DNA from: Acrocarpospora catenulata
Lineage (GTDB): Bacteria; Actinomycetota; Actinomycetes; Streptosporangiales; Streptosporangiaceae
Direction: 5' to 3'
Assembly: GCF_018476525.1 (NCBI RefSeq)
Contig: NZ_JAHCST010000002.1
Coordinates: 1 to 64,000, forward strand
DNA: 64,000 nucleotides
Shown: in pieces, positions 1-64,000 of the stretch
Layout: every line of letters begins with the position of its first letter
How positions within the stretch are numbered: position 1 is the stretch's first letter
Made by a program: the position numbers and the translations under genes
Notes under the pieces: model-generated
Told to the model about the DNA's origin: nothing
The model's input: only the letters and a program-made list of their open reading frames with translations
Databases searched by the model: none

Positions 1-33
1 GAACTGACGGCCGACGTGGTCAGGAGACGTTGA
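1..33 (+). other. Possible 3' end of an upstream gene
   Basis: Frame 1 from the left edge reads ten residues (ELTADVVRRR) and ends at a TGA that overlaps the ATG at 33. Codons end mostly in G or C, as expected of coding DNA here. The fragment is too short to identify; LacI-type regulators often end with a similar hydrophobic-basic tail, but that is only a guess. Confidence 0.3.
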
Positions 34-662
34 TGCGCGACGAATTCGAGCGGAACCTGGAGTCCGGCACCGGCAGCAACACCGCTACCATCTACTACGG
101 CACCTCGTGGACCACGGCGAACATCCACTATCAGCCGTCGGGTGGGTCCTGGACCGCCGTACCGGGCGTCGCCATGGACGAGACCGCCTGCACCGGATGG
201 AAGAAGAAGACCATCAACCTCGCAGCGGCGACCAGCCTGAAGGCCGCCTTCAACAACGGCGCCGGCACCTGGGACAACAACGGCGGCGCGGACTACACGA
301 TCGGCACCGGGGTCAGCCGGGTGAGCGGCGGCACGGTGACCGCCGGCAACCCGTGTGACAGCACCGGCGCCGTCTCCGCCACGTTCAACGCCACCGCCAC
401 CACCTCCTGGGGCCAGAACGTCTTCGTGGTCGGCAACCTGGCCGCCCTCGGCTCCTGGAACCCGGCCAACGCCGTCCCGATGTCGGCGACCGCGTACCCG
501 ACCTGGTCGGCGGCCGTCTCCCTGCCGGGCAACACGGCGGTCGAGTACAAGTACCTCAAGAAGAACCCCGACGGCTCGATCACCTGGGAGAACGGCGCCA
601 ACCGCACGTTCACCACGCCGTCCGGCCCCGCCTCGATCACCCGCACCGACACCTGGCGCTGA
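33..662 (+). CDS. Starch-binding CBM25-CBM20 protein without signal peptide or catalytic domain
   Basis: Contains two starch-binding modules and nothing else. Residues about 15-105 form a CBM25-like repeat (IYYGTSW, ANIHY, GTWDNN) clearly related to the two CBM25 copies in the next gene. Residues about 110-209 form a CBM20-like module (VFVVGNLAALGSWNP, YKYLKK, WENGANR). Such modules normally end secreted amylases, but this ORF has no signal peptide and no GH13 domain. The ATG at 33 has a fair ribosome site (AGGAG at 22-26). The frame is also open to the left edge, so it may instead be the 3' part of a longer amylase, or a frameshift or deletion remnant of one. A hairpin terminator follows. 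Starch binding is well supported; whether it is an independent gene is not. Confidence 0.6.
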   Translation: MRDEFERNLESGTGSNTATIYYGTSWTTANIHYQPSGGSWTAVPGVAMDETACTGWKKKTINLAAATSLKAAFNNGAGTWDNNGGADYTIGTGVSRVSGGTVTAGNPCDSTGAVSATFNATATTSWGQNVFVVGNLAALGSWNPANAVPMSATAYPTWSAAVSLPGNTAVEYKYLKKNPDGSITWENGANRTFTTPSGPASITRTDTWR

Positions 663-671
663 CCACGATCT

Positions 672-706
672 CCTGCCCCGGGCTTCCTGACCTCGCCCGG
701 GGCAGG
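672..706 (+). terminator. Hairpin terminator after the CBM protein
   Basis: Perfect 12-bp inverted repeat (CCTGCCCCGGGC at 672-683, complement at 695-706) with an 11-nt loop, ten bases after the stop codon. No U-tract follows, which is usual for high-GC actinomycetes. It separates this gene from the amylase at 732. Confidence 0.6.
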
Positions 707-731
707 CCCTCACCTGACCTGAGGACCCGTC

Positions 732-3470
732 ATGAAACATGTCCGGCTTGCCATACTCGCCGTGATCGCCCTGTTACTCCCACTCATTCCGGCCATCGCC
801 TTCGCGGCCAACAGCGCGACCGTCTTCTACCAGAGCTCGTGGAGCACCACCAACATCCACTACGGCATCGGCGGAACCTGGACCACGGTGCCCGGCCTGC
901 CGATGGAGCCCGCCTGCACGGGGTGGGTCAAGCGAACCGTCGACCTCGGCACCGCGACCACCTTCCAGGTGACCTTCAACAACGGTTCCGGCACCTGGGA
1001 CAACAACAACGGCGCCAACTACACCCTCGGCACGGGGAACGTGACCGTGGCCAACCGGGTGATCGGCTCCGGTGATCCCTGCACCGGGACCAACGCGGCC
1101 GAGGTCTACTACTACACGCGGACCCGCGGGTGGACCACGACCAACATCCACTACGGCATCGGCGGGACCTGGACCGCGGTGCCCGGCGTGCCGATGAACG
1201 AGTCCGCCTGTGCCGACTGGGTCCGGCGCACGGTCAACCTCGGCACCGCGACCACCTTCCAGGTGACCTTCAACAACGGTTCCGGCACCTGGGACAACAA
1301 CAACGGCGCCAACTACACCCTCGGCACCGGCCGCACCACCGTCCGGGACGGCGTGGTGACCGGGTCGGCCCCGAACCCCTGCCCAACCGCCTCCCCGTCC
1401 CCCAGCCCGTCACCGTCACCCAGCCCGTCACCGTCACCGAGCCCGTCACCGAGCCCCTCCCCGTCCCCGTCCCCCAGCCCCTCGCCGTCGCCCACCGCGC
1501 AGCCCGGTACGCCCCTGGGCGGCGATCCTCGCGAGGACAGCATCTACTTCGTCATGACCGCCCGCTTCAACGACGGCGACAGCGGCAACAACCGGGGCGG
1601 CAGCCAGCACGTCAAATCCGGCAACGCCGCCAACGACGACCCGATGTTCCGCGGCGACTTCAAGGGCCTCATCGACAAGCTCGACTACGTCAAGGCCCTC
1701 GGCTTCTCCGCAATCTGGATCACCCCGGTCGTGCTGAACCGCTCCGACTACGACTTCCACGGCTACCACGGCTGGGACTTCTACCGCGTCGACACCCGCC
1801 TGGAGTCCCCCGGCGCCACCTACCAGGACCTCATCAACCAGGCCCACGCCAAGGGCATCAAGATCTACCAGGACGTCGTCTACAACCACAGCTCCCGCTG
1901 GGGCGCCAAGGGCCTGTTCGTCCCGCCCGTCTACGGCGTCCGCGACAGCCAGTGGAGCTGGCTCTACTCGCCCAAGGTCAACGGCCGCGCCTACGACCCG
2001 ATGGTCGAGCACCAGGGCGACGACCCCGCCCTCACTCCGGCCCAGAACGCCCTCGCCAAGGGCAGGCCGTACAACGGGGACCTGTGGTCGACCGAGGAAC
2101 CGGCCGGGAACACCTGCCGGAACTGGGGCCAGCCCACCCAGTACTCCAGCCCGGAAGGGTTCCGCATCTACAACTGCCAGTGGCCGAACCCGACCTCGGG
2201 CATGTTCCCCGCGCAGTACTACCACCAGTGCTGGATCGGCAACTGGGAGGGCGAGGACGCCCGCAGCTGCTGGCTCCACGACGACCTGGCCGACTTCAAC
2301 ACCGAAAGCGCGGCCGTGCAGGAGTACCTGATCAACGCCTACAACAAGTACATCGACATGGGCGTGGACGGCTTCCGCGTGGACACCGCCGTGCACGTGC
2401 CCCGGGTCACCTGGAACCGCCGGTTCCTGCCCGCGCTGCGCCAGCACGCCGTCGAGAAGTTCGGCCCGGAGAAGGCCAAGGACTTCTACGTGTTCGGCGA
2501 GGTGGCCGCGTTCGTGCACGACAAGTGGAACCGCGGCTCGGTCAACCACTCGGCCCAGTTCTTCACCTGGAAGGAGCGCCGCGACTACAGCCCCGACGAC
2601 GTGACGGCGGCCATCGAGCAGTTCAACTACGAGAACCTGATGGGCACCGCGAACCAGCCCACCAGCGACAACGCCTTCCTGCGGGGCAACGCCTACCACG
2701 CTCCCGACCACACGAAGTTCAGCGGCATGAACGTCATCGACATGCGGATGCACATGAACTTCGGGGAGGCGTCGAACGCGTTCAACAACGGCCGTGACTC
2801 CGACAACAGCTACAACGACGCCACCTACAACGTCGTCTACGTGGACTCGCACGACTACGGTCCGAACAAGTCCACCGTGCGGTTCGCCGGCGGCACCGAC
2901 GCCTGGGCCGAGAACATGTCGCTGATGTGGACCTTCCGCGGCATCCCGACGCTCTACTACGGCTCGGAGATCGAGTTCCAGGCGGGCAAGCCGATCGACT
3001 GCGGCCCGACCTGCCCGCTGGCCACCACCGGCCGCGCGTACTACGGCGACAAGATCGCCGGAACCGTCACCGCGACCGGCTTCGGGGTGGTCGGCAGTGC
3101 GTCGGGGCCGGTGGCGACCACCCTTGAGCAACCGCTGGTCAAACACCTCCAGCGGCTCAACCAGATCCGCCGTGCCGTCCCGGCGCTGCAGAAGGGCCAG
3201 TACTCCACCGAGGGCGTGTCCGGCCAGATGGCCTTCAAGCGGCGGTTCACCGAGGGCGCCGTGGACAGCTTCGTGCTGGTGACCGTCTCCGGGTCCGCCA
3301 CCTTCACCGGCATCCCGAACGGCACCTACACCGACGCCGTCACCGGCGACGTCAGGACGGTGAGCAACGGCACCCTCAGCGTCTCGCTGTCCGGCAAGGG
3401 CAACCTCCGGGCGTACGTGCTGAACTCCACCGTCGGGAAGGTCGGCGCGACCGGCCCCTACCTTCGCTGA
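732..3470 (+). CDS. Secreted GH13 alpha-amylase-family enzyme with two CBM25 modules
   Basis: Extracellular starch or alpha-glucan hydrolase of 912 aa. A signal peptide (MKHVRLAILAVIALLLPLIP..AIAFA, residues 1-26) precedes two CBM25 modules (about 27-120 and 122-215). A Pro-Ser linker of about 35 residues (216-253) and a GH13 TIM barrel (about 260-830) with a C-terminal beta domain follow. Conserved GH13 regions are visible: QDVVYNHS (region I), GFRVDTAVH with nucleophile D551, FGEVAAF with acid/base E590, and VDSHD with D708. Region IV has Ser where most family members have Asn (VDNHD). The barrel resembles the secreted neopullulanase/cyclodextrinase-type branch, but substrate preference cannot be read from sequence. 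The ATG at 732 leads straight into a good signal peptide. A strong hairpin lies 20 bp after the stop. Confidence 0.93.
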   Translation: MKHVRLAILAVIALLLPLIPAIAFAANSATVFYQSSWSTTNIHYGIGGTWTTVPGLPMEPACTGWVKRTVDLGTATTFQVTFNNGSGTWDNNNGANYTLGTGNVTVANRVIGSGDPCTGTNAAEVYYYTRTRGWTTTNIHYGIGGTWTAVPGVPMNESACADWVRRTVNLGTATTFQVTFNNGSGTWDNNNGANYTLGTGRTTVRDGVVTGSAPNPCPTASPSPSPSPSPSPSPSPSPSPSPSPSPSPSPSPSPTAQPGTPLGGDPREDSIYFVMTARFNDGDSGNNRGGSQHVKSGNAANDDPMFRGDFKGLIDKLDYVKALGFSAIWITPVVLNRSDYDFHGYHGWDFYRVDTRLESPGATYQDLINQAHAKGIKIYQDVVYNHSSRWGAKGLFVPPVYGVRDSQWSWLYSPKVNGRAYDPMVEHQGDDPALTPAQNALAKGRPYNGDLWSTEEPAGNTCRNWGQPTQYSSPEGFRIYNCQWPNPTSGMFPAQYYHQCWIGNWEGEDARSCWLHDDLADFNTESAAVQEYLINAYNKYIDMGVDGFRVDTAVHVPRVTWNRRFLPALRQHAVEKFGPEKAKDFYVFGEVAAFVHDKWNRGSVNHSAQFFTWKERRDYSPDDVTAAIEQFNYENLMGTANQPTSDNAFLRGNAYHAPDHTKFSGMNVIDMRMHMNFGEASNAFNNGRDSDNSYNDATYNVVYVDSHDYGPNKSTVRFAGGTDAWAENMSLMWTFRGIPTLYYGSEIEFQAGKPIDCGPTCPLATTGRAYYGDKIAGTVTATGFGVVGSASGPVATTLEQPLVKHLQRLNQIRRAVPALQKGQYSTEGVSGQMAFKRRFTEGAVDSFVLVTVSGSATFTGIPNGTYTDAVTGDVRTVSNGTLSVSLSGKGNLRAYVLNSTVGKVGATGPYLR
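944..1327 (+). repeat. 90-bp perfect direct repeat in the CBM25 tandem
   Basis: Bases 944-1033 and 1238-1327 are identical (offset 294 bp, 98 codons), covering the strand FNNGSGTWDNNNGANYTLGT of each CBM25. Sequence on either side is diverged. This points to a recent in-gene duplication or gene conversion and offers a site for recombinational gain or loss of one module. Confidence 0.85.
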
Positions 3471-3490
3471 CCCGTCCGTCGAAACGATCA

Positions 3491-3517
3491 GGGCCACTCC
3501 GGCTGCCGGAGTGGCCC
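3491..3517 (+). terminator. Hairpin terminator after the amylase
   Basis: Perfect 12-bp inverted repeat (GGGCCACTCCGG at 3491-3502, complement at 3506-3517) with a 3-nt loop, 20 bp past the amylase stop. Confidence 0.7.
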
Positions 3518-3530
3518 GCTGACCTGCCAA

Positions 3531-3550
3531 CTTTGAGAGGTCCTTGAGAA
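3531..3550 (+). promoter_or_regulatory. TTGAGA direct repeat upstream of the sensor kinase
   Basis: The hexamer TTGAGA occurs at 3533-3538 and 3544-3549, an 11-bp (one helical turn) spacing. Same-face direct repeats of this kind are typical of OmpR/PhoB-family response-regulator sites. It lies 44-61 bp upstream of the kinase ATG, so autoregulation by the cognate regulator is plausible. Assignment is from pattern only. Confidence 0.35.
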
Positions 3551-4908
3551 TGTCACGAAGGGATCATGGGATCGCCGTGAGTAGCCTCAAGGGATGTCCC
3601 TCCCCTGGTGGCGTACCCGGTCGATTCGCGGGCGGCTGACCCTTGGCGCGATGGTGATCGCCGTTCTCGTGCTCATTCCCATCGCCATCGCCGCCGATCT
3701 TGCTGTCCGCTATTACATCTCCCAGCTGGCGTGGGACGAAACCACCACCGCCGCCTCCGGGGTCGTGTCGAAGATCCAGAGCGGGCATCTCACCACCCCG
3801 ATCCCGGCCAACGGCCCGATCAACTTGATCCAAGCCGTGGCGCCCGGCGGGCGGATCGTGGCCACCACCAACGCGGCCCGCGACCTGCCCGCGCTGAGCC
3901 CGGTCTGGCCGAGCCCGCAGAACCGGATCCAGATGCTCGTCTCCTGCCCGTTGCCCGGTGACGGCTGCATCTACGTCACCGCGATCCGCGCCGACGTCAC
4001 CCCCGGCTCCCTCGTCGTGTACGCGGGCCGGGAGACCCCGCTCATGGTGCGCAGTCGCGTGCTGGCCGCCGCCCTCACCGCCCAGGTGCTGCTGCTGACC
4101 GCGTTCATCGGCTGGGTGGCCTGGAAGATAGCCGGGCGGGTGCTGCGCCCGGTGGATGACATCCGCCAGGAGCTGGCCGAGCTGACCGAGCGGAACCTCA
4201 ACCGGCGGGTGCCCGTGCCGGCCGGGAGCGACGAGCTCGCCAGGCTGGCCATGACCGCCAACCGCGCGCTGGACCGGCTGGAGGACGCGATGGAACGGCA
4301 GCGCCAGTTCGCCGCCGACGCCTCGCACGAGCTGCGCACGCCGATCGCCGGCATCCGCGCCCAGCTGGAGAGCGGCCTGCTGCACCACGAGGACATGCCG
4401 GACGCGATCCGGGCGGCGCTGCGGGACACCGCCCGGCTGGAACTGATCGTCAACGACCTGCTCTTCCTGGCCAGGATCGGCTCCTCCCGGGCCGAGGCGC
4501 CGGAGGAGGTGGACCTGACCAACCTGGTCACCACCCATGTGGCCAACCGTCCGGCCCGGCTGCTCCCCAAACTCACCGCCGACCAGGACGTCCGGGTCTA
4601 CGGGGTGGAGTCGCAGCTGGCCAGGGCCCTCACCGAGCTGCTGGTGAACGCCGACCGGCACGCGGCCGGGTCGGTCTCGGTGGAGGTGCGCCGCCGCGGC
4701 GGGGAGGCCGTGGTCGTGGTGGCCAACGACGGGGAGCCCATCGCCGCGGCCGACCGGGAGCGCATCTTCGAACGCTTCACCCGGCTGGACAGCGCGCGCA
4801 GCCGGGACCGCGGCGGCACCGGTCTGGGCCTCGCCATCGTCCGGGAGGTGGTGGAGGCGCACGGGGGCACGGTGGCCGCCGAGAGCGACGGCCAGGGGGT
4901 GCGCTTCG

Positions 4909-10158
<5,250 letters not shown>

Positions 10159-10179
10159 GACATCCTCCGACAGGCTTAT

Positions 10180-10342
10180 CTGTAAAGATACTTTACAGTT
10201 TGCAAGTGATCGCTAGTGTGACACGTTCCACAAACCTCGCACAACCACTGAAAATGAGGGGTTGTCGGGTCCCGGCCGGACATGGTTCACTGACGCCGTT
10301 CGGAGATCTGTAAGCAAACTTTCCAGTAACAAACTTTCCAGT
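10180..10342. promoter_or_regulatory. Divergent control region of NRPS cluster 1
   Basis: Between the divergent starts at 10158 and 10357. A palindrome CTGTAAAG-ATA-CTTTACAG lies at 10180-10198. A 13-bp direct repeat CAAACTTTCCAGT lies at 10315-10327 and 10330-10342 (15-bp period), immediately before the GTG at 10357. All share the core ACTTT(A/C)CAGT, and two copies continue as TTTG. This looks like a multi-site operator for one regulator controlling both directions. The regulator gene is not evident in the window. Confidence 0.55.
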
Positions 10343-10356
10343 TTGGCGGTTCTCCC

Positions 10357-13300
10357 GTGTCACAGCCGCTCTCGTACGGCCAGGAACGGCTCTGGTTCCT
10401 GCATCGGCTCGACCCGCTGGACCACTCCTACAACACCTGCCATGCCGACCGGCTGCGCGGCCCGCTGGACCTGGACCGGCTGGCGGCGGCGTTCACCGCG
10501 GTGGCCACCCGGCAGGAGTCGCTCCGGACCTGCTTCACGGAGGTGGACGGGACGCCGGTCGCGGTGGTCCGCCCGCCCGCGCCCGTCCCGATCGCCGTGG
10601 TGGAGGCCGCCGACCTGGAAGCCGCCCGGCAGATCGTGTCCACGGCCGCCAACACACCCTTCGACCTGGCCACGCCGCCGCTGCGGGTGACACTGGTCCG
10701 GCTTTCGCCGGAGGACCACATCCTGGCGATCACCGTGCACCACATCATCGCCGACGGCATGTCGGCCGCCCTCCTCGTCACCGAACTGGCCGCCTGCTAC
10801 GCGGGCGAACAACTGCCGCCCCTCCCCCTCCAGTACGGCGACCACGCCCGGGCGGAACGCGCCAAAGGTGCCCCCGACGTCGGCCCGTGGGCGGCGGCGC
10901 TGGCCGGAACCCCGGTGCTGGAACTCCCCCTGGACCGTCCCCGGCCGCCGCAGCGCACCGGGCGGGGCGGCGAGGTCACCTTCACGCTCGACCCCGGCCT
11001 GGCCGCGGCGGTCGCCGAGCTGGCCAGGCGGCAGCGGTGCACGCCGTTCATGGTCTGGCTCACCGCGTACCAGGTGCTGCTGGCCCGGCACAGCGGGCAG
11101 GACGACTTCTGCGTGGGCTCGCCGGTGGCACGCCGGGACCGCACCGAGTTGGAGCCGCTGATCGGCCACCTGGCCGGAACCCTCCTGCTCCGCACCGACC
11201 TGGGCGGGAATCCAAGTTTCCTGGAGGCGCTGCGGCGCACCCGGCGCACGGTGATCGAGGCCATCGGTCAGGCGGACCTGCCGCTGGAGTTGCTCCTCGG
11301 GGCGCTGGACATCGAGCGGGACCTGAGCAGGACGCCGCTCTTCCAGACCATGTTCGCCCTGCACACCCAGATCGGTGAGAACGCCTCCGCCGGGCCGGTG
11401 CCGGGCACCGAGGCGACCCCGTTCGCGCCGGGCTGGCTGGCCGCCAGGACCGATCTGTCCCTGGACCTGTGGCCGGCCGCCGGGGGCGCGTTGCTCGGCT
11501 CGCTCATCTACAGCGCGGACCTGTTCGACCAGGCGACCGCCGACCGGCTGGCCGCGCGTTTCGCCGTGCTGGTCGAATCCGTCGTGGCCGACCCGGAGAC
11601 CCGGGTGGGCGATCTCGACCTGCTGCCAGAGGAGGAACGTTCCTGGCTGCTGTCGCGGGAACGGCCCGCCGAGGTCCCGCCGGTGACCCTGGCCGATCTG
11701 TTCCTGGCCCAGGCCGCCACCACCCCGGACGCGCTCGCGGTGGACGACTGGACGTACGCGGACCTGCTCGGCCGGGCCCAGGCACTGGCCGCCAGGCTGC
11801 GCGACAAGGGGGTCGGCCGGGGTTCGCTGGTCGCCGTGCAGGTCTCGCGCGGGCCGGGCATGCTGGCCGCCTTCCTCGGGGTGACCCTGTCCGGCGCGGC
11901 CTACCTGCCGGTGGACCCGGAGTATCCGCAGGCCCGGGTGGACTACGTGCTCGCCGACTCCGGGGCCGCCCTGACGCTGACCGACGCCGACCTGGAGGAC
12001 CCGTCAGGCGTGGGCACCCTCGACGCGCTGCCGGAGCCGGGGGACGTCGCGTACGTGCTCTACACCTCGGGGTCCACCGGGCGGCCGAAGGGCGTCGTGG
12101 TCCCGCACGGGGCCCTGACCAACCTGCTGCTGGCGATGAAGGAGCTGTTCGAGGCGGGGCCTGAGCACGCCTGGCTGGCGCTCACCTCCACGGCCTTCGA
12201 CATCTCGGCGGTGGAGCTGTTCCTGCCGCTGATCACCGGCGGGCGGGTGGTGGTCGCCTCCGCCGACCACGCCAGGGACGGGGTGGCGGCGGCCGAGCTG
12301 ATCCGGGCCACCGGGGCCACCCATGTGCAGGCCACGCCGTCGGGCTGGCGCATCCTGCTGACCGGCGACCTGCCCGAGGTGTGCGCGGTCACCGCCGGGG
12401 AGCCGCTGTCGCCCAAGCTGGCCAGGGAACTGCGGGCCCGCACCAACCGCCTGGTCAACGGCTACGGACCCACCGAGACGACGATCTACTCGACGGCCTG
12501 GGACGTCCCGGCCGACCCCGCCGAGATCACCATCGGCCATCCGGTGGCCAACACGGTCATTCACATCCTGGACAGAGCGGGGAACCTCGCCCCCATCGGC
12601 GTCCCGGGCGAGCTGGTCATCGGCGGGCTGGGCGTCACGAACGGCTACCTCGGCCGCCCGGAACTCACCGCCGAGCGTTTCGTCCCCGACGCGGACGGCA
12701 ACCGCCGGTACCGCACCGGCGACCTGGCCCGCTGGCGCCCCGACGGCACCATCGAGTTCCTCGGCCGCACCGACAACCAGATCAAACTCCGCGGCCACCG
12801 CATCGAACTCGGCGAGATCGAGGCGGTGCTGGAGCAGTTCCCCGGCGTACGGCAGGCGGTGGCGGCCGTCCGGGACGACACCCTGGTCGCCTTCGTCGTC
12901 CTGGCGGAGGGCTCCCCCGAGGACGTGCGGGCGCACGTGGCACGGTTCCTGCCCGGATACATGGTGCCCCGGCAGGTCGTGGCGCTGGACGCGCTGCCGA
13001 TGACCCCCAACGGCAAGATCGACCGCAAGGCGCTGCCCACGGCGGCGAGCGCCGCCCCCGCCGCCGCCCGGGTGGCCCCGCGGACCGCCACCGAACGGCT
13101 GGTGGCCGGGGTGTTCGCCGACGTGCTCGGCAGGACGGCCGGAGAGATCGGGGTGTTCGACGACTTCTTCGCGCTGGGCGGGCACTCGCTGCTGGCGACC
13201 ATGGTCGCCGCGCGGCTGCCCGTACGGGTGCCGGTGCGGGAGGTGTTCACCCGGCCGACCGCCGCCGCGCTGGCCGAGTTGCTGGACGGGCCCGCCGTAC

Positions 13301-16300
13301 CGGGGTTGGCGGGGCCGCGGCCACGGGAGGCCGGGACGGTTCCGCCGCTGTCGGCGGGGCAGGAGCGGCTCTGGTTCCTCAACCGGCTCTATCCGGAGAC
13401 CGACGCCGCCTTCAACATGTGGGTGGTCCGGCGGCTGCGCGGCCCGCTGGACGCCGACCGGCTGCGGGCGGCGTTCGCCGGGGTGGCCGCGCGGCACGAG
13501 AGCCTGCGCACCCGCTTCCCCGAGGTGGACGGCGGGCCGGTGGTGGTCATCGACCTGCCGGGCCCGGTGCCGGTCGAGTACCTGGAGCACGCCGATCCCG
13601 AGGCGGCCGTGGCGGAACGGGTGAACACCCCGTTCCAGCTCGCCGACCGGCCGCCGCTGCGGGTCACGCTGATCCGGCAGGCGGACGGCGAGCACGTGCT
13701 CTGCCTGGTGATGCACCACATCCTCGGCGACGGCTGGTCGCTCAACGTGCTCCTGGACGAGCTGGCCGACCTCTATTCCGGCCGCGCCCTGCCCCCGGTG
13801 CCGTTGCAGTTCGGCGACGTGGCCGCCTGGCAGCGGGCCCGCGACACCGACGGGCTGCTGGCGTACTGGCGGGAACGGCTGGCCGAGCCGACCCCGCTCG
13901 ACCTGCCCACCGACCGCCCCCGTACGGCGGGCAGCGCGGGCCGGGGCGCTACCGTCACCTTCACGCTGGACCCGGCGACCGCCGAGGCGCTGGCCGCGGC
14001 CGGCCGGCGGAACGGGGCCACGCTCTTCATGACCCTGCTCGCCGCCTACCAGGTGCTGCTGGCCCGGCACAGCGGCCAGGACGACATCCTGGTCGGCACC
14101 TCCAACGCGGGCCGGGACACCCTGGCCCTGGAGTCGGTGATCGGTTACCTCACCGACATCCTCGTGCTCCGCGGCGACCTCGGCGGCGACCCGCTCTTCA
14201 GCGACCTGCTCCGGGCCACCCGGACCACCGTGCTGGACGCCTTCGCCCACCAGGGCATCCCGTTCGAGGACCTGGTCAAGACCCTCCAGCTGGAACGGGA
14301 CCTGACGCGCACCCCGGTGTTCCAGACGATGGCCATCCTGCACACCGAGGACTCCGGGCACGAGCCGAAGCCGTTCGACGGGCTGGCGGTGGCGGGTTTC
14401 CCCGGGGGGCACAGCCAGGCCAAGTTCGACGTGATGCTGGAGGCCTGGCACGACGACGGTGCGGAGCTGCTGGTGCAGCTGGAGTACGACACCGCGCTGT
14501 TCGACGCGGCGACCGTGGCGGCGATGGCGGACCGGTTCGCGCTGCTGCTGCGCGCGGTGGCGGCCGATCCTGACCGGCGCCTGTCGGCGTTGCCGATGCT
14601 GACGGAGCAGGACTCGGCCTTCCTGGCGAAGGTCTCCGAAGGGCCCGCGCTCGACGCGACTCCCCCGCGTTTCATGGACCTCTGGGCTTCCAGCGTCCTG
14701 AAATTTCCGGATTCGGTGGCTGTTAGTTGTGGGGATCGGCAGGTCACCTATCGTGAGCTGGCCGCGATGGTGGATCCCAGTGGTCCGGCGGGGATCCGGG
14801 AGGTGTCCCTGGAGCGGTCGCCGGAGGGCGTCGCGGCGTTGCTCAGCGCCTGGGCCTCGGGGGCCGCGTACCTGCCGATCGACGAGACCCTGCCCCCGGA
14901 GCGCGCTGGGTTCATGCGGTCGGAGGCGGCAGGCTTCACGGGTGAGGACGCCGCGTACGTCATCTACACCTCCGGTTCCACCGGCACCCCCAAAGGCGTG
15001 GTCGTCGGCCAGGACGCGCTGGCCGCCCGGATCGCCTGGATGACCTCGGCGTACGGCCTGCGGCCGAGCGACCGGATCGTGCAGTTCGCGGCGCTCAGCT
15101 TCGACACCCACGCCGAGGAGATCTTCCCCGCGCTGGCCGCCGGGGCCACCCTGGAACTGCTCCCGGACGGCGCGGTCACCCTGCCCGACGTGCTGGCCGT
15201 CCGGCCGGAGATCACCGTCCTGGACCTGCCCACCGCGTACTGGCACCACCTGGTGGGCCAGCTCGACGACATCGCCTGGCCGCCGGGCCTGCGGCTGGTC
15301 ATCCTCGGCGGCGAGGAGGCCCGGCCGGCCGCCCTGGCCCGCTGGCACGCCCGGTTCGGCGACCGCGTCCGGGTGGTCAACACCTACGGCCCCACCGAGG
15401 CCACCGTCATCGCCACCGCGACCGACCTGACCCCGGGCGATCCCGAGGCTCGGCTGCCGATCGGCAGGCCCGTCGCCGGGACCCTCGTGCGGGTGCTCGA
15501 CCAGGCCGGATGCCCGGTGCCGCCGGGCGCGCCCGGGGAGCTGTGCATCGGCGGTGCCGGGCTGGCCCGCGGCTACCTGCGCCGCCCGGAACTGACCGCC
15601 GAACGGTTCGTGTCCGACCCGTGGGGGACGCGGGGTGCCCGGCTCTACCGCACCGGGGACCGGGCCCGCTGGCGGCGGGACGGGCAGCTGGAGTTCCTGG
15701 GCCGGACCGACGACCAGCTCAAGATCCGCGGCTACCGGGTGGAACCCGGCGAGGTCGAGTCCCGCCTGCTCGCCCACCACCGGGTACGGCAGGCGGCGGT
15801 GACCGCGCTCGACGACCGGCTCGTGGGTTACGTGGTGGGCGACGCCGGGGGTGACGAGCTCGCGGAGTTCCTGCGCGGGGGGCTTCCGGCGTACATGGTC
15901 CCTTCGGTCTGGGTGGAGCTGGCGGAGCTGCCGCTGACCCGGCACGGGAAGGTGGACCGGCGGGCGTTGCCGTACCCGGAAATGGGCGGGCAGGGTGAAC
16001 GGGTCGCGCCGCGCACGGACGCGGAGCAGCTGGTGGCCGAGGTGTACGGCGAGGTGCTCGGGCTGACCGAGGTGGGCGCGCTGGACGACTTCTTCGCCAT
16101 CGGCGGCCACTCGCTGCTGGCTGCCAGGGTCATCGCCCGGCTGCGCGCCATCACCGGGGTGGAGGTGCCGATCCGGACCATGTTCGACGGGCCCGAGGTG
16201 GCCGCGCTGGCCGAGGCCGTGGAGAACCTGCTGGTCGCGGAGCTCACCGAGCTGTCCGACGAAGAGGCGGCGCGGCTGGTGCACGGCCGCGCCGAAGAGT

Positions 16301-16302
16301 GA
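10357..16302 (+). CDS. Two-module non-ribosomal peptide synthetase (C-A-T-C-A-T)
   Basis: Synthetase of 1981 aa. Module 1: C (from residue 5, HHIIADG about 128), A (about 445-890, YTSGSTGRPKG, NGYGPTE), T (GGHSL, Ser about 944). Module 2: C (about 995-1415, HHILGDG about 1119), A (about 1440-1870, YTSGSTGTPKG, NTYGPTE), T (GGHSL, Ser about 1919). Pocket codes by GrsA alignment are D-I-V-Q-V-A-G-I-Y-K (not recognised) and D-T-E-D-I-G-T-V-I-K (E and D in the pocket suggest a basic side chain; tentative). It has no thioesterase and no epimerisation domain; release presumably depends on the TE of the divergent NRPS-MFS protein. The GTG start at 10357 has only a weak site (GGCGG), and the C domain begins at once with no docking segment. 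The condensation-like gene follows 10 bp later. Confidence 0.92.
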   Translation: MSQPLSYGQERLWFLHRLDPLDHSYNTCHADRLRGPLDLDRLAAAFTAVATRQESLRTCFTEVDGTPVAVVRPPAPVPIAVVEAADLEAARQIVSTAANTPFDLATPPLRVTLVRLSPEDHILAITVHHIIADGMSAALLVTELAACYAGEQLPPLPLQYGDHARAERAKGAPDVGPWAAALAGTPVLELPLDRPRPPQRTGRGGEVTFTLDPGLAAAVAELARRQRCTPFMVWLTAYQVLLARHSGQDDFCVGSPVARRDRTELEPLIGHLAGTLLLRTDLGGNPSFLEALRRTRRTVIEAIGQADLPLELLLGALDIERDLSRTPLFQTMFALHTQIGENASAGPVPGTEATPFAPGWLAARTDLSLDLWPAAGGALLGSLIYSADLFDQATADRLAARFAVLVESVVADPETRVGDLDLLPEEERSWLLSRERPAEVPPVTLADLFLAQAATTPDALAVDDWTYADLLGRAQALAARLRDKGVGRGSLVAVQVSRGPGMLAAFLGVTLSGAAYLPVDPEYPQARVDYVLADSGAALTLTDADLEDPSGVGTLDALPEPGDVAYVLYTSGSTGRPKGVVVPHGALTNLLLAMKELFEAGPEHAWLALTSTAFDISAVELFLPLITGGRVVVASADHARDGVAAAELIRATGATHVQATPSGWRILLTGDLPEVCAVTAGEPLSPKLARELRARTNRLVNGYGPTETTIYSTAWDVPADPAEITIGHPVANTVIHILDRAGNLAPIGVPGELVIGGLGVTNGYLGRPELTAERFVPDADGNRRYRTGDLARWRPDGTIEFLGRTDNQIKLRGHRIELGEIEAVLEQFPGVRQAVAAVRDDTLVAFVVLAEGSPEDVRAHVARFLPGYMVPRQVVALDALPMTPNGKIDRKALPTAASAAPAAARVAPRTATERLVAGVFADVLGRTAGEIGVFDDFFALGGHSLLATMVAARLPVRVPVREVFTRPTAAALAELLDGPAVPGLAGPRPREAGTVPPLSAGQERLWFLNRLYPETDAAFNMWVVRRLRGPLDADRLRAAFAGVAARHESLRTRFPEVDGGPVVVIDLPGPVPVEYLEHADPEAAVAERVNTPFQLADRPPLRVTLIRQADGEHVLCLVMHHILGDGWSLNVLLDELADLYSGRALPPVPLQFGDVAAWQRARDTDGLLAYWRERLAEPTPLDLPTDRPRTAGSAGRGATVTFTLDPATAEALAAAGRRNGATLFMTLLAAYQVLLARHSGQDDILVGTSNAGRDTLALESVIGYLTDILVLRGDLGGDPLFSDLLRATRTTVLDAFAHQGIPFEDLVKTLQLERDLTRTPVFQTMAILHTEDSGHEPKPFDGLAVAGFPGGHSQAKFDVMLEAWHDDGAELLVQLEYDTALFDAATVAAMADRFALLLRAVAADPDRRLSALPMLTEQDSAFLAKVSEGPALDATPPRFMDLWASSVLKFPDSVAVSCGDRQVTYRELAAMVDPSGPAGIREVSLERSPEGVAALLSAWASGAAYLPIDETLPPERAGFMRSEAAGFTGEDAAYVIYTSGSTGTPKGVVVGQDALAARIAWMTSAYGLRPSDRIVQFAALSFDTHAEEIFPALAAGATLELLPDGAVTLPDVLAVRPEITVLDLPTAYWHHLVGQLDDIAWPPGLRLVILGGEEARPAALARWHARFGDRVRVVNTYGPTEATVIATATDLTPGDPEARLPIGRPVAGTLVRVLDQAGCPVPPGAPGELCIGGAGLARGYLRRPELTAERFVSDPWGTRGARLYRTGDRARWRRDGQLEFLGRTDDQLKIRGYRVEPGEVESRLLAHHRVRQAAVTALDDRLVGYVVGDAGGDELAEFLRGGLPAYMVPSVWVELAELPLTRHGKVDRRALPYPEMGGQGERVAPRTDAEQLVAEVYGEVLGLTEVGALDDFFAIGGHSLLAARVIARLRAITGVEVPIRTMFDGPEVAALAEAVENLLVAELTELSDEEAARLVHGRAEE

Positions 16303-16312
16303 GGAGCCGCCA

Positions 16313-17905
16313 ATGGGGTTGACCACCGCCCACTTCGCCGGAACCGGTGTACGTAGCGGCCCGCTCACCATGGGCCAGGCCAACATGGTGCGCTGCGTCC
16401 GCACCGATCCCCCCGAGCACATGAACTACCAGGTCATCCGGCCGCTCCCGCAGGGTGTGACGGTGGCGTCCCTGGCCGAGGCGGTGGGCGTGCTGCTGTC
16501 CCGGCACGAGTCCCTCCGCACGCTCTTCACCGACACCACCCAGGAGGTCCTGGCCGAGGGCACGCTGTCCGTCGAGGTCTGCGAGGAGGCGGCAGCGGAG
16601 GTCGCGCGGCGGCTCCAGGGCGGGCGGTTCGAGGTCGAGTCCGAGATCCCGCTCCGGGTGGCGGTCATCACCGCCGGCGGGGTACCCGAGCAGGTGGTGC
16701 TGGTGACCACGCACAGCGCGGTGGACGCGATCGGGCTGGCGGTGCTGCTCGCCGAGTGGGACCAGCTGGTGCTGGGCAAGCCGTTGCCGCCGGTGACCGC
16801 GCCCCAGCCGGTGGACGTCGCGGGCACCGAGGCGAGCCCGGCCAGCAGGCGCCGGGCCGAGGCGGCACTGCGCTACTGGGAGACCCAGCTGCGCCGCATC
16901 CCCCACTCGACCCTGACCGTCTCGGTGGACGACACCGGCACCGACTGGCTGCTGCCCCGGCTCCGGGTGCGCTCGGCCGCCGCCGCCCGCGCGCTGCGGC
17001 GCATCACGGTCCGTACGGGGGTGAGCGGGTCGGCGGCGGTGCTCGGCGCGCTGGCCACCCTGGCCGGGCTGCGCGGCGGGGCCGATACCGTGCCCGTGCT
17101 GTCCATCTCCGCCAACCGGTTCCGGCCGGAGCTGCGGGAGTACGTGGGGCCGCTCGCCCAGGACGCGCTGGTGCCCGTCGAACTCGATCACGAGTCCTTC
17201 GACGGGGTGCTCGGCGGGGTGCGGTCGGGCACGCTGGCCGCCTACCAGAACAGCCGGTTCGACGCGGCGGCGCTGATCGAGATCATGGAGCGGGTGCAGC
17301 GGGAACGCGGGGTCTTCTTCGCCCGGGACGTCGTCTTCAACGACATGAGCGCGCCCGGGCAGGGGGCCAGGGTGGTCGCCGCGTCCGACCGGGACGTGCG
17401 CTCGGCCTGGCTGCCCGAGGCGACGCTGCCGACCAGGACCTCGCTCTGGGTGAACCGGCTGGAGGGCGAGTACGACGCCGTGCTCTGGGCCGACCCGCGC
17501 TGCCTGCCCCGGGAGGACGCCCTGCTCCTCGGCGAGGGCGTCGCCCGCCTGCTCATCGAGGCCGGGCGGCGGGACGTCCCGCTCGCCGAACTGCCGGAAC
17601 TGACCGGGATCAGCCCGGTTCCCCGGGGCGCGGGCTGGGTGCGGTCCGACCAGAACTGGACGGAACTCGCCGAGGTCCGGCGGCTGCTGCCGGAGCCCTC
17701 GGAGGTGGTCGTGGAAGGGGCGCGGCTGGTGGCGTACACGGCGGCGGACACCACCCCGGAGGAACTGCACGAGACCTGCCTGCGGCAACTGCCCGGCCGG
17801 ATGTCCGCCGTCACCCCGCAGCACTACGTCATCTGCGCCAGGCCCCCAGGACTGGGGGAAAGCTGGCCGGAACTACCGCGCCTGCGCGAGGGGTCAGGGC
17901 GGTAG
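16313..17905 (+). CDS. Stand-alone degenerate condensation-domain protein
   Basis: 530 aa related to NRPS condensation domains (LSRHESLRTLF, FDAAALIEIM, VFNDMS). The catalytic HHxxxDG is replaced by THSAVDA: the first His and the final Gly are lost while the second His and the Asp remain. Residues about 450-510 (RLVAYTAAD, LRQLPGRMSAVTPQHYV) resemble the C-terminal subdomain of an adenylation domain but lack its catalytic Lys, as if a C-A pair had lost the main A domain. Likely roles are a non-catalytic or altered condensation partner, or an interaction protein for the upstream synthetase, with which it is surely co-transcribed (10-bp gap). Activity is uncertain. Confidence 0.75.
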   Translation: MGLTTAHFAGTGVRSGPLTMGQANMVRCVRTDPPEHMNYQVIRPLPQGVTVASLAEAVGVLLSRHESLRTLFTDTTQEVLAEGTLSVEVCEEAAAEVARRLQGGRFEVESEIPLRVAVITAGGVPEQVVLVTTHSAVDAIGLAVLLAEWDQLVLGKPLPPVTAPQPVDVAGTEASPASRRRAEAALRYWETQLRRIPHSTLTVSVDDTGTDWLLPRLRVRSAAAARALRRITVRTGVSGSAAVLGALATLAGLRGGADTVPVLSISANRFRPELREYVGPLAQDALVPVELDHESFDGVLGGVRSGTLAAYQNSRFDAAALIEIMERVQRERGVFFARDVVFNDMSAPGQGARVVAASDRDVRSAWLPEATLPTRTSLWVNRLEGEYDAVLWADPRCLPREDALLLGEGVARLLIEAGRRDVPLAELPELTGISPVPRGAGWVRSDQNWTELAEVRRLLPEPSEVVVEGARLVAYTAADTTPEELHETCLRQLPGRMSAVTPQHYVICARPPGLGESWPELPRLREGSGR

Positions 17906-17915
17906 CCTCATCAGC

Positions 17916-18401
17916 GTGATCGTCCGTCCCTCCGCCCGGGTCCTCATCCTGGACGACGCCGACCGCATCCTGCTCTACCGTGCGCTGAGCACGACCGAGA
18001 ATCCGGATTACGCCTGGATCACCCCGGGTGGCGGGGTGAACCCCGGTGAGGACCTGGCCACGGCCGCCGCTCGGGAGTTACGCGAGGAGACCGGGCATCG
18101 GGTGGCGCCGGAGGACCTCGGGCCGGTCGTCGCCGTCAGCTCCGGACCCTGGGAGAGCGCCGAGGGTGTGCGGTTCTACGGCGAGGACTCGTTCTTCCTG
18201 CTCCGGGTGCCCCACCTGGAGGTGGATGTTTCCGGCATGGAGGAGCTGGAGAGCTCCCTGCTGGACACCTTCCGCTGGTGGACGCTGCCCGAACTCCGTG
18301 CCGCCACCGAACGCGTGCTCCCGTACCGGCTGGCCGAACTCCTGGAGACCCTGCTCCACCGGATCCCGGCGGAGCCGATCGTCCTCCCCTGGCACCTCTA
18401 G
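17916..18401 (+). CDS. NUDIX hydrolase
   Basis: Small 161-aa protein with a complete NUDIX box, GGVNPGEDLATAAARELREE followed by TGHR, which matches GX5EX7REUXEEXGU at residues about 39-61. Family members hydrolyse nucleoside diphosphates linked to another group, using Mg2+ held by the REXXEE glutamates. The substrate cannot be predicted. GTG start 10 bp after the condensation-like gene, so probably the last gene of the cluster 1 operon, perhaps a housekeeping passenger. Its 3' end overlaps the convergent esterase by 4 bp. Confidence 0.88.
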   Translation: MIVRPSARVLILDDADRILLYRALSTTENPDYAWITPGGGVNPGEDLATAAARELREETGHRVAPEDLGPVVAVSSGPWESAEGVRFYGEDSFFLLRVPHLEVDVSGMEELESSLLDTFRWWTLPELRAATERVLPYRLAELLETLLHRIPAEPIVLPWHL

Positions 18402-19345
18402 CCGGAACTGCCCATCAGCACCGGCAGCGCCCGCTCCAGCGCCCGGGTCCAGTACGGCCAGCGGTGCGTGCCCTCGCCGTAGAAGTCGGTGGTGACCTCG
18501 ACTCCGGCGGCCTCGGCGGCCTTGGCGAAGTTGGTGTTCTCGGTCAGCAGGGACGCCTCGCCTCCGTCCCGAGAGCCGCCCGAGTCCAGCGGGCCCGGAT
18601 CGCCGTTGCCGCAGGAGATGTACAGGCGCAGGCCCTTCAGCCCGGCCACCAGGTCGGTGGGGTTGTGCGCCCGCCAGTTGTCCTCCTGGGCGGGGAGCGG
18701 CCCCCAGATGTCGTCGGGCTCCGCGCCGGAGCCGCGCAGGAAGTCGCTGAAGCCGGGCGGATTCGAGCGGATGTCGAGCACGCCGGAGAAGGAGGCCGCC
18801 GCCTGGAACACCCCCGGGTACCTGGACGCGTAGCTCATCGCGCCGTGGCCGCCCATGGAGAGCCCGGCGATGGCGCGCCGGTCGCCCACGCCGTACATGG
18901 GCTCGACGAGGGAGCGGACCTCCTTCATGTGGAAGGTCTCCCAGGCGGGGCCGTTCACCCAGTCGGTGTACCAGCCCATGCGGCCGCCGTCGGGGAGGAT
19001 GACCACCGCCTTGGCCTTCGCGGTGACCCGCTCGGCCTCGCCCGAGCTGAGCCAGCCGTCGCCCGAGCTGGCGCAGCAGCCGTGCAGCAGGTAGAGGGCC
19101 GGCCAGCCGGTGGAGCCCTCGGTCCAGCCCTCCGGCCTGATCACCCAGACCGTGCCCTTGCCGCCGAGGGCCGGGGACTCGATGGTCACCTCGTCGACCC
19201 GCCCGCTGAGGTTCTCTTTCCCGAGGACCCGCGCCTGTTGGAACGCCTGCGAGGAGGTTTGCCCGGGCGCCGGAGGCTCCGAAGGCGACTCGGCCGTGCA
19301 GGCCGTCAACAGGAGAGCCGTCAGAACGCCCAGTATTAAACGCAC
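18398..19345 (-). CDS. Lipoprotein esterase of the esterase D / antigen 85-like family
   Basis: 315 aa. The N-terminus is a lipoprotein signal (LTAC lipobox, lipidated Cys16), so the enzyme is anchored outside the membrane. An alpha/beta-hydrolase fold follows, with LYLLHGCCASSGDGW (oxyanion region), the nucleophile elbow GLSMGGHG (Ser163), and a C-terminal GTHRWPYW containing the catalytic His. Members of this family are carboxylesterases or acyltransferases; no natural substrate can be named. Transcribed leftwards, convergent with the NUDIX gene, from a start at 19345 facing a long non-coding region. Confidence 0.88.
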   Translation of the reverse strand: MRLILGVLTALLLTACTAESPSEPPAPGQTSSQAFQQARVLGKENLSGRVDEVTIESPALGGKGTVWVIRPEGWTEGSTGWPALYLLHGCCASSGDGWLSSGEAERVTAKAKAVVILPDGGRMGWYTDWVNGPAWETFHMKEVRSLVEPMYGVGDRRAIAGLSMGGHGAMSYASRYPGVFQAAASFSGVLDIRSNPPGFSDFLRGSGAEPDDIWGPLPAQEDNWRAHNPTDLVAGLKGLRLYISCGNGDPGPLDSGGSRDGGEASLLTENTNFAKAAEAAGVEVTTDFYGEGTHRWPYWTRALERALPVLMGSSG

Positions 19346-19970
19346 GCCCTACTTCTACATCAAGTGCGAGGTCTACCGGAGGGGGTGCGGCCACCGGGCG
19401 GGGCACGGTGCGTGACCGCCCGGTGGGGATGGCGCTCCCAGGTCCCTTCTGGCCGTACGAACGGCCCGAACCAACCGTCATCACGGTACGAGCGCCCAGA
19501 TATGTATGTCAATCCAACAAACTAAGCCGATGAAAGTTTCACGCGGCGGGCTCGCCGGACGGATCCGGCGAGCCCGCCAACCCCTCTGGCGAGGGCTTGA
19601 CGCCCCCGATACGAAGCGGTGATCGGGGGCGGTCCGTCCAGGCGATACGGGGGCTTATCGCGAACGGACGGTGTCATGGACGGAAACAATTCCCGGCCAA
19701 GTACGAAATTGCTCCCGCGAGATCATTTAATCGATTGCCGAAACCCGAAACCAGAGCCACTACCCGCCAATATCGCGCCATTAGTGGCTCTTTCGGATCA
19801 TGCCCTGGATCTTGTGCTGGCCTGGGGGAGCATCCCGTACAGAACGGAAAGTTAAGCCGCAGGCTTCTCGTTGTTCAGCTTTTTCACCCCCTGCGGGATA
19901 CCCTCATGGCTAGGTTTCCAGGCACCCCCGCTGCTCCGGGGCATGTTGTCGCAGGTAAGAGGAGTGTCAG
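19346..19970. other. 625-bp non-coding region with several strong hairpins
   Basis: No convincing gene. It holds inverted repeats: CCACCGGGCGG at 19390-19400 paired with 19415-19425; a perfect 15-bp stem at 19545-19559/19564-19578 with a 4-nt loop; CGCCCCCGAT at 19601-19610 paired with 19622-19631; AGAGCCACTA at 19753-19762 paired with 19782-19791; and CCGCAGG at 19857-19863 paired with 19890-19896. The part from about 19660 to 19860 is less GC-rich than its surroundings. It separates the divergent esterase from the nonulosonate operon, so it may hold promoters plus a long structured leader or a small RNA. A 78-codon ORF at 19619-19855 has no family look and poor codon use. Confidence 0.45.
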
Positions 19971-22049
19971 GTGCGTGTGCTTGCCGTTGTCCCGGCGCGT
20001 GGCGGTTCAGTGGGGGTTCCACTGAAAAATCTGGCGAAGGTGGGAGGCACCCCGCTGGTCTCCCGTGCCGTGCTGGCCTGCGTGCGCGCCGAACTGGTGG
20101 ACACCGTGGTGGTCAGCACCGACCACGCCGGCATCGCCGAGACCGCCGAGCACGCCGGGGCCCGCATCGTCGACCGCCCGGCCGAGCTGAGCGGCGGCAC
20201 CGCCTCCAGCGAGTCCGCCGTGCTGCACGCGCTGGACGCGCTGGCCGCCGCCGACGGGGCCGAGGACCCGGAGATCGTCATCCTGGTGCAGTGCACCAGC
20301 GCCTTCATCGACCCCAAGGACCTGGACGCGGCCGTCGCGAAGGTCCGGGACGGCCAGGCCGACGTGGTCTTCTCCGCCATGGAGACCTTCGAGTTCGTGT
20401 GGACCGCCGACGGCCAGGGCATCAACCACGACCGGTCGTACCGCCCGCGCCGCCAGGACCGCGAGCCGCACTACCGGGAGACCGGCGCCTTCTACGTGAT
20501 GCGCACCGCCGGGTTCCGCTCCAGCGGCCACCGCTTCTTCGGCACCGTCGCGGTGCAGCCCGTCCCCGCCGTGCACGCGGTAGAGGTGGACACCACCGAG
20601 GACCTGGAGATCGTGCGCGCGCTGGCCCACGTCGTGGACGTGCCGCAGCCCATCGACGTGGACGCGGTGATCACCGACTTCGACGGCGTGCACACCGACG
20701 ACCGGGCGTACGTGGACTCCGAGGGCCGCGAGATGGTCGCGGTCAGCCGCTCCGACGGCATGGGCGTGGCGCTGCTCAAGCGCTCCGGGGTCAAGCTGCT
20801 GGTGCTGTCCACCGAGCAGAACCCGGTGGTCTCGGCGCGGGCCCGCAAGCTCGGGGTGCCGGTGCTGCAGGGCCTGTCCACCAAGCAGACCGCGCTGCGC
20901 GACTGGCTCACCATCGAGGGGCTCGACCCGGCGCGGGTGGCCTACGTCGGCAACGACCTCAACGACCTGGGCTGCATGAGCCTGGTGGGCTGGCCGATCG
21001 CGGTGCCGGACGCGCACCCCCGGGTGCGGGCCGCCGCGCGGGTGGTGCTCACCCAGGCCGGCGGGGCCGGAGCCGTACGCGAGCTGTGCGACCGGGTGCT
21101 GGCCGCCCGTCCGCCGCTGGCCGAGACCGAGCAGCCCCCGGCCCGGCCGCTGACCTTCCGCGCCCGCCAGGCCGCGGTGCCCGCCGTACGGATCGGGGAG
21201 CACCTGCTCGGCCCCGGCCACCCGGTGTACGTGATCGGCGAGATCGGCATCAACCACAACGGCGACGTGGACATCGCCCGGCGGCTGATCGACGTGGCGG
21301 TGGACGCGGGCTGCGACGCGGTCAAGTTCCAGAAGCGCACGCCGGAGATCTGCGTGCCGGTGGAGCAGCGCGGCCAGATCCGGCAGACGCCCTGGGGCGA
21401 GATGACCTACATGGAGTACAAGATCCGGACCGAGTTCGGCCGGGACGAGTACACCGAGATCGCCGCGCACTGCAAGGACCGGGGCATCGACTGGTTCGCC
21501 TCGCCGTGGGACGTGCCGTCGGTGGAGTTCCTGGAGGAGATGGACGTCATCACCCACAAGGTGGCCTCCGCCTCGGTGACCGACCACGAACTGCTCCGCG
21601 CGCTGGCCGCCACCGGCAAGCCGATCATCCTCTCCACCGGCATGTCCACCCTGGAGGAGATCGACAAAGCGGTGCGGATCCTCGGCACCCAGCGGCTGGT
21701 CATGATGCACGCCACCTCCACCTACCCGCTCCCCCCGGAGGAGGCCAACCTCCGCACCATCGCCACCCTCCAGGAGCGGTACGGGGTGCCCGTCGGCTAC
21801 TCCGGCCACGAGCGCGGCCTGCAGATCTCGCTGGCCGCCGTCACCCTGGGCGCGGTCACCGTGGAGCGGCACATCACGCTGGACCGCACGATGTGGGGGT
21901 CCGACCACGCGGCCTCGCTGGAGCCCAGCGGTCTGGAGCACCTGGTCCGGGACATCCGCATCATCGAGCAGGCCCTGGGCGACGGCGTCAAGCGCGTCTT
22001 CCCCGGCGAGGAGGCTCCCCGGGCCCGGCTGCGGCGGGTCACCGTCTGA
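19971..22049 (+). CDS. Trifunctional nonulosonate enzyme: CMP-transferase, HAD phosphatase and NeuB-type synthase
   Basis: 692-aa fusion. Residues 1 to about 225: acylneuraminate/Kdn cytidylyltransferase (PARGGSVGVPLKN; the usual Lys after Ser is Val). About 230-375: KdsC-like HAD phosphatase (DFDGVHTDD nucleophile motif, GNDLNDLGCM). About 410-692: NeuB-type condensing enzyme (GEIGINHNGD, KFQKRTPE, STGMSTLEEI, GYSGHE). The C-terminal SAF/antifreeze domain common in NeuB is missing. Together the parts could condense PEP with a hexose or its phosphate, dephosphorylate, and activate the nonulosonic acid as CMP-sugar. In actinomycetes Kdn is a known component of cell-wall teichulosonic acids, so CMP-Kdn is a reasonable product. 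GTG start with GAGGAG upstream; ATGA overlap with the next gene. Confidence 0.9.
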   Translation: MRVLAVVPARGGSVGVPLKNLAKVGGTPLVSRAVLACVRAELVDTVVVSTDHAGIAETAEHAGARIVDRPAELSGGTASSESAVLHALDALAAADGAEDPEIVILVQCTSAFIDPKDLDAAVAKVRDGQADVVFSAMETFEFVWTADGQGINHDRSYRPRRQDREPHYRETGAFYVMRTAGFRSSGHRFFGTVAVQPVPAVHAVEVDTTEDLEIVRALAHVVDVPQPIDVDAVITDFDGVHTDDRAYVDSEGREMVAVSRSDGMGVALLKRSGVKLLVLSTEQNPVVSARARKLGVPVLQGLSTKQTALRDWLTIEGLDPARVAYVGNDLNDLGCMSLVGWPIAVPDAHPRVRAAARVVLTQAGGAGAVRELCDRVLAARPPLAETEQPPARPLTFRARQAAVPAVRIGEHLLGPGHPVYVIGEIGINHNGDVDIARRLIDVAVDAGCDAVKFQKRTPEICVPVEQRGQIRQTPWGEMTYMEYKIRTEFGRDEYTEIAAHCKDRGIDWFASPWDVPSVEFLEEMDVITHKVASASVTDHELLRALAATGKPIILSTGMSTLEEIDKAVRILGTQRLVMMHATSTYPLPPEEANLRTIATLQERYGVPVGYSGHERGLQISLAAVTLGAVTVERHITLDRTMWGSDHAASLEPSGLEHLVRDIRIIEQALGDGVKRVFPGEEAPRARLRRVTV

Positions 22050-22999
22050 TGATCACCCTCTCGGTCATCGTCCCGGTGAAGGACGGCGAGGCGTACATCG
22101 CGGACACGCTCACCTCGCTCGTGCGCAACGCGCGTGCCGACTTTAAGGTGCCGGACTTCGAGGTGATCGTCGTCGACGACGGCTCGGCGGACGCCACCGG
22201 GACGATCGTGGCCGAGTTCCGGGACGAGCTGCCCACGCTGCACGTCATCCGGCACAGCGAGCCCGCGGGGCTGGCCGGCGCCCGCAACGCGGGGCTCCGG
22301 CTGGCCTCCGGGCGTTACGTGACCTTCCTGGACGGGGACGACTGGCTCGGGCGGGGGTACCTGGCCGAGCTGGTGGCCGCCATCGAGGGCCTCGGGTGCG
22401 ACTTCGTCCGGGTGGACCACGTGCAGTCGGAGGGCCGCCGCCGGGAGACCCACTGGGCGCCGGAGGCCCGGCGGAACACGGTGCTCGACCCCCGTGAGTC
22501 GATCCTGCCGGCGGATGCCAAGACCATGGTCGACTATCCGTACGCCTGGGCCGGGATCTACCGGCGGGAGCTCGGCGACCTGCTGAACTTCCCCGCCGGG
22601 TTACACACCGCCGAGGACCGGCCGTGGATCTGGCGGCTGCACCAGCGGGCCAAGTCCTTCGCGGTGGTCTCGCTGGCCGGGGTCTTCTACCGGCGCGGGC
22701 TGCCCGGCTCGCTGACCCAGATCGGGGACGCCAGGCAGCTGCACTTCTTCGACGCCTTCGACGTCCTGTTCGCCGAGGTCGAGGAACGGTTCCGGCCCAA
22801 GGCGGTGCGGACGTTCTGCGCGTTGCTCGCCAACCATCTGGAGCAGCGCGACCGGCTCACCCCCGAGACCGCCGCCGCGTTCGAGTCCCGGGGGGCGGAG
22901 ATGCTGGCCCGGCTCCCCGCCGACCTGGTCACCGAGTCGGTCGAGACGCTGGACCCGAAGCGGCGGGCGCTGCTGGTCCCGGAACGGAGTGCGACGTGA
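22049..22999 (+). CDS. Family 2 glycosyltransferase
   Basis: 316-aa GT-A fold transferase. The N-terminus SVIVPVKDGEAYIADTL, the VVDDGSADAT strand and the DXD-like metal site in FLDGDDW are all intact. The C-terminal third (FYRRGLPGSLTQI) is typical of wall-polysaccharide enzymes. It starts at the ATG overlapping the stop of the trifunctional gene and ends overlapping the GTG of the next gene, so all three are translationally coupled. Probably adds a sugar to, or primes, the nonulosonate-containing glycan. Donor and acceptor unknown. Confidence 0.88.
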   Translation: MITLSVIVPVKDGEAYIADTLTSLVRNARADFKVPDFEVIVVDDGSADATGTIVAEFRDELPTLHVIRHSEPAGLAGARNAGLRLASGRYVTFLDGDDWLGRGYLAELVAAIEGLGCDFVRVDHVQSEGRRRETHWAPEARRNTVLDPRESILPADAKTMVDYPYAWAGIYRRELGDLLNFPAGLHTAEDRPWIWRLHQRAKSFAVVSLAGVFYRRGLPGSLTQIGDARQLHFFDAFDVLFAEVEERFRPKAVRTFCALLANHLEQRDRLTPETAAAFESRGAEMLARLPADLVTESVETLDPKRRALLVPERSAT

Positions 23000-24279
23000 C
23001 CCAGTTGTTCCACGCCTCCCGGCTGTTCGGGGCGATGACGCTGGCCGCGGGCATCGACGCCGGGGCGTTCGGGCCGCCCGGGGAGCGGCGGGTGCTGCTG
23101 CTGACCAACAACGCCGACATTCCGGAGATCGCGCTCGGGCTGGACGAGGCGCCCGGGTTCGCGGCGTTGCGGTCCCGCTTCGACGAGGTGCACTCGTGGA
23201 ACGAGATCATCGCGCCGTTCCATCCGGCCGAGTGGAAGCCGCGGACCATCGAGGTGCCGGTCTTCGGGCGGCTGCTGCTGCACCGTCTCGGGATAGACGA
23301 AATCACCGAGGTGGCGATCGAGTCCGTGATCGTGCCACCGTCCCGGCTGCTGCCCGGCCTCTTCAAGGACTGCGGCATCACCGTCTACTCCGACGGCCTG
23401 ATGGCCCACAGCCCGACCCGGGACGTCCTACCCCACGAGATCTCCGCCCGCGTAACCCGCCTCCTCCACCTCGGCCTGGTCCCGGACGTCGCTCCCCTAC
23501 TCCTCAGCGAACACGGCGTTCCGCCCCAACTGATCCCGGCCACCCACTTCCGCCAGGTGGTGGACGAGCTCTCCGCCGCCGGTCTCCCTCAGGGCGGTTC
23601 CCCTGATGGCCCGGTGTTGATTCTCGGGCAGTACCTCTCCTCGCTCGGCATCCTGTCGCTGGACGAGGAGCACCAGCTGCACGCGGGCATGCTCCGGGCC
23701 GTCGCTGCCCGAGGGCACCATGACGTGATCTTCCAGCCGCACCCGGCCGCCCGTCACAGCCAGGGCCGCGAACTCCGCCCCCTCGCCGCCGACCTCGGCC
23801 TCCGGCTGACCTTCACCCCTGAGGGCATTCCGGCCGAATCCCTCTTCGCGACCCTGAGCCCCGCCCTCGTGGTCAGCTGCTTCTCCACCGCGCTGACCAC
23901 GGCCAAGGTCTTCTTCGACCTGCCGGTGGCGACCATGGGCACCGAAATGCTGCTGGAACGGCTCACTCCGTACGAGAACAGCAACCGCATCCCGGTCACG
24001 ATCGTGGACGCGACCACCCCTCAGCTGTTCCCGGACGGCTCGCTCACCGATCCCCCGCCGGTCGACCTTCCCGGCCTGATCAACGCGGTCGCGTACTGCA
24101 TGCAGCACACCGCCCACCCCGAACTCCGCGAACCGGCTCGTGACTATCTCGCGGCCAACGGCCCGGCCCGCTACTTCAAACGCCGCCGCCTGGAAACCCT
24201 CGACCTCGTCACCACCCCCGCCCCACCGCAGTCCCGCTCCGGCCTCTCCCGCCTCCGCTCCCTCATCCCGGGCCGCTGA
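22996..24279 (+). CDS. Polysialyltransferase-like glycosyltransferase
   Basis: 427 aa resembling the bacterial alpha-2,8-polysialyltransferase family: an N-terminal ligand segment (LFHASRLFGAMTLAAG), a middle EVHSWNEIIAPFHP, and the C-terminal half with IFQPHPAARH and SCFSTALTTAKVFF. The HP motif and the SS/ST motif are the CMP-sialic acid-binding signatures of such transferases. Third gene of the operon (GTGA overlap). It probably uses the CMP-nonulosonate made by the first gene to build a polymer at the cytoplasmic face of the membrane; no signal peptide or membrane helix is seen. The last residues are Arg/Ser rich. Confidence 0.78.
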   Translation: MTQLFHASRLFGAMTLAAGIDAGAFGPPGERRVLLLTNNADIPEIALGLDEAPGFAALRSRFDEVHSWNEIIAPFHPAEWKPRTIEVPVFGRLLLHRLGIDEITEVAIESVIVPPSRLLPGLFKDCGITVYSDGLMAHSPTRDVLPHEISARVTRLLHLGLVPDVAPLLLSEHGVPPQLIPATHFRQVVDELSAAGLPQGGSPDGPVLILGQYLSSLGILSLDEEHQLHAGMLRAVAARGHHDVIFQPHPAARHSQGRELRPLAADLGLRLTFTPEGIPAESLFATLSPALVVSCFSTALTTAKVFFDLPVATMGTEMLLERLTPYENSNRIPVTIVDATTPQLFPDGSLTDPPPVDLPGLINAVAYCMQHTAHPELREPARDYLAANGPARYFKRRRLETLDLVTTPAPPQSRSGLSRLRSLIPGR

Positions 24280-24346
24280 CGGGAACATCCCCCACCCTCA
24301 GATGGTTTACATTTCAACCAACTCGGGATTCATGGAGGGACTGGAC

Positions 24347-25108
24347 ATGGCTGACGTCACGGTGACGCCCGGCATCGACATCCGGCGGGCGGAAGACCGC
24401 TTCAAGACGCAGATCGGGTGGCTCGACTCCAAGCACTCCTTCTCCTTCGGCGGACACCACGACCCCCGCAACACCCACCACGGCGTGCTCCTGGTCAACA
24501 ACGACGACATCGTCACCCCCGGGATGGGCTTCGAGACCCACCCCCACCGGGACATGGAGATCGTGACCTGGGTGCTGCGCGGCTCCCTCGTGCACCAGGA
24601 CTCCGAAGGCCACTCCGGCGTCATCTACCCAGGGCTCGCCCAGCGCATGAGCGCCGGCACCGGCATCCTCCACTCGGAGAAGAACGACTCCTGGCGCCTC
24701 CAGGGCGACCCCCACAGCGACCCCGTGCACTTCATCCAGATGTGGGTCGTCCCCGACACTCCCGGCATCACCCCGGGCTACGAACAACTCGAAATCGACG
24801 ACTCCCTGATGCGCGGCAAACTGGCCCCCGTCGCCTCCGGCCACCCCGACCACGACGCCGCCATCCGCATCCAGAACAAGTACGCCACCCTCCACGCCGC
24901 CCGCCTCTCCCCCGGCGACACCATCACCCTCCCGGAGGCCCCCTTCCTCCACCTCTTCATCCCAGAAGGCTCCATCACCCTCGAAGGCGCCGGCCCCCTC
25001 ACCAAGGGCGACGCCGCCCGCCTCACCGCCGTCAGCGGCAACCGCGTAACCGCCACCGCCCCCACCGAACTCCTCCTCTGGGAAATGCACGCCACCATAG
25101 CCGCATAA
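24347..25108 (+). CDS. Pirin family protein
   Basis: 253-aa bicupin of the pirin family. It shows the N-terminal metal-binding cupin (FGGHHDPRNTHHG, ETHPHRDMEIVTWVL with three His and a Glu, GTGILHSEKN) and QMWVVPDTPG. Pirins are cytosolic iron-binding proteins; some oxidise quercetin, others modulate pyruvate dehydrogenase or redox. The ATG at 24347 is chosen because GGAGGGA lies 5 bp upstream; longer starts at 24302 and 24332 lack such a site. Stands alone, 67 bp after the polysialyltransferase-like gene, and ends at a hairpin shared with the convergent genes. Confidence 0.9.
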   Translation: MADVTVTPGIDIRRAEDRFKTQIGWLDSKHSFSFGGHHDPRNTHHGVLLVNNDDIVTPGMGFETHPHRDMEIVTWVLRGSLVHQDSEGHSGVIYPGLAQRMSAGTGILHSEKNDSWRLQGDPHSDPVHFIQMWVVPDTPGITPGYEQLEIDDSLMRGKLAPVASGHPDHDAAIRIQNKYATLHAARLSPGDTITLPEAPFLHLFIPEGSITLEGAGPLTKGDAARLTAVSGNRVTATAPTELLLWEMHATIAA

Positions 25109-25113
25109 AACAA

Positions 25114-25149
25114 GCGTGGCCCTCCGGGCACCCGCCCGAAGAGCCACGC
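25114..25149. terminator. Bidirectional hairpin between pirin and convergent ORF
   Basis: GCGTGGC at 25114-25120 pairs with 25143-25149, enclosing a smaller GC-rich CGGGC/GCCCG stem. It lies between the pirin stop and the stop of the left-reading small ORF. Confidence 0.5.
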
Positions 25150-25169
25150 ATTGTAGAACTCGAAGGACT

Positions 25170-25385
25170 TCAGCTGAAGAGCTGATCTGCAGAGGTCACG
25201 GTCAACGACTTGTTCAGCCAGGCGTCAAGCTGAGCCAGATCGGTACAGGACATGATCCGCTCGCGATCCTCCTCCGACACTTCGATCTCCCGATTCCCGA
25301 GAAACCGCAGGATCGCGCGCCCCATGCCTTTTGCCCAGATCCTCTTGCCGGGTTCACTTAGGACGAGGCTCGAGAACTCAATCAA
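25170..25385 (-). pseudogene. Truncated copy of the Rpn-like protein's C-terminal segment
   Basis: 71 codons. From residue 20 onward the product (GRAILRFLGNREIEVSEEDRE..CTDLAQLDAWLNKS..SADQLFS) parallels the last 55 residues of the adjacent upstream gene (ARSVLRLLEFRKVEVSDSARE..CTEEAQLYLWLEKA..SVEDLFD). It starts within 8 bp of that gene's stop. This looks like a tandem duplication in which only the tail module survives. It could still be translated as a small protein through coupling to the upstream gene. Confidence 0.6.
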
Positions 25386-26259
25386 AGAGGTCCTCGACGG
25401 AGGTCACGTAGGACGCCTTCTCCAGCCACAGGTACAGCTGAGCTTCCTCGGTACACGCAAGAATTCGCTCACGAGCCGAGTCAGACACCTCGACCTTCCG
25501 AAACTCGAGAAGCCGCAGGACAGAGCGCGCTTCGCCTATGGCCCTGCCTTCGTCTCTTCCTTCGTCTCTGCCTTCGGCCCGAAGTTTCTGGGCGTATTCG
25601 CTCTGGAAGCGGTGGGTCTGTGCGGTCATGAGACGCTCCATCTCCTTCTGTGCACTTCCGGTCAGCGCCACGGTGACGAAATCAGCGTACTCCTGGGCCT
25701 GCGTCGAATCGATGCTGGCCAGGGCATCGACCAGGGTGGCGAGGATAATGTTGATCTCTGGGTGCTTGCTGTGGGTGATCGCGGAGATCGCGGCCAGGCC
25801 GATGTTGCCGACGGCCCGGGCAATGTCGGTGATCACGGGGGTGTTGTCGGGGCCGATGACCAATGGGGTCAGGGTCAGGCCAGGATGACCGGTTTCGATG
25901 GGAGCGGCGGCCCACTTGGCGGTTGAGCTGTCTTTGCAGATGACGACGAGGCAGGCGGGGCACTTGTCGCGAACGCGGACGTTGGCGATGTAGGCCAGCC
26001 AGGTGCCGTGCTTGTCCGGATCGCGCTTGAGTTGGACTTCCACGATCACGGCGAGCTTCCGTCCGCCATCCTCGGAGTACAGGAGCACTCCATCGGCCCG
26101 GTACTCGGTTGGCTGGATCTTCGTCAGATCTGGGGAGGCAACTACGGCATCACCGTCCTTGGGGATGTCTAGGTCGAACAGTTCTCGGAGGGCACAGGCG
26201 GTATTCACCGGATCCAACTTGGCGATACCGGCCAATCCCTCATGGAGGGGAGTAACCAT
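25378..26259 (-). CDS. Rpn-like PD-(D/E)XK nuclease-family protein
   Basis: 293 aa. The middle part has a PD-(D/E)XK-type core: YRADGVLLY (Asp) followed by AVIVEVQLKRD (E-x-Q). It is followed by a helical stretch, EGRDEGRDEGRAIGEA repeats and a C-terminal ERILACTEEAQLYLWLEKA module. These are features of the Rpn/YhgA-like recombination-promoting nuclease or putative-transposase relatives that are numerous in filamentous actinomycetes. The biological role is unknown; DNA cleavage is inferred from the fold motif only. ATG at 26259 with no clear ribosome site (possibly leaderless). Divergent from the CHAP gene across an AT-richer spacer. Confidence 0.65.
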   Translation of the reverse strand: MVTPLHEGLAGIAKLDPVNTACALRELFDLDIPKDGDAVVASPDLTKIQPTEYRADGVLLYSEDGGRKLAVIVEVQLKRDPDKHGTWLAYIANVRVRDKCPACLVVICKDSSTAKWAAAPIETGHPGLTLTPLVIGPDNTPVITDIARAVGNIGLAAISAITHSKHPEINIILATLVDALASIDSTQAQEYADFVTVALTGSAQKEMERLMTAQTHRFQSEYAQKLRAEGRDEGRDEGRAIGEARSVLRLLEFRKVEVSDSARERILACTEEAQLYLWLEKASYVTSVEDLFD

Positions 26260-26449
26260 GTGCGGAAGATTACCAAACGCAATCGAACACTAGCTCCAAG
26301 TTACCATATGTGATGAATGTGCAGGTTATGGCTTAGGTGCTATTTCGGGCTTTGGCGTATACCTAATGGGTATTTGTCGGGCAAGATTTGTCCTTTTTCG
26401 GCAGGCTTCGTGGGGTCGTGTGGGCGGAGTTGCTGGGAGGGTGATCTTG
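26260..26449. promoter_or_regulatory. AT-richer divergent spacer
   Basis: About 190 bp between the divergent Rpn-like and CHAP genes, clearly poorer in GC than its neighbours in its first half, so promoters for both are expected here. No repeat or operator pattern was evident. GGGAGG at 26435-26440 is the likely ribosome site for the CHAP gene. Confidence 0.35.
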
Positions 26450-27805
26450 GTGGGGCGGATGTGGGCGGTCGTTGTGGCCGGGGTTGCGGTGGTGTCGGTG
26501 GTGGGGCCGGGTGCGGCGAGCGCTGATGTTGACGGCGGCGAGACCTCGGCCGTGGCGGGGGCGCCGGTGCGGATGGCGGGGAGTGCATGGTTCGCCGGGG
26601 GTGGGGTGCCGGTTTGTGGGAGTAGTACCGCCAAGACGTGTGATGGGCAGGTGCATGTGGGCGGGGTCTCGTCGAACTGGTGGCAGTGTGTGGAGTTGGC
26701 GCAGCGGTTCTACGCGCGGCGGGGGTGGCACAAGGGGATCTTCGCGGGGGTGGGGGTCGCGTCGCAGATCTATGCGAAGGCGACGGCGCTGGGGATGGCG
26801 CGGCAGCCGAACGGGAAGGTGCTGGATCTTGTCCCTGGGGACATGATCGTGATGAACCGGACGGGGCAGGCGGGGCATGTGGTGGTCGTCGAGAGCGTCA
26901 CCGCCAACAAGGACGGCACGCGCAGTGTCATGACGGTCGGGCAGAACTCGAAGGTCGTCCGGAACGCGATGCGCTGGCATGGCGGGGTGCTGGACAGCTT
27001 CTGGGCCGACTACAGCGTCGCGGGTGCGGTCCGCTCTCCCCAGAACATCGGCATTCTCGCGTACGGCGGGGGTGTGGCGGAGTACGAGCAGGTCGTCAAC
27101 GGGGGCGGGGTGCATGCGATCGGGTCTCGGCTGTTGTCGGTGACCTCGACGGGTGAGGCTTTCGGGGGGCCGGTCGTGCATCGGCGTCCGGGCGGGGTCG
27201 TCGGGAGGATCGTGGATGCGGCTGTTACTCCGTCGGCCGGTGGTTACTGGCTGGTGAGTTCGACCGGGCAGGTTTTCGCGTATGGGGACGCCAAGCCGTA
27301 CCAGGTGGAGGTGGCGGGTGAGGTCACGGCGATCGGGGCGTTGCCGGATGGGGGGTATCTGCTGCTGGGGGCTGATGGGCGGGTGTTCGGGAAGGGGGTT
27401 GCGCGGCGGGAGCCCGAGGGTTTCTCGGGGAGTTTCGTGGACATCGAGGTAACGGAGACCGGGGAAGGGTACTGGTTGCTTACCTCGGCAGGTCAGATTT
27501 ATCCGTATGGGGATGCGGAGCCCCGCTGGTACGGCAACGCCACGACCTTCGACAAGGCGATTGTGGCGATGTCCCGGACGCCCAGCGGTAAAGGTTATGT
27601 GATGGTGGATAAATCCGGGCATGTGTTTGCGTTTGGCGACGCGAAGCATCTGGGAGATCTGCCGCCTGGGCTTCCCGAGGCGACCGATATCGCCTACTCG
27701 CCGGCCGGAGACGGATACACGATCATCACCAAGTCTGGAATCCAGCGATCCTTCGGGAACGCTCCGGCTTCTGCGGTCACGGCCGGCTTCACCGGGATGT
27801 TCTGA
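26450..27805 (+). CDS. Secreted CHAP-domain protein with C-terminal propeller-like repeats
   Basis: 451 aa from the GTG at 26450, chosen because GGGAGG lies 9 bp upstream and the product then has a good signal peptide (MGRMWAVVVAGVAVVSVVGP then AASA). The ATG at 26459 is an alternative. A CHAP domain (about 55-200) shows WWQCVELAQRFY with the catalytic Cys and GHVVVVE with the His, as in peptidoglycan amidases and endopeptidases. The rest contains four to five repeats of the type GYWLVSSTGQVFAYGDA, seen in secreted cell-surface proteins. Likely acts on the wall outside the cell. It is convergent with, and overlaps by 17 bp, the glycosyltransferase gene. Confidence 0.8.
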   Translation: MGRMWAVVVAGVAVVSVVGPGAASADVDGGETSAVAGAPVRMAGSAWFAGGGVPVCGSSTAKTCDGQVHVGGVSSNWWQCVELAQRFYARRGWHKGIFAGVGVASQIYAKATALGMARQPNGKVLDLVPGDMIVMNRTGQAGHVVVVESVTANKDGTRSVMTVGQNSKVVRNAMRWHGGVLDSFWADYSVAGAVRSPQNIGILAYGGGVAEYEQVVNGGGVHAIGSRLLSVTSTGEAFGGPVVHRRPGGVVGRIVDAAVTPSAGGYWLVSSTGQVFAYGDAKPYQVEVAGEVTAIGALPDGGYLLLGADGRVFGKGVARREPEGFSGSFVDIEVTETGEGYWLLTSAGQIYPYGDAEPRWYGNATTFDKAIVAMSRTPSGKGYVMVDKSGHVFAFGDAKHLGDLPPGLPEATDIAYSPAGDGYTIITKSGIQRSFGNAPASAVTAGFTGMF

Positions 27806-28895
27806 GTTCGCGGTAGAGGTCGAGATGCGCTTGGGCTGCCGCTTTCCAGGTGTGACGGAACGCCAGTTCACGCCCTGCGGCGGCCCTGTCGGGATCAGGC
27901 TGCTCGATCGCGTCACGATATCGCTCAGCGAATCCGGAAATATCGTCCGCGAAGAGTGCTGAATCTCCAAAGACCTCCCGGAACACCGGAAGGTCCCTCG
28001 TGACGACCGGAACCCCCGCCGCCAACGCCTCCATAGCGGCCAGACCAAACCCTTCCTTCACCGAAGGAAACGCGAAAACCGCAGCCCCAGCCACCAACGC
28101 CGGCAACTCCTCATGCCCAACCGGCCCCAAAACCAGCGGCTCCACCCCGAGTTCCTTCGCCCGGATCTCCCATTCCGCCCGGTACCCACGATAATCAAAC
28201 AACGTATCCCCACCGGCAACGACCAGCCGAACCCCCGAGGAGCCCCGCTCCTCCGCAAAGCGCGCATACGATTCCAGAAGATCCATGGACCCCTTACGCG
28301 GCTCAATCCCCCCGACAGCCAGGATGTAGGCCCCCAACCGCTCCTGCCACCGCCCCCTCGCCGCCACAGCATCAGGATCATCCGAAGCAGCGGCCGCGAA
28401 CCGCTCAGCCTCCACCCCGTTCGGTATCACCCGAGCCGAAATACCCCACCCCTCGGCCAGCTCCCCCGCCACCGCCCGAGAAACACAAACATGCGCCCAC
28501 GGCTCCACAATCGCCCGCTCATGACAAGCGGCCAGTTCAGGAGTACTGAACTGATCAATATGATGAACCGTCCGAACACATGACCCCACCGCATTCGCAC
28601 TAATACAGTCCTGCGCATGAACAATGTCATACCCATCGGACTCAAAAGCCCCCCGCAAAATCATAATCGACCGAAGCACCCGCTCCCCAAACGCCTCCCC
28701 CTCAACCCCCAAATAGGGCACCACCCGAACACAAACCCGAGAATCAACCCTCCGAAAAAACGTCCGATCCCCACCCCTCCCCAACGCCCAAACATCAACC
28801 TCAACCCCCAACCCCACCAACGCCTCAGCCAACGAAAGCGTATGCACCACCCCACCCCGAGGCTTAGTAGAATAAGTAACCAACGCAATCTTCAC
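27789..28895 (-). CDS. GT4 glycosyltransferase of the MSMEG_0565 family
   Basis: 368-aa GT-B retaining transferase: KIALVTYSTKPRGGVVHTL at the start, VIPNGVEAERF and ILAVGGIEPRKGSMDLLE in the middle, and the donor site FAFPSVKEGFGLAAMEALAAGVPVV. The opening segment and its position beside the nitrilase cluster match the MSMEG_0565 family, known from Nit1C-type clusters. GTG at 28895 is chosen because GGAGG lies about 10 bp upstream. The 5' half uses many T- or G-ending codons, unlike neighbouring genes. A 233-bp gap separates it from the nitrilase genes, so it may have its own promoter. Confidence 0.85.
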   Translation of the reverse strand: MKIALVTYSTKPRGGVVHTLSLAEALVGLGVEVDVWALGRGGDRTFFRRVDSRVCVRVVPYLGVEGEAFGERVLRSIMILRGAFESDGYDIVHAQDCISANAVGSCVRTVHHIDQFSTPELAACHERAIVEPWAHVCVSRAVAGELAEGWGISARVIPNGVEAERFAAAASDDPDAVAARGRWQERLGAYILAVGGIEPRKGSMDLLESYARFAEERGSSGVRLVVAGGDTLFDYRGYRAEWEIRAKELGVEPLVLGPVGHEELPALVAGAAVFAFPSVKEGFGLAAMEALAAGVPVVTRDLPVFREVFGDSALFADDISGFAERYRDAIEQPDPDRAAAGRELAFRHTWKAAAQAHLDLYRELRTSR

Positions 28896-29128
28896 CGACC
28901 CATTCCTCCTCGTCGCTCGTGGGTTCCTAATCGCGGTTGCCATGGCACTCCCACCCACCCAGCCCGTTGTTTGACCTTCGGCCGGACCCGCTTCGCCGGG
29001 GTGGCAACTGGGCGCGAGGGACACTGACATTGGCAGCCACGTCGGATCCCGGCTCCGCCAGGCAGGACGGCTTGCTGGGCAGGGTTTGTGCGGTCCGGGA
29101 TAGGGATGTCGGATAGGCGGTGTGGTGG

Positions 29129-29962
29129 TCACGGTTTGGTCCGGTAGGTGTTCGGGCGGCGTTCGGTGATGTGTTGGAGGACTCGGCGGGCGGTGGCTAT
29201 TTCGGTGGTTACGTCGAGTTCGGCGACGGCCAGGCCGGCTTTGGACCAGGTTCGGGCGAGGATTTCGCCGCCGGGGCCGACGACTTTGGCCTGGCCGAGG
29301 AAGCGCATGCCGCCCATGGCGCCGGTCTGGTTGGAGGAGGCCAGGACGACCTGGTTCTCGGCGGCGCGGGCGCAGTCGTACAGGTCGAAGAGGCGGGACT
29401 GGCGGTCCTGGGCCATGCGGGGGGCGCGGTTGGTGATGCTGGTGGGCCAGGCGGAGAGGCAGGCGATGATGTCGGCGCCGTCCAGGGCCAGGCTTCGGGC
29501 GGATTCGGGGAAGGTTTTGTCGTAGTCGATGAGCATGCCGACGCGGCCGACGGGGGTGTCGAAGGCGTCGAAGCGGTCGCCGGGGGCGTAGGCGGCGATC
29601 TCGCCTGCTGGCAGGTGGACTTTGCGGTGCCGACCGAGGACGCCGTCCCCGGTCAGGCAGACGGCCGCGTTGTAACGGCGGTCTCCGTCGGCCTCGCAGT
29701 AGCCGACGCAGACGACCATCTCGGCGGCCAGCCCGGCCACCCGTTTGAGCAGCGGGTCGTCAGGGCCGAGCGCGGGCGGCAGCGCGTCCGGGTCGGGGTG
29801 CCGCAGGTCGGCGAGGTAGCCGCCGAGAGCGGCGTCCGGCAGCACCAGCAGCCCGGCACCCGCAGCCCGTGCGTCGGCGATGAGTTTTGCGATGCGCTGG
29901 AGATCGAACTCCAGGTCCCGTCCAAAGTGCGCGGAAGCCGCCGCGATCCGTAGCGTCGCCAC
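29129..29962 (-). CDS. Nitrilase-family pseudoenzyme (catalytic Cys and Glu replaced)
   Basis: 277 aa, a full-length member of the carbon-nitrogen hydrolase superfamily, similar throughout to the next gene upstream. The Lys site is intact (HRKVH, about 112). The catalytic Glu is Asp43 (LVLPDAALGGYL) and the nucleophilic Cys is Asp146 (MLIDYDKTFPE instead of ICYD). I checked both codons in the DNA (GAC in each case). Without the Cys it should not hydrolyse nitriles or amides. It may instead bind substrate or form mixed filaments with the active paralogue. GTG start 3 bp after the stop of the active copy. It is intact, so it seems to be kept for a function. Confidence 0.85.
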   Translation of the reverse strand: MATLRIAAASAHFGRDLEFDLQRIAKLIADARAAGAGLLVLPDAALGGYLADLRHPDPDALPPALGPDDPLLKRVAGLAAEMVVCVGYCEADGDRRYNAAVCLTGDGVLGRHRKVHLPAGEIAAYAPGDRFDAFDTPVGRVGMLIDYDKTFPESARSLALDGADIIACLSAWPTSITNRAPRMAQDRQSRLFDLYDCARAAENQVVLASSNQTGAMGGMRFLGQAKVVGPGGEILARTWSKAGLAVAELDVTTEIATARRVLQHITERRPNTYRTKP

Positions 29963-29965
29963 AGA

Positions 29966-31018
29966 TCACGATCCTCCCACCGGGTACGCGTCCGCCTGCC
30001 GATCCCGGGATCCATCCAGGACGTCGGTATCCGGCTGCCGACCCCGCGAACCTCCCACACCATCCGCATCCAGCCGCCGGTCCGACGATCCCCCCACACC
30101 GTCCGCATCCGCCTGCCGGTCCCCGGGGGCATCCGTATCCGACTGCCGAGCCCGCGAACCTCCCACACCACCCGCATCCAGCCGCCGGTCCGGCGAACCT
30201 CCCACCGCGTACGCCTCCGGCCGTCGATCCCGCAGATGCCCCATCGACCGCCGGGCGGCGGTCAGCGACGCCCCTACGTCGACCTCGGCGACGGCCATGC
30301 CCCCATCCACGGGGGTGACCGCCAGCACCTCCCCACCCGGCCCGACCACCTTCGCCCGGCCGACGAACCGCAACTGCCCGAAGCTTCCCGACTGGTTGGC
30401 CGACAGCCAGACCACCTGGTTCTCCAGTGCTCTGGCACGATCGAACAGGTCGAAGCGGTGGGTCCACCGGTCGTCGGCGATGTCGGGGGCGGGGTTGGTC
30501 CGGCTGGCGGGCCAGGCCGATACGCACACCACGATCTCGGCCCCGTCGAGGGCGAGGGCCCGCGCCGACTCAGGGAACGCCTTGTCGTAGCAGATCATCA
30601 TCCCGAGACGCCCGACCGGCGTGTCGAAGGCCGCGAAACGGTCCCCGGCCGCGTAGGAGCTGTGCTCGCTGAGGGGCTGGTGCACCTTCCGGTGGTGCCC
30701 GAGCACCCCGTCCCCGGTCAGGCAGACCACGCTGTTGTACCGGACCCCCGCCTCCTCCTCGCAGTATCCGGCGCACACCACGACGTCCCCGGCCAGCTGT
30801 CGCAGCCGCGTGATCTCGGGGCCGTCGGCGGCCAGCGCGGGCGGCCCTTCCGCGCCGCCGTCCAGGCTGGCCAGGTAACCGCCCAGGCAGGCCTCCGGCA
30901 GGGCGAGCAGCCGTACCCCCGAATCCCGCGCCCTGGCGAGCAGCCCGGAGATCCGCTCGAAGCATTCCTCCAGGTCCCGCCCGAAGGGCGCGGCCACCGC
31001 CGCCATGCGGATGTTCAC
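29966..31018 (-). CDS. Nitrilase of the Nit1C cluster with repetitive C-terminal tail
   Basis: 350-aa hydrolase with the complete triad: Glu42 (LLALPEACLGGYL), Lys111 (HHRKVH), Cys143 (MMICYDKAFPE). Nitrilases of this cluster type have been linked to cyanide or small-nitrile assimilation under nitrogen limitation. The usual fold ends near residue 268. The remaining 80 or so residues are low-complexity repeats (units such as DGVGGSRGRQPDTDV and DRRLDADGVGGS) not expected in nitrilases. GTG start overlapping the stop of the GNAT-AIR gene (GTGA), so coupled. It lies directly upstream of the Cys-less paralogue. Confidence 0.88.
   Translation of the reverse strand: MNIRMAAVAAPFGRDLEECFERISGLLARARDSGVRLLALPEACLGGYLASLDGGAEGPPALAADGPEITRLRQLAGDVVVCAGYCEEEAGVRYNSVVCLTGDGVLGHHRKVHQPLSEHSSYAAGDRFAAFDTPVGRLGMMICYDKAFPESARALALDGAEIVVCVSAWPASRTNPAPDIADDRWTHRFDLFDRARALENQVVWLSANQSGSFGQLRFVGRAKVVGPGGEVLAVTPVDGGMAVAEVDVGASLTAARRSMGHLRDRRPEAYAVGGSPDRRLDAGGVGGSRARQSDTDAPGDRQADADGVGGSSDRRLDADGVGGSRGRQPDTDVLDGSRDRQADAYPVGGS
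29990..30215 (-). repeat. 108-bp period tandem repeat at the nitrilase 3' end
   Basis: The stretch beginning GCGAACCTCCCACACC on the + strand recurs with an offset of 108 bp (near 30046 and 30154) with few changes, and shorter related units surround it. In frame this gives a repeat of 36 residues, about two copies plus partial ones. Confidence 0.65.
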
Positions 31019-32508
31019 GCCGCCCCCAGCCCGGTCACGCTCGCCCCCAGCACCTCGGTGACCTCCCCGTCCGGCCAGCGCAGCCGTACGCCGCGGGAGG
31101 CGGTCAGTTCCCCGCACCCGGCGCTCACGGCGGGCCCGGCCTCCAGCGGATCCGTGGTGAGCATGGCGTACCCGGGGAAACAGGTCAGCCAGTCCCCCAT
31201 GGTGGCCCCGGACGGCCGGGGCACCCGGGCGACGTCCAGGGTGGCGCCGCAGCCGGAGGCCTCGGCGAGCATGCCGAGGGTGCCGGTGATCCCCGCCATG
31301 GACACGTCCTTGGCGGCGTCCGGCCGGGCCCGGGCCACGGCGCTGACCATGGCGTGGAGTTCGGCGGGCGTGCGGGTGGAGGTGGAGTCCCATTGCCGCC
31401 CGGTGTATCCGGGCCGCCAGCGTCCGCCGAGGTCGGCGGTGAGGTGCACCCGGTGGCCTGGACGGCCGCCCCCGCCCGGCACCGGCCGCGGGGCCCGTCC
31501 GAGCGCGGTCACCGAGAGCGCCGCGGGAACCCCCAGCTGGGTGTGCCCGCCGAGGATCGGCACCTCGTACGCGTCGGCGGCCCGGCGCAGCCCGGCCATC
31601 ACCCGGGCGGCGAAGGAGGCGTCCCTGGCGCCGAGCGCGTCCAGCAGCCCGACCGGTACGGCCCCCATCGCGGCCAGGTCGTTGACGTTGACCAGCACCG
31701 AGCACCACCCGGCCCAGTCGGGGTCGCGCTCCACCATGGAGGGCAGGATCGCGTCGCAGGCGGCCACCAGCTCGCTGTCCGGCACGGGCGCGCCGTCGTC
31801 GCCGACGAAGCCGCGCCCGCCGACGGCCATCCCGCGCAGCAGCGGCCCGAGCGAGGCCTTCCCGGCGGCGGTGGCGGCGATGCGCCCGATCGGCCAGCGC
31901 ATCAGCACATGCGGCACCCCGGCGATCCGGCTGGGCCGGACCGGGTGCCAGCCCAGCCGGACGAACAGTGACTCGTGCCGGGCCTGCACGTCGGCCTCGA
32001 ACCGGATGACCCCGGCGTCCTCCGCGTACGCGCAGGCGGCCCGGACCAGCGCGGGACCCACCCCGGGCGCGCCCCGCTGCCCGGGGGCGACCACCAGCCG
32101 CCCGCCCCGCCACCAGCCGATGTCGGGCCCGTCGTCGGCGGGGCCCAGCCGTACCCCGCCGATCACCGTGCCCGCGGGGTCCCTGGCCACCAGGATGACG
32201 GTGCGCGGGTCGTCGTCCCGGAAGTCCAGGTCGGTGTCGGGGAAGAGCCCCTGGTCCTCGACGAAGACCCGGCGGCGGAGCAGGCGGTAGGCGTACACCG
32301 CGCCGCGGTCGGCCGCCCGTCCGATGGTGAACGGGCGGGGCAGCGCCCGGCGGCCGGTGCCGAGCAACGCGGGCACGTCCATCTCGCCGCCGCCCGCCCC
32401 GAAGCCCGCCCCGAAGGCGCCGGGTTCCGTGCCGAGCAGGGCGTCGCAGACGTCCCGCGTGGTGAACCGGTCCCAGACCAGCTCCCTGACCGAACTCACA
32501 TTCCTCAC
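31015..32508 (-). CDS. GNAT acetyltransferase / AIR synthase-related fusion (MSMEG_0567-type)
   Basis: 497 aa in two halves. Residues about 50-205 are an N-acetyltransferase of the MSMEG_0567 type (YRLLRRRVFVEDQGLF, GGVRLGPAD, LVVAPGQRGAPGVGPALV, LFVRLGWHPV). Residues about 210-497 resemble the AIR synthase/PurM-like ATP-binding family (SVLVNVNDLAAMGA, GGHTQLGVP, KDVSMAGITGTLGML), as in the sll0787 family. Separate genes in cyanobacterial clusters are fused here, as in mycobacteria. The role in nitrile or cyanide use is not established. GTG at 32508 is used; a GTG 9 bp downstream is an alternative. 31 bp after the radical SAM gene. Confidence 0.85.
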   Translation of the reverse strand: MRNVSSVRELVWDRFTTRDVCDALLGTEPGAFGAGFGAGGGEMDVPALLGTGRRALPRPFTIGRAADRGAVYAYRLLRRRVFVEDQGLFPDTDLDFRDDDPRTVILVARDPAGTVIGGVRLGPADDGPDIGWWRGGRLVVAPGQRGAPGVGPALVRAACAYAEDAGVIRFEADVQARHESLFVRLGWHPVRPSRIAGVPHVLMRWPIGRIAATAAGKASLGPLLRGMAVGGRGFVGDDGAPVPDSELVAACDAILPSMVERDPDWAGWCSVLVNVNDLAAMGAVPVGLLDALGARDASFAARVMAGLRRAADAYEVPILGGHTQLGVPAALSVTALGRAPRPVPGGGGRPGHRVHLTADLGGRWRPGYTGRQWDSTSTRTPAELHAMVSAVARARPDAAKDVSMAGITGTLGMLAEASGCGATLDVARVPRPSGATMGDWLTCFPGYAMLTTDPLEAGPAVSAGCGELTASRGVRLRWPDGEVTEVLGASVTGLGAA

Positions 32509-32539
32509 CCGAACTCACCTGAGAAGACCACGCCAAACA

Positions 32540-33595
32540 TCACCCGCCCGCCGTGGACAGCGCCCCGCACGCGCCACAGGCCGCGCACCCGGCCCCCTGC
32601 TCGGCCCCGGTCATCCGGGCGGCGCGCAGCAGCGCGGCCACCCGCTCGGTGACCTCCCTGACCAGCTGCTGCGCGGGACCCGGCACCCCGTCCCTGCGGG
32701 CCAGCGTGCCCGCCATCGGCCGGAACGGCACCACGAACGGGTACACGCCCCGGGCGATCAGGCGGGCGGCCCCGGCCACCAGCTCGTCCGAATCCTCGCC
32801 GAGACCGACCAGCAGATAGGTGGACACCCGATTCCACCCGAACACCCGCACCGCCTCGTCCCAGGCGGCCTCGTACGCCGCCAGCGGCACGCTCGCCTTG
32901 CCCGGCATCCACCGCCGCCGGACCGTCTCGTCCAGCGACTCCACGTGGATGCCGATCGCGGTCGCCCCGGCCGCCCGCAGTTCCCCGATCCAGGCCAGGT
33001 CGGCGGGCGGTTCGCACTGCACCTGGATCGGCAGCCCGGGCACCGCCGCGAGCACCGCCCGCACGCTCCGCGCCAGCACCCGGGCCCCCCGATCGGGCCC
33101 GCTGGTGGTGCCGGTGGTCATCACCATCTGCCGGATCCCGTCCAGACGGACGGCGGCCTCGGCCACCTCGGCCAGCTGGGCGGGGGTCTTGGCGGCCACC
33201 GTGGCCCCCGACCGCAGCGACTCCTCGATCACGCAGAACCGGCACCGGTCGGCCTCGCCGTACCGGACGCAGGTCTGCACGACCGTGGTGGCCAGCACGT
33301 CCGAGCCGTGCAGTTTGGCGATCTTCTCGTACGGCACGCCGTCCGCGGTGGCCAGGTCGTAGAAGCGGGGCCGCCGGACCGGCCGCACGGCCAGGCCCAT
33401 GTCGGTGCCGCCCAGGTAGAGGCGGCCGTCCCGCACCACGTACGGACTGTCGGGGTTGAGGGGGATGGCGGCGTTCGCGCCGTCGACCACCAGGTGGCCG
33501 TCGTCGCTGGGCCCCGCTCCCCCCGCCCGGCGCACCGGCGCGTCGAGCCGGACGCCGCGGATGGCGACGTCGACCCGGGTTCCGACGCGGTCCAT
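32540..33595 (-). CDS. Radical SAM protein, MSMEG_0568 family
   Basis: 351-aa radical SAM enzyme related to biotin synthase. The cluster Cys residues lie in TCVRYGEADRCRFCVIEE, spacing C-X8-C-X2-C rather than the canonical C-X3-C-X2-C. Barrel features follow (MVMTTGTTSGPDRG, IQVQCEPPADL, IGIHVESLDE, VSTYLLVGLGED). The C-terminus has a Cys pair group (CAACGAC) that may hold a second metal site. The substrate is unknown; in Nit1C clusters it accompanies the nitrilase and may act on a nitrogen compound before hydrolysis. The ATG at 33595 overlaps the upstream stop (TGATG). Confidence 0.88.
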   Translation of the reverse strand: MDRVGTRVDVAIRGVRLDAPVRRAGGAGPSDDGHLVVDGANAAIPLNPDSPYVVRDGRLYLGGTDMGLAVRPVRRPRFYDLATADGVPYEKIAKLHGSDVLATTVVQTCVRYGEADRCRFCVIEESLRSGATVAAKTPAQLAEVAEAAVRLDGIRQMVMTTGTTSGPDRGARVLARSVRAVLAAVPGLPIQVQCEPPADLAWIGELRAAGATAIGIHVESLDETVRRRWMPGKASVPLAAYEAAWDEAVRVFGWNRVSTYLLVGLGEDSDELVAGAARLIARGVYPFVVPFRPMAGTLARRDGVPGPAQQLVREVTERVAALLRAARMTGAEQGAGCAACGACGALSTAGG

Positions 33596-34107
33596 CAGAA
33601 CATGTAGGTGGAGTTGATGATCGCGCCCTTCCGGGCATAGTGGATCAGCGCGTCCTGCACGTCCAGCGGATGGGTGGGGATGACCCCTTCCATCAGGTCC
33701 TCCTCGCGGGCCCCGTGCAGGGACAGGCCGAACCGGCAGCAGTACACCTTGCCGCCCTCCGCGATGAACGTCTTGAGCGAGTTGTTGATGTTGTGCTCGC
33801 CGGGGAAGGCCGAGTTGCCGGTGGTCGGGAAGCCCCGGGTGGCCAGGCAGTTGAGCGAGCCGGGGCCGTAGAAGTAGATGGCCGACTCGAAGCCCTTCCG
33901 GAGCGCCCGGGTGGCCTGCAGGATGGCGACGAAGCTGACCGAGGACTCGTGCGCGATGCCGTGCACGAGGGTGAAGTAGCACTCGCCGTCCTCGGCCTTG
34001 TAGTCGGGGAAGACCTTGGTGTCGCCGTACAGGCTGGAACCCTCGGGCAGGGACGGGTGCGGGATCTCGGCGAGGCTGGCCTGCTCCAGCTCGGTGAGGT
34101 CGGCCAT
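33595..34107 (-). CDS. MSMEG_0572/sll0783-family nitrogen starvation protein
   Basis: 170-aa soluble protein with no enzymatic motif that I can assign. The pattern SLYGDTKVFPDYKAEDGECY, ESAIYFYGPGSLNCLATRG and VYCCRFGLSLHG matches the conserved MSMEG_0572 family found only in nitrilase clusters of this kind. Conserved Cys residues (CLATRG, CCRFG) suggest metal binding or a DsrE-like fold, but this is inference. ATG preceded by GGAG, 11 bp after the amidohydrolase gene; coupled to the radical SAM gene downstream. Confidence 0.85.
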   Translation of the reverse strand: MADLTELEQASLAEIPHPSLPEGSSLYGDTKVFPDYKAEDGECYFTLVHGIAHESSVSFVAILQATRALRKGFESAIYFYGPGSLNCLATRGFPTTGNSAFPGEHNINNSLKTFIAEGGKVYCCRFGLSLHGAREEDLMEGVIPTHPLDVQDALIHYARKGAIINSTYMF

Positions 34108-34118
34108 GGGGGGTTCTC

Positions 34119-34934
34119 CTATCCGTAGAGCTTCTCGAAGGTGTCGCGGAAGACCAGCCGGGCCAGTTCGCCGTCGCCGACGGCGGCGCGCAGCCGGGCG
34201 TGCTCCCCGGGATGGTCGCCCCAGGGTTCGTCGCTGGCGAACAACAGCCGGTCGTGGCCGAGGCCACGGCGGCCGATCTCCTGGACCAGCCAGCGGGGGG
34301 TGAATCCGATGGCCCAGGAGAGGTCGGTGTAGACGCGTTTGCCCGCGTCGAGCCAGTCGAAGAAGCGGTGGCCGGCCAGCTTGATGTGGCCGCTGGCGCC
34401 GCCGCCGAAGTGCACCAGGTGGATGGCCACGTGGTCCCCGTACCAGTCGACCAGCTGCCCGATCTCGTCGATGTCGCTGGCCGCCCCCGGCGAGGTGTGC
34501 ACGTGCACGACCAGGTCATGTTCCCGGGCCACCGCGAAGATCCGGTCGAGTCCGGTACGGCAGGCGGGGTCGCCGGCCCGCCCGCCCAGCAGGAAGCTCA
34601 GCTTCAGCGCCCGCACCCCCGGCTCCCCGGCCAGGGCGAGCGCGGCCTCGGTGCGCTCGGCGTCCTGCGGCCGCGGCGAGACCCATAACCCGCACCGGAC
34701 GCGGTCGTCCCTGGCGGCGGCCTCCAGGCAGAGCTCGTTGAAGGAGAACGCGACGGCCGGGTCGGGCACCCCGTAGTTGGGGATGACCAGGGCGCGTTCG
34801 GTGCCCTCGGCGTCCAGGTCGGCCAGGAGTTCCGTCACGGTGGCGCGGGCGCCGATGTCGGGATTGACCGGCGGGCCGCCGTAGAAGGGGTAGGCGGGCA
34901 GCACCCCGAGGTGCCGGTGCGCGTCGGCGAGCAT
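34119..34934 (-). CDS. Amidohydrolase-superfamily (TIM-barrel) metal hydrolase
   Basis: 271 aa of the amidohydrolase-2 type: ADAHRHLG (first metal His pair), LKLSF, VVHVHTSPG (metal His), IHLVHFGG, and FASDEPWGDHPGE (metal Asp). Such enzymes cleave C-N or C-C bonds, often decarboxylating aromatic acids. It lies within the nitrilase operon (TGATG overlap with the flavoprotein gene, 11 bp before the MSMEG_0572 gene). I do not recall this family as a core Nit1C member, so it may add a step such as processing of the amide or acid product. Confidence 0.8.
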   Translation of the reverse strand: MLADAHRHLGVLPAYPFYGGPPVNPDIGARATVTELLADLDAEGTERALVIPNYGVPDPAVAFSFNELCLEAAARDDRVRCGLWVSPRPQDAERTEAALALAGEPGVRALKLSFLLGGRAGDPACRTGLDRIFAVAREHDLVVHVHTSPGAASDIDEIGQLVDWYGDHVAIHLVHFGGGASGHIKLAGHRFFDWLDAGKRVYTDLSWAIGFTPRWLVQEIGRRGLGHDRLLFASDEPWGDHPGEHARLRAAVGDGELARLVFRDTFEKLYG

Positions 34935-36202
34935 CACGTCCCCAGCAGTTCGGGATGGACGAAGTACCCCGACCCCGCCCGTACGGGACGGGCGACGGCC
35001 GCGATGTGCCGGGCCAGGTGCTCGGCGTCGGCCCCGACCCCGACGAATCGGCCGGAGCCCCAGGTGTGCTGCCAGGGCAGGCCGAGGAAGTACAGGCCCG
35101 GCCAGCGGGTGACGCCGCGCTCGTGCACGGGGTAGCCGGTGCCGTCGAAGACGGGGATGCGGATCCAGCGGTGGTCGCGCCGGTAGCCGGTGCACCAGAC
35201 GACCGCGGCCAGACGGCCCGCGTCCAGCGACGACTCCCCGTCCGGGGGCTCCCAGACCGGGACGTACCGCTTCTCCACGGGGGCGTCGAGACCCTCGCGG
35301 TCGATGTAGGCGTCGATGGAGTCCTTGACGCTCTCCGCCACCGCGTCGGCGTGGTCGAGGTTGCGGCGCAGGTCCGCGGCGAAGCGCAGGGTGGTCCCGG
35401 TGACGGCGGCGAGCCTGCCGTGCAGGCGCATGCCGTCCCGCGCGAAGGCGCGCAGGTCGATGTCGCGTCCGCCGTCGCGGCCGGTGACGTAGTGGTTGGC
35501 CCTGGCCCGGACCGCGTCGTGGTCGTCGAAGTCGGTGATCGGCCGGTCGTAGTAGCCCATCAGGTCCAGCCAGGCCACCACGTCCCGCCCCCGGTAGCGC
35601 CGCGCCACCCGGGGCGCGCCGCCCACCGCCAGGTGCACCCGCCGGCCCGCCAGGTGCAGGTCCTCGGCGATCTGGCAGCCCGACTGCCCGCTGCCCACCA
35701 CCAGCACCTCTCCAGGCGGCAGCGCGTCCGGATTGCGGTAGTCCATCGCGTGCAGCTGCGGCACCGGGATGCCGCCGGCCAGCCGCGGCACCACCGGCTC
35801 CTGGTACGGCCCGGTTGCCACCACCACCTGGTCGGCGGTAACGGCGCCCCGGTCGGTACGGATCTCGAACCGCTCCCCCGCGGTCAGCCGGAGCGCGGTC
35901 ACCCCTTCCCGGACCGGCGGCCGGAACGAGGCCGCGTACGCCTCCAGGTAGCCGACGATCTCGTCGCGGAGCATGAACCCGTCCTGGTCGTCACCCGGGT
36001 ACGGGAACCCCGGCAGGCGGCACTGCCAGTTGGGGGTGACCAGGCAGAAGGAGTCCCACCTGCGGCTGCGCCAGGCCTCCCCGATCCGGCCACGCTCCAG
36101 CACCACGTGCTCGACCCCGCGCCGGGTCAGGCAGTGGCTCATCGCCAGCCCGGCCTGACCGCCGCCGACGATCACCACCGCGTGGTGGGAGTTCTCTGGC
36201 AC
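34934..36202 (-). CDS. FAD-dependent oxidoreductase, MSMEG_0569 family
   Basis: 422-aa flavoprotein with two Rossmann sites: [17 protein letters not shown] (FAD) near the start and [17 protein letters not shown] (NADPH) near residue 170. It also has [14 protein letters not shown] and [12 protein letters not shown]. The layout is that of flavin monooxygenase / YUCCA-like enzymes. In the Nit1C setting it would oxidise a nitrogen compound such as an amine, oxime or cyanide precursor, using NADPH and O2; this is inferred. GTG at 36202 with GGGGAGG upstream makes it the first gene of the left-reading operon. Confidence 0.88.
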
Positions 36203-36308
36203 CGCGCCTCCCCGGGGGAATCGGCCGTGTGCCTAAGAGTTCAGAGCGCTCCTGTGTCCGAACGGTTTCATCCGGAATAAAACGCCGTTGCCGGGGGCCC
36301 GCCTTGTT

Positions 36309-37547
36309 TCAGAAGGATTTGAGAAATTTCCGGGCCCGGCGCTTGGCGCGGTAGCCGTACCGGAGCACCCGGGGCGGGACCTCGATGCGGAGCCGGGCGC
36401 GGCGGCGGGCGGCGGCGTGCTCCCGTCCGTCCAGCAGCGAACGGGCCGGCTCAAGCCGCCCCTCGCGGGCGGCGGCCACCAGCGCGGAGATCCGGACCGC
36501 CCAGTCGCTGGCGGCGGCGTCGTGGAAGTAGTTGGCCTGGCACCACTCCGCCGTCGGGGTGCGGAAGTCGGCCTTGGCCAGGTCGTCCAGGGTGCCCAGG
36601 CAGCCGCTGCCCTCGAAGACCAGGTTGATCATCTCCGCGCTGACCCCGAAGTCGGACAGGATCATCAGCGGCACCCCCTGGGCGATGGCCTCCAGCGCGG
36701 CGGTGGAGCTGACCGTGACGAATCCGGCGGCGTGCGTCAGGTGCTCGTGCATCGGCCCGGCCGCGAAACGCACCGCGTCCGGCCGGACCCGGCCCTCGGC
36801 GGCCATCGTGTTCCACAGGCGCTCGTAGTGGTGCTTCTCGTTGTGGGTCTGCCGCTCGTCGTCGCGGGCCCGCAGCTTGACCACCACGTCCAGGTCGGGC
36901 CGGGCCTCGGCCAGCCTGGCCAGCGCCAGCAGCACGCTCTCCCGGTCCTCCCGCGGTTTCGGCACCTTGGCCTGGGTGGCGAAGATCACCCGATCCCGCG
37001 CCCCGTTCCCCGGCCCGCCCAGGTCCAGGTACGGCAGGCGGGCCAGCGCGATCTGGCCGCCGCCGCCCAGTTCCCGGGCGATCTCCCCGAACTCGCCGAC
37101 CTCCCGCCCGCTGTGCAGCACGAACAGGTCGCATCCGCTGCGGTACAGCCACGCCTTCTCGGTGGCGGGCACCGAGATGCCCGGCAGACCGGTGGCCAGC
37201 ACCGGCCGCGGCCTGAGCCCGGCCAGCACCTCGGCGGCCAGCGCGTCCACCACCGGACCGGTGCAGGACAGCAGCAGCACGTCCGGCCGGAAGCGCTCGG
37301 CGGCCCTGCGCAGCGCCCGCGCGCCGAGCACCGGCACCTCCGTGAACCTGGTCCCGCTCACCGCCGCCGCGATCTGGCCGGCCGAGGGGCTGATCGGCGT
37401 GCGCACCACGGCCAGCTCGGTGGTCCACACCCCCGGCGCCCCGTCCAGCAGGCCGGCCGCCCACTTCAGGTAGGAGTCGGAGTCGGCCACGGCGAGCACG
37501 CGCAGCGGGGCCGGGACCAGCAGGCGGTCCGGGGAGACGCGGGTCAA
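36309..37547 (-). CDS. DUF6716-type putative glycosyltransferase
   Basis: 412 aa. The GT-B-like fold shows VLAVADSDSYLKWAAGLL at the start, VLLLSCTGP, VIFATQAKVPKPR and VTVSSTAALEAIAQGVPLMIL, plus a basic C-terminus (RYGYRAKRRARKFLKSF) suited to membrane association. It resembles the DUF6716 family that accompanies sialic acid-like synthesis genes in actinobacteria. The start is a TTG at 37547 overlapping the stop of the upstream gene (TTGA), so translation is coupled; no ATG is available in this frame at the right place. Probably a wall-glycan transferase. Confidence 0.75.
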   Translation of the reverse strand: MTRVSPDRLLVPAPLRVLAVADSDSYLKWAAGLLDGAPGVWTTELAVVRTPISPSAGQIAAAVSGTRFTEVPVLGARALRRAAERFRPDVLLLSCTGPVVDALAAEVLAGLRPRPVLATGLPGISVPATEKAWLYRSGCDLFVLHSGREVGEFGEIARELGGGGQIALARLPYLDLGGPGNGARDRVIFATQAKVPKPREDRESVLLALARLAEARPDLDVVVKLRARDDERQTHNEKHHYERLWNTMAAEGRVRPDAVRFAAGPMHEHLTHAAGFVTVSSTAALEAIAQGVPLMILSDFGVSAEMINLVFEGSGCLGTLDDLAKADFRTPTAEWCQANYFHDAAASDWAVRISALVAAAREGRLEPARSLLDGREHAAARRRARLRIEVPPRVLRYGYRAKRRARKFLKSF

Positions 37548-38515
37548 GGAGCAACCCTTTCGTGTGCGAAGAGTTGGAGGTGGGAGCGGAGCGAGGGGCC
37601 CGCCGAGGCGGTCCACCAGTCGTCCGGGACCTCGACCGTCTCGACCGAGACGCCCCTGGCCCGGAGCAGGATACGGAGTGAGGTGACCGCCGTCGAGGGC
37701 AGGCTGAGCACCCGCTGGTCGGGGCGGAGCCCGCGCAGGGTCATCTCGGCGGGCACGCCCGACTCGTACACGGTGACCCCGGAGATGCGCCGGACCCGTT
37801 CCAGGTCGCGCGGGTCCTCCCGGCGGTGCGGGTAGTACGCGATGGGCTCCTCGATGCCGGACAGCCACTTCACGTACGCCTCCCGCCGGATGAGCCCGTT
37901 GCGGACCAGGGAGGTGCCGAGCACCACGGTGCGCTCGTCGGGGGGCACGTCGCCGGGCTGGGAGCGGAGCCAGCCGAAGTCGTGCCGGACCAGTTCGGCG
38001 CCCCGGTCCCGCACGGCCTCGGCCAGGTCGTCGGGGACCGGGAGGGCGGTGAAGACGGTGAGCCTGCCGCCGCGCAGCCGGAGCCCGGCGGCGGCGCCCA
38101 GCACCGAGCGGGCGATGCCCGGCTTGGCCCGGGCGCGCAGCAGCGGGCGGCGGGAGACCAGCAGCTCCAGCAGCCGGATGGTGGCCAGGCCGTCGTCGAC
38201 CAGGACCACCTTGCGGGAGGCGGTGGTGAGCAGCCGCATCTGGACCCGGCCGGAGAACGCGTCGCCGACCGCCCAGGTCCGCCCCGGCCGGGGCATCTTG
38301 GCGGACGGCTCGGCCAGTTCCAGCCCCGGGGGCAGGTCGAGCCGGGTCATCTCGGCGCGGGTGAGCCGGAGCGCGGGCAGCCCGGACCGCGGCACGACCC
38401 GGGTGGCCGGGCCGAGCAGGCCGGCGTGCTGTGCCTCGATCACGCACAGCAGCTGCAGCGGGGATTCCACCCACGCGACGGACTGACCGTCTTTACTCTC
38501 CAAGGACCCGTTCAC
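37544..38515 (-). CDS. Sialyltransferase-like (GT52/polysialyltransferase-type) protein
   Basis: 323 aa starting with WVESPLQLLCVIEAQHAG, the opening typical of bacterial sialyltransferase-like and polysialyltransferase families. It continues with KVVLVDDGLATIRLLELL, VLGTSLVRNGLI and YYPHRREDP (a His-Arg motif comparable to the CMP-sugar site). The last part has SLPSTAVTSLRILL, which mirrors the SS/ST signature. Forms a two-gene operon with the DUF6716 gene. Together with the CMP-nonulosonate synthase at 20 kb, the pair could complete a nonulosonate-containing wall polymer. GTG start, weak ribosome site. Confidence 0.7.
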   Translation of the reverse strand: MNGSLESKDGQSVAWVESPLQLLCVIEAQHAGLLGPATRVVPRSGLPALRLTRAEMTRLDLPPGLELAEPSAKMPRPGRTWAVGDAFSGRVQMRLLTTASRKVVLVDDGLATIRLLELLVSRRPLLRARAKPGIARSVLGAAAGLRLRGGRLTVFTALPVPDDLAEAVRDRGAELVRHDFGWLRSQPGDVPPDERTVVLGTSLVRNGLIRREAYVKWLSGIEEPIAYYPHRREDPRDLERVRRISGVTVYESGVPAEMTLRGLRPDQRVLSLPSTAVTSLRILLRARGVSVETVEVPDDWWTASAGPSLRSHLQLFAHERVAP

Positions 38516-38818
38516 GACGGGCTCACGGTAGCCGCCGGATACGACGCGTCAGGGAACAAACGGTGAACAGCCGACCACGGGACGGGGCCCGATCATTCAC
38601 TGAACCTCCATCCGGCGGTGACATACCACAACGAATCCGGACACATCTCACCCCAGGCAAATTCCCTTAAATCCGGACATTTCCGATTTGTGGCCGGGGG
38701 GCCTGCCGGGGCTCACCCGGAGAAAACGACGGTGTCGATTTCACCACGGAATCCATGCGCGCGATAGCCGTGCTTTTCATCACGTTTCCACGGGGCGCGC
38801 GGCGGCAAGGATCTTTCC
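38516..38818. other. 303-bp intergenic region before the sulfatase
   Basis: Divergent spacer between the glycosyltransferase pair and the sulfatase; somewhat lower GC in its second half. I see no repeat or clear operator. AAGGA at about 38812 is the sulfatase ribosome site. Confidence 0.4.
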
Positions 38819-40420
38819 ATGGGTTCCATGGGTAAATGGACGGTCTGGGGGGCAGTTGTCGCTTTGCTCACCGTATCGGCACCGGCCGGAAGCGCGGCGA
38901 CAGCGACTGCACGGGAGGCCGCCGCGGCGGCACGTTCGGCACATCCTACCTGGTCAGGGCAGGGAGCACGAGCGGCGACGGAGAAGCCGAACATCATCTT
39001 CATCCTCACGGATGATCTTGATGCCGCGGATATCGCGAAGTTTCCGAATATTTCAAAGTTGCTCACCGCGCAGGGCACGACTTTCTCGCGATTTTTCGTG
39101 ACAAATCCGTGGTGCTGCCCGTCGCGCTCGTCAATTCTGCGCTCGCAGTCCGTACACAACCACCAGGTCTCCTCCAACCGTTTCCCGAGCGGAGGTTTCC
39201 CGAAATTTCATCCCATGGAGGGTTCGACGGTCGGCACCTGGATGCGCCAGGCCGGCTACCGCACCGCCCTGCTCGGCAAATACCTCAACGAGTACCCGGC
39301 CGGGAAGGCCACCTACATCCCGCCCGGCTGGGACGAATGGGCGGTCCCCGTCACCGCCCTCTACCAGGAGTACGGTTACCGCCTCAACGCCAACGGTGGC
39401 ATCGCGCCGCACGGCTTCGCCCCCGAGGACTACCTGGCCGACGTGCTGACCCGCAAGGCCGTCGACTTCGCGGCCAAGGACGGCCCGTTCTTCCTGTACC
39501 TGTCCCCGGTGGCCCCGCACCGCCCCGCCCACTACGCCCCCCGCCACGAGAACGCGTTCGCGGACGCCAAGGCCCCGCGCACCCCGTCCTTCAACCAGGA
39601 GGACGTCTCCGCCGAGCCCGAATGGATCCGCCGCCGCAAGCCGCTCTCCAATAAGGTCATCAAGGAGATCGACCGGCACTACCGGGATCGGCTGCGCGCC
39701 ATGCTCGGCGTGGACGACATGGTCGGCACCCTGGTCAGCGAGCTGACGCGGACCGGCAAGCTGTCCAACACCTATATCTTCTTCACCTCCGACAACGGCT
39801 TCCACCTGGGCCACCACCGGCTGCGCCCGGGCAAGACCACCCCGTTCGAGGAGGACATCCGGGTGCCGATGATCGTCCGGGGCCCGGGCGTGCCGGCCGG
39901 GCACACCGTGCGCGAGCTCGGCTCCAGCGTGGACTTCGCGGCCACCTTCGCCGATCTGGCCGGGGGCAGGCTCCCGGAGTTCTGCGAGGGCCGCTCACTG
40001 GTGCCCCTGCTGTTCGGGGACGCCGTGCCGTGGCGGAACGCCGCCCTGGTGGAGTTCGTGCAGCCGGACTACGCGCCGGGCACCCCGCCGACGTACAACG
40101 TGCTGCGCACCGACCGGTACAGCTACGTCGAGTACGCCACCGGCGAGCGCCAGCTGTACGACCTGAGCGCCGATCCGTACCAACTGCGGAACCTGGCCGC
40201 GGTGGCCGAACCCGAACTGATCCGCCGCCTCTCGGAGTGGCTCGGCCGGCTGCGCACCTGCCAGGGGGCCACCTGCCGGACCGCCTCGGTCGCCCCGCCC
40301 AGTGGTACGTTGGCTGAACTTTCAACGATCAGGCCGGTGAACGCGGGCTGGAGCCAGAACCCGGTGCCGATGGCGCCGCTGATGCCCGCCACCCCGGACC
40401 TGTGGCGGCGGAAGAGCTGA
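38819..40420 (+). CDS. Secreted sulfatase
   Basis: 533-aa extracytoplasmic sulfatase. Signal peptide about 1-26 (WTVWGAVVALLTVSAPAGSA). Metal site IIFILTDDLD (Asp pair). The modification motif CCPSR puts the formylglycine-generating Cys at residue 99; TALLGKYLNEY and SDNGFHLGHH complete the active site. The closest type is the N-acetylglucosamine-6-sulfatase/arylsulfatase group, but the substrate (sulfated polysaccharide or aryl sulfate) cannot be fixed. Activation needs a formylglycine-generating enzyme, which is not encoded nearby. The ATG at 38819 has AAGGA upstream. Single gene closed by a strong hairpin. Confidence 0.9.
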   Translation: MGSMGKWTVWGAVVALLTVSAPAGSAATATAREAAAAARSAHPTWSGQGARAATEKPNIIFILTDDLDAADIAKFPNISKLLTAQGTTFSRFFVTNPWCCPSRSSILRSQSVHNHQVSSNRFPSGGFPKFHPMEGSTVGTWMRQAGYRTALLGKYLNEYPAGKATYIPPGWDEWAVPVTALYQEYGYRLNANGGIAPHGFAPEDYLADVLTRKAVDFAAKDGPFFLYLSPVAPHRPAHYAPRHENAFADAKAPRTPSFNQEDVSAEPEWIRRRKPLSNKVIKEIDRHYRDRLRAMLGVDDMVGTLVSELTRTGKLSNTYIFFTSDNGFHLGHHRLRPGKTTPFEEDIRVPMIVRGPGVPAGHTVRELGSSVDFAATFADLAGGRLPEFCEGRSLVPLLFGDAVPWRNAALVEFVQPDYAPGTPPTYNVLRTDRYSYVEYATGERQLYDLSADPYQLRNLAAVAEPELIRRLSEWLGRLRTCQGATCRTASVAPPSGTLAELSTIRPVNAGWSQNPVPMAPLMPATPDLWRRKS

Positions 40421-40459
40421 GACACCGGCTTCGGCCGTCCGATCCGGACGGCGTGCGAT

Positions 40460-40490
40460 CCTGAGCGCCCGGGTCCACCGGGCGCTCAGG
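40460..40490 (+). terminator. Hairpin terminator after the sulfatase
   Basis: Perfect 13-bp inverted repeat (CCTGAGCGCCCGG at 40460-40472, complement at 40478-40490) with a 5-nt loop, 40 bp after the stop codon. Confidence 0.75.
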
Positions 40491-40614
40491 CATGCGGCGG
40501 GGGACCCGCTCTGACCAGCGGCGGCCTGGCCCGCTGCCCGTCCAGGAGCGCCGGGAGCGGCCTCGCCTTCGTGAGATTGGGCACACCGAACAGGCGGTTT
40601 GTGCCCTATGCGAA

Positions 40615-40628
40615 TGGGAGCGCTCCCA
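40615..40628. promoter_or_regulatory. CebR operator, distal site upstream of cebE
   Basis: TGGGAGCGCTCCCA, a perfect 14-bp palindrome identical to the CebR/CelR operator known from Streptomyces and Thermobifida cellulose-use genes. It lies 234 bp before cebE and 130 bp from the second site, so looping between two repressors is possible. The region between them is AT-richer (TTGACC at 40647, TATAAC at 40674) and probably holds a promoter. Confidence 0.88.
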
Positions 40629-40744
40629 ACTACTCGTATACACTTTTTGACCATTTATGTCCGTTTAGGCCCGTATAACCTGTCCAGGAGTAACAGTTAG
40701 GTTTCGGGAACTTGACGCTGGATTGCCTATGGTGGAACTCTTCG

Positions 40745-40758
40745 TGGGAGCGCTCCCA
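40745..40758. promoter_or_regulatory. CebR operator, proximal site upstream of cebE
   Basis: Second perfect TGGGAGCGCTCCCA, 91 bp before the cebE start. Repression would be lifted by cellobiose or cellotriose as in known CebR systems. The repressor gene is the last of the same locus. Confidence 0.9.
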
Positions 40759-40848
40759 ACGCGTGCGAACGCAGGGCCATGTCGTCGGGGACCGGCCCGG
40801 GAGACGCCCCCCAAACGAGATTCGGGAACCACCTGAGAGGGGTCCGGA

Positions 40849-42195
40849 ATGATGAACAACACGCGCCGCGGCAGGCTGCTCGCAGCCGTCGCGGTCGGCG
40901 CGCTCGCCTTCTCCGCAGCGGCCTGTGGGTCGGACGAGCCTGCCACCCCGGCCGCCGAGGGCTCCGGCGCCGCGTCGGCCCCGGCGGAGAAGGTCGAGAT
41001 CACCCTGCAGACCTTCGGCGGCGGCGAGAACTTCGCCTACGACGACGCGGTCGCCGCGTGGAACTCCAGCCACCCGAACATCCAGGTCAAGTACGTCAAC
41101 CTGACCGACCGCTTCGAGGACACCTACCTACCGCAGGTGCTCCAGTGGCTGGAGGCCGGCAGCGGCGCGGGCGACGTCATCGCCATGGACGAGGGCGCCA
41201 TGGGCCTCATGGCGGCCCGCCCGCAGTACTTCGCGGACCTGAGCCAGTACGGCCTGGACAGCCGCAAGGCCGACTTCCCCGAGTACAAGTGGAACACCGG
41301 CGTCAACAAGGACGGCAAGCTCTTCGCGCTCGGCACCGACATCGGCGGCATGGCCATGTGCTACCGCACCGACCTGTTCAAGCAGGCCGGCCTGCCCACC
41401 GAGCGGGACGCGGTCTCCGCGCTCTGGCCGGACTGGAACGCCTACTTCGAGACCGGCAAGAAGTTCAAGGCCGCGCTGCCCAAGGTGGGCTTCGTGGACG
41501 GCGCCAACACCGTGTACAACTCGGTGCTCGCGCAGGAGGCCGGCAAGAACGGCGGCCAGGTCTACTTCGACCAGAACCAGACGCTGATCGTGGACAAGAA
41601 CCCGGGCGTCAAGGCGGCCTTCGACTACGTGCAGAAGCTCAGCGAGGGCGGTCTCACCGCCAAGCTGCGCTCCTGGACCGAGGAGTGGAACACCGCCATG
41701 CAGAAGGGCGGCTTCGCCACCATGGGCTGCCCGAGCTGGATGCTCGGTGTGATCTCCGGCACCTCCGGTGACGCCAACAAGGGCAACTGGGACGTCGCGG
41801 CGGTGCCCGGCGGCAGCGGCAACTGGGGCGGCTCCTGGCTGATGGTGCCCTCGCAGAGCAAGCACCCGAAGGAGGCCGCCGAGGTCCTCAACTACCTGAC
41901 CGGTAAGGAGGGCCAGGTCGCCGCGTTCAAGGAGGGCGGCAACTTCCCCAGCAGCCTCCCCGCGCAGCAGGACCCGGCCGTCGCGGACGCCAAGAACCCG
42001 TACTTCAACGACGCGCCGAGCGGCCCGATCTTCTCCGCCTCGGTCGCGCAGCTGTCGCCGGTGTTCTTCGGTGAGAAGCACGCCCAGGTGAAGGCCGCCG
42101 TGGAGGAGGTCCTGGTGGGCGCCGACCAGGGCTCGGTCAAGTGGGCCGACGCCTGGACCCGGTTCGTGGAGGAGGGCGTCAAGGCCGCGGGCTGA
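40849..42195 (+). CDS. cebE: Cello-oligosaccharide ABC transporter substrate-binding lipoprotein
   Basis: 448-aa extracellular solute-binding protein of the sugar (family 1) type. Lipoprotein signal with lipobox SAAAC (Cys about 26), a Ser/Ala/Glu-rich linker, then the binding domain (ITLQTFGGGENFAYDDAV, VIAMDEGAMGLMA, GGSWLMVPSQSKHPKEAAEV). CebE assignment rests on sequence type plus context: two CebR operators upstream, permeases, beta-glucosidase and LacI regulator downstream. It captures cellobiose or cellotriose outside the membrane. ATG at 40849 (or 40852) with GAGAGGGG upstream. A strong palindrome in the following spacer may stabilise its mRNA relative to the permeases. Confidence 0.9.
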   Translation: MMNNTRRGRLLAAVAVGALAFSAAACGSDEPATPAAEGSGAASAPAEKVEITLQTFGGGENFAYDDAVAAWNSSHPNIQVKYVNLTDRFEDTYLPQVLQWLEAGSGAGDVIAMDEGAMGLMAARPQYFADLSQYGLDSRKADFPEYKWNTGVNKDGKLFALGTDIGGMAMCYRTDLFKQAGLPTERDAVSALWPDWNAYFETGKKFKAALPKVGFVDGANTVYNSVLAQEAGKNGGQVYFDQNQTLIVDKNPGVKAAFDYVQKLSEGGLTAKLRSWTEEWNTAMQKGGFATMGCPSWMLGVISGTSGDANKGNWDVAAVPGGSGNWGGSWLMVPSQSKHPKEAAEVLNYLTGKEGQVAAFKEGGNFPSSLPAQQDPAVADAKNPYFNDAPSGPIFSASVAQLSPVFFGEKHAQVKAAVEEVLVGADQGSVKWADAWTRFVEEGVKAAG

Positions 42196-42214
42196 TCCCC
42201 CGGCCGCGAACGTC

Positions 42215-42240
42215 ACCGGCCCCCGGATCCGGGGGCCGGT
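42215..42240 (+). repeat. 26-bp perfect palindrome between cebE and cebF
   Basis: The sequence from 42215 to 42240 is self-complementary (ACCGGCCCCCGGA followed by its complement). As RNA it would form a very stable hairpin 20 bp after the cebE stop. Such elements typically cause partial termination or protect the upstream message, giving more binding protein than permease. Confidence 0.7.
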
Positions 42241-42311
42241 CGCCTCGACTAAGAGCGGCCAGGACGGGCACCCCTCGCCCCCTGGCCGCTCCTTCCACGA
42301 AAGGTGGCAGT

Positions 42312-43286
42312 ATGAGCCTCCACGTCGACGCGGGCCAGAGGACCCGTCCGGTGCCGTCGTCACCACGGCGGCACGCCCGGCCTCCCGGACCCCGCCGCTG
42401 GTTGTCCTGGCTGGACCTGCGGGCAGCGCCGTACTTCTTCGTCTCGCCGTACTTCATTCTGTTCGCGATCTTCGGGATCTTCCCGCTCGTCTTCACCCTC
42501 TGGGTGTCGCTGCACGACTGGCAGCTGGCCGGCGACAAGACCTTCATCGGCCTGGAGAACTACACCGAGCTCCTCGCGGACGACAAGTTCTGGAACTCCG
42601 TGCTCAACACCGTGGGCATCTTCGTGATCGCCACGGTGCCGCAGCTGCTGCTGGCCCTGCTGCTGGCCAACGCGCTGAACAAGAAGCTCCGCGGCCGGCT
42701 GGTGCTCCGGCTGAGCGTGCTCGCGCCGCTGGTCACCTCGGTGGTGGCGGTGGCGGTGGTCTTCACCCAGCTGTACGGCCGTGACTACGGCCTGGTGAAC
42801 TGGGTCGTCGGCCTGTTCGGCGGGGACCCCATCCACTGGCAGAACGCCAAGTGGTCGTCCTGGATCGCGATCGCCACCATGGTCGACTGGCGGTGGACCG
42901 GCTACAACGCGATCATCTACCTGGCCGCGATGCAGACCATCCCCAAGGACCTGTACGAGGCGGCGGCCATCGACGGCGCCAGCCCTCGACGGCAGTTCTG
43001 GGGCATCACGGTCCCGCTGCTCAAGCCCACCATCATCTTCACCGTCATCGTCTCCACCATCGGCGGCTTCACCCTCTTCGCCGAGCCGGTGATGTTCGGC
43101 GCCGGCCTGATGACCGGCGGCACCACGGGCCAGTTCCAGACGGTGGCCATGTTCATCGTCAAGGAGGGCTTCCGTGACTTCGAGTACGGCTACGCCGCGG
43201 CGGCGGCCTGGATCCTGTTCCTGCTGATCCTGATCACCGCCTTGATCAACTTCGTACTCGTCCGCGGCATCGGGAGATCACGATGA
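42312..43286 (+). CDS. cebF: Cello-oligosaccharide ABC transporter permease 1
   Basis: 324-aa inner-membrane permease of the MalF type. A Pro/Arg-rich cytoplasmic N-terminus (about 1-35) precedes six transmembrane segments. The EAA loop EAAAIDGASPRRQFWGITVP contacts the ATPase. ATG at 42312. The usual partner ATPase MsiK is not encoded here; in streptomycetes it is a shared protein encoded elsewhere. Overlaps cebG by 4 bp (ATGA). Confidence 0.92.
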   Translation: MSLHVDAGQRTRPVPSSPRRHARPPGPRRWLSWLDLRAAPYFFVSPYFILFAIFGIFPLVFTLWVSLHDWQLAGDKTFIGLENYTELLADDKFWNSVLNTVGIFVIATVPQLLLALLLANALNKKLRGRLVLRLSVLAPLVTSVVAVAVVFTQLYGRDYGLVNWVVGLFGGDPIHWQNAKWSSWIAIATMVDWRWTGYNAIIYLAAMQTIPKDLYEAAAIDGASPRRQFWGITVPLLKPTIIFTVIVSTIGGFTLFAEPVMFGAGLMTGGTTGQFQTVAMFIVKEGFRDFEYGYAAAAAWILFLLILITALINFVLVRGIGRSR

Positions 43287-44170
43287 CCACACTGACCCAG
43301 GCCCGGCCCCCCCGGGTCACCGGGGCGGGCACCTCCCGGCTCGACCCGTTCCGGGCCACCCCGCTCACCAAGGCGATGCTGGCCCTGGCGATCTTCCTGT
43401 CCATCTTCCCGATCTACTGGATGATCGTCATCGCCACCCGGAGCAACGAGGACGCGCACAGCATGCCGCCCCCGCTGCTGCCCGGCGGCAACCTCGGCGA
43501 GAACATCAAGGCGGTGTTCGACGCCGAGAACGCGCACTTCATGACCGGCATCACCAACTCGATCATCATCACCTCGATCGTCACCATCGGCATCGTGCTG
43601 ATCTCCACGCTGGCCGGGTTCGCCTTCGCCTCGCTCACCTTCCGCGGGCGGAACCTGCTGCTGCTCTCGGTGGTCCTGACCATGATGGTGCCGCTCCAGC
43701 AGATGGGCATCGTCCCGCTGTACCAGATGATGGTCACCCTCGGCTGGACGAACACCCTGAAAGCCGTCATCCTCCCGTTCCTGGTCAACGGGTTCGGCGT
43801 CTTCCTGATGACGCAGTACACCCGGCAGGCCGTACCCCGGGAGCTGGTGGAGGCGGCCCGGGTGGACGGCGCGAACACCCTCCGGATCTGGTGGAATGTC
43901 GCCCTGCCGGCCGTACGGCCCGGCATGGCGGTACTGGCCATCCAGACATTCATGCTGATCTGGAATGAATTCCTCTGGCCCCTGATCATCCTGACCCCGG
44001 ACAATCCGACTGTGCAAGTCGCTCTCCGGGCTCTCAACGACCGGTATTCCACCAACTACGTGCTCATTTTCGCGGGCACCACGCTATCGATCATTCCGTT
44101 GCTGCTCGTCTTCGTCTTCTTCGGCCGCCAGATCATCGGCGGACTCATGGAAGGCGCGGTCAAGGAGTGA
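43283..44170 (+). CDS. cebG: Cello-oligosaccharide ABC transporter permease 2
   Basis: 295-aa permease of the MalG type with six transmembrane segments and the EAA loop (EAARVDGANTLRIWWNVALP). It pairs with CebF to form the channel. Translationally coupled to cebF, and 52 bp upstream of bglC. Confidence 0.92.
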   Translation: MTTLTQARPPRVTGAGTSRLDPFRATPLTKAMLALAIFLSIFPIYWMIVIATRSNEDAHSMPPPLLPGGNLGENIKAVFDAENAHFMTGITNSIIITSIVTIGIVLISTLAGFAFASLTFRGRNLLLLSVVLTMMVPLQQMGIVPLYQMMVTLGWTNTLKAVILPFLVNGFGVFLMTQYTRQAVPRELVEAARVDGANTLRIWWNVALPAVRPGMAVLAIQTFMLIWNEFLWPLIILTPDNPTVQVALRALNDRYSTNYVLIFAGTTLSIIPLLLVFVFFGRQIIGGLMEGAVKE

Positions 44171-44222
44171 ACATCCACACATCCAGCGCCTCGGTCACAC
44201 GGCCGACGAAGGAGGAGGACGC

Positions 44223-45659
44223 GTGACCACCCAAGACACAGAGACCCAGATCGACACCCCGGGTCTGGTGTTCCCCACCGGCTTCGTCTGGGGCTCCGCC
44301 ACCTCGGCGTACCAGATCGAGGGCGCGGTCAGCACCGACGGACGCGGCAAATCCATCTGGGACACGTTCGTGCACCAGCCGGGCCGCGTCGTCAACGGCG
44401 AACACGCCGACGTCGCCATCGACCACTACCACCGCTACCGTGACGACGTCCGGCTGATGGCCGACCTCGGGCTGACCGCCTACCGGTTCTCGGTCTCCTG
44501 GCCCCGGGTGCAGCCGCTCGGCAGCGGCGCGATCAACGCCAAGGGCCTGGACTTCTACTCGCGCCTGGTGGACGAGCTGCTCAGCTACGGCATCGACCCG
44601 TGGCTGACGCTCTACCACTGGGACCTGCCGCAGGCTCTGGAAGACGCCGGCGGGTGGCCGTCACGCGACACGTCGAAGCGCTTCGCGGACTACGCGGCGG
44701 CGGTGCACGGGGCCCTCGGTGACCGGGTCAAGAACTGGGCCACCGTCAATGAGCCGTGGTGCGCGGCGTTCCTCGGATACGCCTCGGGCGAGCACGCACC
44801 GGGACGGCGTGAACCCGCCCGGGCGATCCACGCCGCGCACCACCTGAACCTGGCCCACGGCCTGGCCGTGGAGGCGATGCGGGCCCAGCGCACCGACACC
44901 CGGATCGGCGGCTGCGTCAACCTGTACGCGATGACCACCGCCACCGAGAGCGAGGCCGACCAGGACGCCGCCCGCCGGATCGACGGCCTGCAGAACCGCT
45001 TCTTCCTGGACGCGCTCATGCACGGCCGCTACCCGGCGGACGTGCTGGCGGACCTGAGCCAGCTGACCGGCCCGGAGTTCATCCACGACGGGGACATGGC
45101 GCTCATCTCCCAGCCGCTGGACATGCTCCTGATCAACTACTACAGCCGGTACACCGTGACCGGCGCCTCCGGCGGAGCCTCCTCGGCCACCGCCGCGCCC
45201 ACCGACTCCGGCTCCCCGTGGGTGGGCAGCGAGCACGTCGGCTTCGTCAACGGCGGACGGCCGGTAACCTCTATGGGCTGGGAGGTGGACGGCCCCGGCC
45301 TGCTTGAGGTGCTGCACCGGCTGACCCGCGAGTACCCGTCCATCCCTCTGTACATTTCAGAGAACGGCGCCGCCTACGACGACGTGCTGACCGAGGACGG
45401 GGCTGTCCACGATGTGGAACGCCGCGCCTTCATCGACACCCACCTGCGGGTTTGTCACCAGGCCATCGAGGGTGGAGTGCCCCTCCAGGGCTACTTCGCC
45501 TGGTCCCTCATGGACAACTTCGAGTGGGCCTGGGGGTACGGCAAGCGTTTCGGGCTGGTGTATGTGGACTATTCAGCGCAGACGAGGATCCTGAAAGATA
45601 GCGCTCTCTGGTACGCCGAGACCATCCGGCACGGAGGCCTTCGGGGTCCGGCAGAATAG
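44223..45659 (+). CDS. bglC: GH1 beta-glucosidase
   Basis: 478-aa cytosolic family 1 glycosidase, usual length, no signal peptide. Substrate-binding start FVWGSATSAYQIEGA, acid/base Glu in TVNEPW, nucleophile Glu in YISENGAA, and WSLMDNFEWAWGY. It hydrolyses imported cellobiose and cellotriose to glucose. GTG at 44223 with GGAGGAGG upstream. Last structural gene before cebR. A second GH1 gene sits at 59468. Confidence 0.93.
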   Translation: MTTQDTETQIDTPGLVFPTGFVWGSATSAYQIEGAVSTDGRGKSIWDTFVHQPGRVVNGEHADVAIDHYHRYRDDVRLMADLGLTAYRFSVSWPRVQPLGSGAINAKGLDFYSRLVDELLSYGIDPWLTLYHWDLPQALEDAGGWPSRDTSKRFADYAAAVHGALGDRVKNWATVNEPWCAAFLGYASGEHAPGRREPARAIHAAHHLNLAHGLAVEAMRAQRTDTRIGGCVNLYAMTTATESEADQDAARRIDGLQNRFFLDALMHGRYPADVLADLSQLTGPEFIHDGDMALISQPLDMLLINYYSRYTVTGASGGASSATAAPTDSGSPWVGSEHVGFVNGGRPVTSMGWEVDGPGLLEVLHRLTREYPSIPLYISENGAAYDDVLTEDGAVHDVERRAFIDTHLRVCHQAIEGGVPLQGYFAWSLMDNFEWAWGYGKRFGLVYVDYSAQTRILKDSALWYAETIRHGGLRGPAE

Positions 45660-45686
45660 GCCCAATTGGATGAGGGGGCAGATTTG

Positions 45687-46706
45687 ATGAACGGGGACCG
45701 ACGCTTGGCTGCCCGGCCGACCCTCGAAGCGGTCGCGGCCAGGGCCGGAGTTGGGCGTGGCACGGTGTCACGGGTCATCAACGGCTCACCCAAGGTGAGC
45801 GAGAAGGCCCGCGACGCCGTGCTGCTCGCGATCGACGAACTCGGTTATGTGCCCAACCGGGCGGCCAGGACCCTGGTCACCAATCGCACGGACACCATCG
45901 CCCTGGTGGTGTCGGAGTCGGAACAGCGCGTCTTCGACGAGCCGTACTTCGCGGGCCTGATCCGCGGCATCGGCTCGGCGCTGGCCGAGACCGGCCTCCA
46001 GCTCATCCTGAGCATGGCACAGAACCGGAGCGAGCACGAACGGCTGGAGAACTACCTGACCGGGCAGCACGTGGACGGTGTGCTGCTCACCTCGGTGCAC
46101 GGCGCCGATCCGCTGCCCGGGAGGCTGGAGAACCTCGGCGTGCCGACCGTGCTCGGCGGACGGCCGGTCGGGCTCAATCCGTACAGCTACGTGGACATGG
46201 ACAACCGGGCCGGGGCCCGGCAGGCGGTCAAGTACCTGCTGGGCAACGGCCGCACCCGGGTGGCCACCATCGCCGGGCCCCAGGACATGGGCGTGGGTGT
46301 GGACAGGCTCGCCGGGTACCGGGACGCGCTGCTGGCCACCGGCACCCCGGAGCGGGTCGCCTACGGCGACTTCTCCGAGGAGAGCGGTTCCACGGCGATG
46401 CGCGAACTGCTCGACCGGCACGGCGACCTGGACGCGGTCTTCGCCGCCTCCGACCCGATGGCCGTGGGCGCCCTGCGGGTGCTCAAGGAACGCGGCAAGT
46501 CCGTGCCCCACGACGTGGCGGTGATCGGTTTCGAGGACTCCAAGGTCGCCCTGCACACCGATCCCCCGCTCACCTCGGTGCACCAGCCGACGGAGTCCAT
46601 GGGCCGCCAGATGGTCCAGCTCCTGGTGGCCCGGATCAACGGCGAACCCCTGGAACAACCCGTCGTCATCCTGGACACCCATCTGGTGATCCGCGCCTCG
46701 ACCTGA
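45687..46706 (+). CDS. cebR: LacI-family repressor of cello-oligosaccharide genes
   Basis: 339 aa. N-terminal helix-turn-helix and hinge (TLEAVAARAGVGRGTVSRVI, NGSPKVSEKAR, LGYVPNRAARTL), then a periplasmic-binding-protein-like ligand domain (IALVVSESEQRVFDEPYF, FAASDPMAVGAL, IGFEDSKVALHTDPPLTSV). The ATG at 45687 is preferred over the TTG at 45666 because GAGGGGG lies 8 bp upstream. It should bind TGGGAGCGCTCCCA and release on cellobiose or cellotriose. Copies of this box occur upstream of cebE, of NRPS cluster 2 and of the epimerase gene, so its regulon probably extends beyond sugar use. Confidence 0.9.
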   Translation: MNGDRRLAARPTLEAVAARAGVGRGTVSRVINGSPKVSEKARDAVLLAIDELGYVPNRAARTLVTNRTDTIALVVSESEQRVFDEPYFAGLIRGIGSALAETGLQLILSMAQNRSEHERLENYLTGQHVDGVLLTSVHGADPLPGRLENLGVPTVLGGRPVGLNPYSYVDMDNRAGARQAVKYLLGNGRTRVATIAGPQDMGVGVDRLAGYRDALLATGTPERVAYGDFSEESGSTAMRELLDRHGDLDAVFAASDPMAVGALRVLKERGKSVPHDVAVIGFEDSKVALHTDPPLTSVHQPTESMGRQMVQLLVARINGEPLEQPVVILDTHLVIRAST

Positions 46707-46722
46707 GGTTTCGGCCTGATTC

Positions 46723-46750
46723 GGGCGCCGGCCGCGTGGCCGGCGCCCGA
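46723..46750. terminator. Bidirectional terminator between cebR and the hydroxylase gene
   Basis: Perfect 12-bp inverted repeat (CGGGCGCCGGCC at 46723-46734, complement at 46739-46750) with a 4-nt loop, lying between two convergent stop codons. Confidence 0.8.
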
Positions 46751-46758
46751 GTCGTCTC

Positions 46759-47670
46759 TCAGCTCATCGCCACCAGGATGCGCCGGGCCCCGGTGAAGGG
46801 GCGGCGGCCGTGGCCGACCAGGACGTTGTCGATCAGGAGCACGTCGCCGGTGCGCCAGTCCACGTTCACGGCGTGCTCCAGGCCGCGGTCGCGGGCCTGG
46901 ATGACGTGGCCGGCCGGGATGGGCGTGCCGTCGGCGAAGGCGACCGACTGGGGCAGGTCCTCGGGCGGCATGATCTCGGCCAGCATGGCGGCGGTCTCGT
47001 CGCCCAGCGAGGCGGGATGCCACTGGTCGGCCTGGTTGAACCAGACCTCGGCGCCGGTCACGGGGTGGCGGGTGGTGGCGGGGCGGACCTGGCTGACCCG
47101 GATGCCGCCGTCGGCACGCCACTCCCACTCGGCGGCGGAGGCGTCCAGGAACACCTCGACCTCCGCTCTGTCCTCGGTCTCGAAGGTGTCCTGCCAGCTC
47201 TTGCCCAGGCCCATGCCGCCGTGCAGGTTCTGGGTGTAGCGCACACCCTTGGCGAAGTCCTCCCGTACCCGCGGGTCCAGCGACTCCAGCCAGCGCACGC
47301 CGTCCACGACCGGGGTGGCGCCGCCGGTGGCGGCGGCCTGGGCGCAGAAGAACATGAGCCGGGACGGCCAGGCGGCCGCGTAGGAGAGCTCGTTGTGCAT
47401 CGAGATCGTGTACTCGGCCGGGTACTCGGTGGAGGTGTAGAGGTTCTGCCCCACCTTGGTGCGGGGCGAGTTGCCGTGCACGTAGGCCAGGCGGTTGGGC
47501 AGCAGCAGGTCCATCGGCGCGTCGAGCGTCTCCTCGGTCACCCCGAAGCCACGGAAGACCAGCGCCTTCTCCTGGACGAGCAGGTCGTCCACGGGGTTGG
47601 CGCGCAGGTAGCCGGCCAGGGTCTGGCCGGGCCCCTCGGGGACGATCTCGTACGGCTGCCAGGTGGTCAT
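46759..47670 (-). CDS. SyrP/TauD-like Fe(II)/2-oxoglutarate hydroxylase
   Basis: 303-aa non-heme iron dioxygenase of the TauD/TfdA superfamily. Iron ligands: His92 and Glu94 in MHNELSY (HxE rather than the common HxD) and His287 in GHGRRPF; the 2-oxoglutarate Arg is in GARRILVAMS. The HNE form is typical of the SyrP/AmbC-type enzymes that hydroxylate amino acids on NRPS carrier proteins, SyrP acting on aspartate. It is translationally coupled (ATGA) to the GT1 gene and divergent from the NRPS whose pocket looks Asn/Asp-like, so beta-hydroxylation of the Asx residue is a good guess. Not proven by sequence. Confidence 0.85.
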   Translation of the reverse strand: MTTWQPYEIVPEGPGQTLAGYLRANPVDDLLVQEKALVFRGFGVTEETLDAPMDLLLPNRLAYVHGNSPRTKVGQNLYTSTEYPAEYTISMHNELSYAAAWPSRLMFFCAQAAATGGATPVVDGVRWLESLDPRVREDFAKGVRYTQNLHGGMGLGKSWQDTFETEDRAEVEVFLDASAAEWEWRADGGIRVSQVRPATTRHPVTGAEVWFNQADQWHPASLGDETAAMLAEIMPPEDLPQSVAFADGTPIPAGHVIQARDRGLEHAVNVDWRTGDVLLIDNVLVGHGRRPFTGARRILVAMS

Positions 47671-48905
47671 CGATGTTCTCCTGTTGCGCTGAGGTGCTTT
47701 CTGAGGGCCAGGCGCTGCTGCGGGGTGAGGGCGGGACGGCCGCGCCGTACCGGGTCGAGGAGGCACTGGACGGCGTCGGCCGCGCCGCGCACACCCGCGG
47801 CGGGGTCGAGGTCGCCGGGTACCCGCGCGGCCAGGCCCCGGTCGGCCAGTACGCCGTCGAGCGCGGCGGCGGCCTCCCCCCAGCGGGCCGGGGGCAGCCA
47901 GGCGGCCAGCCCGAGCCGGGCCAGCCGGGCGGCGTTGTCGGGCCGGTCGGCGCCGTCGGCCAGGATCACCTGTGGGGCGCCCGCGGCCAGCGCGCGGGTG
48001 AGGGTGCCGATGCCGCCGTGGTGCACGATCGCGGCCACGCGCGGCATGACCTGCCGGAACGGCAGCCGGGGGAACCAGGTGACGCCGGGCGGCAGCGGGT
48101 GGGGCACCAGGTCGGCGTGCGGCACCACCAGCAGCGCGGGGCGGCCGGCGAGGGCGGCCACGGCGGCCTGGTAGAACCCGGCGTTGAGCATGCGGCCGGT
48201 GCCGCCGGAGATCAGCACCGGGCGCTCCGCCAGCGCCTCCTCGGCGCCGTCCGGCAGTTCCCCGCCGGCCTCGTCGGGCACGGCGAAGCCGGTCAGGCGG
48301 AAGCGTCCGGGAGCGCGGGCGCCGGCCTGGTCGAACCAGGCGGGCCACAGGCCGACGTCCAGGTCGGCTCCGGCGAACCACTTCTCCCAGTCGGTCACGG
48401 GGGCCAGCCCGAGTTCGGCGCGTACCTCGGCGAATCCGGCGGCCAGTTCGGTGCCGTACATGTGGGCGGCCAGCCGGGCGGACATCACCTGGATCGGCGA
48501 GACGGCCACCCAGGCGCAGGGCACGCCGAGTTGTTCGGCGGCGAAGCGCACCGAGACCGCGGAGGTGTGGCGGCCGACGAAGACCGTCTCCCCGGGCCGG
48601 TGGGCCGCGGCCAGGACGCGGCACTCCGCGCGCAGCTGGTCGAACAGGCCGTTGCGCTGGTAGAAGCCGAGCCAGCTTGACGCGCCCCGGGTGTCCATGA
48701 GATGGGCGGTGTCGGCCTGGTGGCGGGCGTACTCCTCGGCGGTGTCGACGGGGACGAAGTCCAGGTCGGTCCTTTTCCCGAACGGGGCGTGGCTGACCAG
48801 CGTGATCTCATGTCCGGCGCGGCGGAGCTCCTCCCCCAGGCGGACGAACGGCAGCACGTCGCCGTCGGTCCCGTGGGTGATCAGGATTATCCGCGCCACG
48901 GGCAC
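47667..48905 (-). CDS. GT1 (UGT/macrolide-type) glycosyltransferase
   Basis: 412-aa GT-B enzyme. N-terminal IILITHGTDGDVLPFVRLGE; C-terminal donor region with IVHHGGIGTLTRALAAGAPQ and PDNAARLARLGL. This subgroup glycosylates small molecules such as macrolides, glycopeptides or polyenes. As first gene of a two-gene operon with the hydroxylase, and divergent from the NRPS, it probably decorates the cluster 2 product. The GTG at 48905 or the one two codons later may be the start. Upstream spacer carries the CebR-type boxes. Confidence 0.85.
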   Translation of the reverse strand: MPVARIILITHGTDGDVLPFVRLGEELRRAGHEITLVSHAPFGKRTDLDFVPVDTAEEYARHQADTAHLMDTRGASSWLGFYQRNGLFDQLRAECRVLAAAHRPGETVFVGRHTSAVSVRFAAEQLGVPCAWVAVSPIQVMSARLAAHMYGTELAAGFAEVRAELGLAPVTDWEKWFAGADLDVGLWPAWFDQAGARAPGRFRLTGFAVPDEAGGELPDGAEEALAERPVLISGGTGRMLNAGFYQAAVAALAGRPALLVVPHADLVPHPLPPGVTWFPRLPFRQVMPRVAAIVHHGGIGTLTRALAAGAPQVILADGADRPDNAARLARLGLAAWLPPARWGEAAAALDGVLADRGLAARVPGDLDPAAGVRGAADAVQCLLDPVRRGRPALTPQQRLALRKHLSATGEHR

Positions 48906-48998
48906 CGTTCCGGGCTGATAATTCCACCTGACAGCGTGTTGGGCATGAAACTTTCATTTCCCTTGCGTCGTTGGCGTGTGTGGGTGATACTCCCATCC

Positions 48999-49012
48999 AG
49001 AGAGCGCTCTCT
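48999..49012. promoter_or_regulatory. Variant GAGCGCTC palindrome
   Basis: AGAGAGCGCTCTCT, a perfect 14-bp palindrome sharing the central GAGCGCTC with the CebR box but with different outer bases (AGA..TCT for TGG..CCA). It lies 94 bp upstream of the GT1 start. It could be a weak CebR site or the operator of another LacI-family regulator. Confidence 0.5.
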
Positions 49013-49193
49013 CAATCTCATCCCCGACCCCGGAATGAGAACAAAGAAGCAGTACGGAAGCGTTCTTGTCAACCGGTGATCCCGATTAGTGGAACGTTCG
49101 CGCACGACCTGCGCGTCCTAGTTGCCGTGACTTTTTTTAAGTATCATACTATCCTGGGGGCAGGCATCTGACCTGCACGAAGCTCCTTGGAGG

Positions 49194-49207
49194 TGGACGC
49201 GCTCCCA
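49194..49207. promoter_or_regulatory. Imperfect CebR box
   Basis: TGGACGCGCTCCCA matches the CebR palindrome at 12 of 14 positions, with mismatches at 4 and 5. The right half-site is perfect. It lies 124 bp from the perfect box at 49318. Confidence 0.5.
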
Positions 49208-49273
49208 CACCGTTTGCCTGTTACGGGCAACAACCATTCCGGCAGCCGTGTGACACGAATGCCGCGGTCGGTC

Positions 49274-49302
49274 TTGCGTCGGATGGGCCGTTCATTTAAT
49301 CT
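49274..49302 (+). promoter_or_regulatory. Probable promoter of the cluster 2 NRPS operon
   Basis: TTGCGT (49274-49279) and TAATCT (49297-49302) are spaced by 17 bp. Transcription would start near 49309, about nine bases before the perfect operator, which fits repression by blocking initiation or clearance. Confidence 0.5.
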
Positions 49303-49317
49303 CTTTGGGAGGCGCTG

Positions 49318-49331
49318 TGGGAGCGCTCCCA
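49318..49331. promoter_or_regulatory. CebR operator ahead of the cluster 2 NRPS
   Basis: Perfect TGGGAGCGCTCCCA (16 bp if the flanking G and C are counted, 49317-49332). It sits 108 bp before the NRPS start and directly after a promoter-like sequence. Identical to the boxes upstream of cebE. Confidence 0.85.
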
Positions 49332-49438
49332 CACTATTTTGACCACGCACCGGAAAAGAGCGGCACAGCCGCTTTTCGGCATGCGCTCGGGGTCGTCGTG
49401 TTCATCGCTCTCATAGCTCGCAGAGGAGAGGCCACTCA

Positions 49439-52400
49439 GTGGCAGTGACATCCACCTCCAGGTCTGATTCAGCGCCGCGCTCGTCGATCGGAGGGCTGTC
49501 TCCCCTCCGTCAGGCCGCCCTCGCCCGGCTGCTCACCCCACGCCAGAAGACCCCCATCACGCCGCTCCCCCGCGACGGCGACCCCCTGCCGTGCTCCTTC
49601 GAGCAACGGCAGATGTGGCTGGGCTCTCAGCTGGACGGGGTCGCCACCGCGCCGAACGCCACCCTCGGCCTGAAACTGGAGGGCCGGCTCGACCTGGCCG
49701 CGCTGACCGCCGCGCTGGACGGCCTGATCGTCCGGCACGAGAGCCTGCGCACCACCTACCAGGGCGACGGCGACGAACCCCGCCAGATCGTCCACCCGCC
49801 CTTCCCGATGCCCCTGGAGTACTGCGACGCCCCCGGCCTGGCCGAGGAGGTGACCGCGGAGGCCGCCACCCACCGCTTCGACCTGCGGAACGGTCCCGTG
49901 GTCCGGGCCACCCTGATCCGGCTGGCCCCCGAGGCGCACGCGCTGCTGGTGGTCTGCCACCACATCGCCGCCGACGGCTGGTCCATGGGCCTGCTCGCCG
50001 ACGAGCTGGCCGTCAGGTACGCCGCCGCCCTGACCGGCCGCGAGCCCGAACTGCCCGAACTGCCCGTCCAGTACGCCGACTACGCCGCCTGGTCCCGGGC
50101 CGAGCTCACCCCCGAGGTGCTGGCCGCCCGGGGCGAGCACTGGCGCACCACGCTGGCCGGGGCCGGCGCGCTCCAGCTCCCGATGCGCCGCGAGCGCCCC
50201 GCCCCCGGCGGACGCCGCACCAGCACCCACTGGACCACCCTGCCGCACGCCCTGCTGGCCAGGCTCCAGGCCGCCGGCGGGCCGGGCACCACGCCGTTCA
50301 CCGCGCTGCTGTCGGTCTTCACCATGCTGCTGGCCCGCTACACCGGCGAGCCGGACATCACGCTGGCCTCCACCAACGGCGGCCGCCGCCGGGTGGAACT
50401 GGAGAAGGTGGTCGGCTGCTTCGTCAGCGCCGTGCCGGTCCGCGGCGACCTGTCCGGCGACCCCTCCTTCCCCGAGGTGGCCGCGCGGCTGCGCCGGGCG
50501 GTGGGCGGCGCGCTCACCCACCACCTGCCGCTGTCGGTGCTGGCCGAGCAGGTCCCGGTGGAGCTGCCGGTGAGCTTCTCGCTGCGGGGTTTCCAGGACC
50601 AGCGCGGCGGCGAGTGGCCGGGGCTGACCGCCTCGATCTGGAGCCACGAGGTGGACGACCTGGGCTACGAGCTCTCCCTGCTGGTGCACCTGGACCGGGA
50701 GGAGGTGGGTCTGGACTTCGCCTGCCGCCGGGACGTGCTGGACGAGGAGAGCATCGCGCGGATGGCCGGGCACTTCCGCCACCTGGCCGAGCAGATCGCC
50801 GCGGCGCCCACACTGCCGCTGTCGGCGCTGGAACTGGCCACCCCCGAGGAGCGGGCCACCATTCTCGGCCCGTGGAACGACTCGGCGGCGCCGTACCCGG
50901 AGAAGGCGCTGCCGGAGCTGCTCCAGGAGCACCGCGAGTCGGCCGCCACGGCGGCCGTGTTCGAGGGCGCCACGGTCAGCTACGCCGAGCTGCACGCCAG
51001 GGCCAACCGGATCGCGCACCGGCTGCGGGAACTGGGCGTCGGCCCGGAGGCCACCGTCGGGGTGCTGCTGGACCGGCGGCCCGACCTGATCGCGGCGCTG
51101 CTGGGGGTCTGGCAGGCGGGCGGCGCGTACGTGCCGATGGATCCGGCGTTCCCGGAGCGGCGGATCGCGGACATGCTGGAGACGGCGGAGACCCGGCTCG
51201 TCATCACCGAGGAGAAATATGCCGATTTATTCGGCAATATCGAGATCCTCGACATCAGTGATCCCTCGATCGACGAGCAGCCCGCCACCCCGCCCGGGGT
51301 GCCCTACGACGTCGACCGCCTGGCGTACCTGATCTTCACCTCGGGGTCCACCGGGCGGCCGAAGGGCGTGCAGGTCACCCACCGGGGGCTGGTCAACCAC
51401 GTCTGGTGGGCGGTACAGGAGCTGGCCGCGCGGGGCAGGGGCGGCGCGCCGCTGCTCGGCTCGGTCGCCTTCGACCTGGTGGTGCCCAACCTGTGGGCGC
51501 CGCTGGTGACCGGCCAGACCGTGACGATCCTGCCGCAGGACTTCGACATGGGCGAGCTGGGCGCGATTCTGGCACGCTCCGGACCCTTCAGCTTTATCAA
51601 GCTCACCCCCGGCCATTTGGAGATCCTCGGCCACCAGCTGGACGACGCGGCCGCCGCCGGGCTGGCCGAGGTGATCGTGGTGGCCGGGGAGGCACTGCCC
51701 GGCTCGCTGGCCGACCGCTGGCTGGAGATCCTCGGCCCCGGCCGCCTGATCAACGAGTACGGCCCCACCGAGGCGTCGGTCGGCACGTGTATCCATCCCG
51801 TCCTGCACCGGCAGCACCACGAGGTGGTCCCGATCGGCCGCCCGCTGCCCAACATGCGCATGTACGTGCTGGACCCGGCCGGCAAGCTGCTCCCCGCCGG
51901 GGTGCCCGGCGAACTCTACGTGGGCGGCGTGGGCGTCACCCGCGGCTACATGAACCGGCCCGACCTGACCGCGGAACGCTTCGTGGAGTTCGAGGGCGAG
52001 CGGGTCTACCGCACCGGCGACCGGGTGCACTGGCTGCCCACCGGCGACGTGGCCTTCCTTGGCCGGTTCGACGACCAGGTCAAGATCCGCGGCTACCGGA
52101 TCGAGCTGGACGAGGTGCGCGCCGCGCTCCTGGACCACCCGAGCGTGCGCGACGCCGTGGCCGTAGTGCATGAGGACCGGCTGGTCGCCTACTACGTGGG
52201 CGCCGCGGGGCCGGTCGCCGACCTGGCCGAGCACTGCGCGGTGCGGCTGCCCGAGTACATGATCCCGGTGGTCTTCACCGAGCTGGACTCCATCCCGCTC
52301 AACGCCAACGGCAAGGTGGACCGCAGGGCGCTGCCGGAACCGGTGGCCGCGGCGGCCACCACGGACACCGTACTGCCGCGCACCGACACCGAACGCGCGG

Positions 52401-54790
52401 TGGCCGGGGTCTGGCAGGAGGTCCTTGGCCGGGACGAGGTCGGCGTGCACGACGACTTCGTCACCCTGGGCGGCCACTCGCTGCTGATGATCCGCATGAT
52501 CGCCCGGCTCCGCCAGGTGCTGCCGGAACGGCCGGTGACCGTGCTGGACGCCATCGCCAACCGCACGGTGGCCAAGCTGGCCGCCCTCATCGACGGGGTG
52601 AGCACCGAGGAGGACGGCGAGTCCGAGGAGGAGACCGGCCGCGGCCTGCTGGTCCGCATGACACCCCCCGGCAAGGCCACCCTGACGCTGGTCTGCGTGC
52701 CGTACGGCGGCGGCAGCGCGGTCGTCTACCAGAGCCTCGCCGAGGCCCTGCCCGAGGGCGTGGCCCTGTACGCGGTGGCCCTGCCCGGCCACGAACTCGG
52801 CATCGAAGAGGAGACCCTCCCCTTCGCCGAGGCCGCCCAGCGGGTCGCCGCCGAGATCGTGTCCACCGTCAAGGGCCCCCTCGTGCTGTACGGCCACTGC
52901 GTGGGCAGCGCCCTCACCACCGAGATCGCCCGCCGGGTGGAACGCACCGGCCGGAAGGTGGAGGCGGTCTACATCGGCGGCAGCTTCCCGTTCGCCGCCC
53001 CCCGCACCGGCTTCGGCGGCGTGCTGGCCCGTTTCTTCCGGCGCAGCCGCAACGACAACGCCGAGGCCAACTGGCTCCGCGCGATCGGCGCCGACCTGGA
53101 CGGCCTGGACGCCGAGCAGGTGGCCACCATCGTCAAGACCATGCGCGGCGACGCCCAGGCCGGCGAGGAGTACTTCTCCGAGCTGGTGGAGAGCGGCGCC
53201 ACCAAGCTGGACGCGCCGGTCATCTCGGTGGTCGGCAGCCGCGACCCGATCACCGACTTCTACCCCGAGCGCTACCGGGACTGGCACGTCACCGCCGGGA
53301 CCACCGCGCTGGTGGTGATCGACGAGGCCGGGCACTACTTCCTCCGCTACCGGGCCGAGGAGCTGGCGAAGATCGTCACCACCGTGCACACCGCGCTGGA
53401 CGAGCCGCACGGGGCGCAGACCTGGCGGAAGGAGGCGGTCTCCCGGCAGGCCCTGGCCGCCGACGCCCGGCTGAGCCGCTTCCTGCGGGTGGCCGGGGGC
53501 CAGCTGGTGTCGATGATCGGCACCGCGATAACCGAGTTCGCGGTGCCCATCTGGGCGTACCTGAAGACCGGCTCGCTGCTGCAGTTCAGCCTGTTCGCCA
53601 TCGTCGGCCTGGTGCCGGGCCTGGTGCTCTCCCCCGTGGTCGGCGCCCTGGTGGACCGCTACGACCGCCGTAAGGCGATGCTCGCCGGGGACGGCGCCTG
53701 CCTCACCCTCCAGGCGGTCATGCTCACCCTGCTGCTCACCGGCACCCTCACCATGCCCGCCCTGTACGGCCTCCTGGTGCTGCTGTCGATCTCGCTGACC
53801 CTGCAACGCCTGGCCTGGGGAGCGGCGGTGCCGCAGCTGGCGCCCAAGCACTACCTCGGCCACGCGGGCGGCGTGCTTCAGCTCGGCAACGCCATCGGCC
53901 GCCTCATGGTGCCGCTGTTCGCGGTCGCCGTCCTGGCCGCCATCGGCCTGGAGGGCATCCTCATCGGCACCATCGCCTGCTACCTGGTCGCGGTCACCGT
54001 CACCCTGCTCACCCCGTTCCCCCAGCGCATGGGCTGGTTCCGGCGGGAGACGGTGGGCGCGGAGATCCGCAACGGCTTCCGCTACCTGTGGCGGCGGCGC
54101 GGCCTGCGGGCCATGGCGCTGACCATGTTCGTCGTCAACTTCTTCCTGTTCACCGCGTTCGTGATGATCTCGCCGCTGGTGCTGTCCATCGGGGAGCTGG
54201 CCGACACCGGCCGGATCGCGGTGATCGCCGGCGTCGGCGCGGTGGCCGGCGGGTTCGTCATCTCCTTCTGGGGCGGGCCCCGGCGGCGGCGGATGTTCGG
54301 CATGCTCGCCTCGGTGGGGGTCGTGGCGGTGTTCGCCTTCTCGATGGGCCTGCGGCCCTCGCTGCTGCTGATCGCGGTGGCCGCGGCCGGCATGTCGCTG
54401 ATGATGTCGATCAGCGACGGCATCTGGATCACCATCATCCACGCCAAGGTGCCGCAGCGTTTCCACGCCCGGGTGATCGCGATCAACCAGATGCTGGCCA
54501 TGTCCACCCAGCCGATCGGCCTGGCCGTCCAGGCCTGGCTGGCCACGCTCATCTTCGAACCACTGATGCGCGAGGGAGGCGCGCTCGCGTCCACCGTCGG
54601 CGCCGTGATCGGCACGGGCGAGGGCCGGGGTATCGGCCTGCTCTACCTGATCTGCGGCCTGGCCATGGCGCTCACCATCGTCATCGCCCTTCGGCACCCC
54701 GCTCTAGCGCACTTCGACCGGGACACCCCGGACGCCGAACCGGACGACCTGGTCGGTCTGGCGGAGATCAACGCCAGGCAGTCTCGCTGA
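49439..54790 (+). CDS. Single-module NRPS fused to an MFS exporter (C-A-T-TE-MFS), cluster 2
   Basis: 1783-aa paralogue of the 4909-10158 gene, same domain order. C domain (about 55-470, HHIAADG about 173). A domain (about 490-965, FTSGSTGRPKG, NEYGPTE, YRTGDRVHW). Pocket code by GrsA alignment D-L-P-K-V-A-E-V-G-K, closest to Asn/Asp codes (Pro at 239 is unusual). Carrier GGHSL (Ser about 1014). Thioesterase with YGHCVGS, Cys about 1154 replacing Ser, and AGHYF His. MFS transporter about 1345-1755 (VDRYDRRKAMLAGD). An acyl group, perhaps carried by the free carrier protein encoded next, would be joined to an Asx residue, released by the TE and exported by the same polypeptide. GTG at 49439 with GGAGAG upstream. 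Under an apparent CebR operator. Confidence 0.92.
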   Translation: MAVTSTSRSDSAPRSSIGGLSPLRQAALARLLTPRQKTPITPLPRDGDPLPCSFEQRQMWLGSQLDGVATAPNATLGLKLEGRLDLAALTAALDGLIVRHESLRTTYQGDGDEPRQIVHPPFPMPLEYCDAPGLAEEVTAEAATHRFDLRNGPVVRATLIRLAPEAHALLVVCHHIAADGWSMGLLADELAVRYAAALTGREPELPELPVQYADYAAWSRAELTPEVLAARGEHWRTTLAGAGALQLPMRRERPAPGGRRTSTHWTTLPHALLARLQAAGGPGTTPFTALLSVFTMLLARYTGEPDITLASTNGGRRRVELEKVVGCFVSAVPVRGDLSGDPSFPEVAARLRRAVGGALTHHLPLSVLAEQVPVELPVSFSLRGFQDQRGGEWPGLTASIWSHEVDDLGYELSLLVHLDREEVGLDFACRRDVLDEESIARMAGHFRHLAEQIAAAPTLPLSALELATPEERATILGPWNDSAAPYPEKALPELLQEHRESAATAAVFEGATVSYAELHARANRIAHRLRELGVGPEATVGVLLDRRPDLIAALLGVWQAGGAYVPMDPAFPERRIADMLETAETRLVITEEKYADLFGNIEILDISDPSIDEQPATPPGVPYDVDRLAYLIFTSGSTGRPKGVQVTHRGLVNHVWWAVQELAARGRGGAPLLGSVAFDLVVPNLWAPLVTGQTVTILPQDFDMGELGAILARSGPFSFIKLTPGHLEILGHQLDDAAAAGLAEVIVVAGEALPGSLADRWLEILGPGRLINEYGPTEASVGTCIHPVLHRQHHEVVPIGRPLPNMRMYVLDPAGKLLPAGVPGELYVGGVGVTRGYMNRPDLTAERFVEFEGERVYRTGDRVHWLPTGDVAFLGRFDDQVKIRGYRIELDEVRAALLDHPSVRDAVAVVHEDRLVAYYVGAAGPVADLAEHCAVRLPEYMIPVVFTELDSIPLNANGKVDRRALPEPVAAAATTDTVLPRTDTERAVAGVWQEVLGRDEVGVHDDFVTLGGHSLLMIRMIARLRQVLPERPVTVLDAIANRTVAKLAALIDGVSTEEDGESEEETGRGLLVRMTPPGKATLTLVCVPYGGGSAVVYQSLAEALPEGVALYAVALPGHELGIEEETLPFAEAAQRVAAEIVSTVKGPLVLYGHCVGSALTTEIARRVERTGRKVEAVYIGGSFPFAAPRTGFGGVLARFFRRSRNDNAEANWLRAIGADLDGLDAEQVATIVKTMRGDAQAGEEYFSELVESGATKLDAPVISVVGSRDPITDFYPERYRDWHVTAGTTALVVIDEAGHYFLRYRAEELAKIVTTVHTALDEPHGAQTWRKEAVSRQALAADARLSRFLRVAGGQLVSMIGTAITEFAVPIWAYLKTGSLLQFSLFAIVGLVPGLVLSPVVGALVDRYDRRKAMLAGDGACLTLQAVMLTLLLTGTLTMPALYGLLVLLSISLTLQRLAWGAAVPQLAPKHYLGHAGGVLQLGNAIGRLMVPLFAVAVLAAIGLEGILIGTIACYLVAVTVTLLTPFPQRMGWFRRETVGAEIRNGFRYLWRRRGLRAMALTMFVVNFFLFTAFVMISPLVLSIGELADTGRIAVIAGVGAVAGGFVISFWGGPRRRRMFGMLASVGVVAVFAFSMGLRPSLLLIAVAAAGMSLMMSISDGIWITIIHAKVPQRFHARVIAINQMLAMSTQPIGLAVQAWLATLIFEPLMREGGALASTVGAVIGTGEGRGIGLLYLICGLAMALTIVIALRHPALAHFDRDTPDAEPDDLVGLAEINARQSR

Positions 54791-54804
54791 AAGGAACGTG
54801 TCAC

Positions 54805-55143
54805 ATGACCTCCCCCGATATGACCCCCACTGAGTCGGCCGTCGCCGAGATCTGGACCGAGCTGCTCGGCCAGGCGCCCCCGTCCACGCACGACGACTTC
54901 TTCGAGCTCGGCGGCCAGTCGCTGACCATGGTCCAGTTCCTGGCCAGGGTGGAGGAGCAGTACGGCGTGGAACTCCCCATCGACGTGCTGTTCGCCTCCG
55001 GGTTCACGGTGGCCGAGGTGGCCAAGGCGATCGACGAGGGCCGGCTGGACGCGGTCGGCGACGAGGAACTGGCGGAGCTGCTCAAGCAGCTGGAGGGCAT
55101 GTCCGACGAGGAGATCAGCGAACTGCTGTCGGAAGACGCATGA
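54805..55143 (+). CDS. Stand-alone peptidyl/acyl carrier protein
   Basis: 112 aa, a single carrier domain with the phosphopantetheine site GGQSL (Ser about 42) in DDFFELGGQSLTMVQF. A C-terminal acidic tail (EELAELLKQLEGMSDEEISE) resembles the tails that end some NRPS proteins. It could carry the acyl group used by the NRPS condensation domain, or receive the acyl group made by the downstream E1/E2 enzymes. ATG with AAGGAA upstream, 14 bp after the NRPS; overlaps the glycosyltransferase (ATGA). Confidence 0.9.
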   Translation: MTSPDMTPTESAVAEIWTELLGQAPPSTHDDFFELGGQSLTMVQFLARVEEQYGVELPIDVLFASGFTVAEVAKAIDEGRLDAVGDEELAELLKQLEGMSDEEISELLSEDA

Positions 55144-56384
55144 GGGTTCTGCTGGCCCAGAACATGTTCCACCTGCCGAGCCACGGCGGGGCGAACAAGT
55201 CCAACCGGGTCCTGCTGGAGCAGCTGGCGGCGCGCGGGCACGAGTGCCACGTCGTGGCGCCGCTCTCCGGCGCGCTGCGGGCCACCTCCGTGCAGGCGCA
55301 CCTGTCGTACCTGGAGGGCCTTGGCGCCACCGTCAAGGCCGTCTCCGAGGAGGAGGTCGAGTACACCTACCAGGGGGTCACCGCGCACGCGGTGGCCCTC
55401 CCGCCGCTGCTGGCCCGCCGGGTCGGCGAGGTGGCCGCCCAGGTCGGCCCTGACTGGACGCTGGTCCCCTCCGACGATCCCGGCCTGCTGATGCTGGGCG
55501 CGGCGCTGCGGGCCACCCCCGAGCGGGTGGTCTACCTGGCGCACACCCTCCAGCAGCTGCCGTTCGGTCCCGGCGCGTTCTACCCGAGCGCGGCCGGGAC
55601 CCGCATGGTCAAGCGGGCGGCCGGCGTGGTGGCGGTGAGCAGGGCCGCGCAGTACTACCTGGCCCGGTACGGCGGGATCGACGCCACCCTGATCTACCCG
55701 CACATCTACGGCGACCCCCGGGAGCTGACCGGTGGCGAGCACGTCACGATGATCAACCCGTGCGGGTACAAGGGCCTGGCCATCCTGCTCGGCCTGGCCG
55801 ACGCCCGCCAGGACGTGCCCTTCCTGGCCGTGCCCACCTGGGGGGCGACCCCGGCGGAGCGCGCCGAGCTGGAGCGGCGGCCGAACATCACGGTGATCGA
55901 ACCGTCCGACGACATCGACGAGATCCTGGCCAGGACCCGGGTGCTGCTGATGCCCTCGCTCTGGGACGAGACCTTCGGCTACACCTGCGTGGAGGCGATG
56001 GCCAGGGGCATCCCGGTGCTCGCCGCCGACGTGGGCGGGCTGGCCGAGGCGAAGCTGGGCGTGCAGTACCTGCTGCCGGTGCGGCGCATCGAGAGCTACG
56101 AGTCCACCGGCCACGCCCGGCCGGTGCCCGTCGTCCCGGAACAGGATCTGGGCCCCTGGGCGGACGCGCTGGGCGCCGTGCTCGCCCACCCCGAACTCCA
56201 CCGGGAGCTGTCCCGGCGCTCCCGCGCGGCGGCCCGCGAGTTCATCGCCGGGCTGGACGAGGACGCGCTGGAGAACCATCTGACCTCCCTGCGGCCGAAC
56301 CGGCGGCAGGCCGCCCTGGCGGCTCTGGCCGCGCGGGCGAAGGAAAGAAACACGAAGGAGAAAGGCAGGATGGGCACCGCATGA
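55140..56384 (+). CDS. GT4-type glycosyltransferase
   Basis: 414-aa GT-B transferase. N-terminal VLLAQNMFHLPSHGGANKSN, middle GVVAVSRAAQYYLARYGG, donor site MPSLWDETFGYTCVEAMARG (the E-x7-E type motif of retaining enzymes). The C-terminus is basic and Ala-rich. It lies inside the NRPS operon, with ATGA overlaps on both sides, and so probably adds a sugar to the product or to a carrier-bound intermediate. Together with the GT1 enzyme, the product may carry two sugars. Confidence 0.88.
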   Translation: MRVLLAQNMFHLPSHGGANKSNRVLLEQLAARGHECHVVAPLSGALRATSVQAHLSYLEGLGATVKAVSEEEVEYTYQGVTAHAVALPPLLARRVGEVAAQVGPDWTLVPSDDPGLLMLGAALRATPERVVYLAHTLQQLPFGPGAFYPSAAGTRMVKRAAGVVAVSRAAQYYLARYGGIDATLIYPHIYGDPRELTGGEHVTMINPCGYKGLAILLGLADARQDVPFLAVPTWGATPAERAELERRPNITVIEPSDDIDEILARTRVLLMPSLWDETFGYTCVEAMARGIPVLAADVGGLAEAKLGVQYLLPVRRIESYESTGHARPVPVVPEQDLGPWADALGAVLAHPELHRELSRRSRAAAREFIAGLDEDALENHLTSLRPNRRQAALAALAARAKERNTKEKGRMGTA

Positions 56385-57307
56385 TCGGCGCGACAGAGGA
56401 GCGGGTACGGGACCTGACACCCGTGGCCGACGCGGACCTGGAGCGCATGCTCCGGATCCGGTACTTCGAACGGGCGCTGCTGCGGCTGTTCGAACGCGGC
56501 CAGCTCAACGGCACCACCCACACCTGCCTGGGCCAGGAGCACGTGCCGGTCGCGGTGACCGGCCTGCTGGACCCGGAAGACTTCGTGTTCAGCAACCACC
56601 GGGGCCACGGCCACTTCCTGGCCAGGTACGACGAGCCGCACGCGCTGCTCGCCGAGATCATGGGCCGGGAGGGCGCGCTCTGCAACGGGGTCGGCGGCAG
56701 CCAGCACATCTTTCACGAGCGTTTCCTGTCCACCGGGGTGCAGGGCGAGAGCCTGCCGGTGGCGGTCGGGGTGGCGCTGCGGCTGAAGCGGACGGCGCCG
56801 GGACGGCTCGCCTGCGCGTACATCGGGGACGGGACCTGGGGCGAGGGCTCGGTCTACGAGGCGCTGAACATGGCGCAGCTGTGGCGGGCGCCGCTGCTGG
56901 TGGTGGTCGAGCACAACCGCATCGCCCAGTCCACGCCGACCACCGTGCAGATGGCCGGGACGGTCGCGGGCCGGGCGGCGGCCTTCGGGGTGCTCCACCA
57001 CCGGGTGGACGCGGTGGACGTGAACGTGATCCGCGCCGAACTGGCCCCGCTGCTGGCCAGGGCCCGCTCCGAGTCCCGCCCGGTGGTGGCCGAGATCGCC
57101 GTACACCGGCTGGGCCCGCACAGCAAGGGCGACGACACCCGCACCTCCGAGGAGCTGCGGGAGGCCGCCGAGCACGACTGGCACCCCCGGTACGCCGCGG
57201 CCTTCCCCGAGCAGTTCGCCCGGCTGGAGGAGGAGCAGCGGGCCTTCGTGGAGCGCGTCGTGGACGACGTCATGATCCGCCCGCTCTCGGCCTGGGAGCG
57301 GCCATGA
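56381..57307 (+). CDS. 2-oxo acid dehydrogenase E1 component, alpha subunit
   Basis: 308-aa thiamine diphosphate enzyme subunit. RIRYFERALLRLFERGQ at the start, SNHRGHGHFLA with the cofactor-binding His residues, and the ThDP/Mg motif GDGTWGEGSVYEALNMA followed by VVVEHN. The size and HRGHGH pattern fit the acetoin/pyruvate-type alpha subunits. With E1-beta and E2 it would oxidatively decarboxylate a 2-oxo acid to an acyl-lipoyl, or catalyse an acyloin reaction. Located inside an NRPS operon, it probably supplies a building block. ATGA overlap with both neighbours. Confidence 0.9.
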   Translation: MIGATEERVRDLTPVADADLERMLRIRYFERALLRLFERGQLNGTTHTCLGQEHVPVAVTGLLDPEDFVFSNHRGHGHFLARYDEPHALLAEIMGREGALCNGVGGSQHIFHERFLSTGVQGESLPVAVGVALRLKRTAPGRLACAYIGDGTWGEGSVYEALNMAQLWRAPLLVVVEHNRIAQSTPTTVQMAGTVAGRAAAFGVLHHRVDAVDVNVIRAELAPLLARARSESRPVVAEIAVHRLGPHSKGDDTRTSEELREAAEHDWHPRYAAAFPEQFARLEEEQRAFVERVVDDVMIRPLSAWERP

Positions 57308-58287
57308 GGGTCGCCGAGCACCTGAACGAGGCGCTGCACACGCTGCTGGCCGCCGACCCGTCCGTGCACGTGCTGGGCGAGGACATCACCGACCCGTACG
57401 GCGGGGCGTTCAAAATCACCAAGGGCCTGTCCACCAGGTTCGGCGACCGGGTCGTCTCGACCCCGCTGAGCGAGGGCGGCATCGTCGGCGTGGGCGCCGG
57501 CCTGGCGCTGGCCGGGGACCGGGCGATCGTGGAGATCATGTTCGGCGACTTCGCCGCGCTCGCCTTCGACCAGCTGCTCAACTTCGCCAGCAAGTCCACC
57601 GCCATGTACGGCCGCCAGGTCCCGATCCCGCTGATCGTGCGCTGCCCCACCGGCGGCCGCCGCGGCTACGGCCCGACGCACAGCCAGAGCCCGCAGAAAC
57701 ACTTCATCGGCATGCCCGGCCTGGCCCTGTACGAGCTGAGCCCCTTCCACGACGCGCACGCCCTGCTCACCGACATGTTCGCCCGCCAGGCCCCCTGCGT
57801 GCTCTTCGAGGACAAGGTGCTCTACACCCGGCGGATCTGCCGGGACGGCGTGGTGGACGACCTGTTCCGGTTCGAGCTGACCGGCGGCTGGGCCCGCGTG
57901 TACGCCGACGGCGACCTGCCCCCGGACTGCGTGATCATCGCGCCCGGTGGGCTGGCCGACCGGGCCCTGGAGGCGATGCGGGAGCTGCTCATCGAGCACG
58001 AGATCACCTGCGTGCTGCTGGTCCCCGGCCGCCTCTACCCGCTGGAGGTGGCCCCGGTGCTGGACCTGCTCCGCTCGGCCGGCACGGTCTGCGTGGCCGA
58101 GGACGGCACCGCCGGCGGCACCTGGGGGGCCGAGGTGGCCCGATTGCTCCACCCGGCACTGTGGGACACCCTGTCCGGCCCGATCCGGCTGGTCAGCGGC
58201 GCGGACTCGGTCATCCCGACCGCCCCGCACCTGGAACGCGAGGTCATCGTGCAGGCGGACACCATCAGGAAGGCAGTGCTCGCGTGA
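57304..58287 (+). CDS. 2-oxo acid dehydrogenase E1 component, beta subunit
   Basis: 327-aa partner of the preceding subunit. Motifs VLGEDITDPYGGAFKITKGL, STPLSEGGIVGVGAGLAL, RCPTGGRRGYGPTHSQSPQ (active-site His) and VCVAEDGTAGGTWGAEV are those of the transketolase-like pyrimidine-binding and C-terminal domains. It forms an alpha2-beta2 tetramer with E1-alpha in known family members. Coupled to E2 by a GTGA overlap. Confidence 0.92.
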   Translation: MRVAEHLNEALHTLLAADPSVHVLGEDITDPYGGAFKITKGLSTRFGDRVVSTPLSEGGIVGVGAGLALAGDRAIVEIMFGDFAALAFDQLLNFASKSTAMYGRQVPIPLIVRCPTGGRRGYGPTHSQSPQKHFIGMPGLALYELSPFHDAHALLTDMFARQAPCVLFEDKVLYTRRICRDGVVDDLFRFELTGGWARVYADGDLPPDCVIIAPGGLADRALEAMRELLIEHEITCVLLVPGRLYPLEVAPVLDLLRSAGTVCVAEDGTAGGTWGAEVARLLHPALWDTLSGPIRLVSGADSVIPTAPHLEREVIVQADTIRKAVLA

Positions 58288-59396
58288 TCGAGATCCGGGT
58301 GCCCAAGCTCAACAACAACGACACCAGCTACGTGCTGGTGGAGTGGCTGGCCGACGACGGTGCCGCCGTGGCCATCGGCGACCCGCTGGTGGTGGTGGAG
58401 ACCTCCAAGACCGCCGAGGAGCTCTGCGCCGAGGACGCCGGCATCCTGCGCCGGGTGATCGCCGAGGGCGCCGACTGCGAGCCGGGCCAGCTGATCGCCC
58501 GCCTCCAGGCGCCGGGCGAGTCCGCGGAGATCCCTACGTCCGTGGAAGCGCCCACGGAGGCGGTGGAGGACGTCGTCATCACCGCCCCCGCCCGCGCCCG
58601 CATGGCCGAGCTCGGCGTGACGGCCGGGCAACTGGCCGTCCTCGGCAAGAAGGTGATCCGCCGCGAGGACGTGGAGAGCCTCGCCGCCTTGGCGGAGCAG
58701 GCCGCCGAGCCCGAGGACCCCCGCCTCGTCCGGCTCACCAAGGCCCAGCGCCTCACCGCCGAGGTGGTCAGCCTCTCGCACCAGACCGTCCCCGCCGCGT
58801 TCACCGCCGTCAAGGTCGACGTCACCGACACGGCCAAGCTGACCAGGGACCTGTCCCGGCACGCCCGCACCCTGATCGGCCTGTCCGAACTGCTGGTGAA
58901 GGCGGTCGCCGAGCAGCTGATCGAGTTCCCGCTGATGTTCGCCACCCTGGTCGAGCCCGGCACCGTACGGCTGGCCGAGGCGGCCCACGTGGGCGTCACC
59001 ATCGACGTCGGCAAGGGCCTGTTCATCCCGGTGGTCAGGGACGCGCAGGCCCGCCCGCTGGACGCCGTGGCCCGCGAGCTCATGGACTACCGGATGACCG
59101 CGCTGCGCGGCAGCTTCCGGGAGCGTGACCTGGAGGGCGCCAACATCACGGTGACCCTGCACAACGACGGCGCGGTGACGCTGGCGGTGCCGATCATCTA
59201 CCCCGGCCAGGTGGCCGCGCTCTCGCTGGCCGCCACCCAGCAGGAGGTGGTCCCGGCCGGGGAGGGCTTCGCGGTCCGGCAGGTGGTGCAGCTGGGGATC
59301 GCCTTCGACCACCGGGTGGTGAACGGGCGGGACGCCGCGCTCTTCCTGGCTGCGGTGAAACACCTACTGGAAACACCACGCCATTGGCTGGAATGA
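58284..59396 (+). CDS. 2-oxo acid dehydrogenase E2 (lipoyl acyltransferase)
   Basis: 370 aa. One lipoyl domain (1-80) with the lipoylation site VVVETSKTAEEL (Lys42). A short linker and a peripheral-subunit-binding domain (about 98-135, APARARMAELGV) follow. The catalytic acyltransferase domain (about 150-370) ends in FDHRVVNGRDAALFL. The catalytic His is present, but the canonical Asp of DHRxxDG is Asn, as in some branched-chain E2 proteins. No E3 gene is nearby; lipoamide dehydrogenase would come from elsewhere. In this operon it may transfer the acyl group to CoA or to the carrier protein encoded upstream. Confidence 0.9.
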   Translation: MIEIRVPKLNNNDTSYVLVEWLADDGAAVAIGDPLVVVETSKTAEELCAEDAGILRRVIAEGADCEPGQLIARLQAPGESAEIPTSVEAPTEAVEDVVITAPARARMAELGVTAGQLAVLGKKVIRREDVESLAALAEQAAEPEDPRLVRLTKAQRLTAEVVSLSHQTVPAAFTAVKVDVTDTAKLTRDLSRHARTLIGLSELLVKAVAEQLIEFPLMFATLVEPGTVRLAEAAHVGVTIDVGKGLFIPVVRDAQARPLDAVARELMDYRMTALRGSFRERDLEGANITVTLHNDGAVTLAVPIIYPGQVAALSLAATQQEVVPAGEGFAVRQVVQLGIAFDHRVVNGRDAALFLAAVKHLLETPRHWLE

Positions 59397-59467
59397 CGCA
59401 CCATACGGTATTTCTGCTCATACCACTCAGTACGTGAGCAACCGCTACACAATTACCAAGGAGACCC

Positions 59468-60766
59468 ATGAACGCTCTGCGGTTCCCGAGCGACTTCGTC
59501 TGGGGCGCGGCCACTTCCGCGTACCAGATCGAAGGAGCGACCAAGGAGGACGGGCGGGGGGTGTCCATCTGGGACACCTTCGCCGCCACCCCGGGAAAAG
59601 TGCGGAACGGCGACACCGGGGACCCCGGGGCCGACCACTACCACCGCTACGAGCAGGACCTGGACCTGATGCGGGACCTGGAACTGCGCAGCTACCGGTT
59701 CTCGGTGGCCTGGCCGCGGATCCAGCCCACCGGGAAGGGCGCGCCCAACCAGAAGGGCCTGGACTTCTACCGGCGGCTGGTGGACGGATTGGTCGAACGG
59801 GGCATCCGGCCGATGGTCACGCTCTTCCACTGGGACCTGCCGCAGGCGCTCCAGGACGAGGGCGGCTGGGAGAGCCGGGAGACCGCGCACCGGTTCGCCG
59901 ACTACGCCGAGATCGTCTTCGGGGCGCTGCACGTCCGGGACTGGCTGACCATCAACGAGCCGAAGACGGTGGTGGAGTGCGGCTACAAGACGGGCGTGCA
60001 CGCCCCTGGCGTGGCCGACTGGGACCGGGCCCTGGTGGCCTGCCACCACCTGCTGCTGGCGCACGGCCTGGCCAGCCGCGTCCTGCACGAGCAGTACGCC
60101 GGCCGCCGGATCGGCCCCGCGCTCAACCTGCACCCGACCTACCCAGCCGAGGACACCCCCGAGGCCAGGACGGCGGCCTGGCACCAGGACGGGCTGGAGA
60201 ACCGGCTCTACCTCGACCCGATCTTCAAGGGCGCCTACCCCGAGGGGATCCTGACCGACCGCAGCCACATCCACGAGGGCGACCTGGCCGCCATCAGCGA
60301 GCCCGTCGACCTGCTCGCGGTGCAGTACTACACGCCGGTCTTCGTCGGCTCGGACGGCGAGCGGGTGATCAAGCATCCGGTGCGTGCGGCGAGCTGGCTG
60401 GAGGACTACCCGGACGGCTTCCACGACATCCTGGTCCAGGTCAAGCGGGACTACCCCGAGGTCCCGCTGGTCATCACCGAGAACGGCCTGGCCACCGACG
60501 ACGAGCCCGGCCAGGACGGCCGGGTCGCGGACCTGGACCGCATCTCCTACCTGCGCGGCCACCTGGCGGCACTGCACCGGGCGATGAAGGCGGGCGTACG
60601 GGTGGAGGGCTACCACGTCTGGTCGCTGCTCGACAACTACGAGTGGGCCGAGGGCTACGCCCAGCGGTTCGGCGTCGTGCACGTGGACTTCGCCACCCAG
60701 CACCGCACTCTCAAGGACAGCGCCCTCTGGTACCGCGACGTGATCAAGACCGGAGAAGTCCGATAA
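59468..60766 (+). CDS. GH1 beta-glucosidase, second copy
   Basis: 432-aa family 1 glycosidase without signal peptide: FVWGAATSAYQIEGA, acid/base TINEPK, nucleophile VITENGLA, WSLLDNYEWAEGY. It is 71 bp after the E2 gene, with AAGGAGA just before the ATG, and is probably in the same CebR-controlled unit. It may hydrolyse cello-oligosaccharides like BglC, or trim the glucosyl group from the NRPS product, as glycosidases do in some antibiotic self-protection systems. A CebR box follows it. Confidence 0.92.
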   Translation: MNALRFPSDFVWGAATSAYQIEGATKEDGRGVSIWDTFAATPGKVRNGDTGDPGADHYHRYEQDLDLMRDLELRSYRFSVAWPRIQPTGKGAPNQKGLDFYRRLVDGLVERGIRPMVTLFHWDLPQALQDEGGWESRETAHRFADYAEIVFGALHVRDWLTINEPKTVVECGYKTGVHAPGVADWDRALVACHHLLLAHGLASRVLHEQYAGRRIGPALNLHPTYPAEDTPEARTAAWHQDGLENRLYLDPIFKGAYPEGILTDRSHIHEGDLAAISEPVDLLAVQYYTPVFVGSDGERVIKHPVRAASWLEDYPDGFHDILVQVKRDYPEVPLVITENGLATDDEPGQDGRVADLDRISYLRGHLAALHRAMKAGVRVEGYHVWSLLDNYEWAEGYAQRFGVVHVDFATQHRTLKDSALWYRDVIKTGEVR

Positions 60767-60789
60767 TCCCAGCAAACCGCCCCCTTTTG

Positions 60790-60818
60790 TTGACTCTCCA
60801 ACCTAAAGGACTAGGATT
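60790..60818 (+). promoter_or_regulatory. Probable promoter of the epimerase gene
   Basis: TTGACT at 60790-60795 and AGGATT at 60813-60818 (17-bp spacer; TAGGAT with 16 bp is equivalent). The CebR box begins about 12 bases downstream, the same arrangement as at the NRPS promoter. Confidence 0.55.
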
Positions 60819-60829
60819 ACCCATAGTAG

Positions 60830-60843
60830 TGGGAGCGCTCCCA
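60830..60843. promoter_or_regulatory. CebR operator ahead of the epimerase gene
   Basis: Perfect TGGGAGCGCTCCCA (16 bp with flanking G/C, 60829-60844), 151 bp before the GTG at 60994. Confidence 0.88.
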
Positions 60844-60993
60844 CAATCGCTCGGTTCCCCTCCGTAAACTGATCTCGTCCGGCCGCGCCGGTGTCTGGAG
60901 CTATGGAGGGAGGACACCGGCTGAACGCGGCCGGACCAGGCCAATGCCGGCCAACGTACGGTTCGGTTAATAAACACAGAGAGGACACCCCCC

Positions 60994-61872
60994 GTGTCTA
61001 CGTACACCCTTCTTGGCGGTGGATATCAGGCGGATGTGACGGATGTCGGCGCAGCCGTGCATGGACTGCGTTTCGACGGACGTGAGTTGATACCGGGCTG
61101 GGCGCCGGAAGGGCCTCCCCCGTTCTTCAACGGCGCCGTGCTGGCCCCGTGGCCCAACCGGGTGGTCGGCGCGCGGTATGTCTTCGCCGACGAGTGCTTC
61201 GAGTTGCCGGTGAACGAGCCCGAGCGGGGCCACGCCCTGCACGGGTTCGTCGCCGCCGTGCCGTGGACCTGCGCCGAGTTCGCCTGCGTCGAGGACGACC
61301 ACGCGTTCGCCCGGTTCACCCACACCCTGGAACCCCAGCCCGGCTACCCGTTCCGGCTCCGCCTGGAGACCCGCCACGACCTGTCCGCCGCCGGGCTCAC
61401 CACCACCGTCACCGCCGAGAACATCGGCGAGAACGCCGCGCCGTACGGCACCGGACCGCACCCGTGGCTGCTGGCAGGACCGGATGTGCGGGAGTACGAG
61501 CTGGACCTGCCGGCCGCCAAGGTCCTCCTGGTGGACGAGCTGCTCGCCCCCCGCGCGCTGGAGGACGTCACCTACACCCCCTACGACTACCGCCAGGCGC
61601 GCCGGATCGGGGACACCGCCATCGACCACGCCTTCACCGCGCTGGCCGAGGGCCAGGTGCGGGTGCGCGGCCCGGAGGGCGGCCTGGAGATGTCCTGGGA
61701 CGCGACCGTGCTGCCGTGGGTCCAGATCTGCACCGGCACCGGGCTCGACTACCACGGCCTGGCGGTGGAGCCGATGACCTGTCCGCCGGACGCGTTCAAC
61801 TCGGGGACCGACCTGATCGTGCTGAAGCCGGGCGACACCCACCGGGCCGCCTGGACCCTCGCCGCCCTTTGA
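60994..61872 (+). CDS. Aldose 1-epimerase family protein
   Basis: 292-aa galactose-mutarotase-like protein. Active-site residues are visible: His in ERGHALHGF and GPHPW, and the catalytic Glu in LAVEPMTCPPDAFN. It interconverts alpha and beta anomers, plausibly glucose released by the beta-glucosidases. GTG at 60994 with AGAGAGGA upstream. First gene of a unit with its own promoter and CebR box. Confidence 0.88.
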   Translation: MSTYTLLGGGYQADVTDVGAAVHGLRFDGRELIPGWAPEGPPPFFNGAVLAPWPNRVVGARYVFADECFELPVNEPERGHALHGFVAAVPWTCAEFACVEDDHAFARFTHTLEPQPGYPFRLRLETRHDLSAAGLTTTVTAENIGENAAPYGTGPHPWLLAGPDVREYELDLPAAKVLLVDELLAPRALEDVTYTPYDYRQARRIGDTAIDHAFTALAEGQVRVRGPEGGLEMSWDATVLPWVQICTGTGLDYHGLAVEPMTCPPDAFNSGTDLIVLKPGDTHRAAWTLAAL

Positions 61873-61903
61873 CCCCCGAGACCCCTTTCAAACATGGACG
61901 GAC

Positions 61904-62890
61904 ATGGATAGCAGGACCAAGCGGCGCCTGACCGCCGCCGAGCTGGACGCCCTCGTGCTGGACGCGCTGGGGGTGGGCATGGTCTCCTCCGAGGAGCTCA
62001 CGGACGGCTTCGCCAACGCCGTCTGGCGGCTCGGCCTGGAGGACGGCAGGGACGTCGTGCTCAAGGTCAGCCCGCCGCCCGACCTGAAGCTGCTCACCTA
62101 CGAGCGGGACCTGCTCCGCACCGAGGCGATGGTCTACCAGCTGGCGGCCGACGCCGACCTCCCGCTCGCGGCCCTGCTGCACGCCGGCTTCGACGACCCG
62201 TTGATCGGCGGCGACTTCCTCATCCTGTCCGCCCTGGACGGGGTGCCGTGGAACCGGGCCACCGTGACCCCGGACCAGGAGCGGGTCATCCGCTTCGAAC
62301 TCGGCGCCTGCCTGGCCCGGCTGCACACCATCCCCGGCCACGGCGTCTTCGGCTACCCGTACGCGGGACTGACCGGCCGCACCTGGCGGGAGGCGTTCCT
62401 GGTGATGGCCGGGGCCATCCTGGACGACGCGGTCCGGTACGCCACCCGGTTACCCGCCTCCATCGTGGAGATCGCCGGGCTGTTCCACCGGAACGGCCCC
62501 GCGCTGGACGAGATCGTCGTCCCCCGCCTGGTGCACTTCGACATCTGGCCCGGCAACGTCTTCCTCAGGGACGGCGGGATCGAGGCGCTGATCGACCACG
62601 AGCGGGCCTTCTGGGGTGACCCGATCGCCGACTTCGTCACCCCCACCATCTTCGGCGAGATCCAGGGCGACGACCCGATGCTGGTCGGCTACCACGACGC
62701 CGGGGGCGGGCAGGGCCTGTTCACCCACACCACCGAGGTGCGGGTCGCCCTCTACCGGGCCTACCTGTACCTGATCATGCTGGTCGAGGAGGCTCCCCGG
62801 CAGCACCCGGAGGAGGAGTACAAACAGATCCGCACCCTCGCCACCGAGGGCCTGGTCCGCGCCCTGGAGGTCCTCAGACGAGGCAGGTGA
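61904..62890 (+). CDS. APH-family phosphotransferase
   Basis: 328-aa kinase-like protein of the aminoglycoside phosphotransferase/fructosamine kinase fold. Nucleotide-site Lys in DVVLKVSPP; catalytic loop LVHFDIWPGNVF (HxDxxxxN); metal Asp in LIDHERAFWGDP. It lies 31 bp after the epimerase, so co-transcribed. Family members phosphorylate antibiotics, sugars or choline. Here it may phosphorylate a sugar as part of cellobiose use, or modify the cluster 2 product as self-protection; the sequence does not decide. Confidence 0.85.
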   Translation: MDSRTKRRLTAAELDALVLDALGVGMVSSEELTDGFANAVWRLGLEDGRDVVLKVSPPPDLKLLTYERDLLRTEAMVYQLAADADLPLAALLHAGFDDPLIGGDFLILSALDGVPWNRATVTPDQERVIRFELGACLARLHTIPGHGVFGYPYAGLTGRTWREAFLVMAGAILDDAVRYATRLPASIVEIAGLFHRNGPALDEIVVPRLVHFDIWPGNVFLRDGGIEALIDHERAFWGDPIADFVTPTIFGEIQGDDPMLVGYHDAGGGQGLFTHTTEVRVALYRAYLYLIMLVEEAPRQHPEEEYKQIRTLATEGLVRALEVLRRGR

Positions 62891-62930
62891 ACGCCCGGCC
62901 TCCCGTCAACGCTCGGCGTCCTGGCAGCCG

Positions 62931-63677
62931 TCAGGCGAGCCGGGTGAGCAGGATCGGCGTGCTGGTCGGCTGCTCCGAGCCGCCGGCCGGTTCGACCGTC
63001 AGCCCGAACCGCCGCGCCCCGCCGGACACCGGCACGGTGGCGGTGCGCACCCCGCCGCCGTCCACCAGCCCCGCCGACCGCGTCCCGCCCGGGCCGATCA
63101 GCCACATCTGGTACGTCCGGCCCGCGGGCAACGCCGGCAGGTCGGAGGCGAACAGCAGCCGCCCCTGGCCCGCGGAGGCCACCACGGTCGCCGAACCGCC
63201 GCCGGTCAACGGCACCCTGCGGACCACCACGTCCGGCGCGGCCAGCAGGCCCGTGGTCTCGGCCAGGGTGCGGTCCCGCTGCCGCACGGTGGTCACCGCC
63301 AGCACACCCGCCGAGACCGCCGCCGCCACCGAGACCGCCACCAGCCCGACCGCGATCCGGCCGCGCCACCGGACGCGCGTCCTGGCCCGCTCCCTCGCCC
63401 GGCTCTTGGCGAGCTGGTAAGGCGTCGGCTCCGCGCGCACGGGCTCCGGCGGAAGCTGCCGCACCTGGGCGATCTCCGTCAGCACCCGGGGCCTCAGCCG
63501 CGGCGGCGGCCGCTCCGCCACACCCGCGGCCAGCGCCCCCGCGGTCTCCCGCAGCCCGAGCACCTCCCCCGCGCACGCCTCACAGCGCATCAGGTGTTCC
63601 TCGAACACCCCCTGTTCCTCATCCGGCAGCGCGTTCAGCACGTACGCCCCCAAGAGGGTGTGGAGGTCGTCGTTCAT
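62931..63677 (-). CDS. Anti-sigma factor (RskA-type, zinc-binding)
   Basis: 248 aa. The N-terminal zinc anti-sigma domain carries the HxxxCxxC motif (EEHLMRCEACAG) after LLGAYVLNALPDEE. One transmembrane helix (about 108-130, AVGLVAVSVAAAVSAGVLAV) leads to an extracytoplasmic RskA domain (MWLIGPGGTRSAGL). It would hold an ECF sigma factor at the membrane until released by proteolysis. ATG at 63677 is chosen because AGGGGGG lies upstream; a GTG 6 bp earlier is possible. No sigma factor gene lies upstream of it: the next gene is a divergent oxidoreductase. Confidence 0.88.
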   Translation of the reverse strand: MNDDLHTLLGAYVLNALPDEEQGVFEEHLMRCEACAGEVLGLRETAGALAAGVAERPPPRLRPRVLTEIAQVRQLPPEPVRAEPTPYQLAKSRARERARTRVRWRGRIAVGLVAVSVAAAVSAGVLAVTTVRQRDRTLAETTGLLAAPDVVVRRVPLTGGGSATVVASAGQGRLLFASDLPALPAGRTYQMWLIGPGGTRSAGLVDGGGVRTATVPVSGGARRFGLTVEPAGGSEQPTSTPILLTRLA

Positions 63678-63775
63678 GTCCACCCCCCTTTCACACTGCG
63701 CTATTCGCGCACCGTGGCCCGGCGGATTGGCGAGCCGGCGTCATTTTTCCCGGCATTCCAGGGTAAGGGTCCGAA

Positions 63776-64000
63776 GTGGACACGACATGTGTGATCGCGG
63801 GCGGCGGCCCCGCCGGCGCGATGCTGGCCCTGCTGCTGGCCAGAGCCGGCGTCCAGGTGACGCTGCTCGAGAAACACGCCGACTTCCTGCGGGACTTCCG
63901 AGGGGACACCATCCACCCGTCCACCCTCCAGGTGCTGGACGAGCTGGGCCTGCTGGGCGAGTTCCAGAAGCTGCCCTACCACGAGTTCCCCTACCTGGCC
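63776..64000 (+). CDS. FAD-dependent monooxygenase, 5' part only
   Basis: 75 codons in frame to the window edge. CVIAGGGPAGAMLALLLARAG is a Rossmann FAD site (GxGxxG), followed by VTLLEKHADF and FRGDTIHPSTLQVLDELGL, the pattern of class A flavoprotein hydroxylases (UbiH/PHBH group). GTG at 63776 with a weak GGGTAAGGG upstream. Cut off by the end of the window. Divergent from the anti-sigma gene. Confidence 0.85.
   Translation, partial: MDTTCVIAGGGPAGAMLALLLARAGVQVTLLEKHADFLRDFRGDTIHPSTLQVLDELGLLGEFQKLPYHEFPYLA

Follow-up and report, generated by a model that had tools for sequence, protein, structure and literature searches.

Exact CebR-type operators suggest a link between cellobiose sensing and a non-ribosomal peptide operon in Acrocarpospora catenulata and related actinobacteria

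Does the repressor that senses cellulose breakdown products in Acrocarpospora catenulata also control the synthesis of a peptide? The question arises from the palindrome TGGGAGCGCTCCCA, which an original prediction made from sequence alone had located at 40615, 40745, 49318, and 60830 of the window (the whole 64,000-nucleotide stretch analyzed here). Motif search confirmed all four coordinates, and the predicted placement (two boxes ahead of cebE, one at the promoter of a non-ribosomal peptide synthetase [NRPS] gene, and one at an epimerase promoter) matches the open reading frame (ORF) coordinates. The first two boxes precede a transporter and regulator operon:

40615..40628, no strand: CebR box 1 before cebE, exact TGGGAGCGCTCCCA; one-mismatch counterpart in A. 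corrugata L058
40745..40758, no strand: CebR box 2 before cebE, exact; exact counterpart in A. corrugata L058
40849..42195, + strand: cebE, solute-binding protein (SBP_bac_8, E=2.4e-27)
42141..43286, + strand: cebF, ABC permease (BPD_transp_1); longest ORF, real start probably further in
43283..44170, + strand: cebG, ABC permease (BPD_transp_1)
44223..45659, + strand: bgl1, ceb-operon GH1 enzyme (Glyco_hydro_1, E=8.3e-161)
45687..46706, + strand: CebR/CelR-type LacI repressor (LacI and Peripla_BP_3; ATG start, longest ORF from 45666)

The 130-bp spacing of the two cebE boxes is identical in A. corrugata L058. CebE has its best PDB match in 5ixp, a family-1 solute-binding protein (E=9.4e-81), followed by 8bfy, a "putative secreted cellobiose-binding" protein (E=8.2e-66), and its ligands are probably cello-oligosaccharides. 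The closest solved chain to CebR is the LacI-family protein 5ysz (E=4.5e-123), which we take to be Thermobifida CelR; the DNA-recognition stretches of the two are identical, and CebR reached no equivalog cut-off in NCBIfam. Several hallmarks of a CebR/CelR regulon occur together here: a LacI gene grouped with cebEFG and a beta-glucosidase gene, boxes near gene starts, and boxes at cellulase genes. For Thermobifida fusca and other actinobacteria, the available sections of PMC3377646 describe a CelR regulon with the same 14-bp site, sites at cellulases, and a cellobiose ABC transporter whose neighbor is a LacI regulator; that regulon differs in that secondary metabolism is raised there only as a possibility, from a site inside a polyketide synthase gene of Actinosynnema mirum.

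Genome-wide counts bear out the claim that the box is rare by chance. Markov models of orders 1 to 4, trained on 418 kb of the A. catenulata genome and applied to 10.29 Mb, predict 0.07 to 0.15 exact copies, against 19 observed (tallied by hand on one strand, the motif being palindromic), and a further 11 sites carry one mismatch. Allowing up to two mismatches gives 95 sites for the box versus 56 for the motif read backwards. Within the window, the 10 matches with up to three mismatches (4 exact, 1 with two mismatches at 49194, and 5 with three) are at chance level (shuffle mean, 8.14; 28 of 100 shuffles reach 10), and the signal therefore resides in the exact copies. Of the 15 exact sites outside the window, 8 sit where a gene combining a cellulase domain with CBM2 begins, or close by (three GH6, two GH48, and one each of GH5, GH9, and GH12). 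The box is non-random and is not confined to the window loci. Another site lies at a C-domain gene of a second NRPS locus, one at a BTAD regulator, and two ahead of LacI-type genes (C162, C97), one of these being shared with a solute-binding protein gene; the last three, with no clear target gene, are at C99:91933, C151:38202, and C162:28694. Each gene is taken from its longest ORF, which places some boxes a few bases within the reading frame.

These LacI-type genes, among 40 LacI-type matches in the genome, raise the question of whether paralogous LacI repressors, rather than CebR, bind the boxes and govern the NRPS operon, in which case the inducer would be another sugar. We regard this as unlikely: CebR alone among the 40 carries the G-R-G triad of 5ysz, the box ahead of cebE and the cellulase genes is the identical exact sequence, and cebR itself has the cluster next to it in 4 of the 5 Acrocarpospora genomes, counting the window, and in 5 of the 7 from Herbidospora. 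In the window, cebR lies between the transporter genes and the NRPS cluster, 2.7 kb from the NRPS operon, which is followed by a second box-bearing operon:

49194..49207, no strand: degenerate CebR box TGGACGCGCTCCCA in the NRPS promoter, two mismatches (motif search)
49318..49331, no strand: CebR box of the NRPS operon, exact match
49439..54790, + strand: 1783-aa NRPS, a C-A-T-TE module joined to an MFS exporter (Pfam Condensation, AMP-binding, PP-binding, Thioesterase, MFS_1)
54805..55143, + strand: free-standing peptidyl carrier protein, PCP (PP-binding; GGQS serine)
55140..56384, + strand: GT4-type glycosyltransferase, cluster marker (Glycos_transf_1)
56381..57307, + strand: E1 alpha, TPP-dependent 2-oxoacid dehydrogenase type (E1_dh, E=4.4e-44; 6cer, E=2.5e-32)
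57304..58287, + strand: E1 beta (Transket_pyr, Transketolase_C)
58284..59396, + strand: E2 lipoyl acyltransferase (2-oxoacid_dh, Biotin_lipoyl; ETSK lipoyl-type stretch)
59468..60766, + strand: bgl2, GH1 enzyme ending the NRPS operon (Glyco_hydro_1, E=4.1e-150)
60830..60843, no strand: CebR box of the epimerase operon, exact match
60994..61872, + strand: aldose 1-epimerase (Aldose_epim, E=2.2e-40)
61904..62890, + strand: APH/fructosamine-kinase-like kinase (APH, E=2.1e-24)

From the end of the exact NRPS box to the NRPS start (49439) there are 107 bases, and from the end of the epimerase box to the epimerase start (60994) there are 150. TTGAC-type promoter-like sequences are visible by eye just upstream of many boxes; the promoter scan reported one at 60790 only and no sigma-70-like site at the NRPS promoter. 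The same 49318 palindrome could be read as a transcription-terminator hairpin, since a scan labels TGTGGGAGCGCTCCCACA with its weak T run at 49316-49333 terminator-like. We give this reading almost no credence, given that the scan found 1 such site against a shuffle mean of 0.6 and none over the 60830 box, and that the boxes precede genes rather than follow them. A somewhat less improbable reading, though still a very doubtful one, accepts CebR control and makes the operon one of carbohydrate metabolism, building or breaking glucosides with no secreted peptide. The GH1 enzyme, E1/E2, and two glycosyltransferases in or beside the operon fit such a role, as does the box shared with the epimerase and kinase operon; against it, the first gene of the operon encodes a complete C-A-T-TE module with a fused exporter, and GT4 is accompanied by other NRPS modules in other genera. 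The adenylation-domain code, read by eye as D-L-P-K-V-A-E-V-G-K, is presumably nearest to Asn/Asp codes, and no reliance is placed on it.

To follow operators beyond A. catenulata, we surveyed 31 genomes that carry the cluster's GT4 glycosyltransferase, a protein with no PDB relative at E<=1e-5. The box at the start of the GT4 operon is exact in 22 of the 31, has one mismatch (TGGAAGCGCTCCCA) in 3, takes a symmetric variant form (TGAGAGCGCTCTCA) in Pseudonocardia, and is missing at up to two mismatches in 5. Across 12 of 12 Acrocarpospora and Herbidospora genomes, all 14 columns of the NRPS-promoter box are invariant, compared with 217 of 589 (37%) other promoter columns; the degenerate TGGACGCGCTCCCA box is kept in all four other Acrocarpospora and absent from the aligned Herbidospora. 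Nonomuraea, Sphaerisporangium (2 of 3), Kitasatospora, and NEAU-GS5 also have an exact box where the operon starts, and Dactylosporangium and Micromonospora have one with a single change. An apparent absence from Micromonosporaceae and NEAU-GS5, seen with short flanks, was refuted when the operon starts showed the box in 4 of 4 (Dactylosporangium 2, Micromonospora 1, NEAU-GS5 1). In Micromonosporaceae, TGGAAGCGCTCCCA does not single out the cluster: three genomes carry 3 copies each, with 0 to 2 for the reversed control. Pseudonocardia carries TGAGAGCGCTCTCA ahead of both a CebE-like transporter gene and pcp, and exact TGGGAGCGCTCCCA is absent from that genome. The box is retained where gene order differs, and the epimerase-operon box is exact in 5 of 5 Acrocarpospora (in A. 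phusangensis the contig ends just past it), 7 of 7 Herbidospora, and 2 of 3 Sphaerisporangium.

The link recurs in four named Streptosporangiaceae genera and one further genus of that family, and in Kitasatospora of the Streptomycetaceae. Dactylosporangium and Micromonospora, both Micromonosporaceae, show it with one change, and Pseudonocardia shows it through a co-varying form of the box. No box with up to two mismatches was found at the GT4 loci of Actinoplanes (in the first fetched flank, though 15 exact boxes occur genome-wide), S. album (which has two 3-mismatch relics), Paenibacillus, a Pyrinomonadaceae genome (operon start perhaps beyond the fetched flank), and a metagenome-assembled genome whose contig begins 563 bp ahead of pcp. 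Portions of seven loci with no box in the fetched stretch were scanned for other operators in the form of perfect 14-nt palindromes; just G+C-rich, uninformative ones turned up, in three of the loci. With only 2.7 kb between cebR and the NRPS operon, the 49318 box might be a relic of the adjoining ceb operon without effect on the NRPS genes. This is very improbable: the box is invariant in 12 genomes despite diverged surroundings, it stands at the operon start in Nonomuraea, Kitasatospora, Dactylosporangium, and Micromonospora with no ceb gene in the searched flanks, and it is also found on other contigs. Taken with the CebR features, this invariance and recurrence support the predicted connection between CebR and the NRPS operon.

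Between cebR and the NRPS operon lies the GT1-tauD arm, with a palindrome of its own:

46759..47670, − strand: TauD-type Fe/2-oxoglutarate dioxygenase (TauD, E=1.3e-31)
47667..48905, − strand: GT1-type glycosyltransferase (EryCIII-like_C)
48999..49012, no strand: second palindrome AGAGAGCGCTCTCT before GT1, distinct from the CebR box

The GT1 protein fell far under the NCBIfam cut-offs (MGT and others). AGAGAGCGCTCTCT is present in 5 of 5 Acrocarpospora and, with one change, in 7 of 7 Herbidospora; its core GAGAGCGCTCTC occurs at 21 genome sites versus 0 for the reversed control. It is perhaps another LacI-type operator, and this different palindrome counts as a further point for regulation by a paralogue.

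NRPS promoters with a box lie on three more A. catenulata contigs (C127, C116, and C35). At the C127 locus, an exact and a one-mismatch box form a pair in 5 of 5 Acrocarpospora, with a similar pair in Sphaerisporangium G034; the C116-type locus has an exact box in 7 of 7 Herbidospora and only a 2-mismatch box in A. phusangensis, no close ortholog being found in A. macrocephala or A. pleiomorpha; and the C35-type locus has a one-mismatch box in 5 of 5 Acrocarpospora. Herbidospora locus 2 has a box in 0 of 7 genomes, and for 3 of the 6 NRPS-MFS genes of A. catenulata the contig, or in the case of the window gene the vicinity, holds neither an exact nor a one-mismatch box. The original prediction named one NRPS target; the data point to several unlinked ones. 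We tentatively suggest, as a possibility that we hold at less than even weight, that Acrocarpospora and Herbidospora have a dispersed cellobiose-switched NRPS regulon whose loci (here the window, C127, C116, and C35) are linked through CebR boxes and not through physical clustering, and that the window's single starter-unit cassette would serve all of them in trans to yield related glycopeptides, with a beta-1,3-glucan sugar perhaps acting as a second trigger through the GT1-tauD palindrome. In Nonomuraea and Micromonosporaceae, comparable parts are kept in one cluster.

The favored reading, which we consider very probable, is that CebR is a cellobiose-responsive repressor of the ceb, NRPS, and epimerase-kinase operons, the cellulase genes, and the further NRPS promoters, so that cellulose breakdown and glycosylated peptide production would start together. 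Without cello-oligosaccharide, CebR would sit on TGGGAGCGCTCCCA near the transcription start and block its own cebEFG-bgl-cebR operon, the NRPS-PCP-GT4-E1-E2-bgl operon, the epimerase-kinase operon, the cellulase genes, and the NRPS promoters on C127, C116, and C35. Cellobiose imported via CebEFG would release CebR, and both processes would then begin jointly. E1/E2 would take a 2-oxo acid or ketose and pass a small acyl unit derived from it to the free carrier protein; the carrier-bound unit would be decorated by the glycosyltransferases and joined with one or more amino acids by C-domain NRPS modules, and release and export of the product would fall to the fused TE-MFS.

E1, a lipoyl E2, and a carrier protein do share one operon at the window locus, and E1/E2 were matched at 28 of the 31 GT4 loci (exceptions: NEAU-GS5, Paenibacillus, and Pyrinomonadaceae); the motif DHRxxNG was found in 25 of 26 E2 sequences. 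A motif search had scored the PCPs of Nonomuraea and S. rufum as lacking the GGxS serine; this was refuted, as the sequences read GAQS or GAES with the serine retained. Hydroxyethyl or glycolyl units are reportedly loaded onto the NRPSs for naphthyridinomycin and quinocarcin by a TPP-dependent E1 that works with a lipoyl E2 and a carrier protein; by comparison, A. catenulata has separate E1 alpha, E1 beta, E2, and PCP plus two glycosyltransferases. Paulomycin-type TPP enzymes put a two-carbon branch onto a sugar; E1 might alternatively act in this way, but the lipoyl E2 of the A. catenulata operon does not suggest it.

Thaxtomin-type clusters are defined by the P450 TxtE, the nitric-oxide synthase TxtD, and the AraC-type activator TxtR beside NRPS genes. 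All three are absent from the Pfam matches of the ORFs tested (38819-62890), in agreement with the original prediction of a cluster of a different type. In the available parts of PMC8914351 and PMC12527672, thaxtomin is the only biosynthetic cluster under direct CebR control; the likeness is that the txt cluster of Streptomyces scabiei is likewise an NRPS system under the cellobiose repressor, with the same operator family. The txt sites CGGGAGCGCTCCCA and GGGGAGCGCTCCCA are found 786 and 900 nt ahead of txtR/txtA and within txtB, with control through the activator TxtR, whereas in A. catenulata the perfect site ends close ahead of the biosynthetic operon itself, and the system studied here involves other genes, several loci, and many genera. 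According to the sections of PMC8914351 at hand, most of the other S. scabiei clusters that respond to cello-oligosaccharides look CebR independent, and two cryptic clusters without a predicted site rose in the cebR mutant. The accessible text of PMC4599437 tallies NRPS pathways that are conserved in Herbidospora and have no known product, among them one with a single module. A title and abstract search of an open-access library returned no treatment of the product or of this gene combination.

The thaxtomin precedent comes from a plant pathogen; here the link between box and NRPS recurs across several bacterial families. Adding cellobiose or deleting cebR would offer a direct way to wake the silent cluster. 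If its genes are, as seems to be the case, under the repressor of cellulose digestion, the compound would be made on meeting decaying plant matter, and the spread of the operator suggests that making it is an old companion of cellulose degradation.

Four perfect copies of the predicted 14-bp CebR operator, TGGGAGCGCTCCCA, occur in the window at exactly the positions first reported (40615, 40745, 49318 and 60830), as verified by motif search. The A. catenulata genome comprises 10.29 Mb in 181 contigs, with the window forming the start of contig C94, and genome-wide we found 19 exact boxes against 0.07 to 0.15 expected under a Markov model built from 418 kb of the same genome, along with 11 further copies carrying one mismatch. 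The excess is smaller at up to two mismatches (95 sites versus 56 for the reversed motif, genome-wide), and at up to three mismatches the count in the window is at chance level. Confinement of the box to the window loci, a point raised by the original prediction, did not hold, since 15 exact copies lie outside, but its occurrence above random expectation did. At 8 of these 15 sites, the box stands at or near the start of a gene encoding a cellulase domain and CBM2.

Exact and one-mismatch copies of the CebR box outside the window
Exact, eight sites: at or near the start of cellulase-type genes with CBM2 (GH6, three; GH48, two; GH5, GH9 and GH12, one each)
Exact, C127: NRPS C-domain gene
Exact, C97: intergenic, flanked by genes for an SBP and a LacI-type protein
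Exact, C162:31410: LacI gene
Exact, C160:101008: BTAD regulator gene, the box overlapping its first codons
Exact, C99:91933, C151:38202 and C162:28694: no clear gene assignment
One mismatch, 4 of 11, C127:233008, C127:255629, C116:146457 and C35:140351: start of NRPS-type genes
One mismatch, 3 of 11, C109:5511, C35:219252 and C160:107122: cellulase-domain genes
One mismatch, 1 of 11, C109:79879: within an ORF with a GH5 domain
One mismatch, 1 of 11, C128: upstream of an MFS gene
One mismatch, 1 of 11, C98: upstream of a methyltransferase gene
One mismatch, 1 of 11, C104: within an ORF

The BTAD/NB-ARC regulator with an exact box over its first codons (4098-6029 of fetched locus L026) is a possible relay to other pathways.

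The CebR gene product (45687-46706) matches 5ysz, a LacI-family regulator according to the PDB search result and one that we take to be Thermobifida fusca CelR, with 413.8 bits versus 156.3 for the next PDB match, and the stretch AGVGRGTVSRVINGS is identical between the two proteins. CebR falls below all NCBIfam equivalog cut-offs, the best being CytR (197.9 of 436 bits). When the corresponding stretch was read in all 40 LacI-type matches in the genome (E<=1e-25), CebR alone carried a G-R-G triad, at positions that presumably set LacI operator specificity. For CebE, the best PDB match is 5ixp, a family-1 SBP, and the second is the cellobiose-binding protein 8bfy.

The biosynthetic operon (49439-60766) encodes an NRPS, a free PCP, GT4, E1 alpha, E1 beta, a lipoyl E2 and a GH1 enzyme, with GT1 and TauD dioxygenase genes divergent to it; the NRPS is a single C-A-T-TE fused to an MFS exporter, and GT4 has no PDB relatives at E<=1e-5. 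The E2 (58284-59396) has a lipoyl-type ETSK stretch and reads DHRVVNG (DHRxxNG) where DHRxxDG is canonical; of 26 related E2s inspected, 25 likewise have N at this position and that of Pseudonocardia has T. The N may be linked to a carrier-protein acceptor in place of CoA. Elsewhere in the window, a flavin monooxygenase-like gene (34934-36202, minus strand) with a weaker Lys/Orn N-oxygenase match is perhaps a hydroxamate siderophore gene.

In an alignment of the GT1-NRPS intergenic region from 5 Acrocarpospora and 7 Herbidospora genomes, all 14 box columns are invariant, versus 217 of the 589 remaining columns. Fully invariant 14-column windows occur in just one further stretch, CGTGACTTTTTTTAAGT, which is perhaps part of a second promoter. 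Upstream of the GT1-tauD arm lies a second palindrome (48999-49012, core GAGAGCGCTCTC), recorded also on C181, C95 and C1, with 21 sites genome-wide versus 0 for the reversed control, and with 40 and 31 copies in two Dactylosporangium genomes. Because five sites on C181 lie among two LacI genes and genes for GH81, GH1 and CBM6 proteins, this genomic context suggests a LacI-type operator of a beta-1,3-glucan regulon. With a different palindrome before GT1, the two arms may thus be responsive to different beta-glucans.

We compared four genus-mates (A. pleiomorpha, A. phusangensis, A. macrocephala and A. corrugata) and, using GT4 as marker at E<=1e-60, detected the cluster in 20 of 297 genomes sampled from the family; a named collection gave 27 GT4 loci, 16 of them duplicating genomes among the 20, for 31 genomes in all. 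E1/E2 matched at 28 of the 31 loci and were unmatched in NEAU-GS5, Paenibacillus and Pyrinomonadaceae. The exact box stands at the start of the GT4 operon in 22 of the 31 genomes (Acrocarpospora, 5/5; Herbidospora, 7/7; Nonomuraea, 4/4; Sphaerisporangium, 2/3; NEAU-GS5, 1/1; Kitasatospora phosalacinea, 3/3). The one-mismatch form TGGAAGCGCTCCCA takes its place in three (Dactylosporangium, 2/2; Micromonospora, 1/1), each genome holding three copies (reversed control, 0 to 2), so that this form is not exclusive to the cluster. Exact TGGGAGCGCTCCCA is absent from the whole Pseudonocardia genome, where TGAGAGCGCTCTCA stands upstream of both pcp and an adjacent transporter operon with a CebE-like SBP (35% over 396 aa); the adjacent LacI is different from CebR (46% to CebR; triad S-R-A), and TGAGAGCGCTCTCA is another predicted operator common to transporter and biosynthesis. 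Five of the 31 loci lack a box at up to two mismatches: those of Actinoplanes utahensis (whose genome carries 15 exact boxes at other places), S. album (which has two relics with 3 mismatches immediately 5' of pcp), one MAG (contig truncated), Paenibacillus and Pyrinomonadaceae. In Nonomuraea, S. rufum, Sphaerisporangium G034, Kitasatospora and Pseudonocardia, pcp rather than the NRPS gene is first in the operon, and therefore the box is tied to the promoter and not to one gene.

In the portions of published work consulted, no induced S. scabiei cluster apart from thaxtomin seems to be under direct CebR control, two cryptic clusters without a predicted site being upregulated in the cebR mutant (PMC8914351); CebR sites are given for thaxtomin only (PMC12527672); and CelR sites lie at cellulases and transporters, with one within a PKS gene (PMC3377646). 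Our open-access literature search turned up no publication describing CebR control of these NRPS genes.

Locus 2 (C127:231423-245294) contains a C-domain gene and divergent NRPSs. In 5/5 Acrocarpospora its divergent promoter carries two boxes separated by 166 bp, one of them exact and the other with one mismatch; the counterpart in Sphaerisporangium G034 has a comparable pair at a distance of 211 bp. Its C gene shares 58 to 61% identity with the C gene after E2 in Nonomuraea and 57% with the S. rufum one. The 1832-aa NRPS of locus 2 shares 48 to 49% with the NRPS that precedes PCP and GT4 in Micromonosporaceae, and 47% with its NEAU-GS5 equivalent. Locus 2 is present in 7/7 Herbidospora genomes, with no box at up to two mismatches within the fetched 20 kb. 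A GH48 cellulase gene lies near it both here (C127:247000-259109) and in 7/7 Herbidospora (L170-L176). The one-mismatch box at C116:146457 lies upstream of a third C-A-T-TE-MFS gene, followed by a putative GT1 judged by its first residues; the counterpart box is exact in 7/7 Herbidospora, differs at one base in A. corrugata and at two bases in A. phusangensis, and in A. macrocephala and A. pleiomorpha only locus 2 matched at the cut-off. The box at C35:140351 precedes a C-PCP gene and two ORFs of 418 and 1035 aa; this form, TGGGAGCGTTCCCA, is conserved across Acrocarpospora (5/5), and no ortholog of the locus was found in Herbidospora at the cut-off.

Six genes in the genome contain the MFS portion seen in the NRPS at 49439 (Pfam was run on three). 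A box stands at the operon of three of them (49439 in the window, C127 and C116); the other three lack one (window 4909-10158, C130 and C170), with zero exact or one-mismatch boxes on contigs C130 and C170. The terminal region of the 4909-10158 (minus strand) gene is 51% identical to that MFS part. With 10357-16302 (plus strand), this gene forms the first NRPS-type divergent pair in the window, the other cluster of the original prediction. The window, C127, C116 and C35 loci may serve one product family built from one starter cassette.
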